DNA of 64,000 nucleotides from Rhizophagus irregularis (lineage: Eukaryota > Glomeromycota > Glomeromycetes > Glomerales > Glomeraceae). The notes beneath the pieces were generated by a model. It was not told where the DNA came from, did not search any database, and was given only the letters and a program-made list of their open reading frames with translations. This document shows positions 1-64,000 of the stretch, piece after piece; within the stretch, counting starts at the first letter, position 1, and every line of letters begins with the position of its first letter. The position numbers and the translations under genes are program-made. The stretch spans positions 1,054,001-1,118,000 of the forward strand of contig NC_089457.1 of NCBI RefSeq assembly GCF_026210795.1. Direction: 5' to 3'.

Positions 1-459
1 AAATCTAGTCAATGCTCTATTACAAAGATATTGTTGCCCAGGATCTATTGCTGATTTTTGTAATTTAGATGTGATTTTTGGTTGAATTCCAGTTGCAATT
101 TCTTCATTAAGTTTTCGCTTCCTTGTAGTAATTCGACCAGAAGATTGCTCATTATTTTGTGCAAAAATTCTGAAATATTGTTCTTTAACTGAAGCTTCAA
201 CTTTTTCACATTGTAATGCTAAATGTGCCATCATATCTGGAACTACTCTTCCTCTGTTCCGAGCATTACCACAATATACACAAGTACTAGGTGAGTGGCC
301 AAATTTTCTAGCTTCCTCTTCAATAAAATAATTCCATACATCATTTTTTTTCTTGCCAGGCTTCTTGAATTCTTCAGTTTCTGGAAGATCTGGTAATTTT
401 ACAAAATTTAGATCTTGAAAAGATCTTGTTTCATCAAGAGAATCTGTTTCATTAGCCAT
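1..459 (-). CDS. BED zinc-finger protein, hAT transposase-like, N-terminal part
   Basis: An ATG at 459 opens a minus-strand frame that runs off the window start without a stop (about 153 codons visible). An acidic N-terminus leads to residues around VWNYFIEEEARK, then a C2HC zinc finger (CVYCGNARNRGR, a His, then Cys near residue 90) typical of BED-type fingers at the N-terminus of hAT transposases and their domesticated relatives. A basic linker (TTRKRKLNEE) follows. In the family, the BED finger binds transposon termini and the missing C-terminal part would hold the RNase H-like catalytic domain and dimerisation region. The visible part is undamaged. Whether this is an active transposase or a host-adopted gene cannot be told from the fragment. 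Confidence 0.7.
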   Translation of the reverse strand, partial: MANETDSLDETRSFQDLNFVKLPDLPETEEFKKPGKKKNDVWNYFIEEEARKFGHSPSTCVYCGNARNRGRVVPDMMAHLALQCEKVEASVKEQYFRIFAQNNEQSSGRITTRKRKLNEEIATGIQPKITSKLQKSAIDPGQQYLCNRALTRF

Positions 460-699
460 AATTTCTCTTTAGTTAACTTTTGTAATAGAAAATTTGAAAA
501 AAAATAGCACTTGAAAACTTTTTCCGATAAATATTGATCAACCTGATTACATTTTAGCCAATCATTAACTGGCGTCAAACGCGTCAATCATACAAATTTT
601 TAGGATAACGATATTAGAATTAAAAAATTTCGCCTAGAGAATATTTTATTTCTTAATCACTGGCAAAATAATTAAGTTTCGCAAATAATCATAATTTCT

Positions 700-1540
700 A
701 TAATCATGTATTCTTCCGAAGAAATTTTCCTAATTCTTCGGAATTCTACACAATCCGAAGAAAAAATTTTTACCCCTGAGAATCACCATTTTTGGATTAA
801 GTTCGTGATGCATATGTAGAAAACTAAGTACCTGCATTATAATAAATCTATCAGATTTCAGTATATAGTATAAAAAATAAAACAACGATAAATCTAACAT
901 TAAAGATTTATCTGATTTTCTTTTAAAGTTCTATTTTACAAAATTCCTAATAGCTAATAACCGAAAAATGTCCCTTTTTTAGCATTTATAACACGTTAAA
1001 ATGACAAATTTTCAACCCGTTTCTTACAAAAATTCTCACAATTCCGTCATAATAACGAAATGACAATATTCTATAACATGTTAACAAATTTGTATCGTGT
1101 GGGGCGAACTGAAAGAGTTTCGAATTTTGGAAATTCTAGTTCCGAATTTCACAGTTTTTTCTTGTAGTAATTCCTTTTTATGCAGGATATAAAATAATAA
1201 ATTTAATAACTAACAAAAGGTTTAATGCGAAAATTTTATTCAATTTTGAAAAATGATAGTGTTTATTAGGGACAAATTTATCCTGAACCGGGGTCCAGGT
1301 TCTTTATCCTAAACCCCCTATATAAATAAGTTTTTTCAGAGTAATCGTCACGTGATTAATACAGTTGCGGTCTAGGATAAGAACCTGAACCCCGGTCTAT
1401 TTTAAGGACACTCGTTTATTAGTTATTAAGTCACGGGTTCAATCCAAAAATGGTGATTCTCAGGGGTAAAATATTTTTTCTTCGGATTGTGTAGAATTCC
1501 GAAGAATTAGGAAAATTTTTTCGGAAGAATACATGATTAT
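700..1540. mobile_element. MULE-like MITE with ~100-bp terminal inverted repeats
   Basis: The ends are near-perfect inverted repeats of about 100 bp (700-803 and 1436-1540), containing a TTCTTCCGAAGAA-like core. The element is flanked by an identical 9-bp duplication, ATAATTTCT, at 691-699 and 1541-1549. Long TIRs and a 9-bp target duplication are the hallmark of Mutator-like elements. There is no coding capacity, so it is non-autonomous. A smaller element is nested at 1270-1413. Confidence 0.8.
1270..1413. mobile_element. 144-bp MITE nested in the 700-1540 element
   Basis: A small near-palindromic insertion with arms around ACCGGGGTCCAGGTTC and its inverse. It is flanked by a 9-bp direct repeat GTTTATTAG at 1261-1269 and 1414-1422. 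The 9-bp duplication again points to a Mutator-like transposase. It must be younger than the element it interrupts. Confidence 0.65.
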
Positions 1541-1549
1541 ATAATTTCT

Positions 1550-2008
1550 AGTTAATCCAGTTTTATTATTCTTACTTATACAGTCTTAAATTTTCGGTTT
1601 GATAATTCATTTGAATTTTATCGATAGAAACCAAAACTGAACTGGTATATCAATAAGACACTTGGTCACGTCCCTCTCTAAAATTTTTTTTTTTAAAAAA
1701 AAGTATATATATAAATGATATTTCCAAAAATAAAAAAAAACAAGGAACCCTCTTTTGAAACATACCATAAAAAATATAGCTCAATTGCTTAAGGTGCACT
1801 CCAAGGAAAGGTAGTTTATTTTACTACTAACAATGATTCTGAAGAAAATCGAAGAAACATCCTCTTAAATCACCCTGTATTATCTAACCATCAGTCAACT
1901 GTCCAAGAAAGCAATATCTGAAAATAATAAAAAGAAAAAATGTTAGAAATATTTCCAAATAAAAATAATAATAAAAAAGCTTCGAATAACCATAATAAAG
2001 AAGTAACG
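1550..2008. other. AT-rich spacer, nothing recognised
   Basis: No frame of note, no inverted repeat and no RNA gene was seen. It consists of homopolymer-rich AT sequence between two transposons. Confidence 0.5.
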
Positions 2009-2010
2009 TA

Positions 2011-2902
2011 CAGTCGCGTCGGAAAGTAATGCCCGATTTGAAAATGAAGACAAAAACAAAAATATTTGTATTTTTTCACCAGTATATACATTAGTAAAAT
2101 ATTTATATCTAGTTTACTTCTCATACTACATCAAATTTTCACAATCCCAGGGTGGCAGCCTTCCCAAAAACAGAACTATTTAAATTTTTATTTTTTCTTC
2201 AGTACAGCTTTAAGTTCGCCTACAGCATTTGGGAGGAGGTCAACACTTCTGGGTAATATATTGGTTCGTTTCTAATTGTTCTTTACTTTGTTTAAACCAA
2301 GTAAATTTGTTGGCAAATCAGTAGTTGCAATTTTATTTAATTTTAGCTGATTTTTGGCTTAAAGATGAAATCTATAATTATCTTGCCACTCGTGATTATC
2401 TTGGCATCCAGTGATCCAAATTTGGCGAATAAGGGCTCATTGGATTCGTCTCGTCAAGACGAATTGAATGGTGGTCGGCTCATATCTCTAGGATCAATAT
2501 ATGCTAAGATATACATTAAAATATATTTTGGACGTTTTGGCCATTATCTCGTGATATATCGATATTATACACATGGGCTGGCCACCATTCGATGCGTCTC
2601 GAAGAGACTAATCCAATGAGCCTTTGATTATCAAAATTGGATCACTGGATAGTGAGCTATTCCCGATTTTATGAAATTCAGAGTTTCGAAAAATTTTCAG
2701 GTAAAGTATGTTTGGAGGTATATCTCGGCATCTATTGGACCTAAAGACATGATTCAACTAACATTGGACTCATCTTGGTGAGGTGAATCCAACAAGCCTT
2801 AATTTGTCAAACTCTGATCACTGGATGCTGGGATAACCATAGTGGCTAAATAATCATAACCTCCATCTGTAAGTAATCGGGCAATACTTTCCGACGCGAC
2901 TG
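2011..2902. mobile_element. TA-target (Tc1/mariner-type) non-autonomous element
   Basis: The terminal inverted repeats begin CAGTCGCGTCGGAAAGTA (2011-2038, inverse ending at 2902) and are flanked by TA at 2009-2010 and 2903-2904. There is no transposase. The interior (about 2385-2860) holds two copies of a module centred on a palindrome of the type GATTCGTCTCGTCAAGACGA. That module also fills the interiors of unrelated elements at 9.7-10.7, 30.5-31.5 and 36.8-37.4 kb. Short open frames inside are chance frames. Confidence 0.8.
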
Positions 2903-3339
2903 TACAGTATCTGTAAGTAAATTACGCACTATATTCCACTATGCCAGCAATTTAATACTTACCGGTTAAATTGCATAAAAATAGAAGAATAAGTTCCATT
3001 TAAATGACAAAACTAGTTCTCTAGTAAAAAGAGTTTCGTCTATAAATTATTAAAAATCCTATCAGGAAAGAAGTTTTTGGTAAAGTCACGCAGTTTTTCT
3101 GAAGGAAAAAAAACACACTTAAATCCCTTTAAATTATACAAAATCAAAACCTACCTTTATATGGAAATTATACATTGATTTATATTGGCAATGATCTCGC
3201 TAAAAATTGAACAGATTTAAAAAATTCATAAAAAAGAAACACCTTTGACCCCTAAATTTTACAAAAAAAAATTGTCTACCTTTATATGGAAGTTGTGTAT
3301 CAGCTGTGTCACTAAAATAATTCAGTTAACTTTTGACAA

Positions 3340-3540
3340 TTATGATTTATGACCAATCAGCATTACGCCAATTCACCAAATTGGTGCAATTCGGCATTAC
3401 GTCAATTCACTAAATCGGCACAAATCGGCATTACGGCAATTCGGCATGTGCTATTTTAGATCGGGTCTGGTGTAATATATTTCGGCATTATATGGTGTAT
3501 TGCCGAATTACCATGGGTTAATTCACCACCATATATAATT
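3340..3540. repeat. Short direct repeats of a CGGCATTACG/AATTCAC motif
   Basis: Four or more irregular copies of a 25-35 bp unit built on ATTACGNCAATTCAC and AATCGGCA lie in 3355-3520. They have no coding potential. This may be the eroded subterminal region of a DNA transposon, but no matching partner end was found. Confidence 0.4.
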
Positions 3541-3554
3541 GGGGAGGTTTTTCT

Positions 3555-4079
3555 TTAGTATCCTCCATCACGATAATAATAACCTCTATTACGTTCACCA
3601 TATTCATTACATCCACCGTATCCATCATCATCCGAATCATCTGGCATTCCTTCATTCGTTTCTTTCACCGACTGGGGTATGGAATCAAAATACGCACAAT
3701 CCTTCGCACAATCTTCCAAGATCATTTTGTAGTAATCATCCTCAGCTTCGAGAGAATTGCTTGGGCCGGCTTCTTTAGAATCATCAGAAGAATTAGAGAT
3801 ATGGGCTAATGGAATAGGTGTAGTTGATTCCTTTGGAGGCAAGACCTCCAATACATTATTCTGATCGGATCCCTCTGGGACCTCGTCATCTTGTTCTTCA
3901 TCCTAGCTTCATCAGTGAATTCCATATTGGGTTTTTCGGTGAAGTGATCTATAATCGTTTGAATCTGAGGATCAGTAAATTTCAAAATAGTATCTGCACT
4001 ATATTTTTTTATATATTGAAGCTTGTCCATTCCTATTTTTTCGAATAAATCGTCAATTCTCAAAGCTTTCTGTGTTTGC
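3555..4079 (-). pseudogene. Broken lineage-type gene related to the exon at 16126-16830
   Basis: The 5' part (4079 to about 3865) reads LFEKIGMDKLQYIKKYSAD and continues to a segment on IQTIIDHF. This matches the block LFSKIGENKIMQIKSYSAN in the gene at 16126-16830, so the two are paralogues. A plausible splice acceptor (TTATGTAG) precedes 4079. The frame then changes near 3860 into an acidic Ser/Asp/Glu-rich tail ending in Gly/Tyr-rich sequence (stop at 3555). That frame change suggests a frameshifted remnant. I do not recognise a biochemical function. The repeated block looks helical and is shared within the window. Confidence 0.5.
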
Positions 4080-4376
4080 CTACATAAAGTTTTGCGCTTG
4101 GTATTTAGGTTTTAACGGGGTTAACGGGACCCACATATTGGAATGAAACGTTATACCGTAGTTTTACAGTAATAAAATCATAAATTTATCCTTTCTCTAA
4201 TTAACCCATTGTTAAGCAGTGACACGTCGATCAAACATCATGCTTAGTAAACTCAAATTTTAAAAGCAGAATTATATTTTTTTTGCAATTTTGTATTTTT
4301 TAAATTCTATCTTTACATCAGAAATAAAATAAATCAAATGAAAAAAATACCCGCAAGTGCAAATATTACATTAAGA

Positions 4377-5508
4377 TTATGATTTGTATTTATATACATT
4401 TCCATCATCATCAACAAACCATGATAAACAATCATCTGATTTCCTTGGCCACAATATTTGACACGCATCTTCCCAATGAAATAATCTACCATAGCAATCC
4501 ATAAAAACCATTCCATAATCGACCTCTCCAATGACTATAATATGGTTAAAACCGAATTCTGCAATACGCTCCATATAATCAGTAAGTTCAAAAAGTCTTT
4601 TGGGATCGCGACTACCAAAGGGAAGATCATAGCCAAAAGTAAGTGCCATCCGCCGACGATCTTGTTCCCTTACAAACGTTTCTACAACCATGAGTGAATC
4701 ACTGCAACCCTGTGGAGAGACATCATTTTTGCCACAATTTGACATAATAGACACGGGCTCTTGATCATAAGAGGTTGGCCCAACTTCTTGGGCAGGATTA
4801 GGGTGCGGGAGAACAAAATGACACAATTCATTTCCCCGCATAACGCTTCCCATGTTGCCGATTCGGCACAGTTTCCCAAAGGATGCTTGCAAAGATTTAA
4901 TTGTTCCGGAGTTAGGGCAATATGTGAGGCCCATTGTAGCACACTCATCGCATTCACTCTCGACTGTGTTGCTGATTTGGTGTTGTCTATCATCTCCTTT
5001 TTGGGTGCTTTCCCGCAACGGACTGAGGCACCGAACATGTACCTCACTATCTTCTCCTCCTCTCGTGAGTATTCCCATGTTAGGTTTACAGTGTGAGCGT
5101 GGTATTCCATTTTCGGTTCCATCTTCATTATCATTTCCCCCAACTCTTCCAGTTTTTTCGAAAGATATGCGATTTTCTCTCCGTCCCCTATTATCTTGAA
5201 TTCGGTCTGAGTGTGGTAGGTCCAGAGAAGTGACACTACATCCCACACAGTTATTAGTAAGATCTGTCGAAAGTCTGGTAGGTCCACCAATTTCCCTGTA
5301 GGGCCATACGGAATTACTATCTTCTGGTACCTACATAAATATACTTTGCATTTAATAAAGAACAGAATGACTTTTTTTACACGGTAAAGAAATCAATAAA
5401 TACTTGAAAACGTAAATGAAGTCCGTTATTAAGGTTCTCATCCATGATTCATTTAATTTTTCGTACCACTCTTCTTCTGGCAGTTCGAGATTTTCCAACC
5501 GCCTATAT
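4377..5508 (-). pseudogene. Hypothetical multi-exon gene, frameshifted
   Basis: An upstream exon (about 5508-5402, after acceptor TATATAG) encodes a Trp- and Glu-rich stretch ending in TDFIYVFK. It splices (donor GTATTT, acceptor TATGTAG near 5329) into a long exon. That exon holds a heptad-like segment around EKIAYLSKKLEELGEMI, then a conserved-looking stretch on NAMSVLQWASHIALTPEQ, then LGQP near 4775. There the frame changes and continues with SIMSNCGKNDVSPQGC and a beta-rich C-terminus (FNHIIVIGEVDYGMVFMDCY) to the stop at 4377. The join implies one frameshift or a sequencing indel. The function is unknown. The C-terminal 70 residues are vaguely reminiscent of small SUKH-type folds, which is only a guess. 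The start lies upstream of 5508 and was not located. Confidence 0.5.
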
Positions 5509-5712
5509 AAATAAGTATTATTAGTCTAAATATCACACTAATAATGCTTTGTGACGTACTTTAAAACTCGGCTATTTCCATAATTAGATGAAAAAGGAAC
5601 GGAACGGAAAAAAGATAGAAAAAAAAAGACAGATTAGATGGTGTAACGATTAGCTTTTTATAATCATACTGACGTAATAACGTAATAATGATGTCACTTT
5701 TAAATCATTGAG

Positions 5713-6754
5713 GCAAATGTATCATATGGGCTGATTTGTCTACTCTGCATTAAAAAGAGTTATTGATTGATTTTCACAATTTTTGTTACTCAAAATTGTT
5801 TTGTAATACCAAAAAATCATCTGATTGATGATCACTTGACTAAATAATAAGTTGAACAAAATTTTACATTTGCGAAACTTAAATTATTAAATGTAAAAGA
5901 GCTGTGAAAAAACCCATTTCTCTAATAAAAAACCCATTTCTTATATATATGGAATTTTTAACATATATTATTAAAAAGTAAGTATATTTTAATAAAATAT
6001 AAAGTAAAATAAAAATTTATATAGCCTTAGTAGCTATAAATGTTTATAAAAGTATAATAAAAATATCATATAAAAGATGGTATTATAATAAATATTTTCA
6101 AACAATAAAAATAATTATTTTATGTCAGAGTTTGTATTACCATCTTTAAACGCAAATATATCAAGATTCACTGATCCGTTTTCTATAATTTTAGGCTCGT
6201 TGGAAAGCCCTTGTTCTGGACTTTATAGGCGAAAAAAGAGCTCGCCGATTGAATCATTAGATCTGGAGATATTTACGTTTAAAGTTGAGGTATGAACTTT
6301 TTAACATGCTTAAATGCAAATATCTTGGGATCTACTGATCCATTTTTTATAAATTTAGGCTCTTTGGAAAGCCTTTGATCTGGTCTATATGAACGAAAAA
6401 AGAGCTTGCCAATTGGATCACTGGATCTGGAGATATTTACGTTTTAAGGTAAAATACAAATTTTTAACATATATAGTAAATGCTAAGAATTATATTAATT
6501 TAAAAGAAATATTTACCAAATTATAGTATAATAACATTAAATAAAAATTTTTTAATACTCATTTCCAATTTACTGTATATTATATAGTATTTTGTATAAT
6601 AAAAATGTAATAAAATTAATATTTTAATTAAAGGTAAACAAATCAGCCCATATGTCGTTCTTATATGTGTATGACATACGACCTATATTATGTGACATAT
6701 ACAGTACGTCGTATAAGAACATAGCACCTGATCGTATAAGAACGATACATTTGC
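5713..6754. mobile_element. MULE-like MITE with 9-bp target duplication
   Basis: The ends are GCAAATGTATC and its inverse, flanked by identical 9-mers ATCATTGAG at 5704-5712 and 6755-6763. A second pair of inverted motifs (CATATGGGCTGATTTG, at 5723 and near 6654) lies inside. The right arm carries AGAACATAGCACCTGATCGT, which recurs inverted at 63037-63088. The interior at about 6140-6460 holds two tandem 130-bp units built on ACTGATCC...GGCTCNTTGGAAAGCC...GGAGATATTTACGTT. There is no coding capacity. Confidence 0.8.
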
Positions 6755-6836
6755 ATCATTGAGACGCAGTGAAAATTGATTTTTGCTAACGCAGGAAAAT
6801 TTAACACTAAAGATTGCCAAGAGGTTCATGATCGGT

Positions 6837-7355
6837 TTAAGCCACAATCGCGAATTTGAATTTATTGCTTGAAGTGAAGCAAGTAAGACAATATTCCAAC
6901 TTATCTTGGGAATACAACTTCGCTAATTCAGGATCATAAGGGAACTGATTCCCATTCTCGCAGTACCATTCGCCATGTAATCCATAATTCCCATGTTTTC
7001 CATCGCAAATAGGAAATGGTGAGCTCCACGGCTGAGATGATGCAAAATTATAATTATCAATTCCTCTGAAACTATTTCGGAATTTCAAGTATGTGAAATG
7101 CTCTAACATGGTTCTGATAATTAATTCTGGATCAGGTTTGGCTTCGAAAGTGATAGGCTTGAAATCAGAGGCTTGAGATTTTTCTGATATACTTGTCATG
7201 ACTTCTGATAATTGCCATGGCTCATTTCCAGTTTTTTTTTTATATCTTTTATATAAATTGGAACGAATCTTATCTGTCAAAATGCTTGGTAACCCACTTA
7301 ATTTGGCATGCCAATTCAGATATTCAGTGGTTAGTATTTTATCAGACTTGGTCAT
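6837..7355 (-). CDS. Small lineage-type protein with a C-terminal zinc-like motif
   Basis: An intact 172-codon frame from an ATG at 7355. The N-terminal half includes LTDKIRSNLYKRYKKKTG followed by EPWQLSEV. The C-terminal half contains PICDGKHGNYGLHGEW and YCLTC, a pattern C-x3-KH-x4-GxW-x(n)-YCLxC. A similar pattern occurs twice in the gene at 15155-15702. A decayed paralogue lies at 60362-60832 on the other strand. Function is unknown. The spaced Cys/His residues suggest a small metal-binding fold. The gene lies 160 bp from the end of a CACTA insertion but outside it. Confidence 0.6.
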   Translation of the reverse strand: MTKSDKILTTEYLNWHAKLSGLPSILTDKIRSNLYKRYKKKTGNEPWQLSEVMTSISEKSQASDFKPITFEAKPDPELIIRTMLEHFTYLKFRNSFRGIDNYNFASSQPWSSPFPICDGKHGNYGLHGEWYCENGNQFPYDPELAKLYSQDKLEYCLTCFTSSNKFKFAIVA

Positions 7356-7654
7356 TTTCCTTTTTATATGACTGCAAACAATTTAAATCCTTTTTTTCTC
7401 ATCAATTTGAAAAAAGATTAAAAATTTTCAGATAGAAAGCTGTCTATCATACTTCCAAAAAAATAGTTAGATCATTTCGTTTACAAAGTGAACAGGACTA
7501 TGCAGTTATCTCAATTCACACTGTTCCACCGGTAAAATGCTGTCCAACCGGCAATCTTGCCGATTGGAGTATATTTGTCAATTCATAGTCATTCCGATGG
7601 TATAATATGATATAATATTAAGCAACCAGTATTCATCACATATTAGATGGAATC

Positions 7655-7900
7655 GGAAAATTTCCTATTGATGTTTATTGTCAAAATCTAAATAACGATT
7701 GGTATTTATTTGTACTAAGATTTTTCAAACAATTGATTCGAAATTATTTGGCAATTAAAGTAAAATAAGTAGCGAACGGTTGCCTATTGATGTTTATTGC
7801 TAAATAAAACAGTTGATTCGAGATTATTTGGCAATTTAAATTAAAATAAGTAGCGACTGGTTGCTTATTGATGTTTATTGCTAAATATTATGTTGGTCGT
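7655..7900. repeat. Subterminal direct repeats of the 7.5-15.2 kb CACTA element
   Basis: Three copies of a 90-120 bp unit containing CCTATTGATGTTTATTG and AAATTATTTGGCAATT start near 7661, 7781 and 7859. CACTA elements typically carry such subterminal repeats as binding sites for their accessory protein. Confidence 0.6.
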
Positions 7901-7984
7901 CAACTGTACAATCCAATTTAATAAATTTTTAACAAAAATAACTAACAATTTTGTATAATTTACATTATAATAATATTAATAATA

Positions 7985-10900
7985 TTATATGTTAAATTTT
8001 CTTCCTATAGGAAGAACAGCCATATAAACTACTGGATTTCTTTTTCCGATTTTATATACACTTAATATAAATCGACCAAGTATATTGTGTACCGGAATTA
8101 TGCAGTCTCTATCGATTTCAAAAAAATTATTTGTCCAGATTTCTGCGTTACAGGCTTCGATATTGTCAACTTGAAAATGAAATCTCGTTCGATGATTTGG
8201 AGCCGGTATGAACTATTTTACGAAAGCCAATTTATGTATTACCTTTTTTTCCTTCCCTATCTTCAACTCATGTTCAAAGTAATACTAAACTTGGCCCGGG
8301 TATATTTCTATTGAATCATTTTCTTGCACGAACTTTGCAAGAATAAACGAATTTTTTAAGTAGCGGGGTGTATTCGTCGATCCGAATATCTCTGCTCTGA
8401 TTCGAATACGCCCGAATTGATTTACTTGAGGCCAGACAACAACTGGTTTATTATTGCTCTTCATAGATCCGGCTATAGTAACAAATTCTAATTCATAAGC
8501 GTTATTATAGTAATCTACCAGAAGTTTATATATTTCGTTTGGTAAATTTACTAAGTTATTTCTTGGAGCCATCATTTTTCCAGGAAATTGTTCACTACCG
8601 GTTATAATATCTTCAACTTCGAGATTATAAATAAGCATAAACCGGTGTAATTCATCATGTTGAAAGTTGTCATACGCCGCTAAACTTCCCGTTGTTAGCC
8701 GAGACTTGATCAATCCTAGTCCTTCAGTAAGCTTTGGGTTATGTAAATGACAGGATATCAGTTCATCTAACCGCCAGTTTTGCATAATAATGCGTAACAA
8801 TTTCGGTTCAATCTGACGGTGTGAATTCGGAAGTGATCCTTATTTTTAAAATATAGTTAGAATTCGTACTTAAATTTATTATTTGGTAATAAATAAGTTA
8901 CCTAATATCCCATTCATTCGTTCAAAGGAATAACACCAGAACGAATATACTGGACCGTAATCTCGGCAACACTCCGATAAGTGAAGAGACAAATGGATAT
9001 TTGGTGTTACCATTTCTGGTCCATAATTGTTTTCTATTAAGCGAGCAACTTTTAATAATCGGTTGTGAGCTTCACTTAATTTTTCTTCATCGATAATTCG
9101 AGATACCAATAGATAGCACGCCTTGACGAAATTAGCCAAAATTTCCTGATCAACACTATCTAAAAGATCCCACATGATCGGAGTGGCGTAAATCATAATA
9201 AATAATTTCCACTGATCGGCTGTGAAGCCAGAAAAGCCTTCTCCAGTGGAAATCTTACATGGAATACGACCTAGGTCGGCAGGTAGGTTTGATCATCTTT
9301 GCACGAATTTCCATTATTTCAAGGTCAGATTTAGTAATTTTCCTTTATCAATCCAGATTCTTTTTACGATCCAATGAAAAAGACCGAGAAATAAATTATG
9401 CATTGGATCAACGACTAAGAATCTTATCGGATTGAAGTAGGGCAGACGTAATAATTCCGACCAACGAACATGCGTTTTGCTAACATGGTCTTTCTGAGCT
9501 TCTTTCGTCTTTTGATGCTTCCAAGCGATAGCATTATGCAAATGCTCCTGCAGATCTTTCATTCTAAACCAATCATCCATATCATCGAATCCTCCGAAGT
9601 TTTGTTTCTGAGCATTATCATCACAACTTGCTCTTTTATAGCATCTATGGCATCCGACTAACGCAGATATATGTCCACACAGTTTCCTCACAGCTGGTAT
9701 GTTGCATGAACAACATATTACTGCTACAGTCAACTCTCTTTATAGTCACACATTTGGGACAGTCCATATTTAGTGATTATAAAGAGATGTGACTATATAA
9801 AAAATTTCTTATATTTGTATATCATAATTCCGGCCAAAAATTAACATAATTTTAGCCAGAATTATACTTAAAACTTTATTGTATCGTAACATCGCCAATA
9901 TTAATCGTAGAGAGATGATCTTACCGCCATTCGATTCGTCTTGATGAGACGGTTCTAATGGTATAAAATACGTCGAAATCCAATCACTAGATTAATTTCC
10001 GAAATTAAAAAAATATTAATGGTTTTTGTGTAATAACTCTGCCAATATTGATCCTAGAAAGACGATCTTACTACCATTCGATTCGTCTTGATGAGACGAA
10101 TCTAATGGTATAAGATACATCGAAATCCAATCACTAGATCAATTTCCGAAATTAAAAAATATTAAATGGTTTTTAAGTAATAACTCCATTAATATTGATC
10201 ACAAAGAGATGAGCTTACCACCATTCGATTCGTCTCGATGAGGCAATTCCAACGAGCTATAAATCGTCTTTTTACAATCACTAGGTACCGAGAAATCTAG
10301 CAAAATGTTAAATGGCGCAGTAAACGTAAATCAAGAAATATTATAATGCCGATGTTTAGCATTTTGTTGAATAACTCGTCAGCCAGTGATCGGAAAAGGA
10401 TAAAACTACCACCATTCGATTCGTCTCAGTGAGACGATTCTAACAAGTTATGATACATCTTTGTACGATTATTAGATGCCAAGTTATTTAATATATTCTT
10501 TATATAACTGTGATTATAAATGGTTCTTTTTAATATAAGATTTTTGAGGATAGGTGTGATAGTGACTATAGATAGATTGTGACTATATAGGATAGATTTT
10601 AATAATAAAGTGTTTTGAACATTCAACTGGTGTGACTATATAGTAGAATGTGACTATAACGGGAGTGACTATAGAGGGAGTTGACTGTAGTCAAATTTTC
10701 TTACCGCTTGGATATTTATCAGTTGGTGGCAAAATAAAACCATTCCACAGTTCTAATAATTCGTCTACTATTGGCGCAAGATAATGATTGATTTGATGCA
10801 ATTTTACCTCGTGTGGCCCCGGCAACAGACCTAATGTTAATATATTTTCCTTTTAAACCTTGCTTCACGGGGTAAGTTGCATATAACCCCATATATCACG

Positions 10901-12149
10901 CCACAACTATATATCGATAAATCGAAAGGTTGGAACCAGTCTAGGTTGATCATAATTCCTAGATTTAATTCCGCCGTTTCAGATGTAAAGAATTTTAGAG
11001 GATCCGGAATATCTAATCGTGATGGAAAATTCTTCCAAATTTCACCATCGTAAATATCCGACATGCAATTCACATTATCCCGATTAATCCATTTTTTTAA
11101 AAGTTGCTCGAATCCTGATCTTTGGTACATTATAGATAGTTGTGACTTAAGACATGATAATGGATACAACATCTTTGGACGCCAAATGTATCCATTATTT
11201 ACCGGGACCTTCATAAGTAATTCGGATCCACAGCATTCACGATATTTTTGCATTGGATGTTTTGGGAATTCAACGTGAGTACATTTAAATCCTGAAAATT
11301 CATTATCGTTTGAATTTGCTGGAATTATTGATGCAATGTCATACAGCTTATTACAATCAGTACAAACGGCAAAGGTTTTGATTTTTTCTTAATATCTAAT
11401 ATTTTTCTGGCCTTATAAACAGTTGGAGGAAATTTTTTAAACCGATGTGAATTGGCATCTTTTAAAACAAGGCTAAAGAAGCCAATCAACGTGTCGATTG
11501 CAACATCAGATTGTCTGAACCTTTCTTGGAATTTAAAGATCCAAAGAAGAATCCATAAATCATCCACATCCATATCCATATTGTCCTGATTTGAATCATA
11601 ATCATAATTAGAAGCAGGTGCTGTAAACATTCCATCATCATCATCTAAAAACAGTTCATCATCTTCGCTATATTCAACATCATCATCAGCTAAAATCTGC
11701 CGGGAACCTTCTTCATCACCAGATGAATCAACTTGTTGTTCTGGTTCTTCATCAGGAATGATCGTCATTTCACGAAATTGAAATCGATTATATCTTACTC
11801 CCTTTTTTCTAATAATAACCGGCTCTTCATATTGATCTTGATCAATTATTATATCTTCATCTCTACAAAGATCTTGAGAAGGCTCGATATCATCAGGATC
11901 ATCTGATCGAATTTTAACTGAAGCAGATTCAGGACGATTATTTGGGTTTGATGACGAATTTTTTCTTCTGTTCTTCCTTCTGCTTTCCATTATTTTAGTA
12001 ACTGAATCTTCAAGCCGATTTTCCTCATTTATATGAATACTTCTAGTTCTAGAATCAATGATTTTACCATTATATAATTTGCAAGGACACGGTACTTTTG
12101 GGCAAACTTTTGTACGTCTTTTAACTTCAGATTTTTGTTGATTAGACAT
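7985..12149 (-). pseudogene. Tnp2-type CACTA transposase, interrupted
   Basis: The start is the ATG at 12149 with a Lys/Arg N-terminus, then a small Cys motif (CPKVPCPC), a long acidic linker, and WILLWIFKFQERFR. The frame shifts near 11375 into a zinc-ribbon-like segment (CTDCNKLYD) and continues to DIYDGEIWKNF and LDWFQPFD. The family blocks follow: CNIPAVRKLCGH, FLVVDPMHNLFLGLFHW (a catalytic-type Asp), TPNIHLSLHLSECC and SFERMNGILG. A short intron follows (donor GTAACT, about 8830-8884), then EIFGSTNTPRYLKNSF and a C-terminal IPVHNILGRF, with the stop at 7985. It aligns block for block with 31595-34853. It is not functional: there is a frameshift, in-frame stops, and a MITE inserted at 9727-10687 between GKKI and the CNIPA block. 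Confidence 0.8.
9727..10687. mobile_element. 961-bp pogo/Tigger-type MITE, copy 1
   Basis: The ends are CAGTCAACTCTCTTTATAG (left) and, inverted, CAGTCAACTCCCTCTATAG (right), flanked by TA at 9725-9726 and 10688-10689. The TIR style (CAGTC...CTATAGTCAC...TTTGGGAC) fits pogo/Tigger elements. Both ends contain repeated TATAGTCAC motifs. The interior has four tandem palindrome-centred units of about 150 bp. It is inserted in the Tnp2 gene. Near-identical copies occur at 30525-31484 and, split, at 17649-17944 plus 36765-37429. Confidence 0.9.
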
Positions 12150-12677
12150 TTTTTTAAAAAAATAACAACTTATTGTAGATAAAACTTATCCAAATTCAAA
12201 TTATATAAAAATTATTGATCTTTGGACTATTGTTTCCAATTGTAATTATGGGCTATTGTTCCAATTATGATTATATCATTCAATAATATTAACAATCATT
12301 TTCAATTAAGATCACGTGACTAAATAGATATAGATCGAATTGATATAGTTAATAAAAAATAAATTTATGTCATTCGAATATTAGCGATAGATAATACATT
12401 GTCGTCACGTGCCGGCAGACAGACATTTTTGTGTCACCTCTGCGTAGAAGTATATATAGTCCATTGGACTAATAAGAATTTTTTTTTTAATGAATATTTT
12501 ATTTAAATGTATATACGTAAGCTTATTTTGTGCTTATTATAAATTTAATGAACTCATGAAAGATACTTCACGCCAAAAAGTATCTTTTCTGATATGCTTT
12601 TTGAAAGTTATAAAAAGACCGACTTTTAGACCGACAAAAAAAAGTTAGTTACAATCTTATACTTTATCAATACTATT
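12150..12677. promoter_or_regulatory. Divergent intergenic region of the CACTA element
   Basis: An AT-rich 528-bp gap lies between the start codons of the Tnp2 gene (minus) and the accessory gene (plus), so it probably holds both promoters. A TATATATAG stretch near 12450 precedes the plus-strand gene. No repeat was found here, unlike the corresponding gap in the 25.7-36.0 kb element. Confidence 0.4.
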
Positions 12678-14618
12678 ATGACTCGTAAATACAATAACTC
12701 TTCTCGTTCTGAACGTGATCGAAACAGGTATCGGTCAAAGTCAAGAACTTATCATAGAAAGTCAAAAAGTCATAGAAAATATAGTAGAGATAGAAATAGA
12801 CGGTCAAGATCAAGTAGTTATGACAATAGTAAAAGTAGAAGCAGACGGCCAAGAAGATCTAAACACAATCGGCAAGTAAAGTCGTAATAATATTTTTATT
12901 CGACTTATTATCATATAATTAACTCAATTAAATTCATACATAGGTCGTCGTCTGATTATGAACCATCCGATAATGAATTGGCTAGGAAATATTATAAAAA
13001 AAAAGAGAAACGAAATGAAGGTAAATTTAACTTTTTGATTACATACATATTCATATTGTATTTTTATACATTGACTTCTATTTCAGATCAACTCGCTTCA
13101 CTTTTACAGGATGATAAGGTTAAAAAGCTTTTTGAAGAATTTTTGAAAAACAAATTGAATGAACCATCAAATACAAATCATGAGTTGGAATATCCAGAAG
13201 GTCGGGATCAAACTTCCCAGGAGGATCAGGATCGTACTAGAAGCCAATCCAGAACTCAGGAGGAGAATCAGGATCGTACTAGAAGCCAATCCAGAACTCA
13301 GGAGGAGGCTCAGGATCATACCAGAAGCCAATCCAGAACCCAAGAGGATCAGGGTCGTACTAGAAGCCAATCCAGAACCCAAAAGGATCAGGGTCGTTCT
13401 AGAGGCCAATCTAGAACTCGGGAAGGTCGAAGTCATTCTAGAGGTCAATCCAGAACTCGGGAGGATTGGGGTCGTTCTAGAGGTCAATCTAGAACTCGGG
13501 AGGATCGGGGTCGTTCTAGAACCAAACCAGCTGTTAGAAGTCTAAGAAGAAATCGGTTTCAAAGACAAGCAGCTCGAGATCGTTCTTTAAGAAGAATTCG
13601 AAGCCGCACTCAATCAACTTCAAGTTCTAATTTAAGTCATAATGATCCTAAATATATACATATCAATGATCTGCCACAGGATTTTCGAAATGCCATTAGG
13701 GTAAGTAATTTTCGTTTATTTTTGGTTTACATAATATATATACATATTAACAAATATTTTAAATTAGTGTCAAATTTTTTGGATCGTTAATAGGATTCCA
13801 ACCGAAGAGCAATTGAAGTTAAATGAAACGTTTGATTCTCAGCGAAATCTTGTAAACAATACAATAGTTCTGACCATCATGAAGACTTTGGATCTGGATA
13901 TGTATCCATTTCTGAGGCTATTGTTTATGACATGATTCATAATCGACATAAACATCAACGCGAGGAATTTCTAAAAAAGCAGAAAGAAACTTCTTTCCAA
14001 GATGAACAAGCAAGGAGAAAGCATATGAATAGTAGAAGAAATGATGTAAGTAATTATAATGAATAAACTGATTCTTTTATTTACTTACTAATTATTGTTT
14101 ATACTATAATTATAGAAGCGAACAAATAGAGCAAACGTGATCGACCATTTGAAAGAAATTGATGATCCATTGGTTAAAATGTTCAAGATTAAGGAACTTT
14201 TACCGATTAAGAGTAATTCGTTATATTATTCTCCAGAAATCTCAGAGACGGATGACGAAAACCCTGGTCAAAGGAAGATTGTTACGAGAGACTTAAAGTG
14301 GCGCTCATCTACAGTAAGAAATATCATTGATAAATATTCTATTAGGAATTTCATATAACCATATCTGATATTTCAATTTTCGTTTTGTAGCTTTGATATT
14401 TTTTACGCGATTATATTGATCGCATATTTTCCGAGTCATCTAAAGTTCCAAAGAAGTGAACTCGAATTCATGACAGCGTCAATTTTTATGATAAGGAGCG
14501 GACGAAACCATTTCAAGCATCAAATTGGACTATTAGTGGCTATACCGGTTCCTTGAAGACGGCTGTACAAAAAGCTTGCATGGAGCGATCTTCAAATACT
14601 CTTCCTGCAAGAGTGTAG
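12678..14618 (+). pseudogene. CACTA accessory (TnpA-like) RS-rich protein, decayed
   Basis: The ATG at 12678 starts an Arg/Ser-rich N-terminus (RDRNRYRSKSRTYHRKSKSH). Likely introns lie at about 12890-12945, 13021-13085, 13700-13790 and 14047-14116. After SDNELARKYYKKKEKRNE comes DKVKKLFEEFLKNKL, a tandem-repeat RS-like linker (13205-13530), then a region around REEFLKKQKETSFQDEQARR. The conserved end follows: SLYYSPEISETDDENPGQ, then LKWRSS, and after a further likely intron FLRDYIDRIF and RTKPFQASNWTISGY, stop at 14618. The C-terminal blocks align with the accessory gene of the other CACTA element (RLFHSPEISETDEEDS, WRSDE, YNRPHPSNAPKWSYIV). In-frame stops near 13830, 14392 and 14457 indicate decay. 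By position and orientation it is the counterpart of TnpA, which in plants binds subterminal repeats. That role is inferred. Confidence 0.6.
13205..13530 (+). repeat. Coding tandem repeat in the accessory protein (RTRSQSRTQEDQG type)
   Basis: Seven to eight units of 39-48 bp encode variants of (D/G)RTRSQSRTQE, drifting to GRSRGQSRTRED towards the 3' end. Period lengths are multiples of three, so the frame is kept. The result is an RS-domain-like, presumably disordered basic linker. Confidence 0.85.
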
Positions 14619-15154
14619 AATATAGAATAATAATATATATATTATTTTTTTTTTTGCTTTATTTCACTGCTTATTTTAATTTGCAAATAAATAAAACGTG
14701 TAATTTTGAATTTTATTAAATCAGCATTTATTTTATATAATTAACTATTTGAAACAATTGAATAAATTAAGTGCAATCAAACATTCCGATTTGTATTTAA
14801 TTTTTTAATCTAATATAACGAAAATGCATAAACATTCTAAACCCGTAATTTCCAATTGTTAAATCAAAGATCAATCGGAATTTCTAATTGAATCTAATTT
14901 GTCAATCTACTTGTATTCCGATTATGAATTTTTTTTTAATAATACTACCATTAATACAACTCAATTTTCAGTAATCGGCATGCCTAATGCTACCAATAGT
15001 CCAGACGATTATGATCTTATTGCAGTCAGTATCCGGCCACAATCGGCAAAGCTGAATGTGGTACAATATTCTCCAATCGGCATCCTATCAAACTACAATA
15101 GGGATGCCTATTGGCGACTGGATGTATGCCTATTTGGCAGCGTCAGACCGGTGT

Positions 15155-15702
15155 TCACATTTAATAAAATAAGATCTGGCTTTATACCTACCTTCTATTT
15201 CTTCATCATCATGACCTAAATTGCATAATGGGCAGATAGTCTCTCTTGAGACTCCGCATGATATCTCATCAGTAATCCCATAATAATCGAAATTTTCACT
15301 ACTACCTTCTCTATATAGATTAGGATATTGATCCAATATTTTGTTGTGAAAATAGGTGCGGTCATAAGTTGGCTTAGATTGGGCTCGCATCTTTGATATA
15401 TTTGCTTGAGACATGTCTGATGAAATCATTTCCGATGAAGCATTTATCTTGATTTCTTTTTCATTCAATAAGGACCGGCACTTAATGTAGTAAGAGCCCT
15501 TTATATCTCGGCCAACTACCTTTCCTTTATCATGCTCTTTTTCACATCCAGGACATAAGCCTGAACTCTTAAATTCATATCTGTCATTATTAAACATGGG
15601 TAACGAAACTGAAACTTCCCACAACTCTGTTAGTTTCGGTATATACAAAATAGAGTTTTGGAAATGCATATATTTTTCCGATTCCTGAATCCTGACCCGA
15701 AA
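15155..15702 (-). CDS. Exon with two CPxC...H...C zinc-like repeats, 3' end displaced by a CACTA insertion
   Basis: The open frame begins after a likely acceptor (ATATTTCAG at 15703). It encodes two copies of one motif: CPGCEKEHDKGKVVGRDIKG followed by SYYIKC, and CPLCNLGHDDEEIEGRYKAR followed by SYFIKC. The spacing C-x2-C-x4-H, then G-x-[YR]..., Y-x-I-K-C, suggests a small zinc-binding domain. A related motif ends the protein at 6837-7355. The frame runs into the CACTA terminus. In the pre-insertion sequence it ended about four codons further on, at 7507. Upstream exons were not found, and the pieces at 16126-17541 could belong to the same gene. Function is unknown. Confidence 0.5.
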
Positions 15703-15717
15703 CTGAAATATGCCCAA

Positions 15718-16125
15718 AATTTTTATTAGTTTTCCTTACAGTAAATCTTAAATAAAGGTATCAAGTTCAATTTCTAATAGTTTGTTCACTATTAAATTAT
15801 TCCTAATATTAAATCCAAATTAACTATATAACTATTAGGGTAGAATTTGTTCACTCCATTATATTCCTCAATCCTCATATAGCGTCGGGTATTACAAATT
15901 TCTTGATGATTATTGAGCACGTGATTTCGTCAATTATAACGTATGGCACAGTTGTTTAAGTAATTTAATTGGGTAATGCTAGTTTCGGGATATCAGGATA
16001 GGTTTTGGAATATCGGAAGTTGTTTTGAGTTTTGGTAGAAGTTTAGGTTACGGGTTGAGTTTCGATTCGTATATACCAAAACCCGAAACATTCGGAAATG
16101 CTCTTAGGAGTTTTGATACCCATGT
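15718..16125. other. Spacer, nothing recognised
   Basis: AT-rich sequence with some TTTCGGGTT/GAAACCCG-like words (16000-16110). I saw no supported gene, RNA or transposon end. Confidence 0.4.
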
Positions 16126-16830
16126 TTAGTCATTATGTTTATTACTATTATATAAGAATAGGTAGAGATATTCTTTCAAAGTCATATTGATATAGGGAGC
16201 ATGAGCATCATATGGGATGACTGGTGAATTGACTGGGACTGAAGAATTAGTGGGTGCAATTGGAATTCTTACTTTAGATTTGGCAGGTGCAGTTGCATCG
16301 CTAGTGATCATTTCTGAAGTCACGTGAGTGCGTAAATTTTTTTCACGCAGTGTTGTTTTAATAATATCGATTTGCATGTCAGTTAACTTTGAGAGTTTAT
16401 TTGCACTATACGATTTGATTTGCATAATCTTATTTTCTCCAATTTTGCTAAATAATATATATATGGGCTTAGTTAGCTGGGTTTTTCTGCGTAAGTTTAC
16501 ACAAGAGACTTCTGAAAAATGCTGTAGCATTTTATCATAAATCTGCTCACTCACAAGTTCATAGGCTTTTTTATTCGTAATAAGTCTATTCTTTAGGATT
16601 CCAGGCAAAATCCCACTATGTCTTTTTTCAAAATACCTTCTATAGCAATACCAGCTTATGATTTCATCTGATTTGGTTCGTATAGTTTTAATTTCAGCAA
16701 ATTTCATTTTTTTATATAGATAGGCTAATTCGATTGCAGGCAATTGATCAACAGCAGCACTCTCCTCCACATTAATAACCTTAACACAATCTTCTTCCGA
16801 AGGTTTTATAAGCAATTTTTGTATCAAAGG
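16126..16830 (-). CDS. Exon of a lineage-type hypothetical protein
   Basis: A 235-codon open exon preceded by a plausible acceptor (GATATACAG at 16831). There is no ATG near its 5' end, so earlier exons are expected. It contains AIELAYLYKKMKFAEIKTIR, then a basic region (SWYCYRRYFEKRHSGILP). A block follows, IYILFSKIGENKIMQIKSYS through LTDMQIDIIKTTLREK, that recurs in the pseudogene at 3555-4079. The tail is Pro/Ser/Thr-rich and ends with stop at 16126. The repeated helical block marks a gene family in this genome. The biochemical function is not recognisable. Confidence 0.5.
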   Translation of the reverse strand, partial: PLIQKLLIKPSEEDCVKVINVEESAAVDQLPAIELAYLYKKMKFAEIKTIRTKSDEIISWYCYRRYFEKRHSGILPGILKNRLITNKKAYELVSEQIYDKMLQHFSEVSCVNLRRKTQLTKPIYILFSKIGENKIMQIKSYSANKLSKLTDMQIDIIKTTLREKNLRTHVTSEMITSDATAPAKSKVRIPIAPTNSSVPVNSPVIPYDAHAPYINMTLKEYLYLFLYNSNKHND

Positions 16831-17059
16831 CTGTATATCTATTTCAGGTACTTTTATTTATTTTAGCATTTTGTTCTGATAAGACAGGGTTATTATTAGA
16901 GATACGATGCGAACTTGTGGATGATTCTAATGAAGGGATGTTAAAAGTACCAGGTAAATCCAAGTCTCAAAGCTTTTTTTCCCTATTTCTTTGCCTAATT
17001 TCATTACTAACCTTTTTCTTGTCACAGGTCAAAATGCTAAAAATCGGCAAAAAAAATGG

Positions 17060-17130
17060 CGTGAAAAGCTGTGGCTATTTTTGGCTATTTTTGGCTATTT
17101 TTGGCTGTTTTTGGCTGTTTGCGAATTAAC
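17060..17130 (+). repeat. Short tandem repeat GGCTATTTTT/GGCTGTTTTT
   Basis: Five consecutive 11-bp units of the form TGGCTATTTT(T) lie at about 17078-17125 in an otherwise featureless stretch (16831-17331). Confidence 0.6.
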
Positions 17131-17331
17131 CTATACTATTTGTAAATAGTTTATATAAATTTGCGAATAGTTTATGCAATTCTAGCCATTTTTTTTGCCT
17201 GTTTTTGGTCATTTGACGTGTGTATATTCTCCATCCAAAAAAGCATCCATTTTTCTATCCCCCAATGGAGCTTTCTCAAAAGAAATATCTTCAATAGAAT
17301 ACACATCCTGCAAATTAGTAATGTCTTGAGT

Positions 17332-17541
17332 TTACTGTTTGATATCAGAGTCAGATATTAAATCATTTTCAATGGAACTGGTTTCAAGGGGCGGGTAGTT
17401 TTTTTGAGAACGTAATTTTAGGTCATTTTGTGAGTTATTATGTAAAGTACTATTTTCTGGATAAGAAATAGGTTCTAAGGCTTCTTGTTCTTTTATAATA
17501 GGCATTTCAATCATATCAGAATTATGATTCAAGGGTTTCAT
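17332..17541 (-). CDS. Short acidic exon, possible 5' part of the 16126-16830 gene
   Basis: A 69-codon frame opens at an ATG at 17541 and is Asn/Ser/Glu-rich (IEMPIIKEQEALEPIS, DLISDSDIKQ). It is co-directional with and 500 bp upstream of the exon at 16126-16830. Composition resembles the linkers of that family. It has no recognisable domain, so support is weak. Confidence 0.25.
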   Translation of the reverse strand: MKPLNHNSDMIEMPIIKEQEALEPISYPENSTLHNNSQNDLKLRSQKNYPPLETSSIENDLISDSDIKQ

Positions 17542-17648
17542 TAGTATCCTATAAAGCTTTTATTTGATAAACATCATTCCTTTCTTCAGCTTTAGTAGCA
17601 GGATATTCAAGACAAACACTATGAATCTTGCGTCTATCTGTAAGAATA

Positions 17649-17944
17649 CAGTCAACTCCCTCTATAGACACTCCCGTTATAGTCACATTCTACTATATAG
17701 TCACACCAGTTGAATGTTCAAAACACTTTATTATTAAAAACTATCCTATATAGTCACAATCTATCTATAGTCACTATCACACCTATCCTCAAAAATCTTA
17801 TATTAAAAAGAACCATTTATAATCACAGTTATATAAAGAATATATTAAATAACTTGGCATCTAATAATCGTACAAAGATGTATCATAGCTTATTAGAATC
17901 ATCTCACTGAGACGAATCGAATAGTGGTAGTTTTATCCTTTTCC
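17649..17944. mobile_element. 961-bp pogo/Tigger MITE copy 3, left part (split by a LINE)
   Basis: It starts with CAGTCAACTCCCTCTATAG after TA (17647-17648) and ends at a 16-bp sequence, AGTTTTATCCTTTTCC (17929-17944). That sequence is repeated at 36749-36764, where the rest of the same MITE resumes. The two parts sum to 961 bp, matching the intact copies. The orientation is opposite to copies 1 and 2. Confidence 0.9.
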
Positions 17945-18195
17945 TGTGCAAACAGTCTTATGACTTTATCTTTTATTTATATTTTAACTTCGAAATTATA
18001 ATCGAACAATATTACAAAAATAAGAAAATAGACTAATAAAAAATAAAAAGAGTAGCTTCACGACTCATACAAGTAAAGAAATCTAAACTAAAATAATTAA
18101 AGCAAAGAAAAACTAAACTATTACAGAATCGCATACCCCAACTTTACCCAAAGGCCAGTGTGAGTCAACTATCCAACATCCAAAAATCCAGTCCG

Positions 18196-21100
18196 TTACC
18201 AGAAAGAAATCCTAAGAGGTTGAACTGTTAAGCGGCGCAGAAAATCCAAGTGCGAGATCCATGATCCACCCCGAATTATAGAAGAGAATATCCAAGAAAT
18301 CCAGGAATCCTGAGAAACTGTCGCCAAACTAAGAAGAGTTGTAAATTTGTGAAGAAATAGTAGTGGAAGGAGGTTTTGAAGATGGGCCATGTATTTTGGA
18401 AGCAGCCGAGATACCCTGCGACTCTTCCCAAGCATGGAAAAGAACATTCCGACATAGCCAAATTTCACCATATAGTTCGATCTGGAAGTCATTAAGAAGA
18501 GGAGAAATAGTCTTGTATATAACAGAGAGAGGGAAGTATTGTTGTAGAAACGTCATCAAATGCGCAGGTAACAATCCTCTAGTAAGCCAAAGACAGGACG
18601 GAAAAGGAGATTCACAGTTCCAACAATCTAGAGCAGAGAATCCAGTTTGAAAGGTAGAATCCAAAAGTTTCAAAGATAAGAACGAGGATAAACAGGAATC
18701 TCTGAATTTAGCAACTTCAGAACGATGTGTTAAACATGGATTGAAATCCAGAAGGATATAAGGATAAGTCCAGAGATGATTCAAATCTTCAGAAGCGGAG
18801 TTACATTGTGGACAAAGCCAATCCGGGGGAGTATAAATAAGATTTGCGTTGTTGAAGAGTAGTTAAGGTAGGTAGTATATCCAAAAGAAGTTTGATACAG
18901 AAGATCCAAAATTCAGGACGACCATTCTTATGCGAAGCAAAACCTTTAATTTGTGAAAGGCAAAAATGTATACCAGCCCAGTCAAAGAGCGAAAGGGAGC
19001 CAAGAGCAGTGAATCGTGCCATTGAACAGAAGGATAAAAGAGCACGAGCATCTGCTATAGAGCGGAGGAAGTAACGAATATTCATGACAATAGGCAAAGA
19101 ATTAAAAGTTAATAAGCAGGGAGCATAACAAAATGCCAAAGGTGAGACGGTAGGTTGTAAAGACGAATGAGCATCTTTGACCAGGGAATCCGCTTGTATA
19201 TTGTAGAAGTCATCGCTATGAGCAGGGACTTTAATCAAATCGACTTTAAGATTACGATCCTTGACAAGTTGTCGAATAGAAAGCCAAAGAAGATGATTGT
19301 GTTCACGAAGCAACTTTGATGAGAAGGGAACATCAACAAAGCGTTTCCATAATGAAATTAACTGACTACAATCTGTATAAATAGAGATTAAAGAGCCATG
19401 GGAAAGAGCGTTTAATCCTAGTACAACAGCATAGATCTCAGAGCGTAAGGCTGAAGGAAAACATGAAGGAATTTGTAAAGAGGAAGATTCAATGATAAGT
19501 CCATCATCATCAAGAGCAAGCCAGACAGAAGTCATGGAAGGAGGTGAAGAGTCCTTAGCAACATGAAAAGAACCATCGATATACAAAGATTGTATAGAAA
19601 GTGGCAAGACATCATCTTCTATCCTATCCTTAAAGGAAGGAGAAAAGGCGGAAGAAGTAAGTAAAGACGGGTTTGTCAAATGAACAAGGACCAGAGAAGT
19701 AGCATAACTCCATGAAGTAGATAAAGTTATGGGAAGGTAAGCCGCAAATACTTTGGCGTTTCTGGTAGGATAGTCTATGGTTTCTAATAAGATCACATTG
19801 AAAAAGCATTTCTCACTATTACAGCGTTGTTTGATTGCAGATTTCTTGGATAAAGCGGGGATATTAAAGGAACAACCAGGACAAGGATTGTAAGTTCGTT
19901 CATTAGCAGAAGAAGATACAGGAAGCCAATGAGACATGATAGCAGAGTTTTGTTTCTTGTAGGTGATACAGACACGGCTTACAGATAAAGTTTAAGTAGC
20001 AGAATCAAAATTGATAGCCCATTGAGGATAAAGTGATAATCTTTAACAGTATGATCTAATAAACAAGGTGAAGCTAAAGTAAAAGAAGAATTAATAAAAT
20101 ACAAAGGCAACAATAGAGAAGAAGAAGAAGAAGAAAGAAAATTATTTTTAATAAAATTAAACCAAGTAGAGATCCGTTCTTTACGACTAACAATACTAAG
20201 GTACCGAAGATCAGACCAATTCATAAGATAACGTCCACAAGGGGAAACCAATTGAGCAAGCACAAAAATATTCAAATATTTCCAGAGTTTCCAAGCAGTC
20301 TGAAAAATCGAATGCGGTAAGATGGATCGAAGCGATAACGCTGGTTGTAGATTCTGCCTCAGAGGTCAGAAAGGGAGGGACCACGTGATATTCAAACATG
20401 AAGAAAATAACAATGAATTAAACAAAGTATGTGTCCGCAAAGAAATAACTTGTGACCACGGTTCCAAGTTAATAACAGACGGGCAGCTTTCAGCACCCAA
20501 ATATCCTTGAAGATAGGAGATAGCATAGAGGGCAAAATCTTTGAAATCAGGATGAGTGAAAATTTTTTGCCAAGATGCGATATGGGAAGAAAGGAATCGA
20601 TAGAAAGCATTCTGAATCGAGAAAGGAAGTTTAAGAAATAACAAAGCTAACGGAGTAGTCGCAGCAAATCCAGCTTTTTTCCGTAATACTGAGAGTATAG
20701 GTGTAATAATTAAATGGGTAGTACCTTCGGAAAAAAGCGTAGTTTGTAGACGAAATTCCAATCTTGGAAGGAGGACAGCATTGTACAAGTAGGCTACATG
20801 TTGTACTAACAACTTTTTTAGTCCCAGAAGAGCAGCCATTTCTTTAACCATGGAGCGTGATTGTTTAAGTACAAATTGAGGCGAAGCAGATAAAGAAAAC
20901 CAAACTCCTAAAAATCAAAATGAAGTATTAAGAGCTAACGAGGAGAGAGAAAGGGAAGTTGTAGTAACCAGAGAAGAGGGTGAAAGATCAAAAATAATCT
21001 GCGAAAAAGGAGAGGAGGATGAAAGAAGGACATATTTAGCCGAATTGGCTTGAACATTATTTAAAGTATAAAATTCAGCAGTGATGGAAAGGCGATCTTC

Positions 21101-23599
21101 GATGCCAATCTTAGAAGAAGCAATAAGTGTAGAATCATCTATAAACGTTAAATGTGAAATTGGTAAAGAATGTTCAAATTCAAGTGGAGAATAATTCAAA
21201 AGAGCTGAAGATTTCAAAATAAAGGGGTCTCGTGCTTTTCGATTTAAAACAGTAAGGAGAGAGTCCAAGTAGATAACCTAAAGTAAGGGGAAATAATTTC
21301 TTCTTGATCGATACCAATATGTACACGATAAGCAGCAGTATCACCATGACAAGTAATAATCCTATTATTTCGTCGTGTGAAAAGGTTCAAAATAAATTGC
21401 ACTAAATGTGCAGGGAAATGTAATCTAACTAAAGCTAATTTAAGCATATTCAAATCCATAGAATCAAAGGCTTTAGAGATATCTTGAGAAACGATCCATA
21501 GTTCCTGATCATAAGTGGAGTCATGTTTTTGTTGATGGATAATCGCATCAAGCATTTTGATAGGGACATCAGTAGAACCACCAGGTAAACCAGCAAAGTT
21601 ACCTCCTTGGAGAACTTTATTATCGGCAAGGATGTTAGAAAGATGATTCGTGATGACCTTAACAACACACTTTCGAACTGTTTCCAGAAGAGTAATAGGT
21701 CGAGTGTTCTTGAGTTGAGCATCAAAATCATGAGGTTTAGGAATAGGATAAACTACGGCTTCACGCCAGTCAGCAAGTAAAAAAGAGAAGTTCAAGGCTT
21801 CACCGGATAAATACTTTATCATCTCATAAGAAATTTTTGAAGGGCCAAAAGCTTTGTTATTTGGCATGGAGGAAATTACATCAGACCATTCTTGCAAGGA
21901 AATAGGTGCCAAAACAGGATCATATAATGAGGCGGGCACGTCAGAAAGGGGGTGTAAGCTAGTTGCCAACGTACAGGAAATGAAGTGATAGAAGAATAAT
22001 GGATCAACGAAGGAGAAACAATAGATTGGAAATGAGTAATAGCAGCTTGCTTAATATCTGAAGGATCCGTTAATAAAGTAGAAGTAGAGTCCAGGATGAC
22101 CAAAACGCGGTCAAGAACAATCGAACATTTTTCAACTGATAAGGCTGAGTCAATAAAGGTGCCGAGCAAGTTCGAAAGTGTTCATCACGTAATGCGGTAT
22201 AGTATTCCACAGAGTCCGAAAGATGTTGGGCGAATTTAGTGAATAAAAAGGCAGAAACTAAATTCTTCTGTGATCGTAAAAATAATTTGAATACAGATAC
22301 AGGAGTTGTAGAATAGGTAGGAACTGTATAATCAGGAAGCAAAGATGCAAGATTCTCAAGATAAGAAGGTAAAGCAGTAATCATTTGTGAAAACTGAGTA
22401 GGCCGATTAGGATGACGAGTAGTAAGACGATATAAAAATCGATCTAAAAACTTGTTAATAGCAATAAGTTTAGTTAATTCAGGAGAATATGAATATCGGT
22501 GCGTGTTGGAAACTTTTTGAAACGGTAATATTTCAATTGCAGCACTAAGTATGGCAGCTTTCAAAGCATGCCACATACGATCAAGAGAAAGAGAGGAGAA
22601 ATCAAGATTAGAATGATATTGTTTGTCCAAATATACTCCAAAAGAATTATCAACTTCAGTGGTAAAATTATTCCATTGTTCAACTGAAGTGGAAGTGTAA
22701 GAAAAAATAGTACGCATTTCTTTTTTTTGTTTAAGACGAGATTTAGCTAAAATAGCCAGGCAAGAACTGAAGTCAAAAATAGTTGTAAGAACTTTATGAT
22801 CCGTAAAAGGACGATCAAGGAGATTAGGGCAGGCAACCATTTGCGAAAAAAGACCAGGAGCAGGAAAACCAGGTGAAGACCAGATATAATCCAGTCTAGA
22901 TGATCCATTTGCATGGAAAAAGGTGGGATCAGGACCATCAAGAGAGGAATGAGCTTGATGATCGGTAAAAAATCGAGAAGAAAGTAAACGAAGAAGCTTA
23001 AAGTGACTAGACGGATAATTAGAATGAGCGACTTCATCAATATTAAAGTCGCCAAGAATAATTACAAAATAATTATGAATTCGGGCATAATCAAACCAAG
23101 AAAGAAGTTTAGCAATAAGATCATTGCAAATGGTTTGATGAATAGAACCAAAAGGAGGATAATATATAGAAATAATAGAAATTTTTGTTTGATGAAAAAA
23201 TAAATCTAATTTGAGAAGATGACCTTTCCAAGGATCAATTGTCTGAACATGTTTATGAAGAGGATTACGTAACAAAATACCAACACCATCATGAGGACGA
23301 GAAGAGGATGAACAGGCCCAATAGGACCTAAAATGATGTTGGGAGTGTTCATTATTAAAAATAAATTTAGCATTTGAAGGGGAAAGGCAAGTATCATTAA
23401 CAGATAAAGCACCAAAAGAAGAGTGAAGAAAAAAATTAAGCAAATGTTGTTGTCTAACTGGGGAACATAAACCGTTGACATTAATTTGACCAAATTTAAA
23501 AAGGGGAGAAGGGTGTGGAGAAAAATTATGTTTCTTGTTGTCCATCATTACTACACTATGATTAAAAGCGTAAGTAGTAAAGGAGGAGATAATAAGCAA
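18196..23599 (-). pseudogene. LINE ORF2: endonuclease, reverse transcriptase, RNase H
   Basis: The first in-frame ATG is at 23548, just after the ORF1 stop at 23603. The endonuclease domain (GQINVNGLC, VIILGDFNID, SRLDYIWSS, FTDHKVL) has the APE-type catalytic Asp, Asn and His pattern. The reverse transcriptase follows: ISYEMIKYL, AVVYPIPKPHD, NTRPITLLET, VSQDISKAFDSMD, and the catalytic box FIDDSTLIAS in place of F/YADD. The RNase H domain shows YIDGSFHVA, SEIYAVVLGL, SIYTDCSQLI and IQADSLVKDA, so the D-E-D-D residues are present. The C-terminus has a Cys pair (CPQC) and His, but the expected later Cys reads Tyr. Frame changes near 22165, 21970, 21285 and 20880 and further ones in 18.2-20.4 kb show it is broken. 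Confidence 0.85.
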
Positions 23600-24694
23600 T
23601 AATTATTGGAAGTTCACATTATCGCGAGCAGCCAAGAATTGTTTTTGTTGAGCCATGCCTTGTTGAACCGTTTTGGAAAGTTCGGTAATTGTGGCAGTAA
23701 GAGAAGAGAGGCGATCGTGTGGTGATGTGGCAGGACCAGGGATTAAACTCATACGGGGAGGGAGGGGAATATGTGATTGAGCAATGAAATTGGGACCATT
23801 TGATGGCGAAGCAGGAGAACTAAAATCCATGAAATTGTCACTAAGACGTCTAGAATCAGGAGTATCATTACTATGATCCCATCCTTGATCAATAGTCGTT
23901 GTCTCAGGAGGAAGAGAAACTTGAGATCTTGGAACAGGAGGGGAAGAATGTTGGTCTTCTAACCATTTAACTCGATTTTGAAGTAGGGCAAATTCTGTGG
24001 TGAGATGAGTAATTTCTTCAAGTATGGCAGTGATTTGTTTAGTAATATATTGCCAATCCATTAAAGGAGGAACATCCATTGCAGCTATGTCATGATCCAA
24101 TTCAGATTGAGAAGGACGATGGGGATGATGACGATGATTATTATGTTGAGAGCGTGAACGTGAAGATCTAGGGCAAAACCGGGATCGGGAAGGAGCTCTT
24201 CTATTAGCAGCATCAGCATAAGATCTTTGTTGGGAATTAGCAGGACGTGCGAAACGATTGTGACGTTTAGTAGGATGAGAGGGAGGTAAATGTTTGTTAT
24301 ATAATTCACGCAATTTATCATAATTGTAATTACTGACAAGCAAAGACGCTGAGGAAAGACGCAGGTGAAGACATTTATCTGGATTACAACTGGGGCGACC
24401 ACAACGACGGCATAGAGAGGAGACTTCAGTAGATTCATGCAAGTAAGTGCCAATAGATTTAAGAGCGCAAGTAATCTCCATAGCCGATTCTTTAGTAGCA
24501 GCAGAGGAAAAGTGTACATATGCGTAGGGTTTAGGATTATAGAAGTTGTAAGAGAAGGGAATGTTGACGCTTTTGGCGGAAACTTCATTGGCAATTTTGG
24601 AAAGGTCAGCGGCAACAGAACCACGAGGGAGGCTGGCAAGAAGTGCAACATGAGCGCGTCTGATAGCGTGTTGATCAGGCGAATGAGAAGCAGG

Positions 24695-25424
24695 TAGTGC
24701 TCCGAAAAAAATCTGATCTGATCAGATTTGATCTGAATCTGATCTGTCAGATTCAGATCAGATCAGATAAATTTAATCTGCAGTTCAGATTCAGATCAAA
24801 AAAATTTGATTTGAACAAATCAGATTAGCTTCAGATCAAATCAGATCAGATCAGATCAGATTCAGATTAGGCTTATTCAAAATCTGAATCTGATCAGATT
24901 GAATCTGACAGATTTGATTCAAATTTCAGATTTGATTTTACTAATAATTTCAGCCGAATTCATAATGCCGGCTGGAATTAATTCCTAAATTTTAACTCCA
25001 GCCAAAACGGATATGTCGATCATTTCCTTTTTTTGGCGATAGCCATTCCACAAAAATCGATTTTTATAAGAACCAAGTTGGAATTTTGTGTAACCTAAAT
25101 TTCCTTTTTAGGAAATTCAATAATTCCTGCCAGAGTTAAGTGCATAATTCTGGCCGAATTACATATTTACAAATTATAGCTTTAGAATTTATAATATATT
25201 TATTCAGATTCAAATCAGATTCAAATCAGATCAGATCAGATCCAGATCAGATCGATTTAATCAGTTTTGAATCAGATCAGATCAGATTTGAATCTAATTA
25301 AATCTGATCGATTCGAATTAAATTTCCGATCGATCGAATCAGATCAGAATCGGATTCAATTTAATTATTTGATCAGATTGAATCTAAGTAAAATCTGATC
25401 TGATCTGATCTGTTAGGAGCACTA
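24695..25424. mobile_element. 730-bp hAT-like MITE packed with GATC/AGATCAGATC repeats
   Basis: The ends are TAGTGCTCC and its inverse GGAGCACTA, flanked by an 8-bp duplication GAAGCAGG (24687-24694 and 25425-25432). The 8-bp duplication and short TIR fit the hAT superfamily. Both subterminal thirds consist of irregular ATCTGATC/GATCAGAT repeats. The middle (about 24945-25200) is non-repetitive. There is no coding capacity. The flanking LINE ORF1 frame is continuous across the site after removal of one duplication copy. Confidence 0.85.
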
Positions 25425-25914
25425 GAAGCAGGGCAGACGCATAAGTAATGTCCAGTACAAAGAACAGCCCACGTGGTATCAAATTGTTCCATGGACGCGG
25501 CAGAGTCGAAAACTATATACGCAGTGCGATAAAGTTTCGAGAGACGTGTACGGCAGTGGGTAACAATACCATAACGGGAGAAAGTACCCCTTAATTGTGC
25601 ATCAGTAACAAAAAGGGGGATGTCGGTGATAACCAGAGTACGAAGCTGTTCATCTACCTTTTTAGCAGATGGGTCATGTTCGTGGAACTGGAGATTATGC
25701 AGGGAGGCGATAGGCACAGCTCACTGGTCAAAATAGTCCAAATCGGCTAGAAATCGGATGTCCGATTTTAGGCCGAATTTGGTGATAAAGATGGCCGATT
25801 TATTAATTTAGGCAAAGTTCCGATTGGCAGGCCGATCGATGCTGATCAGAATATCCAAATTGTATCTGAATTGCTTAGTATTTTTGATCCGAATTGTTTA
25901 AAAAAATATATTCA

Positions 25915-26345
25915 TAAATTTACCGAATTGCAGTGAATTTATTCTGAATTATGATAAATTTTGATAAATTGCGATAAATTTTAATTTGAATTGCAGTAAA
26001 TTTTAATCTGAATTGCAGTAAATTTTATTCTGAATTGCGGTAAATTTTAATCTGAATTGCAGTAAATTTTCTATTCTGAATTGCAGTAAATTTTATTCTG
26101 AATTGCGGTAAAAATTTAATGAATTGCGGTTAATTTATTCTGAATTGCGGTAAAAATTTAATGAATTGCGGTTAATTTTATTCTGAATTGCGTTTGAATT
26201 GCAGTAAATTTTATTCTGAATTATGGTATATTTGCAGTAAATTTTATTCTGAATTGCGGTAAATTTGCAGTAAATTTATTTTGAATTGTAATTGATTTTT
26301 TTCTGAAGTAAGACAAATTTATTTTGAATTATGGAAAATTCTAAT
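25915..26345. repeat. Left subterminal repeats of the 10.3-kb CACTA element
   Basis: About fifteen irregular copies of a 20-35 bp unit, TGAATTGCAGTAAATTTTAT and its GCGG variant. Such AT-rich subterminal repeats are typical of CACTA ends. They differ in sequence from the right-end repeats. Confidence 0.85.
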
Positions 26346-26431
26346 ACTAATAATTTGGAATATTAATTACATATATATATAGATTTTTGACGAAAAAAAG
26401 AAAGTTTTCTACCAAATTAATTCAGATTCGT

Positions 26432-28845
26432 TCATTGCGCGTCGTCCATATGTAAATCAGAATCTGAATTATTATGATTGTCACTGACCGTTGATTTTGA
26501 TGGTTTTTCTTCTCCTTCCTTGTTATGGTCTTCATCATTTTCGGTGGTGTTGCCAGTTGCTGGTGTTGTCCCTCTACTAACTTCTTCTTCTTCTTCATCA
26601 TATTCAGTGATTAAACCCTGATCGATATCAGTATCGAATATTAAATCTTGTTGTTGTACGATATAAGACCATTTGGGAGCATTCGACGGATGTGGTCGGT
26701 TGTATTTTTGTACCTCATCATCGTATCTACGTTCGCGTATTAATTTCGACTTATTTGACAAGTGTACATCGAGTACATTTCGTAGCAAATTTTTAAGCTG
26801 AAGAAACAATAAAATATAAAAATTAAATCCAGCGATTCGTCTGAAAAATCAAGATTCAGAAGTTCTAACCTCATCAGATCTCCACGAATAGTCATAAATA
26901 GCGATTATGGACTTTGTTGAGTCTTCTTCGTCTGTCTCGCTTATTTCTGGAGAATGAAATAAGCGATTGGATAACATCTTTAGTAATCTACGCTTATCAT
27001 ATTTTGTTATCCGTTCATCATCAAAACTATATAATCTCTTTGCCGCCTTAATTCGGTGGATTTTCTTCTAAAATACGTTATAATTTGAATAAAATTCAAT
27101 ATATAATCGGAATAAAATTCAGCATAATAATTATAAATCATTACTAACGTCGTGTACTTGATTGTTTGAGTGCATCCGGTGTTTATTTTCATTGCCTTTT
27201 CCCCTATCTATTAATCTTTGATGAGAACGACGAGACTTGTGGAGACAACCCAACCATTTTGTAAGTTGCTTATTCGAAGCGGGAAAACACAGAGCAAGGG
27301 CTGAACGCAATTCAGGGACTAGCTTACGACGAATCTTGAGATTTTTCGCGCTATTGAATGTTTCATTGTAATCTAGTCCTTGAGTTTCATCGATGGTTTT
27401 CAAAATAGACTTCATTTCAGCTTAAATATAACAATCAAATAATGATAACCGGTACTTAATTACTCAATACTGCAATTTTAAATAACTGAATCAGACAAAT
27501 AAAATTAATATACCCTAGCTTCTTTTTCGTCGTACTCATCATTATTGTTAAAGCCAGACTTCGTTCTTCCGATTCTTCCTCGTATCGCTCAGACTTTTTT
27601 GTCTTAATTCTTTTTTGACATTTTGCCGGCTGTTCGAGATCCGTCTGCCTATGAATGGCTTTAGGCAGACGGATTCTCAAATACCTGTTTAAGCTTTCAC
27701 GTAGATCGTCATTCTCGTCTGCAAAGGCCTCGTTTATTCGAGTCAAAAAATGATTTTCGTCGAATAATCAGTTATTTTCACGTTGAAGCTTTGCATTCTC
27801 TACTTGTACTTTTTCAATTTGTTTCTTTAATTTTAGATTTTCTAAATAAAGAATTTTATTAATAGTAATATTTTTTTACGAATAATTCTGAATTTATACG
27901 AATGAAGTCAAAATCGTGCCTGCTTCTAAATCAGTATCGTCGTCATCGATCATCCTTTCATTACCTTGATCATCTTTAACCACTAATACGAATTTTTGTG
28001 GAATTCGAATATTCCCATATCGTTTTTTCATTGCTGATAACATCTCTTGTTGATCTATAAAAATTATTAATTATCATACATGTCAATCAGCAATTTTCCA
28101 AAATTCAATTACCTTTAGGAATATTTGGCAGTTCAATTTCTATAACCTCATCGTCAGACTCTTCTTGAGTCGGCTTAGTCGACTTTGCAGATTTGAGGAT
28201 CGACTTGATGGGTGACGATTTGCTAGTCGACTTATTGGTTTTGTCAATCGTCTCATTCGGATTACTTTCTTCTTCTGTTCTTCCCCGTTGACGATTAGAT
28301 CCTTCGTCAGGTATTTTTTCTTGAAACCTTTGCTGCTTTTGTTTGTTTGACTTGGTGAGTGATGATTTGCTAGTCGACTTATTGGTTTTGTCACTCGTCT
28401 CATTCGGATCACTTTCTTCTTCCGCTCTTCCCCGTTGACGATAAGATCCTTCACTCAGTGTTTCTTCTTGAAACCTTTGCTGCTTTTATTTGTTTGACTT
28501 GGTGGGTGACGATTTGCTAGTCGACTTATTGGTTTTGTCACTCATCTCATTCGGATTACTTTCTTCTTCCGTTCTTCCCCGTTGACGATTAGATCCTTCG
28601 TCAGGTGTTTCTTCTTCCATCGCTGCTTTTTGCTTGTTTGTTTGACTTGGTGGGTGACAATTTGCTAGTCGACTTATTGGTCTTGTCACTCGTCTCATTC
28701 GGATTACTTTCTTCTTCCGTTCTTTCCCGTTGACGATTAGATCCTTTATCAGGTGTTTCTTCTTGAAACCTCTGTTGCTTTTGTTTGTTATTTTTTTTTA
28801 TTGTTTTTTTTATTATTGCTATTATTTGACATTTTATATTCACTC
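26432..28845 (-). CDS. CACTA accessory (TnpA-like) protein, multi-exon
   Basis: Exons can be followed from about 28845 to the stop at 26432. A charged N-terminus holds about four tandem copies of a 44-residue unit (EESNPNETSDKTNKSTSK type). ESDDEVIEIELPNIPK follows, then an intron (28052-28112) into DQQEMLSAMKKRYGNIRIPQ. A coiled-coil exon (NLKLKKQIEKVQVENAKLQR) and an acidic/basic linker come next. Then an exon with LVPELRSALALCFPASNKQL and an intron (27067-27149) lead to RLFHSPEISETDEEDS and YDYSWRSDE. A last intron (26810-26869) leads to LKNLLRNVLDVHLSNK, YNRPHPSNAPKWSYIV and an acidic tail. The C-terminal blocks match the accessory gene of the other CACTA element. A stop within the coiled-coil exon (near 27771) may mark decay or an unrecognised intron. 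The 5' end is uncertain. A role in binding terminal repeats is inferred from plant TnpA by position only. Confidence 0.6.
28185..28800 (-). repeat. Coding tandem repeat, ~135 bp x 4, in the accessory gene
   Basis: Four units each encode FQEETPDKGSNRQR followed by EEESNPNETSDKTNKSTSK. Most retain the reading frame, though single-base differences split them into several frames. The product would be a hydrophilic disordered linker. The other CACTA element has an unrelated repeat at the same place in its accessory gene. Confidence 0.8.
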
Positions 28846-28914
28846 AATATTCGTTTAAAAAATCGAAGCGGGTTCAATATCGTCATATCGTCCTATTTAT
28901 AAATTTAAAAATCA

Positions 28915-30110
28915 TCAATTAATTAATAAGAAAATCGTTAGCGTTTTCACTGCGTTGATTTCTCGATTGAAAAATCAACTATAAATCATAATTAAAAAAG
29001 ACAAATCAATTAATTAATAAGAAAATCGTTAGCGTTCTACTGCGTTGATTTCGCGAGAAAAATCAACTATAAATCATAATTAAAAAATCAAATAAATTAA
29101 TTAATAAGAAAATCGTTAGCGTCCTATTGCGTTGATTTCTCGATTGAAAAATCAACTATAAATCATAATTAAAAAATCAAATAAATTAATTAATAAGAAA
29201 ATCGTTAGCGTCCTATTGCGTTGATTTCTCGATTGAAAAATCAACTATAAATCATAATTAAAAAAGACAAATAAATTAAAATTACAAAAATCGTTAGCAT
29301 TCTACTGCGTTGATTTCTTGAAGAAAATCAACTATAAATCATAATTAAAAAAGACAAATCAATTAATTAATAAGAAAATCAGATGTTTACTGCGTTGATT
29401 TCTCGAGGAAAATCAACTATAAATCATAATTAAAAAAGACAAATAAATTAAAATTACGAAAATCATTAGTGTTCTACTGCGTTGATTTCTCGATTAAAAA
29501 ATCAACTATAAATCATAATTAAAAAAGACAAATCAATTAATTAATAAGAAAATCGTTAGCGTTCTACTGCGTTGATTTCTCGATTGAAAAATCAACTATA
29601 AATCATAATTAAAAAATCAAATAAATTAATTAATAAGAAAATCGTTAGCGTCCTACTGCGTTGAATTCTCAATTGGAAAATCAACTATAAATCATAATTA
29701 AAAAATCAAATCAATTAATTAAAATTAAGAAAATCGTTAGCGTCCTACTGCGTTGAATTCTTGATTGGAAAATCAACTATAAATCATAATTAAAAAAAAC
29801 AAATCAATTAATTAAAATTAAGAAAATCGTTAGCGTCCTACTGCGTTGATTTCTCAATTGACAAATCAACTATAAATCATAATTAAAAAAGACAAATAAA
29901 TTAAAATTACGAAAATCGTTAGCGTTTTACTGCGTTGATTTCTCGATTGAAAAATCAACTATAAATCATAATTAAAAAATCAAATCAATTAATTAATAAG
30001 AAAATCGTTAGCGTCCTGCGTTGATTTCTCGATTGAAAAATCAATTATAAATCATAATTAAAAAGACAAATAAATTAAAATTACGAAAATTGTTAGCGTT
30101 CTACTGCGTT
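28915..30110. repeat. 13-copy, ~90-bp hairpin minisatellite between the CACTA genes
   Basis: Thirteen units each contain GAAAATCGTTAGCGT, then TACTGCGTTGATTT, a 7-11 bp variable loop such as CTCGATTGA, then AAATCAAC and TATAAATCATAATTA. GTTGATTT and AAATCAAC form inverted arms, so every unit could form a hairpin. The array lies in the divergent region upstream of both the accessory gene and the transposase. Confidence 0.9.
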
Positions 30111-30524
30111 AAAATTTGATATACTTTAATGCGGCAAGTTATACTTTGTCGAAATTTGCAGTAAAATCGAAAATATATTGTTATTATAGCAATACCACTT
30201 CAATTAATACAAAATTGTTACTTTTCAACTTTCGCTAAAATTTACAGTTTCTTTTGATAAGGTTTGTTTGGCATCCGAAAATGATAAAGGGATGATAAAG
30301 TGATTATCTTGTAAATAAAAGTTATTTTAAAATAAAATAAGCTTTTTATTTTAAAAATAAGCTTTTTATTGTAAAATAAGCTTAAATCATATTGCAATTT
30401 TTAAAAGTATATTAATTAGAAAATTCGCAAATTTATTATATAAAATTGCCAAATTTGCGAAAAAAAAATATTAAATCCTAAAAAATTATTGAAACAATCA
30501 TAGAAGCCAGGATTACATTAATTA

Positions 30525-31484
30525 CAGTCAACTCTCTTTATAGTCACACATTTGGGACAGTCCATATTTGGTGATTATAAAGAGATGTGACTATATAAAA
30601 AATTTCTTATATTAGTATATCATAATTCCGGCCAAAAATTAACATAATTTTAGCCAAAATTATACTCAAAACTTTATTGTATCGTAACTCCACCGATATT
30701 AATCGTAGAGAGATGATCTTACCGCCATTCGATTCGTCTTAATGAGACGGTTCTAATGGTATAAAATACATCGAAATCCAATCACTAGATTAATTTCAGA
30801 AATTAAAAAAATATTAATGGTTTTTGTGTAATAACTCTGCCAATATTGATCCTAGAGAGACGATCTTACCGCCATTCGATTCGTCTTGATGAGACGGTTC
30901 TAATGGTATAAAATACATCGAAATCCAATCACTAGATTAATTTCCGAAATTAAAAAATATTAATGGTTTTTGTGTAATAACTCTGCCAATATTGATCACA
31001 GAGAGATGAGCTTACCACTATTCGATTCGTCTCGATGAGGCGATTCCAACGAGCTATAAAACGTCTTTTTACAATCACTAGGTACTGAGAAATCTAGCAA
31101 AATGTTAAATGGCGCAGTAAACGTAAATCAAGAAATATAATAATGCCGATGCTTAACATTTTGTTGAATAACTCATCAGCCAGTGATCGCAAAAGGATAA
31201 AACTACCACCATTCGATTCATCTCAGTGAGACGATTCTAACAAGCTATGATACATCTTTGTACGATTATTAGATGCCAAGTTATTTAATATATTCTTTAT
31301 ATAACTGTGATTATAAACGGTTCTTTTTAATATAAGATTTTTGAGGATAGGTGTGATAGTGACTATAGATAGATTGTGACTATATAGGATAGTTTTTAAT
31401 AATAAAGTGTTTTGAACATTCAACTGGTGTGACTATATAGTAGAATGTGACTATAACGGGAGTGACTATAGAGGGAGTTGACTG
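30525..31484. mobile_element. 960-bp pogo/Tigger-type MITE, copy 2
   Basis: TA-flanked (30523-30524 and 31485-31486), with the same ends and near-identical interior as the copies at 9727-10687 and 17649/36765. It is inserted about 110 bp upstream of the Tnp2 start in the 10.3-kb CACTA element, between the minisatellite and the transposase. Confidence 0.95.
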
Positions 31485-31594
31485 TATACATACAAATTAT
31501 ACAAATTTTGTGTTATTCCAAATTTTATAAAAATCGGCCTTTTTACAAATTTGGATTTTGCCAAACTTATTAAACTTATTCAAATACTAAACAA

Positions 31595-34500
31595 ATGAGC
31601 AGAAAAAGGTCAGTCTCTAGTATACTTGACGATCTTGATGATGAAGAATCACCTTCAAATCAGCCATCTTCTACTTGTAGAAATAGATCAATTTCTGGTA
31701 TAATAAACGAAGAAATAGTATCTTCTGCTAGACCAACAAGTAATAAAAGAAAACTAGTAGTTTGTAATTGTTCTGATTGTGATGGCAACTTGGTGGATTC
31801 TCGCACAAAAGAAATTCACGATTCTAGACATCAAGAATACCAAGATTCGCAAGGTACAATTTCGTCTCAAGTTTGTCAACTTGAAATAAAGGTGAAACAT
31901 CAATACCCGCTTCAGCTGGACGAATGATTGACGAATCTATTAGACAAGAATCGGAAAAATCAGATAACAGTAATCAAGATGATGTTGATAATGAACATCA
32001 AGATGTCGAATTTAACTTCTTACCTCGACAACGTGCAAGAAAGTATACAAATCGTCCGGAAATTTCAGAAGATCCAGAAGATTCATCATCATCCGAATAT
32101 ACTACAGAGGAAGATATCTACAGTGATACATTGTCTATAGGCAGTGAATCAGATAATGATCCAATTTCTGGAATTTCTGAAATTTTTGAAGACTATTCAC
32201 CACCTAGTTATGAACCATTTCAAAACCCACCATATTTAGAATCGAATTATGATCGATTTTTATGGATTTTACTTTGGATAATGAACTTTCGAACAAGATT
32301 CAATATCGCAGAGACAGCTACTGAGACTCTAATAAAATTTATGAAATTGGCCCTGTGCGAGTTCAGTAGTGACGATTTTAATGATTTCCCAGATTCGCTT
32401 TACTTAACTGAAAGAAGGCTTGGATTAAATGACCAATTTCATAGTTTTGTACCTTGTCCGAAATGTCACAAATTGTATAAAAAAGAGGAAGTGGTAGATT
32501 TCAAACAAGAGGACAATCCTGCTATAATGAAATGTCAACACATAGAATTTCCCAATTCTTCAGTTCGCAGATCACGTCTTTGCAATACGGCATTGTCTGA
32601 AAAAATTAGCGCATCGACAAATCGAACAATAATACGACCTAATTTAATGTATCCGTTTGCTGGAATCAATCAACAACTTGCCACTATGTTTTGTCGGCCT
32701 GGGTTTGAAAATTCTCTCTGACATTGGGCTAATCGGTCGAATTTTGATAATATTTTGACCGATATATATGATGGGCAAGTGTGGAAGAATTTTAAAGAAT
32801 CGGACAATGAAGATTCGCCAAATTTTTTCAGAAGCGAAGTGGCCGATTTTCATCTTGGCTTGATGCTGAATCTTGATTGGTTTCAGCCATATGATAGTAC
32901 CATTTATAGTATCGGTGTCATATACGCCGCTATATGCAATTTGCCATGCGATATCCGATTTAGACGTGAAAATTTATTGACTCTCGGCATTTTACCTGGG
33001 CCAAAGGAGGTCAGCTTACATAAAGTGAACCACTATTTAGCACCAATAGTTAACGAATTGGAAACACTCTGGGCTGGGTTAACACTAAATCGTACTTATG
33101 AATACGAAAATGGAAAGAGAGTTCGTGGCGCTTTAATCTTAGTATCATGTGACATTCCCGCCGCAAAAAAAATTTGTGGTCATATTTCTGTTTTAGTTTC
33201 ATGTCACAGGTGTGAGAAAAAAGCAAATTATGAAAATGGGTAGCATAATTTTGCTGGAATGGATAATGTAGGGTATTCTGCTCGAGATTCGAATGAGCAC
33301 CGGCAAAACGCATTAGGTTGGCGAAGATGCAACTCAGACGCTGCTAGAAAGCGTTTCGTCAAAGAAACTGGCGTTAGATGGTCTGAATTGTTGCGTCTAT
33401 CATATTTCGACCCTATTAGATTTATTACAGTCGATCCAATGCATTGCTTATTTCTGGGCATTGCGAAGTTGATAGTAAAACGAATTTGGATCGATGGGGT
33501 ATTTTGACACCAAATTCTTTGAACAAAATTCAGAAAAAGATGGACGAGTTTCGGATACCATCCGATTTAGGTCGAATTCCAGGAAAAATTCATAGTGGAG
33601 AGGGATTCACCAATTTTACGGCCGATCAGGTGGTGAATATTCTTTACAATTTATTCAACTGTATCACTTTGGGAACACCTTTCAGACGTAGATAAAAGAA
33701 TCCTGAATCATTTTGTCAGGGTTTGTTCGATTTTGGTAAATCAGATTCTAGAATCTAATTTGGTGGATGAAGCCCATAGAAGTCTTATCGAAATAGTCAA
33801 GCTCATTGAGAATCACCACGGCAGAGATAAGATCACACCGAATCTTCATCTTTCTCTGCATTTGCGCGATTGCTCATCTGATTATGGACCATTATATGCG
33901 TTCTGTGTTTCTCTTTCGAACGTATGAACGGTATTTTAGGTAAATATCCATTAACGATTTTTTAACGATTTTAACGATTTCAATATTAGCTTATAATTTA
34001 TTGATTTCGCACTTTTAGGTTCGTTACCAAACAGCAACAGGAAAATTGAGTCTGAACTTATGCGTCGATTAATGTTTGATAAACAAAATCGAAAAATATC
34101 CTAAGTTCAGGTATCGAAGTAAAAGGTCTTGAATTGCTAAACAGTCAGCGTACTATCGGGTTCCTTTCAGTTACTGATGAATTTTCATCAGATGAGATGC
34201 ATCGATTTTGGCTGAATTCACAAAATATTAAAGATTCACAGATTTCTGGCAAAGAAGGCTTCCCAGGTGAATTTCTTAAGCCAGTATTTCATAATATACT
34301 ACTTTCAAGTGAAATGTTAAATTTAATGGTCGAATATTACAATGCGACTTACAAATCATTTGGATTTCGGAGGCCTCTTGTAGAAGGTTTAGATAACGAT
34401 ATAATAATTAGGGTCAAAATTAACCAATTCGAAAGGTGTCGGATTGGTTCAGAAGTCTTTGGATCGTCATTATCGTTAAGACATGTAAAAAGTTCGTACG

Positions 34501-34853
34501 TCTTAGCGAAATTTATTACGGATGATGAAGATGTCGACACCTACCCAGGTTAAATTCAGTATTATTTTACTCATGTAGTAGACTTTCCGGATGGTCCCGT
34601 CGAACATTTTCTAGCATACGTTCGTTGGTATAAACACGCAAATTCAACCAATATTCGATACTATTTCAGCAGTGATGAAATTTGTAATGTTGAGTTGTGG
34701 AATACCGAATTTTATCCAATAAGTCGTGATTGTATAATACCTGTGCATCATATTTTAGGTAGATTTGTACCAGTAAGTTACCAAATCTCAAACCGGCAAA
34801 ATGCAAAAGAGTATTTAGCCGTAAATCCAATTAGTAGAAAATACCAATTATAA
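31595..34853 (+). pseudogene. Tnp2-type CACTA transposase, several breaks
   Basis: The ATG at 31595 gives a Ser/Asp-rich N-terminus with a small Cys motif (VCNCSDCDG), then an acidic linker. WILLWIMNFRTRFNIAET and a zinc-ribbon-like CPKCHKLY lead to DIYDGQVWKNF and LDWFQPYDSTIYSIGVIYAA. LTLGILPGPKEVSL, HYLAPIVNELETLW, CDIPAAKKICGH and CHRCEKK follow. WSELLRLSYFDPIRF, VDPMHCLFLGIAK, a short intron (about 33941-34018) after RMNGILG, EVFGSSLSLRHVKSS and IPVHHILGRFVPV complete it, with the stop at 34853. The LPGPKE, CDIPAA and VDPMH blocks are Tnp2 signatures. Frame changes near 31920 and 33500, stops near 32719, 33241 and 33692 and others make it a pseudogene. The MITE just upstream may also have displaced its promoter. 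Confidence 0.85.
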
Positions 34854-34987
34854 ACTTATAAGTTTTAGACATAAATTTATAATAAATTGAGTAATTGACT
34901 ATAAATTTGGTGTTGATTTTTCCGAATTTCTGAATTTTAATGATTAATCATGTTTTTCAAAAGTTAATTTTGATGACTTTTTTTGTA

Positions 34988-35915
34988 TCAATCAGCCGTC
35001 AATCAAATATAATGATTTTTTGCCGAATTTCTATCGAATTTTTATTGAATTTTTATTGAATTATCAATTTTCCATAAATCGGAAGTACATATTTGAATAT
35101 TGGGTAAATTTTAGGTTGATTTGTCATTTTGTCTGATTTTTTTTTGATTTCAACCAGCATCAATCAGCCGTCAATCAAATATAATGATTTTTTGCCGAAT
35201 TTTTATTGAATTTTTATTGAATTTTTATTGAATTGTCAATTTTCCATAAATTAGAAGTACATATTTGAATATTGGGCAAATTTTAGGTTGATTTGCCATT
35301 TGTCTGATTTTTTTTTCGATTTCAACCAGCATCAATCAGCCGTCAATCAAATATAATGATTTTTTTCTGGATTTTTATTGAATTTTTATTGAATTTTTAT
35401 TGAATTGTCAATTTTCCATAAATTGGAAGTACATATTTGAATATTAATTTAAATTTTTAGGCTTGATTTGCCATTTGTCTGATTTTTTTTTTGATTTCAA
35501 CCAGCATCAATCAGCCGTCAATCAAATATAATGATTTTTTGCCGAATTTTTATCAAATTTTTATTGAATTTTTATTGAATTGTCAATTTTCCATAAATTG
35601 GAAGTACATATTTGAATATTGGGCAAATTTTAGGTTGATTTGCCATTTGTCTGATTTTTATTTTGATTTCAACCAGCATCAATCAGCCGTCAATCAAATA
35701 TAATGATTTTTTTCTGGATTTTTATTGAATTTTTATTGAATTTTTATTGAACCATAAATTGGAAGTACATATTTGAATATTGGGCAAATTTTAGGTTGAT
35801 TTGCCATTTGTCTGATTTTTTTTTTGATTTCAACTAGCATCAATCAGCCGTCAATCAAATATGATGATTTTTTTCTGGATTTTCATTAAATTGTCCGATT
35901 GGCATCAATCAGATG
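34988..35915. repeat. Right subterminal tandem repeats of the CACTA element, 6 x ~170 bp
   Basis: Six units start near 34988, 35158, 35331, 35508, 35685 and 35843. Each contains ATCAATCAGCCGTCAATCAA, GAATTTTTATTGAA, AGTACATATTTGAATATTGG and GATTTGCCATTTGTCTGATT. The last unit is truncated before the terminus at 35997. Confidence 0.9.
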
Positions 35916-36764
35916 TGCCGATTTGTAATGTCAGTCAATTTTGGTCTGATTTTTAGCTGATTTTCCATATGTCCGATTTTTTTGATTTCGACCAGTGGCT
36001 ATTACCTTTTCCATATCTGGTTTAGAACGAAAATAGACAACGATAATTTTAGTGTCGCCTGATCCTTGAGTGGTAGCTTTACTACCATAAGAGGAAAAAG
36101 AAGAGAATTCTCGGTCAGTCACGTCGCAAGCTTCGCGATTGGTTTTGAAGTGGATCCAAAAATCTTTGATAGTAGAGGGCGCAGCCGCAGCATAGTAGCG
36201 AAGGGGAGAAGATTGTATAGCAGCGGTAGACGCGTCAGGAGACGCGGCGCGTTTAGGTTCAGGAGGCAAAATTTCTACAGATTTTCCTTTATCAGCAGAG
36301 TTAGAAGGAGAATGTTGGGAGTCATCAAGGGAGGTACCAGAGTCAGGAGCCGAAGGGGACGCGTTGGTGTCAACGGGAGGGGGGAAGAAGTTGAAGTATT
36401 ATCCTGAGGAGCAGGAGGACTGGAGGAGTTAAAATATTGTCTTGGTCCATAATGGGTTCAGAAAAAACCCGAGTGCGTTTTGCAGAGTTGTCGGTCGAAA
36501 GTTGTGAAGTAGGACTAGGAGTAGAAGCAGAAGAACCTTGACCTTGAACGTTGCCAGAAGGAGGACTCTGGGCAGGACGTTTTGGAGCAGAAGTACCAGA
36601 AGCTTTGTTATTTCGTCTGTTAGTCATAGCTAAAAGTAGAAGGGAGAACTAGAAATATGTAATAGTTAGCAGTAACGCGAAGTAAATAATAAAAATACTT
36701 CGAAATTTTTTTTTTTATTTTTTGTCGCAATATTGTCGTGAAGGCAACAGTTTTATCCTTTTCC

Positions 36765-37429
36765 AATCACTGGCTGACGAGTTATTCAACAAAATGTTAA
36801 ACATCGGCATTATAATATTTCTTGATTTACGTTTACTGCGCCATTTAACATTTTGCTAGATTTCTCAGTACCTAGTGATTGTAAAAAGACGTTTTATAGC
36901 TCGTTGGAATCGCCTCATCGAGACGAATCGAATGGTGGTAAGCTCATCTCTCTGTGATCAATATTGACGGAGTTATTACTTAAAAACCATTTAATATTTT
37001 TTAATTTCAGAAATTGATCTAGTGATTGGATTTCGATGTATCTTATACCATTAGATTCGTCTCATCAAGACGAATCGAATGGTAGTAAGATCGTCATTCT
37101 AGGATCAATATTGGCAGAGTTATTACACAAAAACCATTAATATTTTTTTAATTTCGGAAATTAATCTAGTAATTGGATTTCGACATATTTTATACCATTA
37201 GAACCGTCTCATCAAGACGAATCGAATGGCGGTAAGATCATCTCTCTACGATTAATATTGGCGAAGTTACGATACAATAAAGTTTTAAGTATAATTCTGG
37301 CTAAAATTATGTTAATTTTTGGCCGGAATTATGACATACAAATATAAGAAATTTTTTATATAGTCACATCTCTTTATAATCACCAAATATGGACTGTCCC
37401 AAATGTGTGACTATAAAGAGAGTTGACTG
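36765..37429. mobile_element. 961-bp pogo/Tigger MITE copy 3, right part
   Basis: It continues the MITE begun at 17649-17944 after the LINE insertion and ends in the inverse of CAGTCAACTCTCTTTATAG, with TA at 37430-37431. It carries three and a half of the palindrome-centred 150-bp units. Confidence 0.9.
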
Positions 37430-37999
37430 TAGTAATATTTTTTTATTGAGGATTTGTGAAAATAGGTTCGTGACATTCTGTGTATAAAAGCAATTCACGA
37501 ATTCTTTCAACTAAGATATCCCACACAGACATATCTACATCTGGTCACGATTCTTTAAAGCATTTAATGTAGTATATATAATATGATCCATTACTCACAT
37601 TAGCATTGAATTTATTATATTTATGTTATGTTTAAGTAATAAAATCCCATTACTCAAATAAAAAATCATGTGATTGCGTGAAAAAAATTCACGCACTTTT
37701 GCCAAGAAAAAAATTTTTATTAATGCATGCAAAAAATAAATACAAATGTTCAGGACTTAGCCCATAATACATGATAGTTCTATGCTGATACACAGACAGT
37801 TGCAGAGTAACGTTATTATTATTCTTTTTTAAGGTATTCTTGAACCCTAGCCTTTTTATTCTTAGGCTCTTTTTCAACGTCCATCCATTCCCTCAATAAT
37901 CCAACAATAACCTTTATCACCCATTGATTAGTTTTAAAAAAGAATTCAAAACTATTTAAAAAAAATGTTTATTAACATTTTTTTTTATTATTTTATTGT

Positions 38000-38590
38000 A
38001 GGGAAATGGTTCTGACTTAAATACTGAATCCCATTGGTTAGTTTCGAAAAAAAATTTGAAAACTATTAAAAAAACTTTATATTAACGTTTTTTTATTTTC
38101 TTTTGTAAAGAATCAGTTCTACTATTTCTTCAGGTAATGTTTCAATAGATTTTTAAAATTTACTTAAAAAAAAAACATTTTTAGCTAAAAAATAATTTTT
38201 TTTATATTTTTTTTTATAGGAAATCAGTTCCAGTGTGGATACTGATATTCTAGGCAAAGTTTCAAAATTTTTGAAACTTTCTTTAAAAAAAACATTTTTA
38301 TACTAAAAAAATGTTTTTTCATTATACTTTAGTGAAGAAAATCAGTTCCGGTGTGAATACCAATATTTCGAGTAAAGTTTTGAAAAATTTTTGAAACTTC
38401 ATTTTTTTATTAAAAGAAATGGTTGACCAACCATTTCTTTACTTTTTTTGTAGGTTTTCCTTTCAGATTTTATTAGATCGGGTAAATTTCTTTTAAGCCC
38501 AATTTTTTTATTTAAAAAATAGGTTACTGGCTATTTCCTCCTTTTTTTGGTAGATTTTCTTTGGATTTTTATCAGGTTAGATGAGGATTA
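38000..38590 (+). repeat. Tandem array of micro-exon-like units
   Basis: Four degenerate units spaced about 110 bp each have a T-rich tract ending in AG, a 23-40 nt core with (A)AATCAGTTC...TACTGATATT, and then a GT/GC donor-like word (cores at 38002-38036, 38111-38133, 38220-38253 and about 38333-38372). Two further related cores lie near 38455-38480 and 38552-38575. The whole looks like duplications of one exon-intron unit. No continuous protein was assembled. Confidence 0.45.
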
Positions 38591-38699
38591 TAGGTGAATG
38601 ATGGATGGTAAATGGTAAATGGTGTATATAAATAATAGATAGATAATAATTTAATATGCAATTTTAATAAAACGAATTAATAAAATTTAATCAATAAAT

Positions 38700-38960
38700 T
38701 GTTATTATAAAAATTAAAATTAGCTAAATATACAAAAATTGGTAATAATTATTAGATTTATTAACAATTGTCAATTTGATTTTACCGATTTGTTGCCAAT
38801 TTTACTGATCAATTTGTTGACAAGTGGCAGGCATTATGGTGCAAATCGTATATAAAATTAGTTGCCGATTTTTTTGGTACTGATCAGTTAAGATCAGACC
38901 AAATTTTGTCCAACATTCGGCAATTTAAAATTTTACTGAAATGGACTATTCCAACCAGTG
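38700..38960. mobile_element. Solo right end of a CACTA-type element
   Basis: The inverted terminus at 38960 reads CACTGGTTGGAATAGTCCAT, resembling the left end of the 25722-35997 element (CACTGGTCAAAATAGTCCAA). TTGCCGATTTT/CCAATTTTAC words typical of the subterminal region precede it. No partner CACTGG end was found upstream, so it is probably truncated. The left coordinate is arbitrary. Confidence 0.45.
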
Positions 38961-40327
38961 ATAATAATAAATATTAAAGAACCAATAAAATAAATTTTAT
39001 TATATGTCTTATACAATGAGAAATATTATTGATAACCAATAAAATTAAAGATATCATATGATCAATTTGAAAGAAAAAAAAATTAATAAAAATATATAAT
39101 TAAATATAAACTGTTTGATATATTCAAAAATCTATAAAATATAAGTAAAAGTACTAATTAATTAAAACTTCAAATAGCTTTATAATCATCAATAAAAGGA
39201 CCCTGCTTACTTATCTCTTAAACTGTAAAGGCTAAAATTAATTTTAAAAATTTTTGAATTTTTAAAATATCTTAAGATTTAGTGATCATAGAAAGATAAA
39301 ATTATATTTGTTAGATTCCTCTTATTAAAGTGCATTTATTTAATGGTAATAAAATCATAACTCTAAAATTGATAAATAAAAAGTTATATTAATTTATAAA
39401 TTTTTAGTTTTTATAAATTATCCTGTTACATAATGTTTGTAGAAGAACAATTTTTATTTCTATTAGATTCTTCTCATTAAAACATATCAAATGGTGGTAA
39501 TTTTATATTTCTAGGGTTAATGGATAAAAAGATATTTCAATTTAAAAAATTTAACTACTATTTGTTATAATTTGTTAATCATTTACTTTTAAAAAATCAT
39601 TAATTAAATTGAATTTTTTTTCAATTTTTACTTAGAAAATACTATAGAATTTATTATAAAATATTTTTATTTTTTTTTTTATTATACTCAAAGGAATCGT
39701 GATACATCAATATAAAGAGGAGACAAGTCTCTAAACTACTCTAAACAATCAATAAAATTGCCTACCTGTCCAGTGCAATGGCAAATTATAAAATATTGGT
39801 TTATGTAATAAAATATTTTAAGGTATTTAAAAATGGTTTAATTAAAAAACAAAATTGCAGGCAAATTTGGCTGCAAAACAGTTTAAGGGTTATTAAAATA
39901 GGTTACCAAAAACCTAAGGTAAAATTCATAATTGAGAATTTTAGAAGATCTTACTATATATAGATAAATTATATCTAAAAAGGAAATATTACATTAAATT
40001 ATTATAATTTTTTCCTTTTTAAATCAATTAACCAATAGGATTGCTGGTAAAATTACTAGTAAATTTGAAATTTTTTCTGGAGACTTTTATTAGAAGTAAG
40101 CAGAATCCTTCAATAAATTATAAATAAAAACTTTTGTTTTTAAATAGTTTAACTTTCAAGACAATTTTTTAAGAAAATTAAGTATAAAAAGGAAATCAAA
40201 GGAAATCTGCAAAACTTCATAGCTTGAAAACTAACTCTTATTTTAAAAATATTATATTAACAACTTTTTAAGTATATAGTTTACAGTAAATATTTTATGA
40301 AATTACAAGAAATTATAGAGGAATAAA
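38961..40327. other. AT-rich spacer with diverged palindrome modules
   Basis: At 39228-39330 and 39420-39545 are two weak copies of the module seen in the MITEs (ATTAGATTC(C/T)TCTCATTAAA, then ATGGTGGTAA and TCTAGGGTTAAT). No terminal repeats were seen around them. The rest shows no gene that I can support. Confidence 0.4.
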
Positions 40328-41228
40328 CACTGGTCAAAATAGTTCAAATCGGCCAAAATTTAGCTAGCCGATTTTGGACTGATTTATAGTCTAATGCTGG
40401 TTGAACTTTAGCCAATTTTTTGGCTGCAATTCACTGCCACTCGCCTAAAGTTCAGCTTGAAATTTCAGCTAAGATTCAGTTAACCTTCGAAATAATTTCA
40501 AATAGCAAATTTTGGTGAATAGTTTTCTGAATGTTACTTAATTTATGTTGCAAATTTGTACTAAATTTATTTACTAATATTCAGCCACAACTCATTTTAT
40601 TTGATATTCGCAATAAAATTACAACTTTATTTATAAATGCATATTACAAATAAGTATTGCTAATCTACAATTCCACAATCACATAATTCATGTATTTATA
40701 TATACTTACGAATCTTTGGTTTTTTCTGTTTATCAGAACCCACCTGAGACACCAAATCTATAAAAAAGAAAAAAAATAATGTATAAGATGATCCTTTTTT
40801 AAACTTTTAATATGCATAATATGTAATGTGTAACGTTTGATTAAATAATTCAATAAATTAACCATAAATCATATATGTTGAAATTTGGCCGATTTTTAAT
40901 AATTTCCAAAATTTGGCCAAAATGTGTGACAGATCAGCCGATTTGTCACATATAAGGTTGCTTGTCTAAACCTCTTCAAAATCCAACGATTAGTTTCATC
41001 AAAATTTTACTATAGATTTATTATAGTTTCGGCAGAGTTTTGGCAGTTTCAGCATTTATAATAAGTTTCGGCAGTTTCGTCTTTCTCCAAAGTTTCGCCA
41101 GTTTTTTAATATAACTTTAATATAGTTTCAGCAGAATTTCGCTTTTTGGCGAAATGCCATGCTGCTAAACCACAGGTTTCGGCAAACGCGACATATCAGC
41201 ATGCTGAAAGTTTTTATTTCGACCAGTG
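40328..41228. mobile_element. 901-bp non-autonomous CACTA derivative
   Basis: The termini CACTGGTCAAAATAG (40328) and inverse CACTGGTCGAAAT (41228) are the same as those of the 10.3-kb CACTA element. The 3-bp flank AAA is found on both sides. There is no coding region, so it would depend on a Tnp2 supplied elsewhere. A small element is nested at 40954-41190. Confidence 0.8.
40954..41190. mobile_element. 237-bp element nested in the CACTA derivative
   Basis: Imperfect inverted ends (AAGGTTGCTTGTCTAAACCT, and inverted CGCGTTTGCCGAAACCT) are flanked by ACATAT at 40948-40953 and 41191-41196. The interior is rich in GTTTCGGCAG words. A related end with AAGGTTGCTTGCCAAAACCT lies near 59993. Confidence 0.45.
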
Positions 41229-41592
41229 AAATATAACAAAAAAGTTTTATTAGAAGTGTTCGTAAAATTATAAAGGAAATCAGGATAATTAAAAATGATT
41301 TTCATGTAATCATATGATCAAAATGATCGCATTAATTTGAAAATAATGATAATAAAATTAATCAATATAATAAAGTAAATTTTTTTCAATAAGAATTAAA
41401 GAAGGTATTTTAGTTAAATACTATTTAAATTAATTTAATTGTCATATCATAGATTTTTTATATTGAATCTCAGTTTTTATATATATATATATATTTATAA
41501 TTTTATTTTAAATAAAATTTTAAATTATTATTATTGAATTTCATTATATTCAATTAAAGTAACAATAAAATATAATAACAATCGTCATTATA

Positions 41593-42958
41593 TGATATAT
41601 ATTATTAATAGATTATAATTAATTTTCACCCGGGGTGATTTAGCAATTTTTCACCTAAGGTGATTTAACCTGATAATTTTATATATTTTTATATAATTTA
41701 CCTGGTGATATCACCTCATTTAAATTTTATTGGCTAATTAATATGCTGATCATTTCTTATGTTTGTTTTTTTTTTAAACGTACTCGGATAATCTTTTTTT
41801 TTCTTTAGGCCTTTCGCTTTCCTTTGCACGGCACTCAAGGTACGTTTTCTTTCTTTTTTTTTTATTTGCTTCTTGCATTTTGTTTCCTACTAACTTTATT
41901 TCATTTTTTTAGGTCCTTTAGCTCTTTTGGCTTTGCAATTAAGGTATATATGTCCAGCACTAGGCCATTTCTTATTTTTTATTTCATTCTTATATTTCGT
42001 TTCTTACATTTTGTATTTCACTCTTTTTAGATCTTTCGGTTCTTCTTTGCAACTACTAAGTTATGTTTTTTATTTTTTTGTTTTCGTTTATTTATTACAT
42101 GTAATTTCCGTTCCCTACTAACTTTATTTCTTCTTTTATTTTATGGGTTTGGTTTTTACTTGGTTCCCTGTTTATCTCATTTTCGTTCCTTCTCCATTTT
42201 TTGTTCTTTTTCGTCTCTTCATTTTTTTTGCTTTTTTATTCTTCCCTTCCTTTGTTTTTTCCGTTGTTCTTTATTTTCTCGCGTTCCTTTCATTTTTTTT
42301 TGTTCCACTTCGTCTCTTTCGTTCCTTTACACTATCCTTCATCCATTCCCACTTCATCTTTTTTATTCCTTTACACTACCCTTTATTCTTTTTATTCCCC
42401 CTTTGCTCCATCTCGTCTCTCCTTCATTCTTTTTATTTTTTTTCATTCCCACTTGATCTTTTTCACCCCTTTCGTTTTTTTCACTTCCCCTTTGCTCCAT
42501 TTCGTTCCTCCTTCAATCCTCCCTTTGTTTCTTTCATTCCCATTCACCCTCATTTTTTTTTTCCTTTTTTTATTCACATATTCTCTTTTCTTTATCGTTG
42601 TGACTCATTTTTTTTTGTTATTCCTATCAAAAAATTTAGTATTTTGGATAGTATGAGTTTGTTTTTTTCAATCAATGATTCATGTACTAATCTATTAAAA
42701 ATTAATAAATTGCTATAAACTTTTAGTGCGAAAATATTTTAAGCATTGTTTATTATATATTTAAAAATTTGGCCAATCAAAAATTTCTTTTGCAGAGGAT
42801 TTATATTCAAATTACGAAGTGAGAAATATTAAAATTTACACCAATCAAATTTAATAAATTTAATAAATTAATCGTGAGTGAAATCACCTAGGTGAAATCA
42901 CCTAGATGATCTTCACCCGGAGAGAAAGTTAGCAATAGTCTTATTAATAATATATCAT
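41593..42958. mobile_element. Unclassified inverted-repeat element with pyrimidine-rich core
   Basis: The outer arms GATATATATTATTAATA and inverse (41597 and about 42955) and the inner arms TTCACCCGGGGTGATTT and TTCACCCGG (about 41624 and 42911) face each other. CACCTAGGTGAAATCACCT-type palindromes lie beside the inner arms. The core (41770-42640) is a long plus-strand pyrimidine tract that reads as Phe/Ser/Leu-rich in any frame and is probably not coding. No target duplication was clear. Confidence 0.45.
41809..42060 (+). repeat. Three micro-exon-like units inside the pyrimidine tract
   Basis: Cores of 31, 31 and 30 nt at 41809-41839, 41913-41943 and 42031-42060 share the pattern CTTT(C/A)G(C/G)T.TTCTTTGCA...AAG. 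Each is preceded by a T-rich tract plus AG. The first two are followed by GTACG or GTATA, and the third has lost the GT. Confidence 0.45.
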
Positions 42959-43293
42959 GAAATTAGTAATTAATATTTTATTACATTTTAAAAATAGTAA
43001 CAATAAATATTAAAACTATAGTAAAATTTCAGATCATTAACTCCTATAAATATTTTTAATTTTGTTAAACCAAATTTTATTAATACAAAGAAAATATTAT
43101 TTATTTCACTTAACTTTAAATTCTCTAATTATTTTTGCAAAATTGATGATAATTTTTAAAATATATAAAAATTTATGAAAAATTTTTGTATAAATTTTTT
43201 TTTATGCTACATGATCAACATATATATCACTATTTACAATAAAGTGTAAATTGATTACATGATATATGATATTTATCTAACATTAGCAAAATA

Positions 43294-46200
43294 TTAATTT
43301 ATCATAAATTCCTGCAAATTCTCAGTATTTAAAATTTTAGTAATATTGCGACTTGTATAATATGCTTGTGAATGAGATTGTACAATAGTAGAAATATTAG
43401 CTTGTTTTTGTGTTAAAGCATTGTTAGCTTCTATAAATTCAAGCATATCATTTTTTAAGTTATTATTAACATCAAGTACTTCAAACTTATAAATTCCATC
43501 CTTATTATTTTCATAATATTTACCAATACAATTAATCCATTCAGATATTTTATCTTCAAGTTCAGTTATAGTTGGTCTATTGAAAGAATTTGAATCCCAA
43601 CATTGTTTCATTAAATCTACATAACATTTTGGAGTATTCTTAATAATTTCGGGACGATCTTCTTGACATATATTTAAAATAAATTGATTATCATGTTCTT
43701 TATCATTAAATGGAGGAATACCTGATGTAAATTCCCACATTATCATTGAGAAACTGTAAATATCACTTGCTGGAGTATAAGGTTTATATCTTAATATTTC
43801 AGGTGCCATATAAGGCAAAACTCCATAAATATTATCATCTTTTTTATCAGAATCTTGTAAATTATTTATAGGTTTACATAATCCTAAATCAATAATAAAT
43901 AATTCATTATAATTATCTGACATTAAAATATTACCATCATGAAAATCACCATGAGTTAAATTTGATTCATGAATTACTTTAAGTCCTAATATAATTTTTT
44001 TCAATAATTGTAACTTATTTTGCCACTTAAGTTTAATTATATCAGATAAACATTTTCTCAAATTTCCTTTCTTTGCATAGCTCATTACTACTATATAATT
44101 CGAATTAACTGGATTTTGAGTAATTCCAAAAATTTGAATAAATTTTGAAAATGATTTTTTCTGGCAATTATAATGATGTTTCCACTATAAAATTAATTAA
44201 ACCATTAATAATTTTACAAAAAAAAAATAATAATAAATTAGTTAGATATTATACCTCATCCAGAAATTTATTATCTAAACAAGATGAATTATTAAGTATT
44301 TTAAGAACAACCTCATAACCCATTTGAAATTTCCATCTATACCATTGTTGTTTATTAAAATTCCAACTATCAATAGGTCCATCTAACCAAAAAGCTTTAT
44401 GAATTTCACTAAATCCTCCTTTATCATGATAATTAATATTTGATAATTTATTATAGGGTATCCATTCTAAAACTTCATAACTACTTTTAGCATTTATTTG
44501 TGCTTCTTGAATAAATTCATCAATAAATTTATTTTCACTAGTCCACTTTGAAAAATCTTGTTGAAATCGTTTAGAATTACATTGTTGGCACCATTTGTAA
44601 TTAGTATATTGTTGATTGCATTCTTTACATAATTTAAACTTATTTATAAAACTTATTTTACTATCACTTTCTGTTACTTTTTGATACCAATAAAAAGCTT
44701 TCTCTAAATTTATTTCTATTTCCTCTCCATTTTCATAATAAAGAGCTAAATCATACATTGCCTCTACAAGACCACCTTCTGCTGCTTTTTGAAACCAGTA
44801 AAAGGCTTTTTTTAAATTCTTTTCTGTTCCCATTCCATTTTTATAACAAAGAGCCAAATCATACATTGCCTCTAAAAGACTAGCTTCTGTAGCTGCTTTT
44901 TGATACCAATAAAAAGCTTTCTCTAAATTTTTTTCAGTTCCTATTCCATCTTTATAACAAATAGCTAAATCATACATTGCATTTATAAAACCACCTTCTA
45001 CTGCTTTTTGATACCAATAAAATGTTTCTACTAAATTCTTTTCTGTTCCTATTCTATTTTTATAACAAATAGCCAAATTATACATTGCCTCTATAAGACC
45101 ACTTTTTGCTGCTCTTTGATACCAGTAAAAAGCTTTCTCTAAATTCTTATCTATTCCTACTCCATTTTTATAATAAAGAGCCAAATTATACATTGCTTCC
45201 ACAAAACCACCTTCTGCTGCTTTTTGATTCCAATAAAAAGTTTTCTCTAAATTCTTTTCTATTCCCATTCCATTTTTATAACAAATGGCCAAATTATACA
45301 TAGAATTTACAAGACCACTTTCTGCTGCTTTTTGATACCAATAAAAGGCTTTCTCTAAATTTTTTTCTGTTTCAATCCCATCTTCATAATAAAGGGCCAA
45401 ATTATGCATAGCATTTTTATATCCACTTTTTGCTGCTTTTTGATACCAGTAAAAGGCTTCTTTAAAATTCTTTTCTATTTTTCGTCCATTTTCATAATAA
45501 AGTGCTAAATTATACATTGCCTCTACAATACCACTTTCTGCTGCTTTTTGATACCAGTAAAAGGCCTTCTCTAAATTTACCTCTATTCCCATTCCTTTTT
45601 CATAATAAATGGCCAAATTATTCATTGCATTTACAAAACCACTTTCTGCTGCTTTTTGATTCCAATAAAAGGCTTTTTCTAAATTCTTTTCTATTCCTAT
45701 TCCATCTTGATAACAAAGAGATAAACCAATTGTTGCTTTTATATTACCATTTTCTGCTGCTTTTTGAAACCAGTTAGAGTATTTTTCTAAAATTTTTTCA
45801 GTTCCTATTCCATTTTTGTAACAAATAGCTAAATCATACATTGCTTCTACATTACCACTTTCTGCTGCTCTTTGATAACAGTTAAAGGCTTTATCTAAAT
45901 TCGTTTCTGTTTCCACTCCATTTTTATAATAAGAAGCCAAATTATATATTGCTTTTATATTATTACTTTCTGCTGCTTTTTGATACCAGTAAAAGGCTTT
46001 TTCTAAATCCTTTTTTGTTCCCATTCCATCTTCATAACAAAATGCCAAATTATACATTGCATCCACAAAACCACTTTCTGCTACTTTTTGAAACCAGTAA
46101 AAGGCTTTATCTAAATTTATTTCTGTTCCCTCTCCATTTTTATACAAAAAGGCCAAAGTCATTATTACTCCTATAAGACCACTTTCTGCAGCTTTTTGAT

Positions 46201-47101
46201 TCCAATAAAAGGCTTTTTCTAAATTCTTTTCTGTTCCTTCACCAGTATAGTAGCAAAAAGCCAAACCACACATTGCCCTTGCAATACCACTTTTTGCTGC
46301 TTTCTTAAACCAGTAAAAAGCTTTCTCTAAATTCTTTCCTATTTCCACTCCATCTTTGTAACAAATAGCCAAATAACACATTATTTCTACATTACCACTT
46401 TCTGCTACCTTTTGATACCAGTAAAAGGCTTTCTTTAAATTCTTTTCTGTTCCCTCTCCATTCTTATAACAAATGGCCAAATTATACATTGCATCCACAA
46501 AACCACCTTTTGCTGCTTCTTGATACCAGTGAACAGCTTTCCTTAAATCCTTTTCTGTTCCCTTTCCATTATCGTAACAAAGGGCTAAATAATACATGGC
46601 TTCCACAATTCCACCTTCCACTGCTTTTTGATACCAGTAAAAGGCTTTCTTTAAATCCTTTTCTGTTCCCTCTTCATCTTCATAACAAATGGCCAAATTA
46701 TACATTGCACTCACAAAACCATTTTCTGCTGCTTTTTGATGCCAGTAAAAGGCTTTCTTCAAATCCTTTTCTGTTCCCTTTCCATCATTATAACATAAAG
46801 CTAAATTATTCATTGCTCTAACATCTCCACCTTCCACTGCTTTTTGATGCCAGTAAAAGGCTTTTTCTAAATCCTTTTCTGTTCCCTCTTCATCTTCATA
46901 ACAAAGGGCCAAATTACTCATTGCCTTCACAAAACCACTTTCTGCTGCTTTTTGATACCAGTAAATGGTTTTCTCTAAATTCTTTTCTGTTTCCACTCCA
47001 TCTTTGTAACAAAGGGCCAAATCATACATTGCTTTTATATCACCACTTTCTGCTGCTTTTTGATACCAGTGAAAATTCTCTTTCATATCCTTACTTGTCA
47101 T
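43294..47101 (-). CDS. Sel1-repeat protein kinase (SLR-TKL fusion)
   Basis: The ATG is at 47101. There are two exons with a 70-bp intron (44185-44254, GTATAA...TTATAG) and about 1,240 residues in all. Residues 1-800 form 22 full Sel1-like repeats of 36 residues (consensus AFYWYQKAAESG, then AMYNLALCYKNG, then GTEKNLEK) plus a partial one. A CxxC...CxxC ribbon (CKECN...WCQQCNSKRFQQ) is next. The kinase domain starts at GGFSEIHKAF, with a candidate ATP-binding Lys in VVLKILNN. The loop HGDFHDGNIL replaces HRD, and IIDLGLCKP replaces DFG with DLG. YMAPEIL, SDIYSFSMIMWE and the C-lobe RPTITELE are also present. The Asp of the catalytic loop and the metal-binding Asp are present, so it is probably active. 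Sel1 arrays mediate protein contacts. This fusion is characteristically expanded in Glomeromycotina, and the specific pathway is unknown. Confidence 0.9.
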
Positions 47102-48128
47102 TTTAACAATTTTTCTAAGTAGTTTTAAATAAATCTAGGAAACAGAAAAGAAATATAGCGCAAATACTGTATTTATGTTATGCATATACGCAAGATGATG
47201 TCATATGTGCGTACAAATAATAAGTTATACTATATATATATATATCAGAGAAATTAGTTCATTTTTCATGTGATGTTCAAATAATAAAATCTAGGGGTTA
47301 GATAAATAAACGGGGGCCAACTCAAATGTTATACAGGACCGCCAGAAACGCGTTACTAAATATAAAAAAAATGATGCGATGCATTTTTATAAACAATAAA
47401 ATAAAATTACATATGTAACAAAAATACCTAAAAATAATAAAATTTCGAACTAAAATCTTTCTATAGTAGTAAATTTCAGTAAAATCCTAAATACCTAGTA
47501 TCTTAAAATTCTTAAAACTAATTTATATAAAAATTGCTTTACAAAATCTTATAAACTCGATTTTAGATAAAGACATTATTCATAAATCTGCGTATCTAAT
47601 ACCTCTTACCCGGATCTAAATTCCACAATTCCTCCAAGCCCATATATACAAAAATCCGTTTTATTTGTTATTGGAAAACTTTTTTACATAAACATGTGAC
47701 TTCAATACAGGTATTGGAGTGGAGCATCTTGTCGTAACCTGTTCTCAGGTTCAGTCCTCCACTTTTTCTGAATCTTTGCAATTAGCGGGCTATTTTGTAA
47801 CCTTTTTATCATTTATAATTTTTGCGTCTTAATCTCTTGATAAAATCGCCATTCAGAGTGGAGATTGATTTCGTTACACTTTGTGAAATCCATCTCTGCT
47901 AATTTGGGCGAGCTCTCAACTGTCATTACCACTTGATCGGATATTTGATTTTACTCCACACTATTATTTGTCTTTCAATTTATTGATCTTTGCATCAATC
48001 ACTATAGTATAGAGAAAATCATAGCGTTGGTATGAGATCTTCTCCTCATTACGATGTTTGTTGATTATCTCGACCACTTCATTATTCTTCTTTAACAGCT
48101 TGACTCACTTTCCTCTGGCGTTGATGTT
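47102..48128. other. Spacer, nothing supported
   Basis: AT-rich sequence that includes the immediate upstream region of the Sel1 kinase (a TATATATATA run near 47231). It also has a moderately complex stretch at 47680-48060 in which I could not assemble a frame. Confidence 0.4.
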
Positions 48129-48674
48129 CTACCTGCATATTTGATTAATCACATCATCAACCACTTTCTCCTCTGTTATAGCATCTAGATTCTAGAAATG
48201 TAAAAAAGAAAGTTAAAATATATTTAAGATGAAATAAAAATAAAATATTGAAGTTACCTGCTTTTTGTATAAATATTTGATCGTGACAAACTTGAAAATT
48301 AAAATGAACAAAATTAGTAAACTGTAAGAAAATAAAGCAAAATGAAACAGAAAAGACTAATTCTTTACCTTCCAAAAACAATTGAAGCCACACAGTATAG
48401 CTATATATTTTCCGACAAAAATATCTAAAAGACCTAAAGAAAAGAACTAAAGATAAAGTTAATGAAACGAAAATGTGAAGAAAAAATTTAAGTCGATAAT
48501 AGAACAAAAAAAATACCAACCTTTTACTCCTGTCTAATAATTTGCCAGAAGAAACCTAAAGGAAAAACCAGGTTAATTCAAGAAAAAAGGAAAAAGCCAT
48601 TATAACATATTATTTATTAAAGATGCTACCTCTATTTTCTGATTTCTGAAGCCAAGACTGAAGGGTGCCGTTAT
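48129..48674 (-). CDS. Multi-micro-exon hypothetical gene, 3' part
   Basis: Five short exons with good GT-AG boundaries and 75-90 bp introns: 48674-48630, about 48555-48521, about 48436-48372, about 48290-48258, and from 48191. One frame is open across all five (GFRNQKIEVSSGKLLDRSK, then SYTVWLQLFLEVCHDQ) and stops at 48157. A second frame is open across the last three and looks more protein-like (DIFVGKYIAILCGFNCF, KKQNLDAITEEKVVDDVINQ), stopping at 48129. The two may reflect one small indel or a misplaced junction after exon 2. The 5' exons were not found. The function is not recognised. Confidence 0.4.
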
Positions 48675-48705
48675 CTAAAAAAAGGTAAAGATTAAAGAAG
48701 AACAT

Positions 48706-49168
48706 GGTCGTAATATTAATAAAATGAGTTTCAAATTTGTATTGTTGCTTTATATATACATATGTATAATTTTGATATTATTACAATATTATTAGTAAAT
48801 TAAAATTTTTTTCTGGCCATAATTCAGCCTAAAACCGGCCTTGTTGAATTTGGCTGAACTAATATAAATTTGAATATAGAACTTTTAAAGTACACTACGC
48901 ATCTACGATATTTAAAGCTGGCCGATTTTTAAAAAATTCCAGAGTCGATTGTTACAATTTGACTATTTTTTACGAGTTCTGACTGTGATTAATGCAAGTA
49001 AATACACAAAATTGATGATTAAAAAAAAATTCGATGAATAAATATGGTAATGTCTATAATAAATAATAAAACTAAGATATTTATGTTAAAAATATCATTT
49101 TCTCTTTTAATCTATCTTCTTGTGTTATTTTAATAAATTAATTTATCATAAATAATAAACCTTTCTTT
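48706..49168. other. Spacer, nothing recognised
   Basis: AT-rich sequence with a few AATTCAGCC/GGCCTTGTTGAATTTGG words. No supported feature apart from the 3' flank of the EAPP gene. Confidence 0.4.
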
Positions 49169-50022
49169 TTATGATGGAATAACATTAAAAAAATGAAATA
49201 CTTCATCTTCATCAATTACAGCAACCTTGGTACCGCAAGTTTCACATACAACAGAATAATAAGTTTCTTGCCCAGTAATTAGTTCATTAGATAGTTCCTC
49301 ATTTTTACTTTTACGATTTTTATTTCTGAGTCTATTTTCATTATACAATAATTTTTCTGTTCTAATAATCTTACAATTTTCAACAAAAATTGCACGATAC
49401 TGATTTGAATAAAGTTCGTGTCTATAATTGAAATTATAAATGAAGTTGAAAAAAAATGAACAACATATCATAAATACACGCATATATTTTTTTAGTCAAT
49501 TTACCTTTGTGTATGATAACTCAATGGAGTGAAACATAGAGGACAAGATAATATGGCATCTGTTCCACTCGGTATCTCTGATGATTTTGACGTCGATACT
49601 TTTTGTTTAGCCTTTGAAGAATATCCTATATGAACACACAATAATGATTAATAAAGTTTAAAATAACAAAAACATTAATAGAGTATATTTAACATACGAG
49701 ATAATTTCTTTTCCATCCAAAGTTCATCTTGATTGTCTAATTCTGGGTCATATAAAAGTTCATCATTCGTCAATTTTTTCCTTTGCTCTTGATTTAACAA
49801 TTTCTTTGATTCTAAAAAAAAAGACTATTAATATTTGGCTTTGAATCAAAGATTTTCGAATTACAAAGAAATAAATGATAATATGACAATACTTTTAGAA
49901 GAAGCTTCTGGAACATCAGATTCTTCTTCGTCTGTTGTGTCCGAATCGAAGTATAACTTATCATAATATTCTTCTTCATTATCCGTATCATTATTAACGG
50001 GAAGGGTTTTTGAAAAGGACAT
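49169..50022 (-). CDS. EAPP: E2F-associated phosphoprotein (EAPP) homologue
   Basis: The ATG is at 50022. Four exons (50022-49893, 49811-49698, 49625-49505 and 49421-49169) join in phase to give 205 residues. Introns are 81, 72 and 83 bp. The N-terminus is acidic (DNEEEYYDKLYFDSDTTDEE). LTNDELLYDPELDNQDELWM matches the conserved family motif. DAILSCPLCFTPLSYHTQRH and YSNQYRAIFVENCKI follow, then a second CxxC (VCETCGTKVAVIDEDEVFHF) and the FFNV terminus. These are the hallmark blocks of the EAPP C-terminal domain, with paired Cys likely binding zinc. In animals EAPP binds E2F factors and affects cell-cycle transcription; in fungi the family is conserved but poorly studied. It is divergent from MUS81 and shares its promoter. 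Confidence 0.9.
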
Positions 50023-50156
50023 TACAAACAAGTTTAAAATTTAGAATGGAACCGCATTGATAAATTAATAATCTCACGTGATTCGTGATACAAAATCTTG
50101 CTATATAATGATCGCCAAATTCGTGATTACGCGTTTCGATTATTTCACGTATTAAA
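50023..50156. promoter_or_regulatory. Divergent EAPP/MUS81 promoter, 134 bp
   Basis: This is the entire gap between the two start codons. It contains TCACGTGATTCGTGAT near 50074-50091 (a CACGTG E-box within an imperfect repeat) and TTCACGT near 50144. A gap this small means the two genes are likely co-regulated. Confidence 0.65.
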
Positions 50157-52192
50157 ATGCCACCAAAACGAAAAATACCTCCCTGTGGTAATCCTTTATA
50201 TTTAAAATGGTTAGAAGAATGGATGCAAGAAGCTAAAGCTATCAATAATAATAAAAGTTATTATGTTTATAAAAAGGTTATATTAAAATATTTTTTGAAT
50301 TTTATATACGATTTATTTTCGTTATTTATGTATGTTCATTATAAAGGCACATGATTCAGTGGAAAAATATCCAATACCTTTTCAACACCCAGCTGAAACC
50401 GTAATTTTAAATGGTATTGGTCCTACATTAATACAAAAATTAGAAAGAAAACTAAAGCAGTATTGTGAAGAAAACAGACTACCTATGCCTTTACGACCTG
50501 GTAGCTTTCAAATAATATTATCATTATTATCATTTTATCAAATTTTAATTAAAATAATTAAAATTCAATTATATAGATGAAGAAACAATACGTACATTAA
50601 GTCAAAACATTGATCAAAATCAAGAATTTAAATCTACTGAACATGAATCGAAAAAACAAAAGAAAGCTACGATACCTAAAACCTATGTCCCACAATATCG
50701 TTCAGGATCTTACGCAATTATGTTGGCACTTTACAAATCTTGTGAATTTGAATCAACTCCATCAATGACAAAAACAGAACTTATAAGAGAAGCACAACAA
50801 TACTGTGATGCATCTTTTGATATGCCAAGTGCTCACCAAAAATATTATACTGCTTGGAGTTGTATGAAAACTTTATTGGATAAGGATTACGTTTACAAAA
50901 ATGGTTATCCAGTAAGATTTTCATTAACTGAATCCGGGCTCAAAATTGCAAAACAAATGGTACAGACCGCGAAATCACAAGGAAAAGTGATTTTCCCAAA
51001 TGTTGATATAGATCAACTTGGAGCTAGAAAGTATGCTGAACGCGAAATATCTCTTTCTGTTAATGATAATTTAAATTATTCTAACGATAAAGAATCAGGA
51101 ATTATCGCCTTAAATAATTCAGAAGTATTTTTGACAAACGATTTCAACAAAATTGGAAAAGGTCAATTAATTCGATCGACAACTTCAACGATATCATCTG
51201 TTAGTAAATCAAACTCATTTTGTGACATTAAGCCTGTAGAATGGGCACCCGGTACTTTTGAAGTAATTTTAATTTTGGATAACAGAGAAGTCAAATTAAA
51301 GAAGGATCGTGATTATATTCAAGACACTTTACAACAAAAAGGTTTAAAGATATCAGTTAGAAATTTGGAACTTGGTGATGTTATTTGGGTGGCACGTAAA
51401 TATAATAGTTTCACACAAGAAGAGATTGTCTTGGACTACATTATAGAAAGAAAAAGGATGGACGACTTGGTTAGTAGTATTAAAGATGGAAGATTCAGAG
51501 AGCAAAAGTTTCGTCTTTCAAGATCTGGTATAGGTCAAATTATTTATCTTATCGAAGATTATAATCTGAAAGAAGTTGCAGAATTTGGAATTGATGCTAT
51601 TAAATCTGCAATGACATCCACTCAAGTATTGAATGGTTTCTTTTTGAAACGTACTGGCGCAATTGATCAAAGTATTGATTATTTGGTTAGAATGACAAAT
51701 ATGCTAAAAAAATTATATGAGGTTTATATTGTTAAATACAATTTATTATATCTCAAATTCTTGTGTTATTAACCTTCTTTCATTTTTTTCTAGAATAAAA
51801 CTATATATTCTATTCCAGATGGAGCAATTTATCGTGCTAATTTCTTGGACTTGAAACAAAATCTCGCCACTATTTATACGAATCGTACATTTCATGTCTC
51901 ATTTGCTTCATATTCCGACCTTAATAGTAAAAGTAAGTCTTTAACATTGAAAGATACTTTCATAAAGTTTTTAATGACTATTAGAGGGTTAAGTGCTGAA
52001 AAAGCTGCAGAGATTGTAAAAATTTATCCAACTCCACATCATTTATTTGATGCTTTCGATTTTTTGGACAATGAAGAAGAAAAAAAGAAAATGCTTATGA
52101 ACGTTGGTGGAAATATGATTCGTAGAAAGAATATTGGTTCAGCTCTAAGTGAAAAAGTTTATCAAATTTGGAATAATGATGTTTACTTGTAA
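50157..52192 (+). CDS. MUS81: Crossover junction endonuclease MUS81
   Basis: Four exons (50157-50276, 50347-50500, 50577-51721 and 51794-52192) join in phase into 605 residues. Introns are 70, 76 and 72 bp. The N-terminal helix-hairpin-helix region starts GNPLYLKWLEEWMQEAK and includes VILNGIGPTLIQKLERKL. A winged-helix segment follows (YRSGSYAIMLALYKSCEFES, YTAWSCMKTL). The XPF/ERCC4 nuclease domain shows ILDNREVK, LELGDVIWVA and the catalytic IIERKRMDDLVSSIKDGRF. The C-terminal HhH2 includes FLMTIRGLSAEKAAEIV. MUS81 acts with EME1/MMS4 to cut 3'-flap, replication-fork and Holliday-type structures in recombination and meiosis. All expected catalytic residues are present and the length is normal for fungi. 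It is notable in a lineage long considered asexual. Confidence 0.95.
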
Positions 52193-52978
52193 AAAGAATT
52201 TAAAAATCGAATTAATGTTAACGTGGTCCGATCAATAAAAACTATAAAATTGCGATTAAAAAACCTTTCCACCCGCGTAGTTTGCTAGCATTTAACAATT
52301 ACCGTAAATGAAATGGAACGTCTAAAGATCGAAAAAATTCATCAGAAGATATAGCTACACAACAGTCCCGTGATTGGCATAGCAATCAGATGAATCACTT
52401 TGCTATAAATTTCGTCTTTTTTCTTTTTTTTTTTTGAAAAACACGGTGAAGTATCATCTTAATAAAAATTTTAGTTAGCTTAGCTTATAGAAGCTTGAAG
52501 CTTACAGAGATTTATTAGTTCATGTTTTAACAGCAGATAGTAAAAGATATAAATATATATTTTATTAGACTGTATAGAAGAAAAAATGTAAACAAAACTA
52601 ATTGTCCGGAGCGAAGCGAAGGACTATGTGTTTTCGAAGTGACGATATCCGGTTGTCCGCACGCGTCACGTCATTGAAATTCCGTGCTACATCAGATGAA
52701 AATAAATTTGTATTACATCAGATAAATAAGTTCGATTTGCGTCAGATGACAACTGCATATTTTAAAGAAGGAAATTTCCACCAATATGAATCCGAACGTG
52801 TTGAAATTTTAGCATTATATATTTAAAAATGTGATGAACTAATTTACTTAGGCAATAAAGGCACATTAAGACTGAAAAATTTTATGTTTAATTATAGCTA
52901 AAATTTTGAATAACATTATCTGCGATATATAATTCAGCATTAATGGTATTTACTTGAAAACTTGAAATTTTCAGGATA
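52193..52978. other. 3' flank of MUS81 with a GC-richer repeat-like patch
   Basis: At 52597-52680 a patch with CGGAGCGAAGCGAAGGAC stands out in composition. A TTTGCGTCAGATG word at 52735 recurs inverted at about 54835, beyond the pogo element. That is possibly an older repeat which the pogo element entered. No gene is supported. Confidence 0.4.
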
Positions 52979-52980
52979 TA

Positions 52981-54734
52981 CCGTATTTTATCGAAATTAA
53001 GCACCCCCTTTTTGGAGCGAAAAGTTTGGGGTGGTGCTTAATTTTGATACTTTTTTTTAAATTCAACCGTTAACGATTTTTTTCTTATGGCGCAGTTTGC
53101 TAAGCTGCGCACATGATTGAATTAAGGGTTTTTTATTTCAATTACGCGTATAAACGCGAATTTTGAGTTTCGCATGACCTTTCTGGAAAAACAATGCCAA
53201 AGATTAAATGTCAACGTGCTTCGTATTCCATTGAACAAAAAAAAAATGTTGTTACTTACGCTACTCAACACAGAAGAAATGCGGCAGGCAGACATTTCAA
53301 AATTGACCAAACTATAATTGGACGCTGGATTAAGGCAAGCAAAACTTGGACAAGTAAAATAAATGATAAAAGTATGCGGGTGGGTTCTGGTCGAAAGGCT
53401 TTCTATCCTGAAGCTGAAAAGGAGCTATATGACTGGATTTTAGATCAAAGGAAAAAGAGATTAGCCGTAACATTTGTAACCATAAGAATTTCAATAAATG
53501 AAATTTTGGATAGAGCAGATATGGTAGCTCTTTATGGTGATTTAATAACGGAGTTTAAAGCAACTACAGGTTGGTTAAATGCCTTTATGAAGAGGCATAA
53601 TTTAATAAGGTATCAGCGTACAAAAATATCACAAAAACTCCCTAAGCAATTAGAAGAAAAGTTGGAAGAGTTTTACCGGTTTGTTATTCACCTTGGAATT
53701 CAGAAATCTTTTGAATTATGCAACATATTAAACATGGACAAAATACCTGTATGGTTTGATATGGCCAGGAACTTTACAATTAATACAAAGAGGGAAAAAA
53801 CTGTTCACATCTGTGGAATAGACAATGAAAACAACCAGTTTACTGTTGTTTTGACATGTGCTGCAGGTAAGATTATTTGATTTAGTGATTTTAATATAAT
53901 TATTATTTTTTTTTAATTCTTCTTTTATTATAGATGGAACTAGATTACCTCCAATTTGTATTTTCAAAGGTAAACAAATGCCACGTGGTGAAAAGGCTCC
54001 TCCTAGTGTAGTTGTATGGGTTCAAGAGAATAGATGGATGAAAATTGAATTGATGAAATGTTACATTAATTATCTTAATTGTATGAGAAGTTCAAACAGC
54101 CAATCCAGATTTCCAGCCATGATGGTATTTGATTCTTTTAGAGGACATTTGGAAGAATTAGTTAAAGAAAAATTTAAATAAAGCAATATTGATTTGGCAG
54201 TAATTCCTGGTGGTTTAACCAGTAAGTGTCAACTCCTTAATACGATATTGCTATCAATAAACCGTTTAAGGACAACCTTCGTAAAGAGTGGCATTTTTGG
54301 ATGTCTAATGGTGGTGCTGGGTATACTGAAGCAGGAAATCTTCAACGTGCAAAGATAAGTGATGTTTGTAGATGGGTAAAATGTGCATGAAAAAGTATTT
54401 CTGATAATATTATTGTCTATTCTTTTAAAAAATGTGGTATATCTAATGTACTAGATGGATCAGAAGATGATGCTATTTATAAAGAAATTGATGAATTTCT
54501 TAGAGAAATTGAAAATGAAAGAGAAGAGGAGGAATTAGAAATTGTTGATATAAATGATAATAATGATAGTGAATAGGGAATTTTTTTTTACTATGATCGT
54601 TATATTTATAAATCATATATCAATAAAGTATGGGGTGCTTATTTTCGATGGTGCTTATTTTTGATTTTTGCTTGAAGTTGTGCAAAATAAGGGGGTGCTT
54701 ATTTTTGAGGATGCTTAATTTTGATAAAATACGG
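52981..54734 (+). mobile_element. pogo-type DNA transposon, 1.75 kb
   Basis: The ends CCGTATTTTATCGAAATTAA and inverse CCGTATTTTATCAAAATTAA are flanked by TA (52979-52980 and 54735-54736). The TIRs continue into (G)CACCCCCTTTTTGG-like sequence. The encoded transposase is related to pogo/Tigger/CENP-B proteins. Frame breaks in the 3' part make it non-autonomous now. Confidence 0.9.
53194..54576 (+). pseudogene. pogo/Tigger-like DDE transposase
   Basis: The ATG at 53194 begins a helix-turn-helix region (SIEQKKNVVTYATQHRR, IDQTIIGRWIKAS). A CENP-B-type DNA-binding segment follows (YDWILDQRKKRLAVT, GWLNAFMKRHNLIRYQRT). The DDE domain begins at NMDKIPVWFDM. A likely intron (53869-53932) precedes LPPICIFKGKQMP. 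The second catalytic Asp is in MVFDSFRGHL. The third catalytic region (DIAINKPFKDN) is in another frame after a stop at 54178 and a frameshift near 54240. A further stop lies at 54388. The acidic C-terminus ends at 54576. Apart from those breaks, the domain order is complete. Confidence 0.85.
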
Positions 54735-54736
54735 TA

Positions 54737-55716
54737 CACAAATAATTATGGTGCACAGATTTACTTATAAAATAAAAGACAATTTAATTAATAAATAAAA
54801 ATGTTTATTTATAAGAAACTATTTAAAATTGGCATCTGACGCAAATTGATATCTGACACACAACATAAATATACTGATATGTTCTTCACCATTATTTATC
54901 ACAACGTGGCCCTAACCCTTTGATATTAGTAAAAAGAACTAAAATTAAAATTTTTGAAAAAATATCAATTAAACAAATTTTAATTTCAATTTACTGGAAT
55001 TAAATAACAAACAAATTTTTTTAATAAGTCAATTAAAGATATCTTCTATGTATATATATATTTTTATTATAATATATAGGCTCTGTGCAAATATTTTAAT
55101 AGTTTTTTTTCTTGAATTAAAAGATCGATTGTAGGATAAGGAGATAAGATAAAAAGCAAAAATTTTATATATATAAAATCCACACATTTGGCAACAAATC
55201 TGTAAAATTTTGAAGTAATTTTAATCACTGGTACTTTTTTCACGTACTGTACATTATTATTATTTGAAAAAAAAATTATCTCCTCCAGCTATCACTAATG
55301 ATGACAATTTTAATTATGTAGCTTGCATGATTTAGAAAATGTAATTCCTTTTTTCCATTTATCTGGAACATCAATGACCGGCAGGACTTATTAGACAGTG
55401 ATTTTTTTTCTAGACAACATTTTAAAATTAAAGAAGTAAATGCAGAGACAATGTGAATAAAAATACTGGTTTTTTAAAACAGGCCAATGTCCTGAACCAT
55501 CTACAGTTGGCTCGCATTATAATGAATTTAGTGTTCATGCTGATTTGACCTTTGTTATGGAAAAATTTGGTAACACTATAACAAATTTTTTTGACATCCA
55601 TATGGCAAAATTCAGAATATTGTATAACAAATTTTTATTAAAAATTTGTTAAATATTTTAAAGTAAATTTATGTAAATAAATGTAAATTATAATATATTT
55701 ATATTATTTATTATTA
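54737..55716. other. AT-rich spacer, nothing supported
   Basis: No open frame of interest, no terminal repeats and no RNA gene were seen between the two pogo elements. Confidence 0.4.
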
Positions 55717-56179
55717 CCGTTGGCCACTGCATAAAGTACCCCCCAAAAATAATACCCCCCGTGATTAAGACCCGGGTATTATTCACCACCCTTTGTGATC
55801 TGTCCATGTATAGTACCCGGGTACTTTTCAAAGTCAAATGTTGTTAAAATTGATTAAGACCCAGGTACTATATCAATTATATCAATGATTTGTAAAATAA
55901 GGAAAGTTGTAATGTTTGCTTTAATACTATAAGGAGTTAAAATGCTCTCGTGATACACCTTAGTTTAGTTAACGTTAGTTACACGATCCCTTAAAAATAG
56001 CTACTCATGTTCTGTACGGTAACATCGGATCTCTTTATATAAATGCAAAAATCGTGTTTTGTAATTTTTTTATCTTTATTTCAAAAATAATTTTTTGTTA
56101 CAACTTTATACACGGGTATATTGAAATACAAGTACTTCTAAAGTTTATTTGTTTTATCTGATATTTCCTTCAACTAGTC

Positions 56180-57850
56180 CCAAATGTTTACATAATTTCC
56201 CTCTTCATTATCATAATATCCACTTTCTGAATTATTTTCACTTTCCTCACCACTTTCCTCACCACTTTCTTCACCGCTTTTTCACCACTTTCTTTACCAC
56301 TTTCTTCACCACTTTCCTCACCACTTTCTTCACCGCTTTTTTCACCACTTTCTTTACCACTTTCTTCACCACTTTCTTCACTACTTTCTCCACCACTTTC
56401 TCCACCACTTTCTTCATCACTTTCATCATTTTCTCCCTTCTTCGTCAATATTGATACTTGTGCACCTTTTTTACCTGATACTCTCTCAAAATCAAAAATA
56501 TATTTGTCTTCGAACCATCTACCTCCGTGGAGATTCCACAGCACTTGAAGGACTGTCGTATCATTATAGGATCAATATTATCCCACGCTTCTTTAACCTA
56601 GGATGCTACTAATGAGTATGATGGACGTTTAATCTTGCCTGAAGGTGTGTATTCTTTTATAGCCTCGTCCATCCATTTGTTATAAACATGACGAACCTAT
56701 AAAAATAAAATAAAAATTTATTAATAAAAATTCGCAGAAAATAAAAAATTTATTTAATTTTAAATTCGCGATAATATTTATTTTAAATTCATAATATCTA
56801 ACAACCTTTGCTTTAAATGCTTTATTCAACATTTACATCTAATGGTTGTAAACGTGAGGTTAAAACCACCCGAATTACAGCCATATCTGTATTTTTCTCT
56901 TTAAAACGACGTTTTACAGGATCTGTCCTATGAGCAGTAAATGAATCAAGAACGAGAAGTGAACGTGGATTTGAACACTAAATTAGCCCTTCGTCGCCAC
57001 ACATTTTCCACCCACCAAATCATTTCTTTCTCATCCATCCAGCCAGTTGGATTTGCATGAACATATATACCATCTGAAACTGTTCTCGTGGTACTTTAAC
57101 TAACTTAAAAATGATTAGTGGAGGAAGCTTAGCATCTGCAAGCAAGTGCAAGTTAATGTAAAATGTATGTTCAGCGGCCTGTTCAGAAGGATTGAGACTG
57201 TTCGTTTTCCACGTTCTTCAATGGTTGTTTGACTTGGCAAATTGAATGCCATAGGGGTTTCATCCATGTTGCCAATCAAATTTAAAGGATAGTTATCTTT
57301 CAGTTCGTAGATAAAGAAGGTATGATAAAAAATTTTGTTGTTGTTCGTTATATTCCTCAGGTAATCTTTGTGCAACTGTAGTGCGTCGGCGGTTTACCAA
57401 TGAATGACGGGATATAAATCCATCCACCCACTTATGTGAAAATTGACATTTATGAATATCAGGATACTGGGAACGGTATTCTTGTTTATGAGCCAAACTT
57501 CGAGCTTTTGCACCAATCATATATCTGGTTACAGTTTTTAATTGTCTTCTTAGGTCACGAACCCACTCCAAAAGTTCCTCTTCAAGTTGTGGATATTTTG
57601 GTCGTGCACCAATATTAAGTTTTTCAACATAACGCAAGCCGCACAAACATTCAAGTTTTTTAGCTTTTTTAATTTTTCCAATGAGCGAACCTATTTTGGA
57701 TTCAATCCCATAAACCCATTTGCAGTTGCCCGAATACTATATTCCATTTTCACGATAGAACACAACCATCAACTTTTCGCGAGCATTCCATTGTCGACGC
57801 TTTTTTTGTGTATTTATTGCTCGTCGTGCACCAAAATTTCCCTTTGGCAT
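56180..57850 (-). pseudogene. pogo/Tigger-like transposase, decayed
   Basis: The ATG at 57850 starts KGNFGARRAINTQKKRRQW, then a helix-turn-helix region disrupted near 57740. CENP-B-like ARPKYPQLEEELLEWV and CQFSHKWVDGFISRHSL follow. The DDE part shows LIGNMDETPMAFNLPSQTT, LVLDSFTAHRTDPVKRR and SRLQPLDVN in changing frames. A C-terminal exon (about 56700-56180) includes EAIKEYTPSGKIKRPSYS, then CCGIS, and an ESGEES-type repeat tail. At least five frameshifts or stops are evident. Three candidate catalytic acidic positions can still be seen. Confidence 0.75.
56225..56440 (-). repeat. Coding minisatellite (Glu-Ser-Gly) in the transposase tail
   Basis: About fifteen units of 12-15 bp (CCACTTTCCTCA on the plus strand) encode GEES/GKES repeats. 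The opposite strand reads as Phe/Thr repeats and is not a gene. Confidence 0.8.
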
Positions 57851-58496
57851 TTTTAGGATACTATATAAGAGAGTAAAAGTAAATGATATTTCAAAAATTT
57901 CGCGTTTTTTTTCAAGGTTCGAAGTAGGTAAATAGGGGGTAATAGGATCTGCTTTATCAAGGAGGGTATCATGAACATCACGGATGATAACTCAAAAAAA
58001 GAAGTATTGACATCTACTCTGGAAAATTTTCTCGTTTCTTATAGCCAATTTCTAAATTTTTGATTTTCGACGAAATGCCATATTTGTTTCAAAAAAATTT
58101 TATTTTTATATTTTTTAGAAATAAATATATGTTCGAACAACGAAATAGATGAAATAAATTTTATTAATCGTTTGATTTGATTGATTTATTTATATTACAA
58201 AATTTGTGATCACAATACGCAGTATAATGTAAGCGGCCTGTTATATAATACTTATATAATATCCCCCTTATATAATATCCCCCCACTGAAATAGTACCAC
58301 GCTTCTCACAAAGTACCCGTAGGTACTTAATCGATTTAAAAAACCGAGTTCTTGATTAAGACCCGGGGTACTTTATGCAGTGGCCAACGGTAAATGTAAT
58401 ACAATTATTATACAGTATTATATATTGTATACATTAATGAAATTAAGAGATATTAATAAAATCATTAAGATTCATTTGTCTCACATGAATAAAATG

Positions 58497-59206
58497 TTAT
58501 TTTAATGCCTCCTTCTTAAGTTTTTTAATGCATCTTATTTCTTCTTTTTTCATATTGAATTTATCCTCTTGTTGCTCTAAATACAAAATCATCTTATTAT
58601 AATATTCAATGGCCTCGCTATGATGAGTAATGGATGGTAAACTCTATCAGCAACTTTTTTTACAAAACCTTTAAGGTCTCTATAATCAATAAAACAGGCA
58701 TAAGGATACACGATATATCAATTGCATTTATTAAGATTAGATGAACTGGCTAAAGCAAAAGTGTCTATATTATAAAATAAGTTTATAATATTGATGCAGA
58801 CAATTAAAATTCTGAATAATAAATCTTCACAAAAAATTTTATATTCATTTAAGGAAGGGAGTTCAGAATTCATAGAATCAGAATATTACCTTATGTCAAT
58901 AATATCTAAAACTAGGCGAAGAAACAGATTCTCATCGTAAGTATCAGAAAACCCATAAACTTCAGATGGATGATCAACTACAATAAAACCTTTCTCTGCT
59001 ACCTGAATAATATATTTTGAATTAATCTCTTTAGAATAATAGGTGCCTAGAAGAGAGATATCATTTTTATTATTAGACAAATATTGGAAATATATATGAT
59101 CATCATAGCTAGGCTCATAGTCAAAATTCGCTAAACCAGAAAAAAGTCTGGTTGCTTCATTTATTATTTTAGGGCAAGGCCTAGGATTTTTTTGCACAAG
59201 AAGCAT
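58497..59206 (-). CDS. Hypothetical gene, probably multi-exon
   Basis: The ATG at 59206 opens a frame with PCPKIINEATRLFSGLANFD, YFQYLSNNKNDISLLGTYYS and YIIQVAEKGFIVVDHP, ending in LRLVLDIIDI where a GTAATA donor-like site follows (58886). Downstream pieces on the same strand are RDLKGFVKKVADRVYHP (about 58680) and a Lys/Glu-rich coil (EYYNKMILYLEQQEDKFNMK) that stops at 58497. These may be later exons, but a frame change between them is unexplained. No family was recognised. Confidence 0.35.
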
Positions 59207-59394
59207 GGTATATATGCAAGAAAGCAGTATAAAATAACAAAAAAACTTGGAAAGTTTAAAATAAAAAATATAATATGTATGACTCAAAATAACATAAAAA
59301 AATATAAACCAATATATCTAAATCATTAGGTAAGAAATTAGAAAGACAGAAAGGTTTAGAAAAACATGAGAAAAAGAGCATGAAAAAAGTATAA

Positions 59395-59720
59395 CCAGAT
59401 CTGATTTATCCTCAGCAATCAAAAGGGTTATAGAAGGCAGGATTGCATATCTGGATTACCAATTCAACACTTTGTGTCTCATTCTTGACAATCAAAAGGG
59501 TTATGAAAGGCAGGATTGCATATCTGTATCACTAATTCAGCACATTATGCTTCATCCTTAGCAATCAAAATGATCATGGACAGGATTGCAAGAATGGTAT
59601 AATATTAGCACATTACTACAGTAATCAAAAAGTAAGTGAATGGAATGTAGTACATTTTTAATAAATAAATGAATTGCAAATTTGGCACTTTATGCCTTAT
59701 CTGGCAATCAAATGGACATC
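59395..59720 (+). repeat. Minisatellite, ~85-bp units, 3-4 copies
   Basis: Units contain AGCAATCAAAAGGGTTAT, GGCAGGATTGCATATCTG and AATTCAGCACATTATGC. The first two copies are well conserved and the next two degenerate. Confidence 0.75.
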
Positions 59721-60361
59721 TCCAAATCTCTAACCAACCACCATTTTGAATGTAATAAGAAGGTAATAGAAAAGAATCTGCAACCTAAGATACAGTAAGG
59801 TACAGAAAATTAGTGATCATTCTGGCCATTTCATAAATTTGACCAATACTATTTTATAATTTCAGTCAGATTTTTGGATACAATAATTCAGTATCTAAAC
59901 CAGTATAAAACTGATTCAAAACTGGTAAATTAATAGAATTATTATACTGGCTCCCTGCCAGTTCTATAACAGTTCCAAGATACTATTAGGTAAGGTTGCT
60001 TGCCAAAACCTGTTTGGCCTAATGCCAAAAGGTGAAACCTCTTATATAGTACCGAAACACCAAAATGCCAAAACCTGTCAAAATTGCGAAACTGCCAAAA
60101 TATGCTTAAACCTCTATAATAGTACTTATAACTAAATAACATTATTATAGTATAACTGGATAACATAAGAGTATTATCCAGTAGATATAATATGAATCCT
60201 ATTTTATTAAATATGAACAGCATAAACTTGAGATAGCTGCATAGTCTTATTATTTTACAATACTATATTTGCTCACATTTCATTGTGATATTTTTTACAG
60301 AACTAATTCATGTCAACTATTACCTAATTTAAATTGATTCATAATCATAGAAAAAGTTAAC

Positions 60362-60832
60362 ATGTCCAAATCTGATAAAATATTAACCCTGAATATCTGA
60401 ATTGGCATACCAAATTAACTGGGTTATCAAGTATTTTGACAGATAGGATTTATTCCAGCTTATACAAAAAATATAAAAAAGATACTGGGCATGAGCCATG
60501 GCAATTATCAGAAGTACATGCATCAGAAATTATAAATTTGATGCCAGAAAACAAAGTATTTGATTTATTTTTTTTTGAATAATGTGAAGAAAAAGGACCT
60601 ATCACTTTCAAAGCCAGATCCAATCCAGACATACTTGAAATTCTGAAATAGTTTTAGAGGAATTGATAATTATAATTTTGCATTTGCTCAACCATGGAAC
60701 TCACCATGACCTATTTGCAATGAAAAACATGGGAATTGTGAATTACATGGTGAATGGTATAGAAATGGAACAGAATATTGTCTTGCCTGCAATAGTTCAA
60801 GTAATAAACTCAAGTTCGCAATTGTAATATAG
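60362..60832 (+). pseudogene. Decayed paralogue of the gene at 6837-7355
   Basis: The sequence follows the 6837-7355 gene along its length: MSKSDKILT, LSSILTDRIYSSLYKKYKK, HEPWQLSEVHAS, RGIDNYNFAFAQPWNSP, then ELHGEWYRNGTEYCLACN and KLKFAIVI before the stop at 60832. A one-base loss near 60391, stops near 60590, 60647 and 60710, and a shortened middle show it is dead. The Cys corresponding to PIC and the terminal YCLAC are kept. Confidence 0.8.
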
Positions 60833-60999
60833 AAATTTTGTAATGTACAGTGAGTTGTATTTATTATTTTTTTTTATCACTAATAAAGTACCATTCCCGC
60901 TTATCACCTGATTCAAAGTTAGTCAGTTGCGTAACTGATCAACTGATAGGTCAGATCAATCTGTGATTTCATATATATCCCAAATTTCATACAAATAAA

Positions 61000-61297
61000 T
61001 GTCTACAGTTGCGATTTCTTCCAAACACCGAAGGAAACAGCGTTAGAGTTATCATAGGAGTGCCTGTTCTCTCCGGTGAGTCATAACAAATATAATTAGT
61101 GTGATATAGTCATAATTTTTTCGTCTCCTCGCCAATAATACCGAATACTTACTTATTCTTGTGACTGCTGCAATTATATAGCCATTAATACGAGAAATTG
61201 TTAAAGATGTAGCTCCAAATTGTGTTGGAGTTGATCCATGTGTTCTTTATGCACTGATTGCAAATGACTGGACGAAATATAATGAAATTGATAATCA
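61000..61297 (+). other. Possible two-exon gene remnant
   Basis: A first segment reading NTEGNSVRVIIGVPVLS ends at a GTGAGT donor (61076). A second, after a TATATAG acceptor, reads REIVKDVAPNCVGVDPCVLY through LIANDWTKYNEIDNQ and ends at GTAAAT (61299). The splice context is convincing, but a start, a stop and a family are not. Confidence 0.3.
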
Positions 61298-61685
61298 GGT
61301 AAATATATAGTCATCGGTTGTTTAGATTTTATTGTTCTTTATTAATTTGTCTTCTTTATTACTTCAAATGTGAATTAGTAAAGAATTTTTCGCTTGGAAT
61401 GCAAAGCAAAAGCAAATTATAATTGATGTTGGTATTACATTTACATATTTAATAACGAAAAAATGAAGATATGATTACCATAGATCAAATATTCATTGTT
61501 ATTTATTTAATATTCTCAATTACGTTTAAAATATACTATTGGCACAGAAAATATAACGTCGATACATTAATATTAAAATTTTAGAAATTTATTAAATTAT
61601 ATTAAAACTAGTTATTTTCACTTGCGTCATCAATAAGAGTAGAGGGGCGATTTAAATAAAGTTCAAGAATAGTGACATATCTAAC

Positions 61686-62288
61686 TTATTCGCGAGTTAA
61701 TTTTTTTATAATTTCTGCGTGCTGAGGAAATTGCTTTGATAGAGATTCAAGTTTAGCCATTTCAAAATCAGCATTTTCAAATCCCGGAGCCACAGTACAT
61801 CCAACCAATGAAAAGTTATCATTGCTTTGATCGCTAAGTTCTGCACCGTACCAGGATCCTTTTTCAATGACAACAGCAAAAATTTCTCCATTAACTAAAT
61901 CGTTTCCTAGGTTGTGAACAACAAGTTCTCCATCCGGTCTAATTTCATAAATTTTAACACCGGTATTACCAGTATAATAATGCCAGCCTTCATCTGACCT
62001 CAATCTATGAAAGGAAGAGAATTCTTTTCCTTTGAGCAAGTAATATATTGCAGTTGAAAAACTTCTATCACCATCAAAATTATCTGGTAAGCCGACTTTT
62101 TTAATTACTGATTTGTCTCGATAAAATTCTACGAAATACCCTCCTTCAGGATTTGGAGTCAAGTGAAGCTTTTCGATTAATTGTTGTGAAGAAATAGTTT
62201 GCGCCCGTTTATGAATATGGAATGGTATAGCATGAACCATCGAAAGCATAACCGATAAAATGACTACTAAAATCCAATTTCGTTTCAT
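61686..62288 (-). CDS. Secreted Cupin_5 (DUF985) family protein
   Basis: An intact intronless frame of 200 residues from an ATG at 62288. Residues 1-20 (KRNWILVVILSVMLSMVHA after Met) form a clear signal peptide. The Cupin_5/DUF985 domain follows: QLIEKLHLTPNPEGGYFVEF, STAIYYLLKGKEFSSFHRLR, DEGWHYYTGNTGVKIYEIRP, VVIEKGSWYGAELSD, and GCTVAPGFENADFEMAK. This RmlC-like beta-barrel family usually occurs as single-domain proteins of 150-200 residues and binds a ligand in the barrel; the reaction is unknown. Secretion is less usual for the family. A cell-surface or symbiosis role is speculation. Confidence 0.88.
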   Translation of the reverse strand: MKRNWILVVILSVMLSMVHAIPFHIHKRAQTISSQQLIEKLHLTPNPEGGYFVEFYRDKSVIKKVGLPDNFDGDRSFSTAIYYLLKGKEFSSFHRLRSDEGWHYYTGNTGVKIYEIRPDGELVVHNLGNDLVNGEIFAVVIEKGSWYGAELSDQSNDNFSLVGCTVAPGFENADFEMAKLESLSKQFPQHAEIIKKLTRE

Positions 62289-63036
62289 GATTAATTAATT
62301 ATAACAGGTATAACAGCTTTTTTTATATAGAAATTGAAATTTAGTGTTTCAATTAAAACGAAATTATATCGGTTAAATAGAAAGTGGTCTGACTTTTAAG
62401 GTGACCGGGTTTCGATCTTTCGATTCGTTGTTCTTTAGTCATCATATTCTTTTTTTATCTACTCTAAATAAGGGCTAAAATGCATAATATAGTTTTATTA
62501 TTAGTTTGACGCCGTGAACGATTTATGCGGTAAACCTAACCCATTTATATCTTTTATAACTGCGGTTGTTCTAATGCATTCTGCGGTCGGCTGTGCTACG
62601 TATTACATTTACCGTATTTTTGCGGGCCCCCTATGCACAGTAACCTACAAATAAGAACTCCCATTTTCTACCTATTTTATTATTTAAAATAATTTAATAA
62701 ATACCTATATAGGTATTACGCATGATAAATACCCAATTATTATATAAGTTTTATACATATCTACTAATAATAAAAACTCACGCAATGGTGGTATAAGGTC
62801 AAAATCTCTGAAATCTGTATCATGTATTTGCAATAAGCAATATGATTGGTAAAATTTGCTGAGTGCATACGTGTAAAGCATGATAGTGCCACAGTATCTT
62901 TACCCAGAATTACCCCAGCGTACCCTTCAATAATGTCACGACTCACGAAACAGCCGGCATTAAGAAATTAAGAAATTAATGTGTGACGAACTGACAATTA
63001 AGTTTTTACCTACTCAAAAAAAACTGTCCCTCTGAT
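62289..63036. other. Upstream region of the cupin gene, otherwise empty
   Basis: No supported gene. A GC-richer patch lies at 62500-62640, followed by AT-rich sequence. Confidence 0.4.
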
Positions 63037-63088
63037 GCAAATGTATCGTTCTTATACGATCAGGTGCTATGTTCTTATACGACGTATA
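63037..63088. mobile_element. Terminal fragment of the 5713-6754 MULE-like family
   Basis: It starts GCAAATGTATCGTTCTTATA and continues through CGATCAGGTGCTATG. It is the inverse of 6703-6754 with almost no differences. The matching other end and target duplication were not found, so the element is either truncated or extends beyond the window. Confidence 0.6.
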
Positions 63089-64000
63089 GATGATGATCGT
63101 ACTTTCTCCCCCGTTGGGCTCTGCCCATTTTTTCCCATGAAGTTATGGATGAAAAATATGAGGATTTTTTGCCTTGAGTGATAGTAAAAGGACTTTTCGA
63201 CGTTATATGAAGTTATTACCGAGATCTTTAGTTTCGCCCGAACTCCTTACGGCTTATATTGAGTTAGGACCGTTATCATGAGTCTTGGAGTTACCAATAA
63301 TACTGTAAGATGGCAGTTCCATACGAACGTTCCCCTGGGCTTTCTGAAAGGTTGAAAAGTAGTGCGTCTTGGTTCCTACGCCTTTAAAGTCTAACTGGCC
63401 AAGTGGTTCGCAGGCCGGACCGGTATTTCTTGGAAGGAGCTCCCTGACCAACGTATTTCTTGCTAGTTGATGTTGTTAACTGGGGAGTTAGTCTTCTAAA
63501 ATAAGGAGACAGAGTTGAGGTGTATGTTTGGTGAATTTTACTCAGGTTTTTCTCATTGCACTTCGAGTTTTCCTGAGGTTTATGTCTTTATTTTTTGCTT
63601 TTTGTTTTTCTTGGTCGCTTTTTTCGGTGTAACCTTATTTTCTTTGGGGGGTGGGGGGATACTGGAAAATTTGATCGTCATGGTGGCTTGGTGTTACAAT
63701 TTTCAAAATCGATCATCATTGGGGTGGATAGGGGGTGACAGGTTTGGTACCGCAGTTTTTGTAGTATGCCGATCAAGGTGGTCACATGATGGACTATCAT
63801 TGGATTGACTTATCTAGGTAGATCTTAGGTCGATGGATTGTTCGCAATGAGGTGGGTGTCCTCCATTTGGGATCGTTCGAAATGAGGTGGGTGTCCCTTT
63901 GGGGATTGCACGACACTAAAAAGTTCCCCATCAGCTGGACTGCACGACACTAAAAAGTTCCCGGAGGTCTTTGTGAAATAGGTTTGTTATCCATAGTATG
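63089..64000. other. GC-richer, repeat-like block of unknown class
   Basis: Composition differs sharply from the rest of the window. There is no long frame on either strand. At 63838-63964 two word pairs are tandemly duplicated: TCG(C/A)AATGAGGTGGGTGTCC twice, then TGCACGACACTAAAAAGTTC twice. It probably belongs to a repeat that continues past the window end. The class is not identified. Confidence 0.45.

Follow-up and report, generated by a model that had tools for sequence, protein, structure and literature searches.

A palindromic repeat is shared by MITE-like elements with different ends in a 64-kb window of Rhizophagus irregularis

Results

Four MITE-like families occupy the window

The 64-kb stretch of Rhizophagus irregularis DNA analyzed here, hereafter the window, contains four MITE-like families, each with terminal repeats of its own (Table 1). 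All the carriers of the repeat described below (A, B, C/D, E, F and G) have terminal inverted repeats (TIRs) and target-site duplications, the latter falling into three classes: TA (A, B, C/D and E), 9 bp (G) and 8 bp (F). No transposase was found in the carriers, in which the sole frame of at least 90 aa is one of 90 aa from stop to stop in E (2347–2619). With the MITE size range applied to R. irregularis, 50 bp to 1 kb (PMC11075540), G lies just above the upper limit at 1042 bp.

Elements A and B are 96% identical, and their TIRs match at 21 of 23 bp in each, compared with 20 of 23 bp in C/D. Pieces C and D are 18.8 kb apart, carry an identical 16 bp at their respective breaks, and are a single 961-bp element (296 + 681 − 16 = 961 bp) interrupted by an insertion that left a 16-bp duplication. 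The first-pass annotation had described 961-bp pogo MITEs with four units each. This description holds for A and, at 960 bp, for B, whereas the third copy is split, with three units in C and the remaining one in D. Tandem arrays with a 147-bp period were found at 9893–10242 (A), 30685–31046 (B) and 36907–37269 (C), and unit 2 of B contains sequence of the unit-1 type, as would result if units had exchanged sequence.

In agreement with the annotation, E has ends that differ from those of A, with TIRs identical at 27 of 28 bp, and contains three units. CAGT-type ends are typical of the pogo/Tc1-mariner superfamily, and the combination of TA duplications and CAGTC ends in A, B, C/D and E makes this their candidate assignment. 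The two transposase-bearing TA elements of the window, with a Tc5 HTH domain, have CCGT ends, unlike those of A and E. As A and E both show TA|CAGTC, they are not clearly different superfamilies.

The weaker forms of the module noted in G and F were also recovered (units at about 6137–6470 and at 39262–39540). Judging from its exact 9-bp duplication, G is probably Mutator-like, and its terminal repeats match over the first 11 of 11 bp. The 8-bp duplication of F would fit a hAT-like element. As a chance control, we looked for ends plus duplication in 20 shuffled windows, and found a combination of the grade of F once and of the grade of G in none. An alternative boundary of G is an inner TIR pair with TA at 5727–6650, and 54 bp of its right end recur at 63033–63086.

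Table 1. Positions of the carrier elements and module units in the window.
Feature	Positions	Strand	Description
Element A, pogo-like MITE	9727–10687	+	961 bp; TA duplications; CAGTCAACTC ends; 4 module units
Module array of A	9879–10494	+	Centers 9944, 10091, 10238, 10429; spacing 147, 147, 191
Element B, A family	30525–31484	+	960 bp; TA duplications; CAGTCAACTC ends; 4 units, centers 30742, 30889, 31035, 31226
Piece C, third pogo-like MITE	36749–37429	-	3 units, centers 37212, 37065, 36918
Piece D, other end of the MITE of C	17649–17944	-	Fourth unit, center 17907
16-bp duplication AGTTTTATCCTTTTCC	17929–17944 (left copy); 36749–36764 (right copy)	.	From the insertion splitting C/D
Element E	2011–2902	+	892 bp; TA duplications; CAGTCGCGTCGG ends; 3 units, centers 2454 (-), 2602 (+), 2778 (+)
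Element G	5713–6754	+	1042 bp; exact 9-bp duplication ATCATTGAG (5704–5712 / 6755–6763); GCAAATGTATC ends
Two diverged module units in G	about 6137–6470	+	164-bp period
Element F	39197–40109	+	913 bp; 8-bp duplication TCAATAAA; ends AGGACCCTGCTTACTT / AGGATTCTGCTTACTT, 14 of 16 positions matching
Two decayed module units in F	39262–39540	-	Centers 39326, 39477

A nested palindromic unit recurs in the carriers

The shared module is a nested imperfect palindrome of ~130 bp with two unlike arms, repeated in tandem inside the carriers, with at least two units in each of the four families. Unit centers lie 146–191 bp apart (146, 147, 148, 151, 176 or 191 bp), with a period of 164 bp in G; given these other spacings, a reading of the 147-bp period as nucleosome length was set aside. 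The palindrome extends beyond its 20-bp core, and the reverse complement of A unit 4 matches the A-unit profile over ~130 bp (E 1.3e-12). When up to one mismatch is allowed, the phrase CTAGTGATTGGATTTCG, taken earlier for a general part of the module, is restricted to A, B and C, and E has CCAGTGATCC.

A profile of the 12 A-family units found E (E 6e-21, 3e-14 and 4e-11) and F (1e-8), and a profile of the three E units found G (1e-5) and F (2e-4). The A-only, E-only and joint profiles each gave no match at E ≤ 1 in 20 dinucleotide-shuffled windows, which were pooled for the search. The real score of F was reached by none of 1000 shuffles with any of these three profiles, and that of G by none of 1000 with the E-only and joint profiles. 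When module blocks were compared in pairs, A–E, A–F, E–F and E–G each scored better than all 500 shuffles. The A–G and G–F pairs stayed within the shuffle range (242 and 39 of 500 shuffles equally good), and the A-only profile did not detect G (77 of 1000 shuffles equally good), so that G belongs to the set through its likeness to E alone. Profiles, shuffles, ends and duplications thus bear out the proposal that the module recurs inside MITEs with different ends.

That the entire unit is palindromic, as seen for A unit 4, and that the outer arms, which G has in common with E, are the best-kept part of the G units would suit a module that is or was itself mobile. Such a ~130-bp fold-back MITE, with arms like TATCTTGGCATCCAGTGATCC, would have inserted into larger MITEs and then been tandemly repeated. 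We consider this rather unlikely, as neither solo units nor units lying outside larger TIR elements rose above shuffled sequence in the 64 kb, and duplications flanking single units were not seen on reading the units by eye. All 37 arm-profile matches above the best shuffle score lay within carriers, the profile having been trained on these same units. The window also contains no free tandem array of the module, and no likeness of the module to the carrier ends exceeded that of shuffles.

Folding of the module

Another possible reading is that selection has acted on the module for a hairpin RNA, for the production of small RNAs, or for a cruciform attracting silencing. Three of ten units (A2, −4.7; A4, −3.6; G2, −5.7) folded with z below −3 relative to shuffles, four had z near −2, and the whole A array folded as single-stranded DNA reached −3.3 (0 of 20 shuffles). 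However, the folds of A1, A3 and F1 were on a par with those of shuffles (z −0.4 to −0.8), and over 14 units 63.5% of cells were paired compared with 63.9% in column shuffles. Double-change pairs numbered 8 against 8.5 in the same shuffles, with no excess covariation, and this lack of compensatory pairing makes a selected RNA hairpin very unlikely. Rfam gave no match at gathering score in the window. A ribozyme or other RNA family, suggested by the string TGATGAGACGAA, was rejected on the same grounds, the five matches of element A having E-values of 1 or worse.

Old and recent variation in the module

Between families, the central 31 columns of the module are the slowest to change, with a mean of 1.03 parsimony steps compared with 1.79 over all 125 columns (eight units, A1–4, E1–3 and F1; 1 of 20,000 permutations as low), although this test is biased because units were recognized partly by that core. 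Together with the presence of at least two units in all four families, this could indicate a cis-acting site under selection in several transposon families, such as one for host-factor docking or as a transposition aid, in which protein would bind the central dyad with two-fold symmetry. The recent copies A, B and C/D speak against such a site. Here the module is more variable than the rest of the element (37 of 524 compared with 11 of 436 columns, p 0.0015), which rules out stronger constraint on it among these copies, and the core varies too (12 of 164). The excess was also seen without unit 2 (28 of 393 compared with 11 of 436, p 0.003) and without the whole tract 10026–10190, where B has apparently been converted (22 of 375 compared with 11 of 420, p 0.03). 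As G, in addition, lacks clear conservation of the core, we regard selection on a cis-acting site as possible but unlikely. A related proposal, that the palindromic unit is a general-purpose cassette which crosses superfamilies and is kept because it aids its carriers in the same host, is one we also hold to be unlikely. If it were correct, one host protein might, for example, be bound, and families in the lineage would converge on at least two copies.

Origin of the shared module

The occurrence of the same repeat between different ends suggests that it has moved among elements that are not otherwise related. The first-pass annotation had also considered the insertion of one transposon lineage into the others, which finds no support in the window from either the A-type ends or the flank comparisons. 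With at most one mismatch, A-type ends are confined to A, B, C and D, so nested A-type insertions into E, F or G were rejected; matches elsewhere have four mismatches and were treated as chance. Among 24 comparisons of non-module flanks, a single pair stood out, that of two highly AT-rich flanks from F and G (1 of 200 shuffles equally good), which match over 57 bp at 79% (E 9e-7 without low-complexity filter). For the other 23, at least 7 of 200 shuffles were equally good.

The borderline F–G match, the TA|CAGTC ends common to A and E and the similar lengths of the elements (961, 892, 913 and 1042 bp) could also be read as descent of all carriers from one MITE, the ends of which were replaced or diverged past recognition, with no transfer between families. 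To us this is the least probable account, given the other 23 flank comparisons and the fact that duplication length, a transposase property, differs between the carriers (2, 8 and 9 bp).

With no support for insertion by one lineage, and with the module shared across different ends and duplication lengths, we favor capture, and put at roughly 0.58 the probability that at least four families of small, non-autonomous cut-and-paste transposons acquired an old ~130-bp palindromic repeat as passenger DNA, which was re-amplified in each. Of the two explanations offered by the annotation, capture is thus preferred over selection on a function of the module. Palindromes favor template switching. The module may have been introduced into each family on one or a few occasions, through recombination or template switching during excision-gap repair, and would then have multiplied in tandem by unequal exchange or slippage. 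Each family would have spread by mobilization in trans, through a cognate transposase that recognizes the ends of that family. When units were clustered, those of E (support 0.992) and F (0.948) grouped by element, as expected if the arrays grew after capture. In contrast, the A units formed no single supported group, and A1 and A4 are less alike (54% identity) than A3 and E1 (66%) or A4 and F1 (62%), a pattern that would also be expected from several captures or from arrays of great age. No junction recording the capture itself was seen in the window.

Other sequence collections and known systems

A degenerate core pattern found two loci in a collection of genome contigs (257 billion bases), compared with about four estimated by chance, and none in viral contigs. 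A second pattern gave four loci in the viral contigs, a chance level by a rough estimate in which the collection size was assumed. In these six loci, profile matches (E ≤ 1) were confined to the short stretch selected by the pattern. The TIR patterns of A and E had no match in the viral contigs, and a distant-similarity search of element A against phages returned none. Titles and abstract openings in the open-licence literature searched contained no description of the module, and the portions available of PMC3442997 and PMC9226531 contained nothing on shared MITE interiors.

In Acropora corals, CMITEs with different TIRs have a common conserved internal region of unknown origin and can be arranged in tandem (Wang et al, 2010; PMC2872659). 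Differing TIRs, a shared interior and tandem arrays are found in the carriers here as well, but CMITEs are ~100 bp long with piggyBac-like TTAA duplications, whereas our elements are 0.9–1.04 kb long and contain a tandem palindrome. An assignment of the carriers as CMITEs was rejected, because TTAA duplications are absent and TA, 8-bp and 9-bp ones are found instead. In molluscs, the network of BIV160, Cg170, DTC84 and CvA consists of tandem monomers (nine in 1426 bp) that are related to one another but accompany different mobile elements. The authors proposed genomic shuffling of the monomers, and junctions of the satellite phBglII400 lie at palindromes (Satovic et al, 2016; PMC5139131). The likeness, related tandem repeats in different mobile elements, is one of description only; the host is another, the carriers include Helentron elements, and free arrays there reach 17 monomers, compared with none in this window. 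The foldback transposon Tetris of Drosophila virilis is, like our elements, a non-autonomous DNA transposon with internal tandem repeats, termed TIR-220 (Dias et al, 2014; PMC4079207). These are described for one element (with a relative, DAIBAM) rather than in four families, and lie within long TIRs, with 37 bp common with the terminal domain, whereas the likeness of our module to the ends did not exceed that of shuffles.

Coral CMITEs and the mollusc satellite–transposon networks are thus precedents, and the unusual part is the spread over three duplication classes. If the pattern is genome-wide, cargo moves between transposons of different superfamilies. This would help to explain unclassified repeats in such genomes; in R. 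irregularis, 32% of the genome is repeats outside classified TE families, according to PMC8647823. The module would also serve as a sequence tag for testing whether the interiors of MITEs contribute to element function or are inert filler.

Module structure and carrier elements

Nineteen units of the module were found in elements of the window. Each is an imperfect palindrome of ~130 bp centred on a ATTCGTCTYRNTGAGACGAAT-like sequence, with arms of ~62-65 bp per side and TAACTC/TATCTC-like termini. The forward and reverse arms are similar, not identical, and unit 4 of element A, when reverse-complemented, matched the A-unit profile over ~130 bp (E 1.3e-12). The units are carried by pogo-like MITE copies (A and B, which are 96% identical, and the split copy C/D), a second family with TA duplications (E), a possibly Mutator-like element (G) and an element with an 8-bp duplication (F); F lies outside the 2365-37270 span that the first-pass annotation gave for the module, though its text names the site. 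With ends of >80% AT excluded from real and shuffled sequence alike, ends and duplications of the grade of G were never seen in 20 dinucleotide-shuffled windows, and those of the grade of F were seen in one of the 20, against two in the real window (F and a possible TIR element at 15591-16128). The latter lies at the edge of two minus-strand reading frames.

Elements and other features of the window
Feature	Position	Size	Duplication	Ends	Units; centre spacing
Element A	9727-10687	961 bp	TA both sides	inverted, CAGTCAACTC..., 21/23 bp matching	four; 147, 146-147, 191 bp
Element B	30525-31484	960 bp	TA both sides	inverted, CAGTCAACTC..., 21/23 bp matching	four; 147, 146-147, 191 bp
C/D, pieces of one further A/B-family copy, minus orientation	C 36749-37429; D 17649-17944				four; 147 and 147 bp in C, unit 4 in D
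Element E	2011-2902		TA	quite unlike A/B, 27/28 bp identical	three, one inverted; 148 and 176 bp
Element F	39197-40109		8 bp	14/16 positions matching	two; 151 bp
Element G	5713-6754		exact 9 bp	11 bp	two; period 164 bp
Mutator-like TIR element	700-1540	841 bp	exact 9 bp, ATAATTTCT	~70 bp, near-perfect
Transposase-bearing element	52981-54734
Transposase-bearing element	55717-58390
Possible TIR element	15591-16128	538 bp	8 bp, GTCATTAT	TAAACATGGGTA
Identical with G right end, apparently a second end from the G family	63033-63086	54 bp
Apparent broken transposase-like gene holding A, minus strand	9314-11388
Apparent relative of that gene, adjoining B, plus strand	31574-34853
Additional inverted repeat between A units 3 and 4, hairpin in DNA fold	10288-10380			AGCAAAATGTTAAATGG... 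/ ...GTTTAGCATTTTGTT
LINE-like frames (judged by eye), minus strand	18196-25720; 35931-36648
Endonuclease frame, confirmed by Pfam	22070-23602

The module is shared by elements with different ends

The first-pass annotation had described a palindrome-centred module in unrelated MITE families, and its sharing between MITEs with different ends proved real. When built from A-family units alone (12 of them), a profile found all three E units (6e-21, 3e-14, 4e-11) as well as an F unit (1e-8), and a profile of the three E units found G (1e-5) and F (2e-4), while in 20 shuffled windows searched together these profiles and the joint one gave no match at E<=1. F outscored 1000/1000 shuffles of its own sequence with all three profiles, as did G with the E-only and joint profiles; the A-only profile did not score G above chance (77/1000 shuffles of G equally good). 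Among pairs of module blocks, A-E, A-F, E-F and E-G (4 of 6) each exceeded 500/500 shuffles, whereas A-G (242/500 shuffles as good) and G-F (39/500) did not, and G is therefore connected via E only.

Outside the module, 24 comparisons of left and right parts were made, of which only G-right versus F-right, both very AT-rich, is noteworthy: 1/200 shuffles did as well, and without filtering the two match over 57 bp (79%; E 9e-7). This sequence match would count against F and G being wholly unrelated. The next lowest were E-left versus G-left (7 of 200 shuffles) and A-left versus F-left (8 of 200).

A single-arm profile gave 49 matches in the window, the best 38 of them all within named elements and 37 of these scoring higher than any match in 20 shuffled windows (maximum 10.5 bits); outside named elements the best score was 7.9 bits. 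Since the module units served as its training set, the profile is informative solely for absence outside elements. The TIR element at 700-1540 and both transposase-bearing elements had no module match above shuffles, although 55717-58390 had one of 6.2 bits. These module-free elements form a partial census, and the remaining TIR candidates include low-complexity-looking ones.

The closest precedent is the coral CMITEs (PMC2872659), which combine different TIRs with the same interior and tandem arrays, but have TTAA duplications. Internal tandem repeats are also described for Tetris (PMC4079207). For molluscs, a network created by the shuffling of satellite monomers among mobile elements has been proposed, and one of the satellites has its junctions at palindromes (PMC5139131). 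Relative to known systems, the unusual part is the spread of the module over three duplication classes. The available portions of PMC11075540, which uses a MITE class for R. irregularis, and of PMC8647823, which reports methylation and small RNAs at its TEs, do not describe this module for the species.

History, pairing and variation of the units

In the unit tree, E units grouped together (0.992), as did F units (0.948), and A1 and A2 grouped with their B and C counterparts (1.000). A3 and A4 are 62% and 54% identical to A1, no closer than the cross-element pairs A3-E1 (66%) and A4-F1 (62%). From these groupings and distances we infer that what each family captured would have been one unit or a few, diverged by then, with tandem growth inside each family afterwards. 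Units would most likely have moved between families by gap repair with template switching.

Pairing was assessed at 44 possible pairs in 14 units, all of the 19 except D4 and those of F and G. Overall, 63.5% of cells paired, compared with 28-43% when the partner was shifted by one to three columns, so the palindrome is real. In these 14 units there was no excess over column shuffles in kept pairing (63.5% versus 63.9%) or in double-sided changes (8 pairs versus 8.5 expected), and pairing is therefore not kept by compensation. Folding was better than in shuffles, at z below -3, for three of ten units; another four scored near -2, and in the other three z ranged from -0.4 to -0.8. The A array folded as a single DNA strand gave z -3.3.

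Between families (8 units: A1-4, E1-3 and F1), the central 31 columns averaged 1.03 steps on the unit tree versus 1.79 over all 125, a mean as low in 1/20,000 permutations, with the caution that the core was itself partly used to recognise units and that inner branches are weak, A3 and A4 attaching with supports of 0.19-0.23. In A, B and C/D, which are recent copies, the trend was the opposite, with 37/524 variable columns in the module versus 11/436 elsewhere (p 0.0015). The values were 28/393 versus 11/436 without unit 2 (p 0.003), and 22/375 versus 11/420 (p 0.03) without the whole tract 10026-10190, which has unit-1-type sequence in B. CpG decay may contribute to this excess, as the A module is CpG-rich (observed/expected 1.74, versus 0.98 in the G module and 0.94 in the window); the F module has no CpG.

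Setting of the window and split of C/D

The window is AT-rich. Besides Sel1-repeat and protein-kinase frames and a MUS81-like gene, it has two frames that include a Tc5 transposase DNA-binding domain and, from a LINE-like element, a frame with an endonuclease/exonuclease domain. This content fits a Rhizophagus-type arbuscular mycorrhizal fungus, for which PMC8647823 reports high copy numbers of kinase and Sel1-like genes.

C and D share an identical 16 bp at the break (36749-36764 and 17929-17944), and their lengths minus one 16-bp copy sum to 961; thus, this copy was split by an insertion that duplicated 16 bp of its target, and the duplication now bounds an 18.8-kb stretch. Since frames judged LINE-like by eye lie inside both breakpoints, a LINE is the likely agent, Pfam confirming among these frames only the endonuclease one. 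The middle of the stretch (about 25.9-35.9 kb), including element B, is apparently nested in that LINE.
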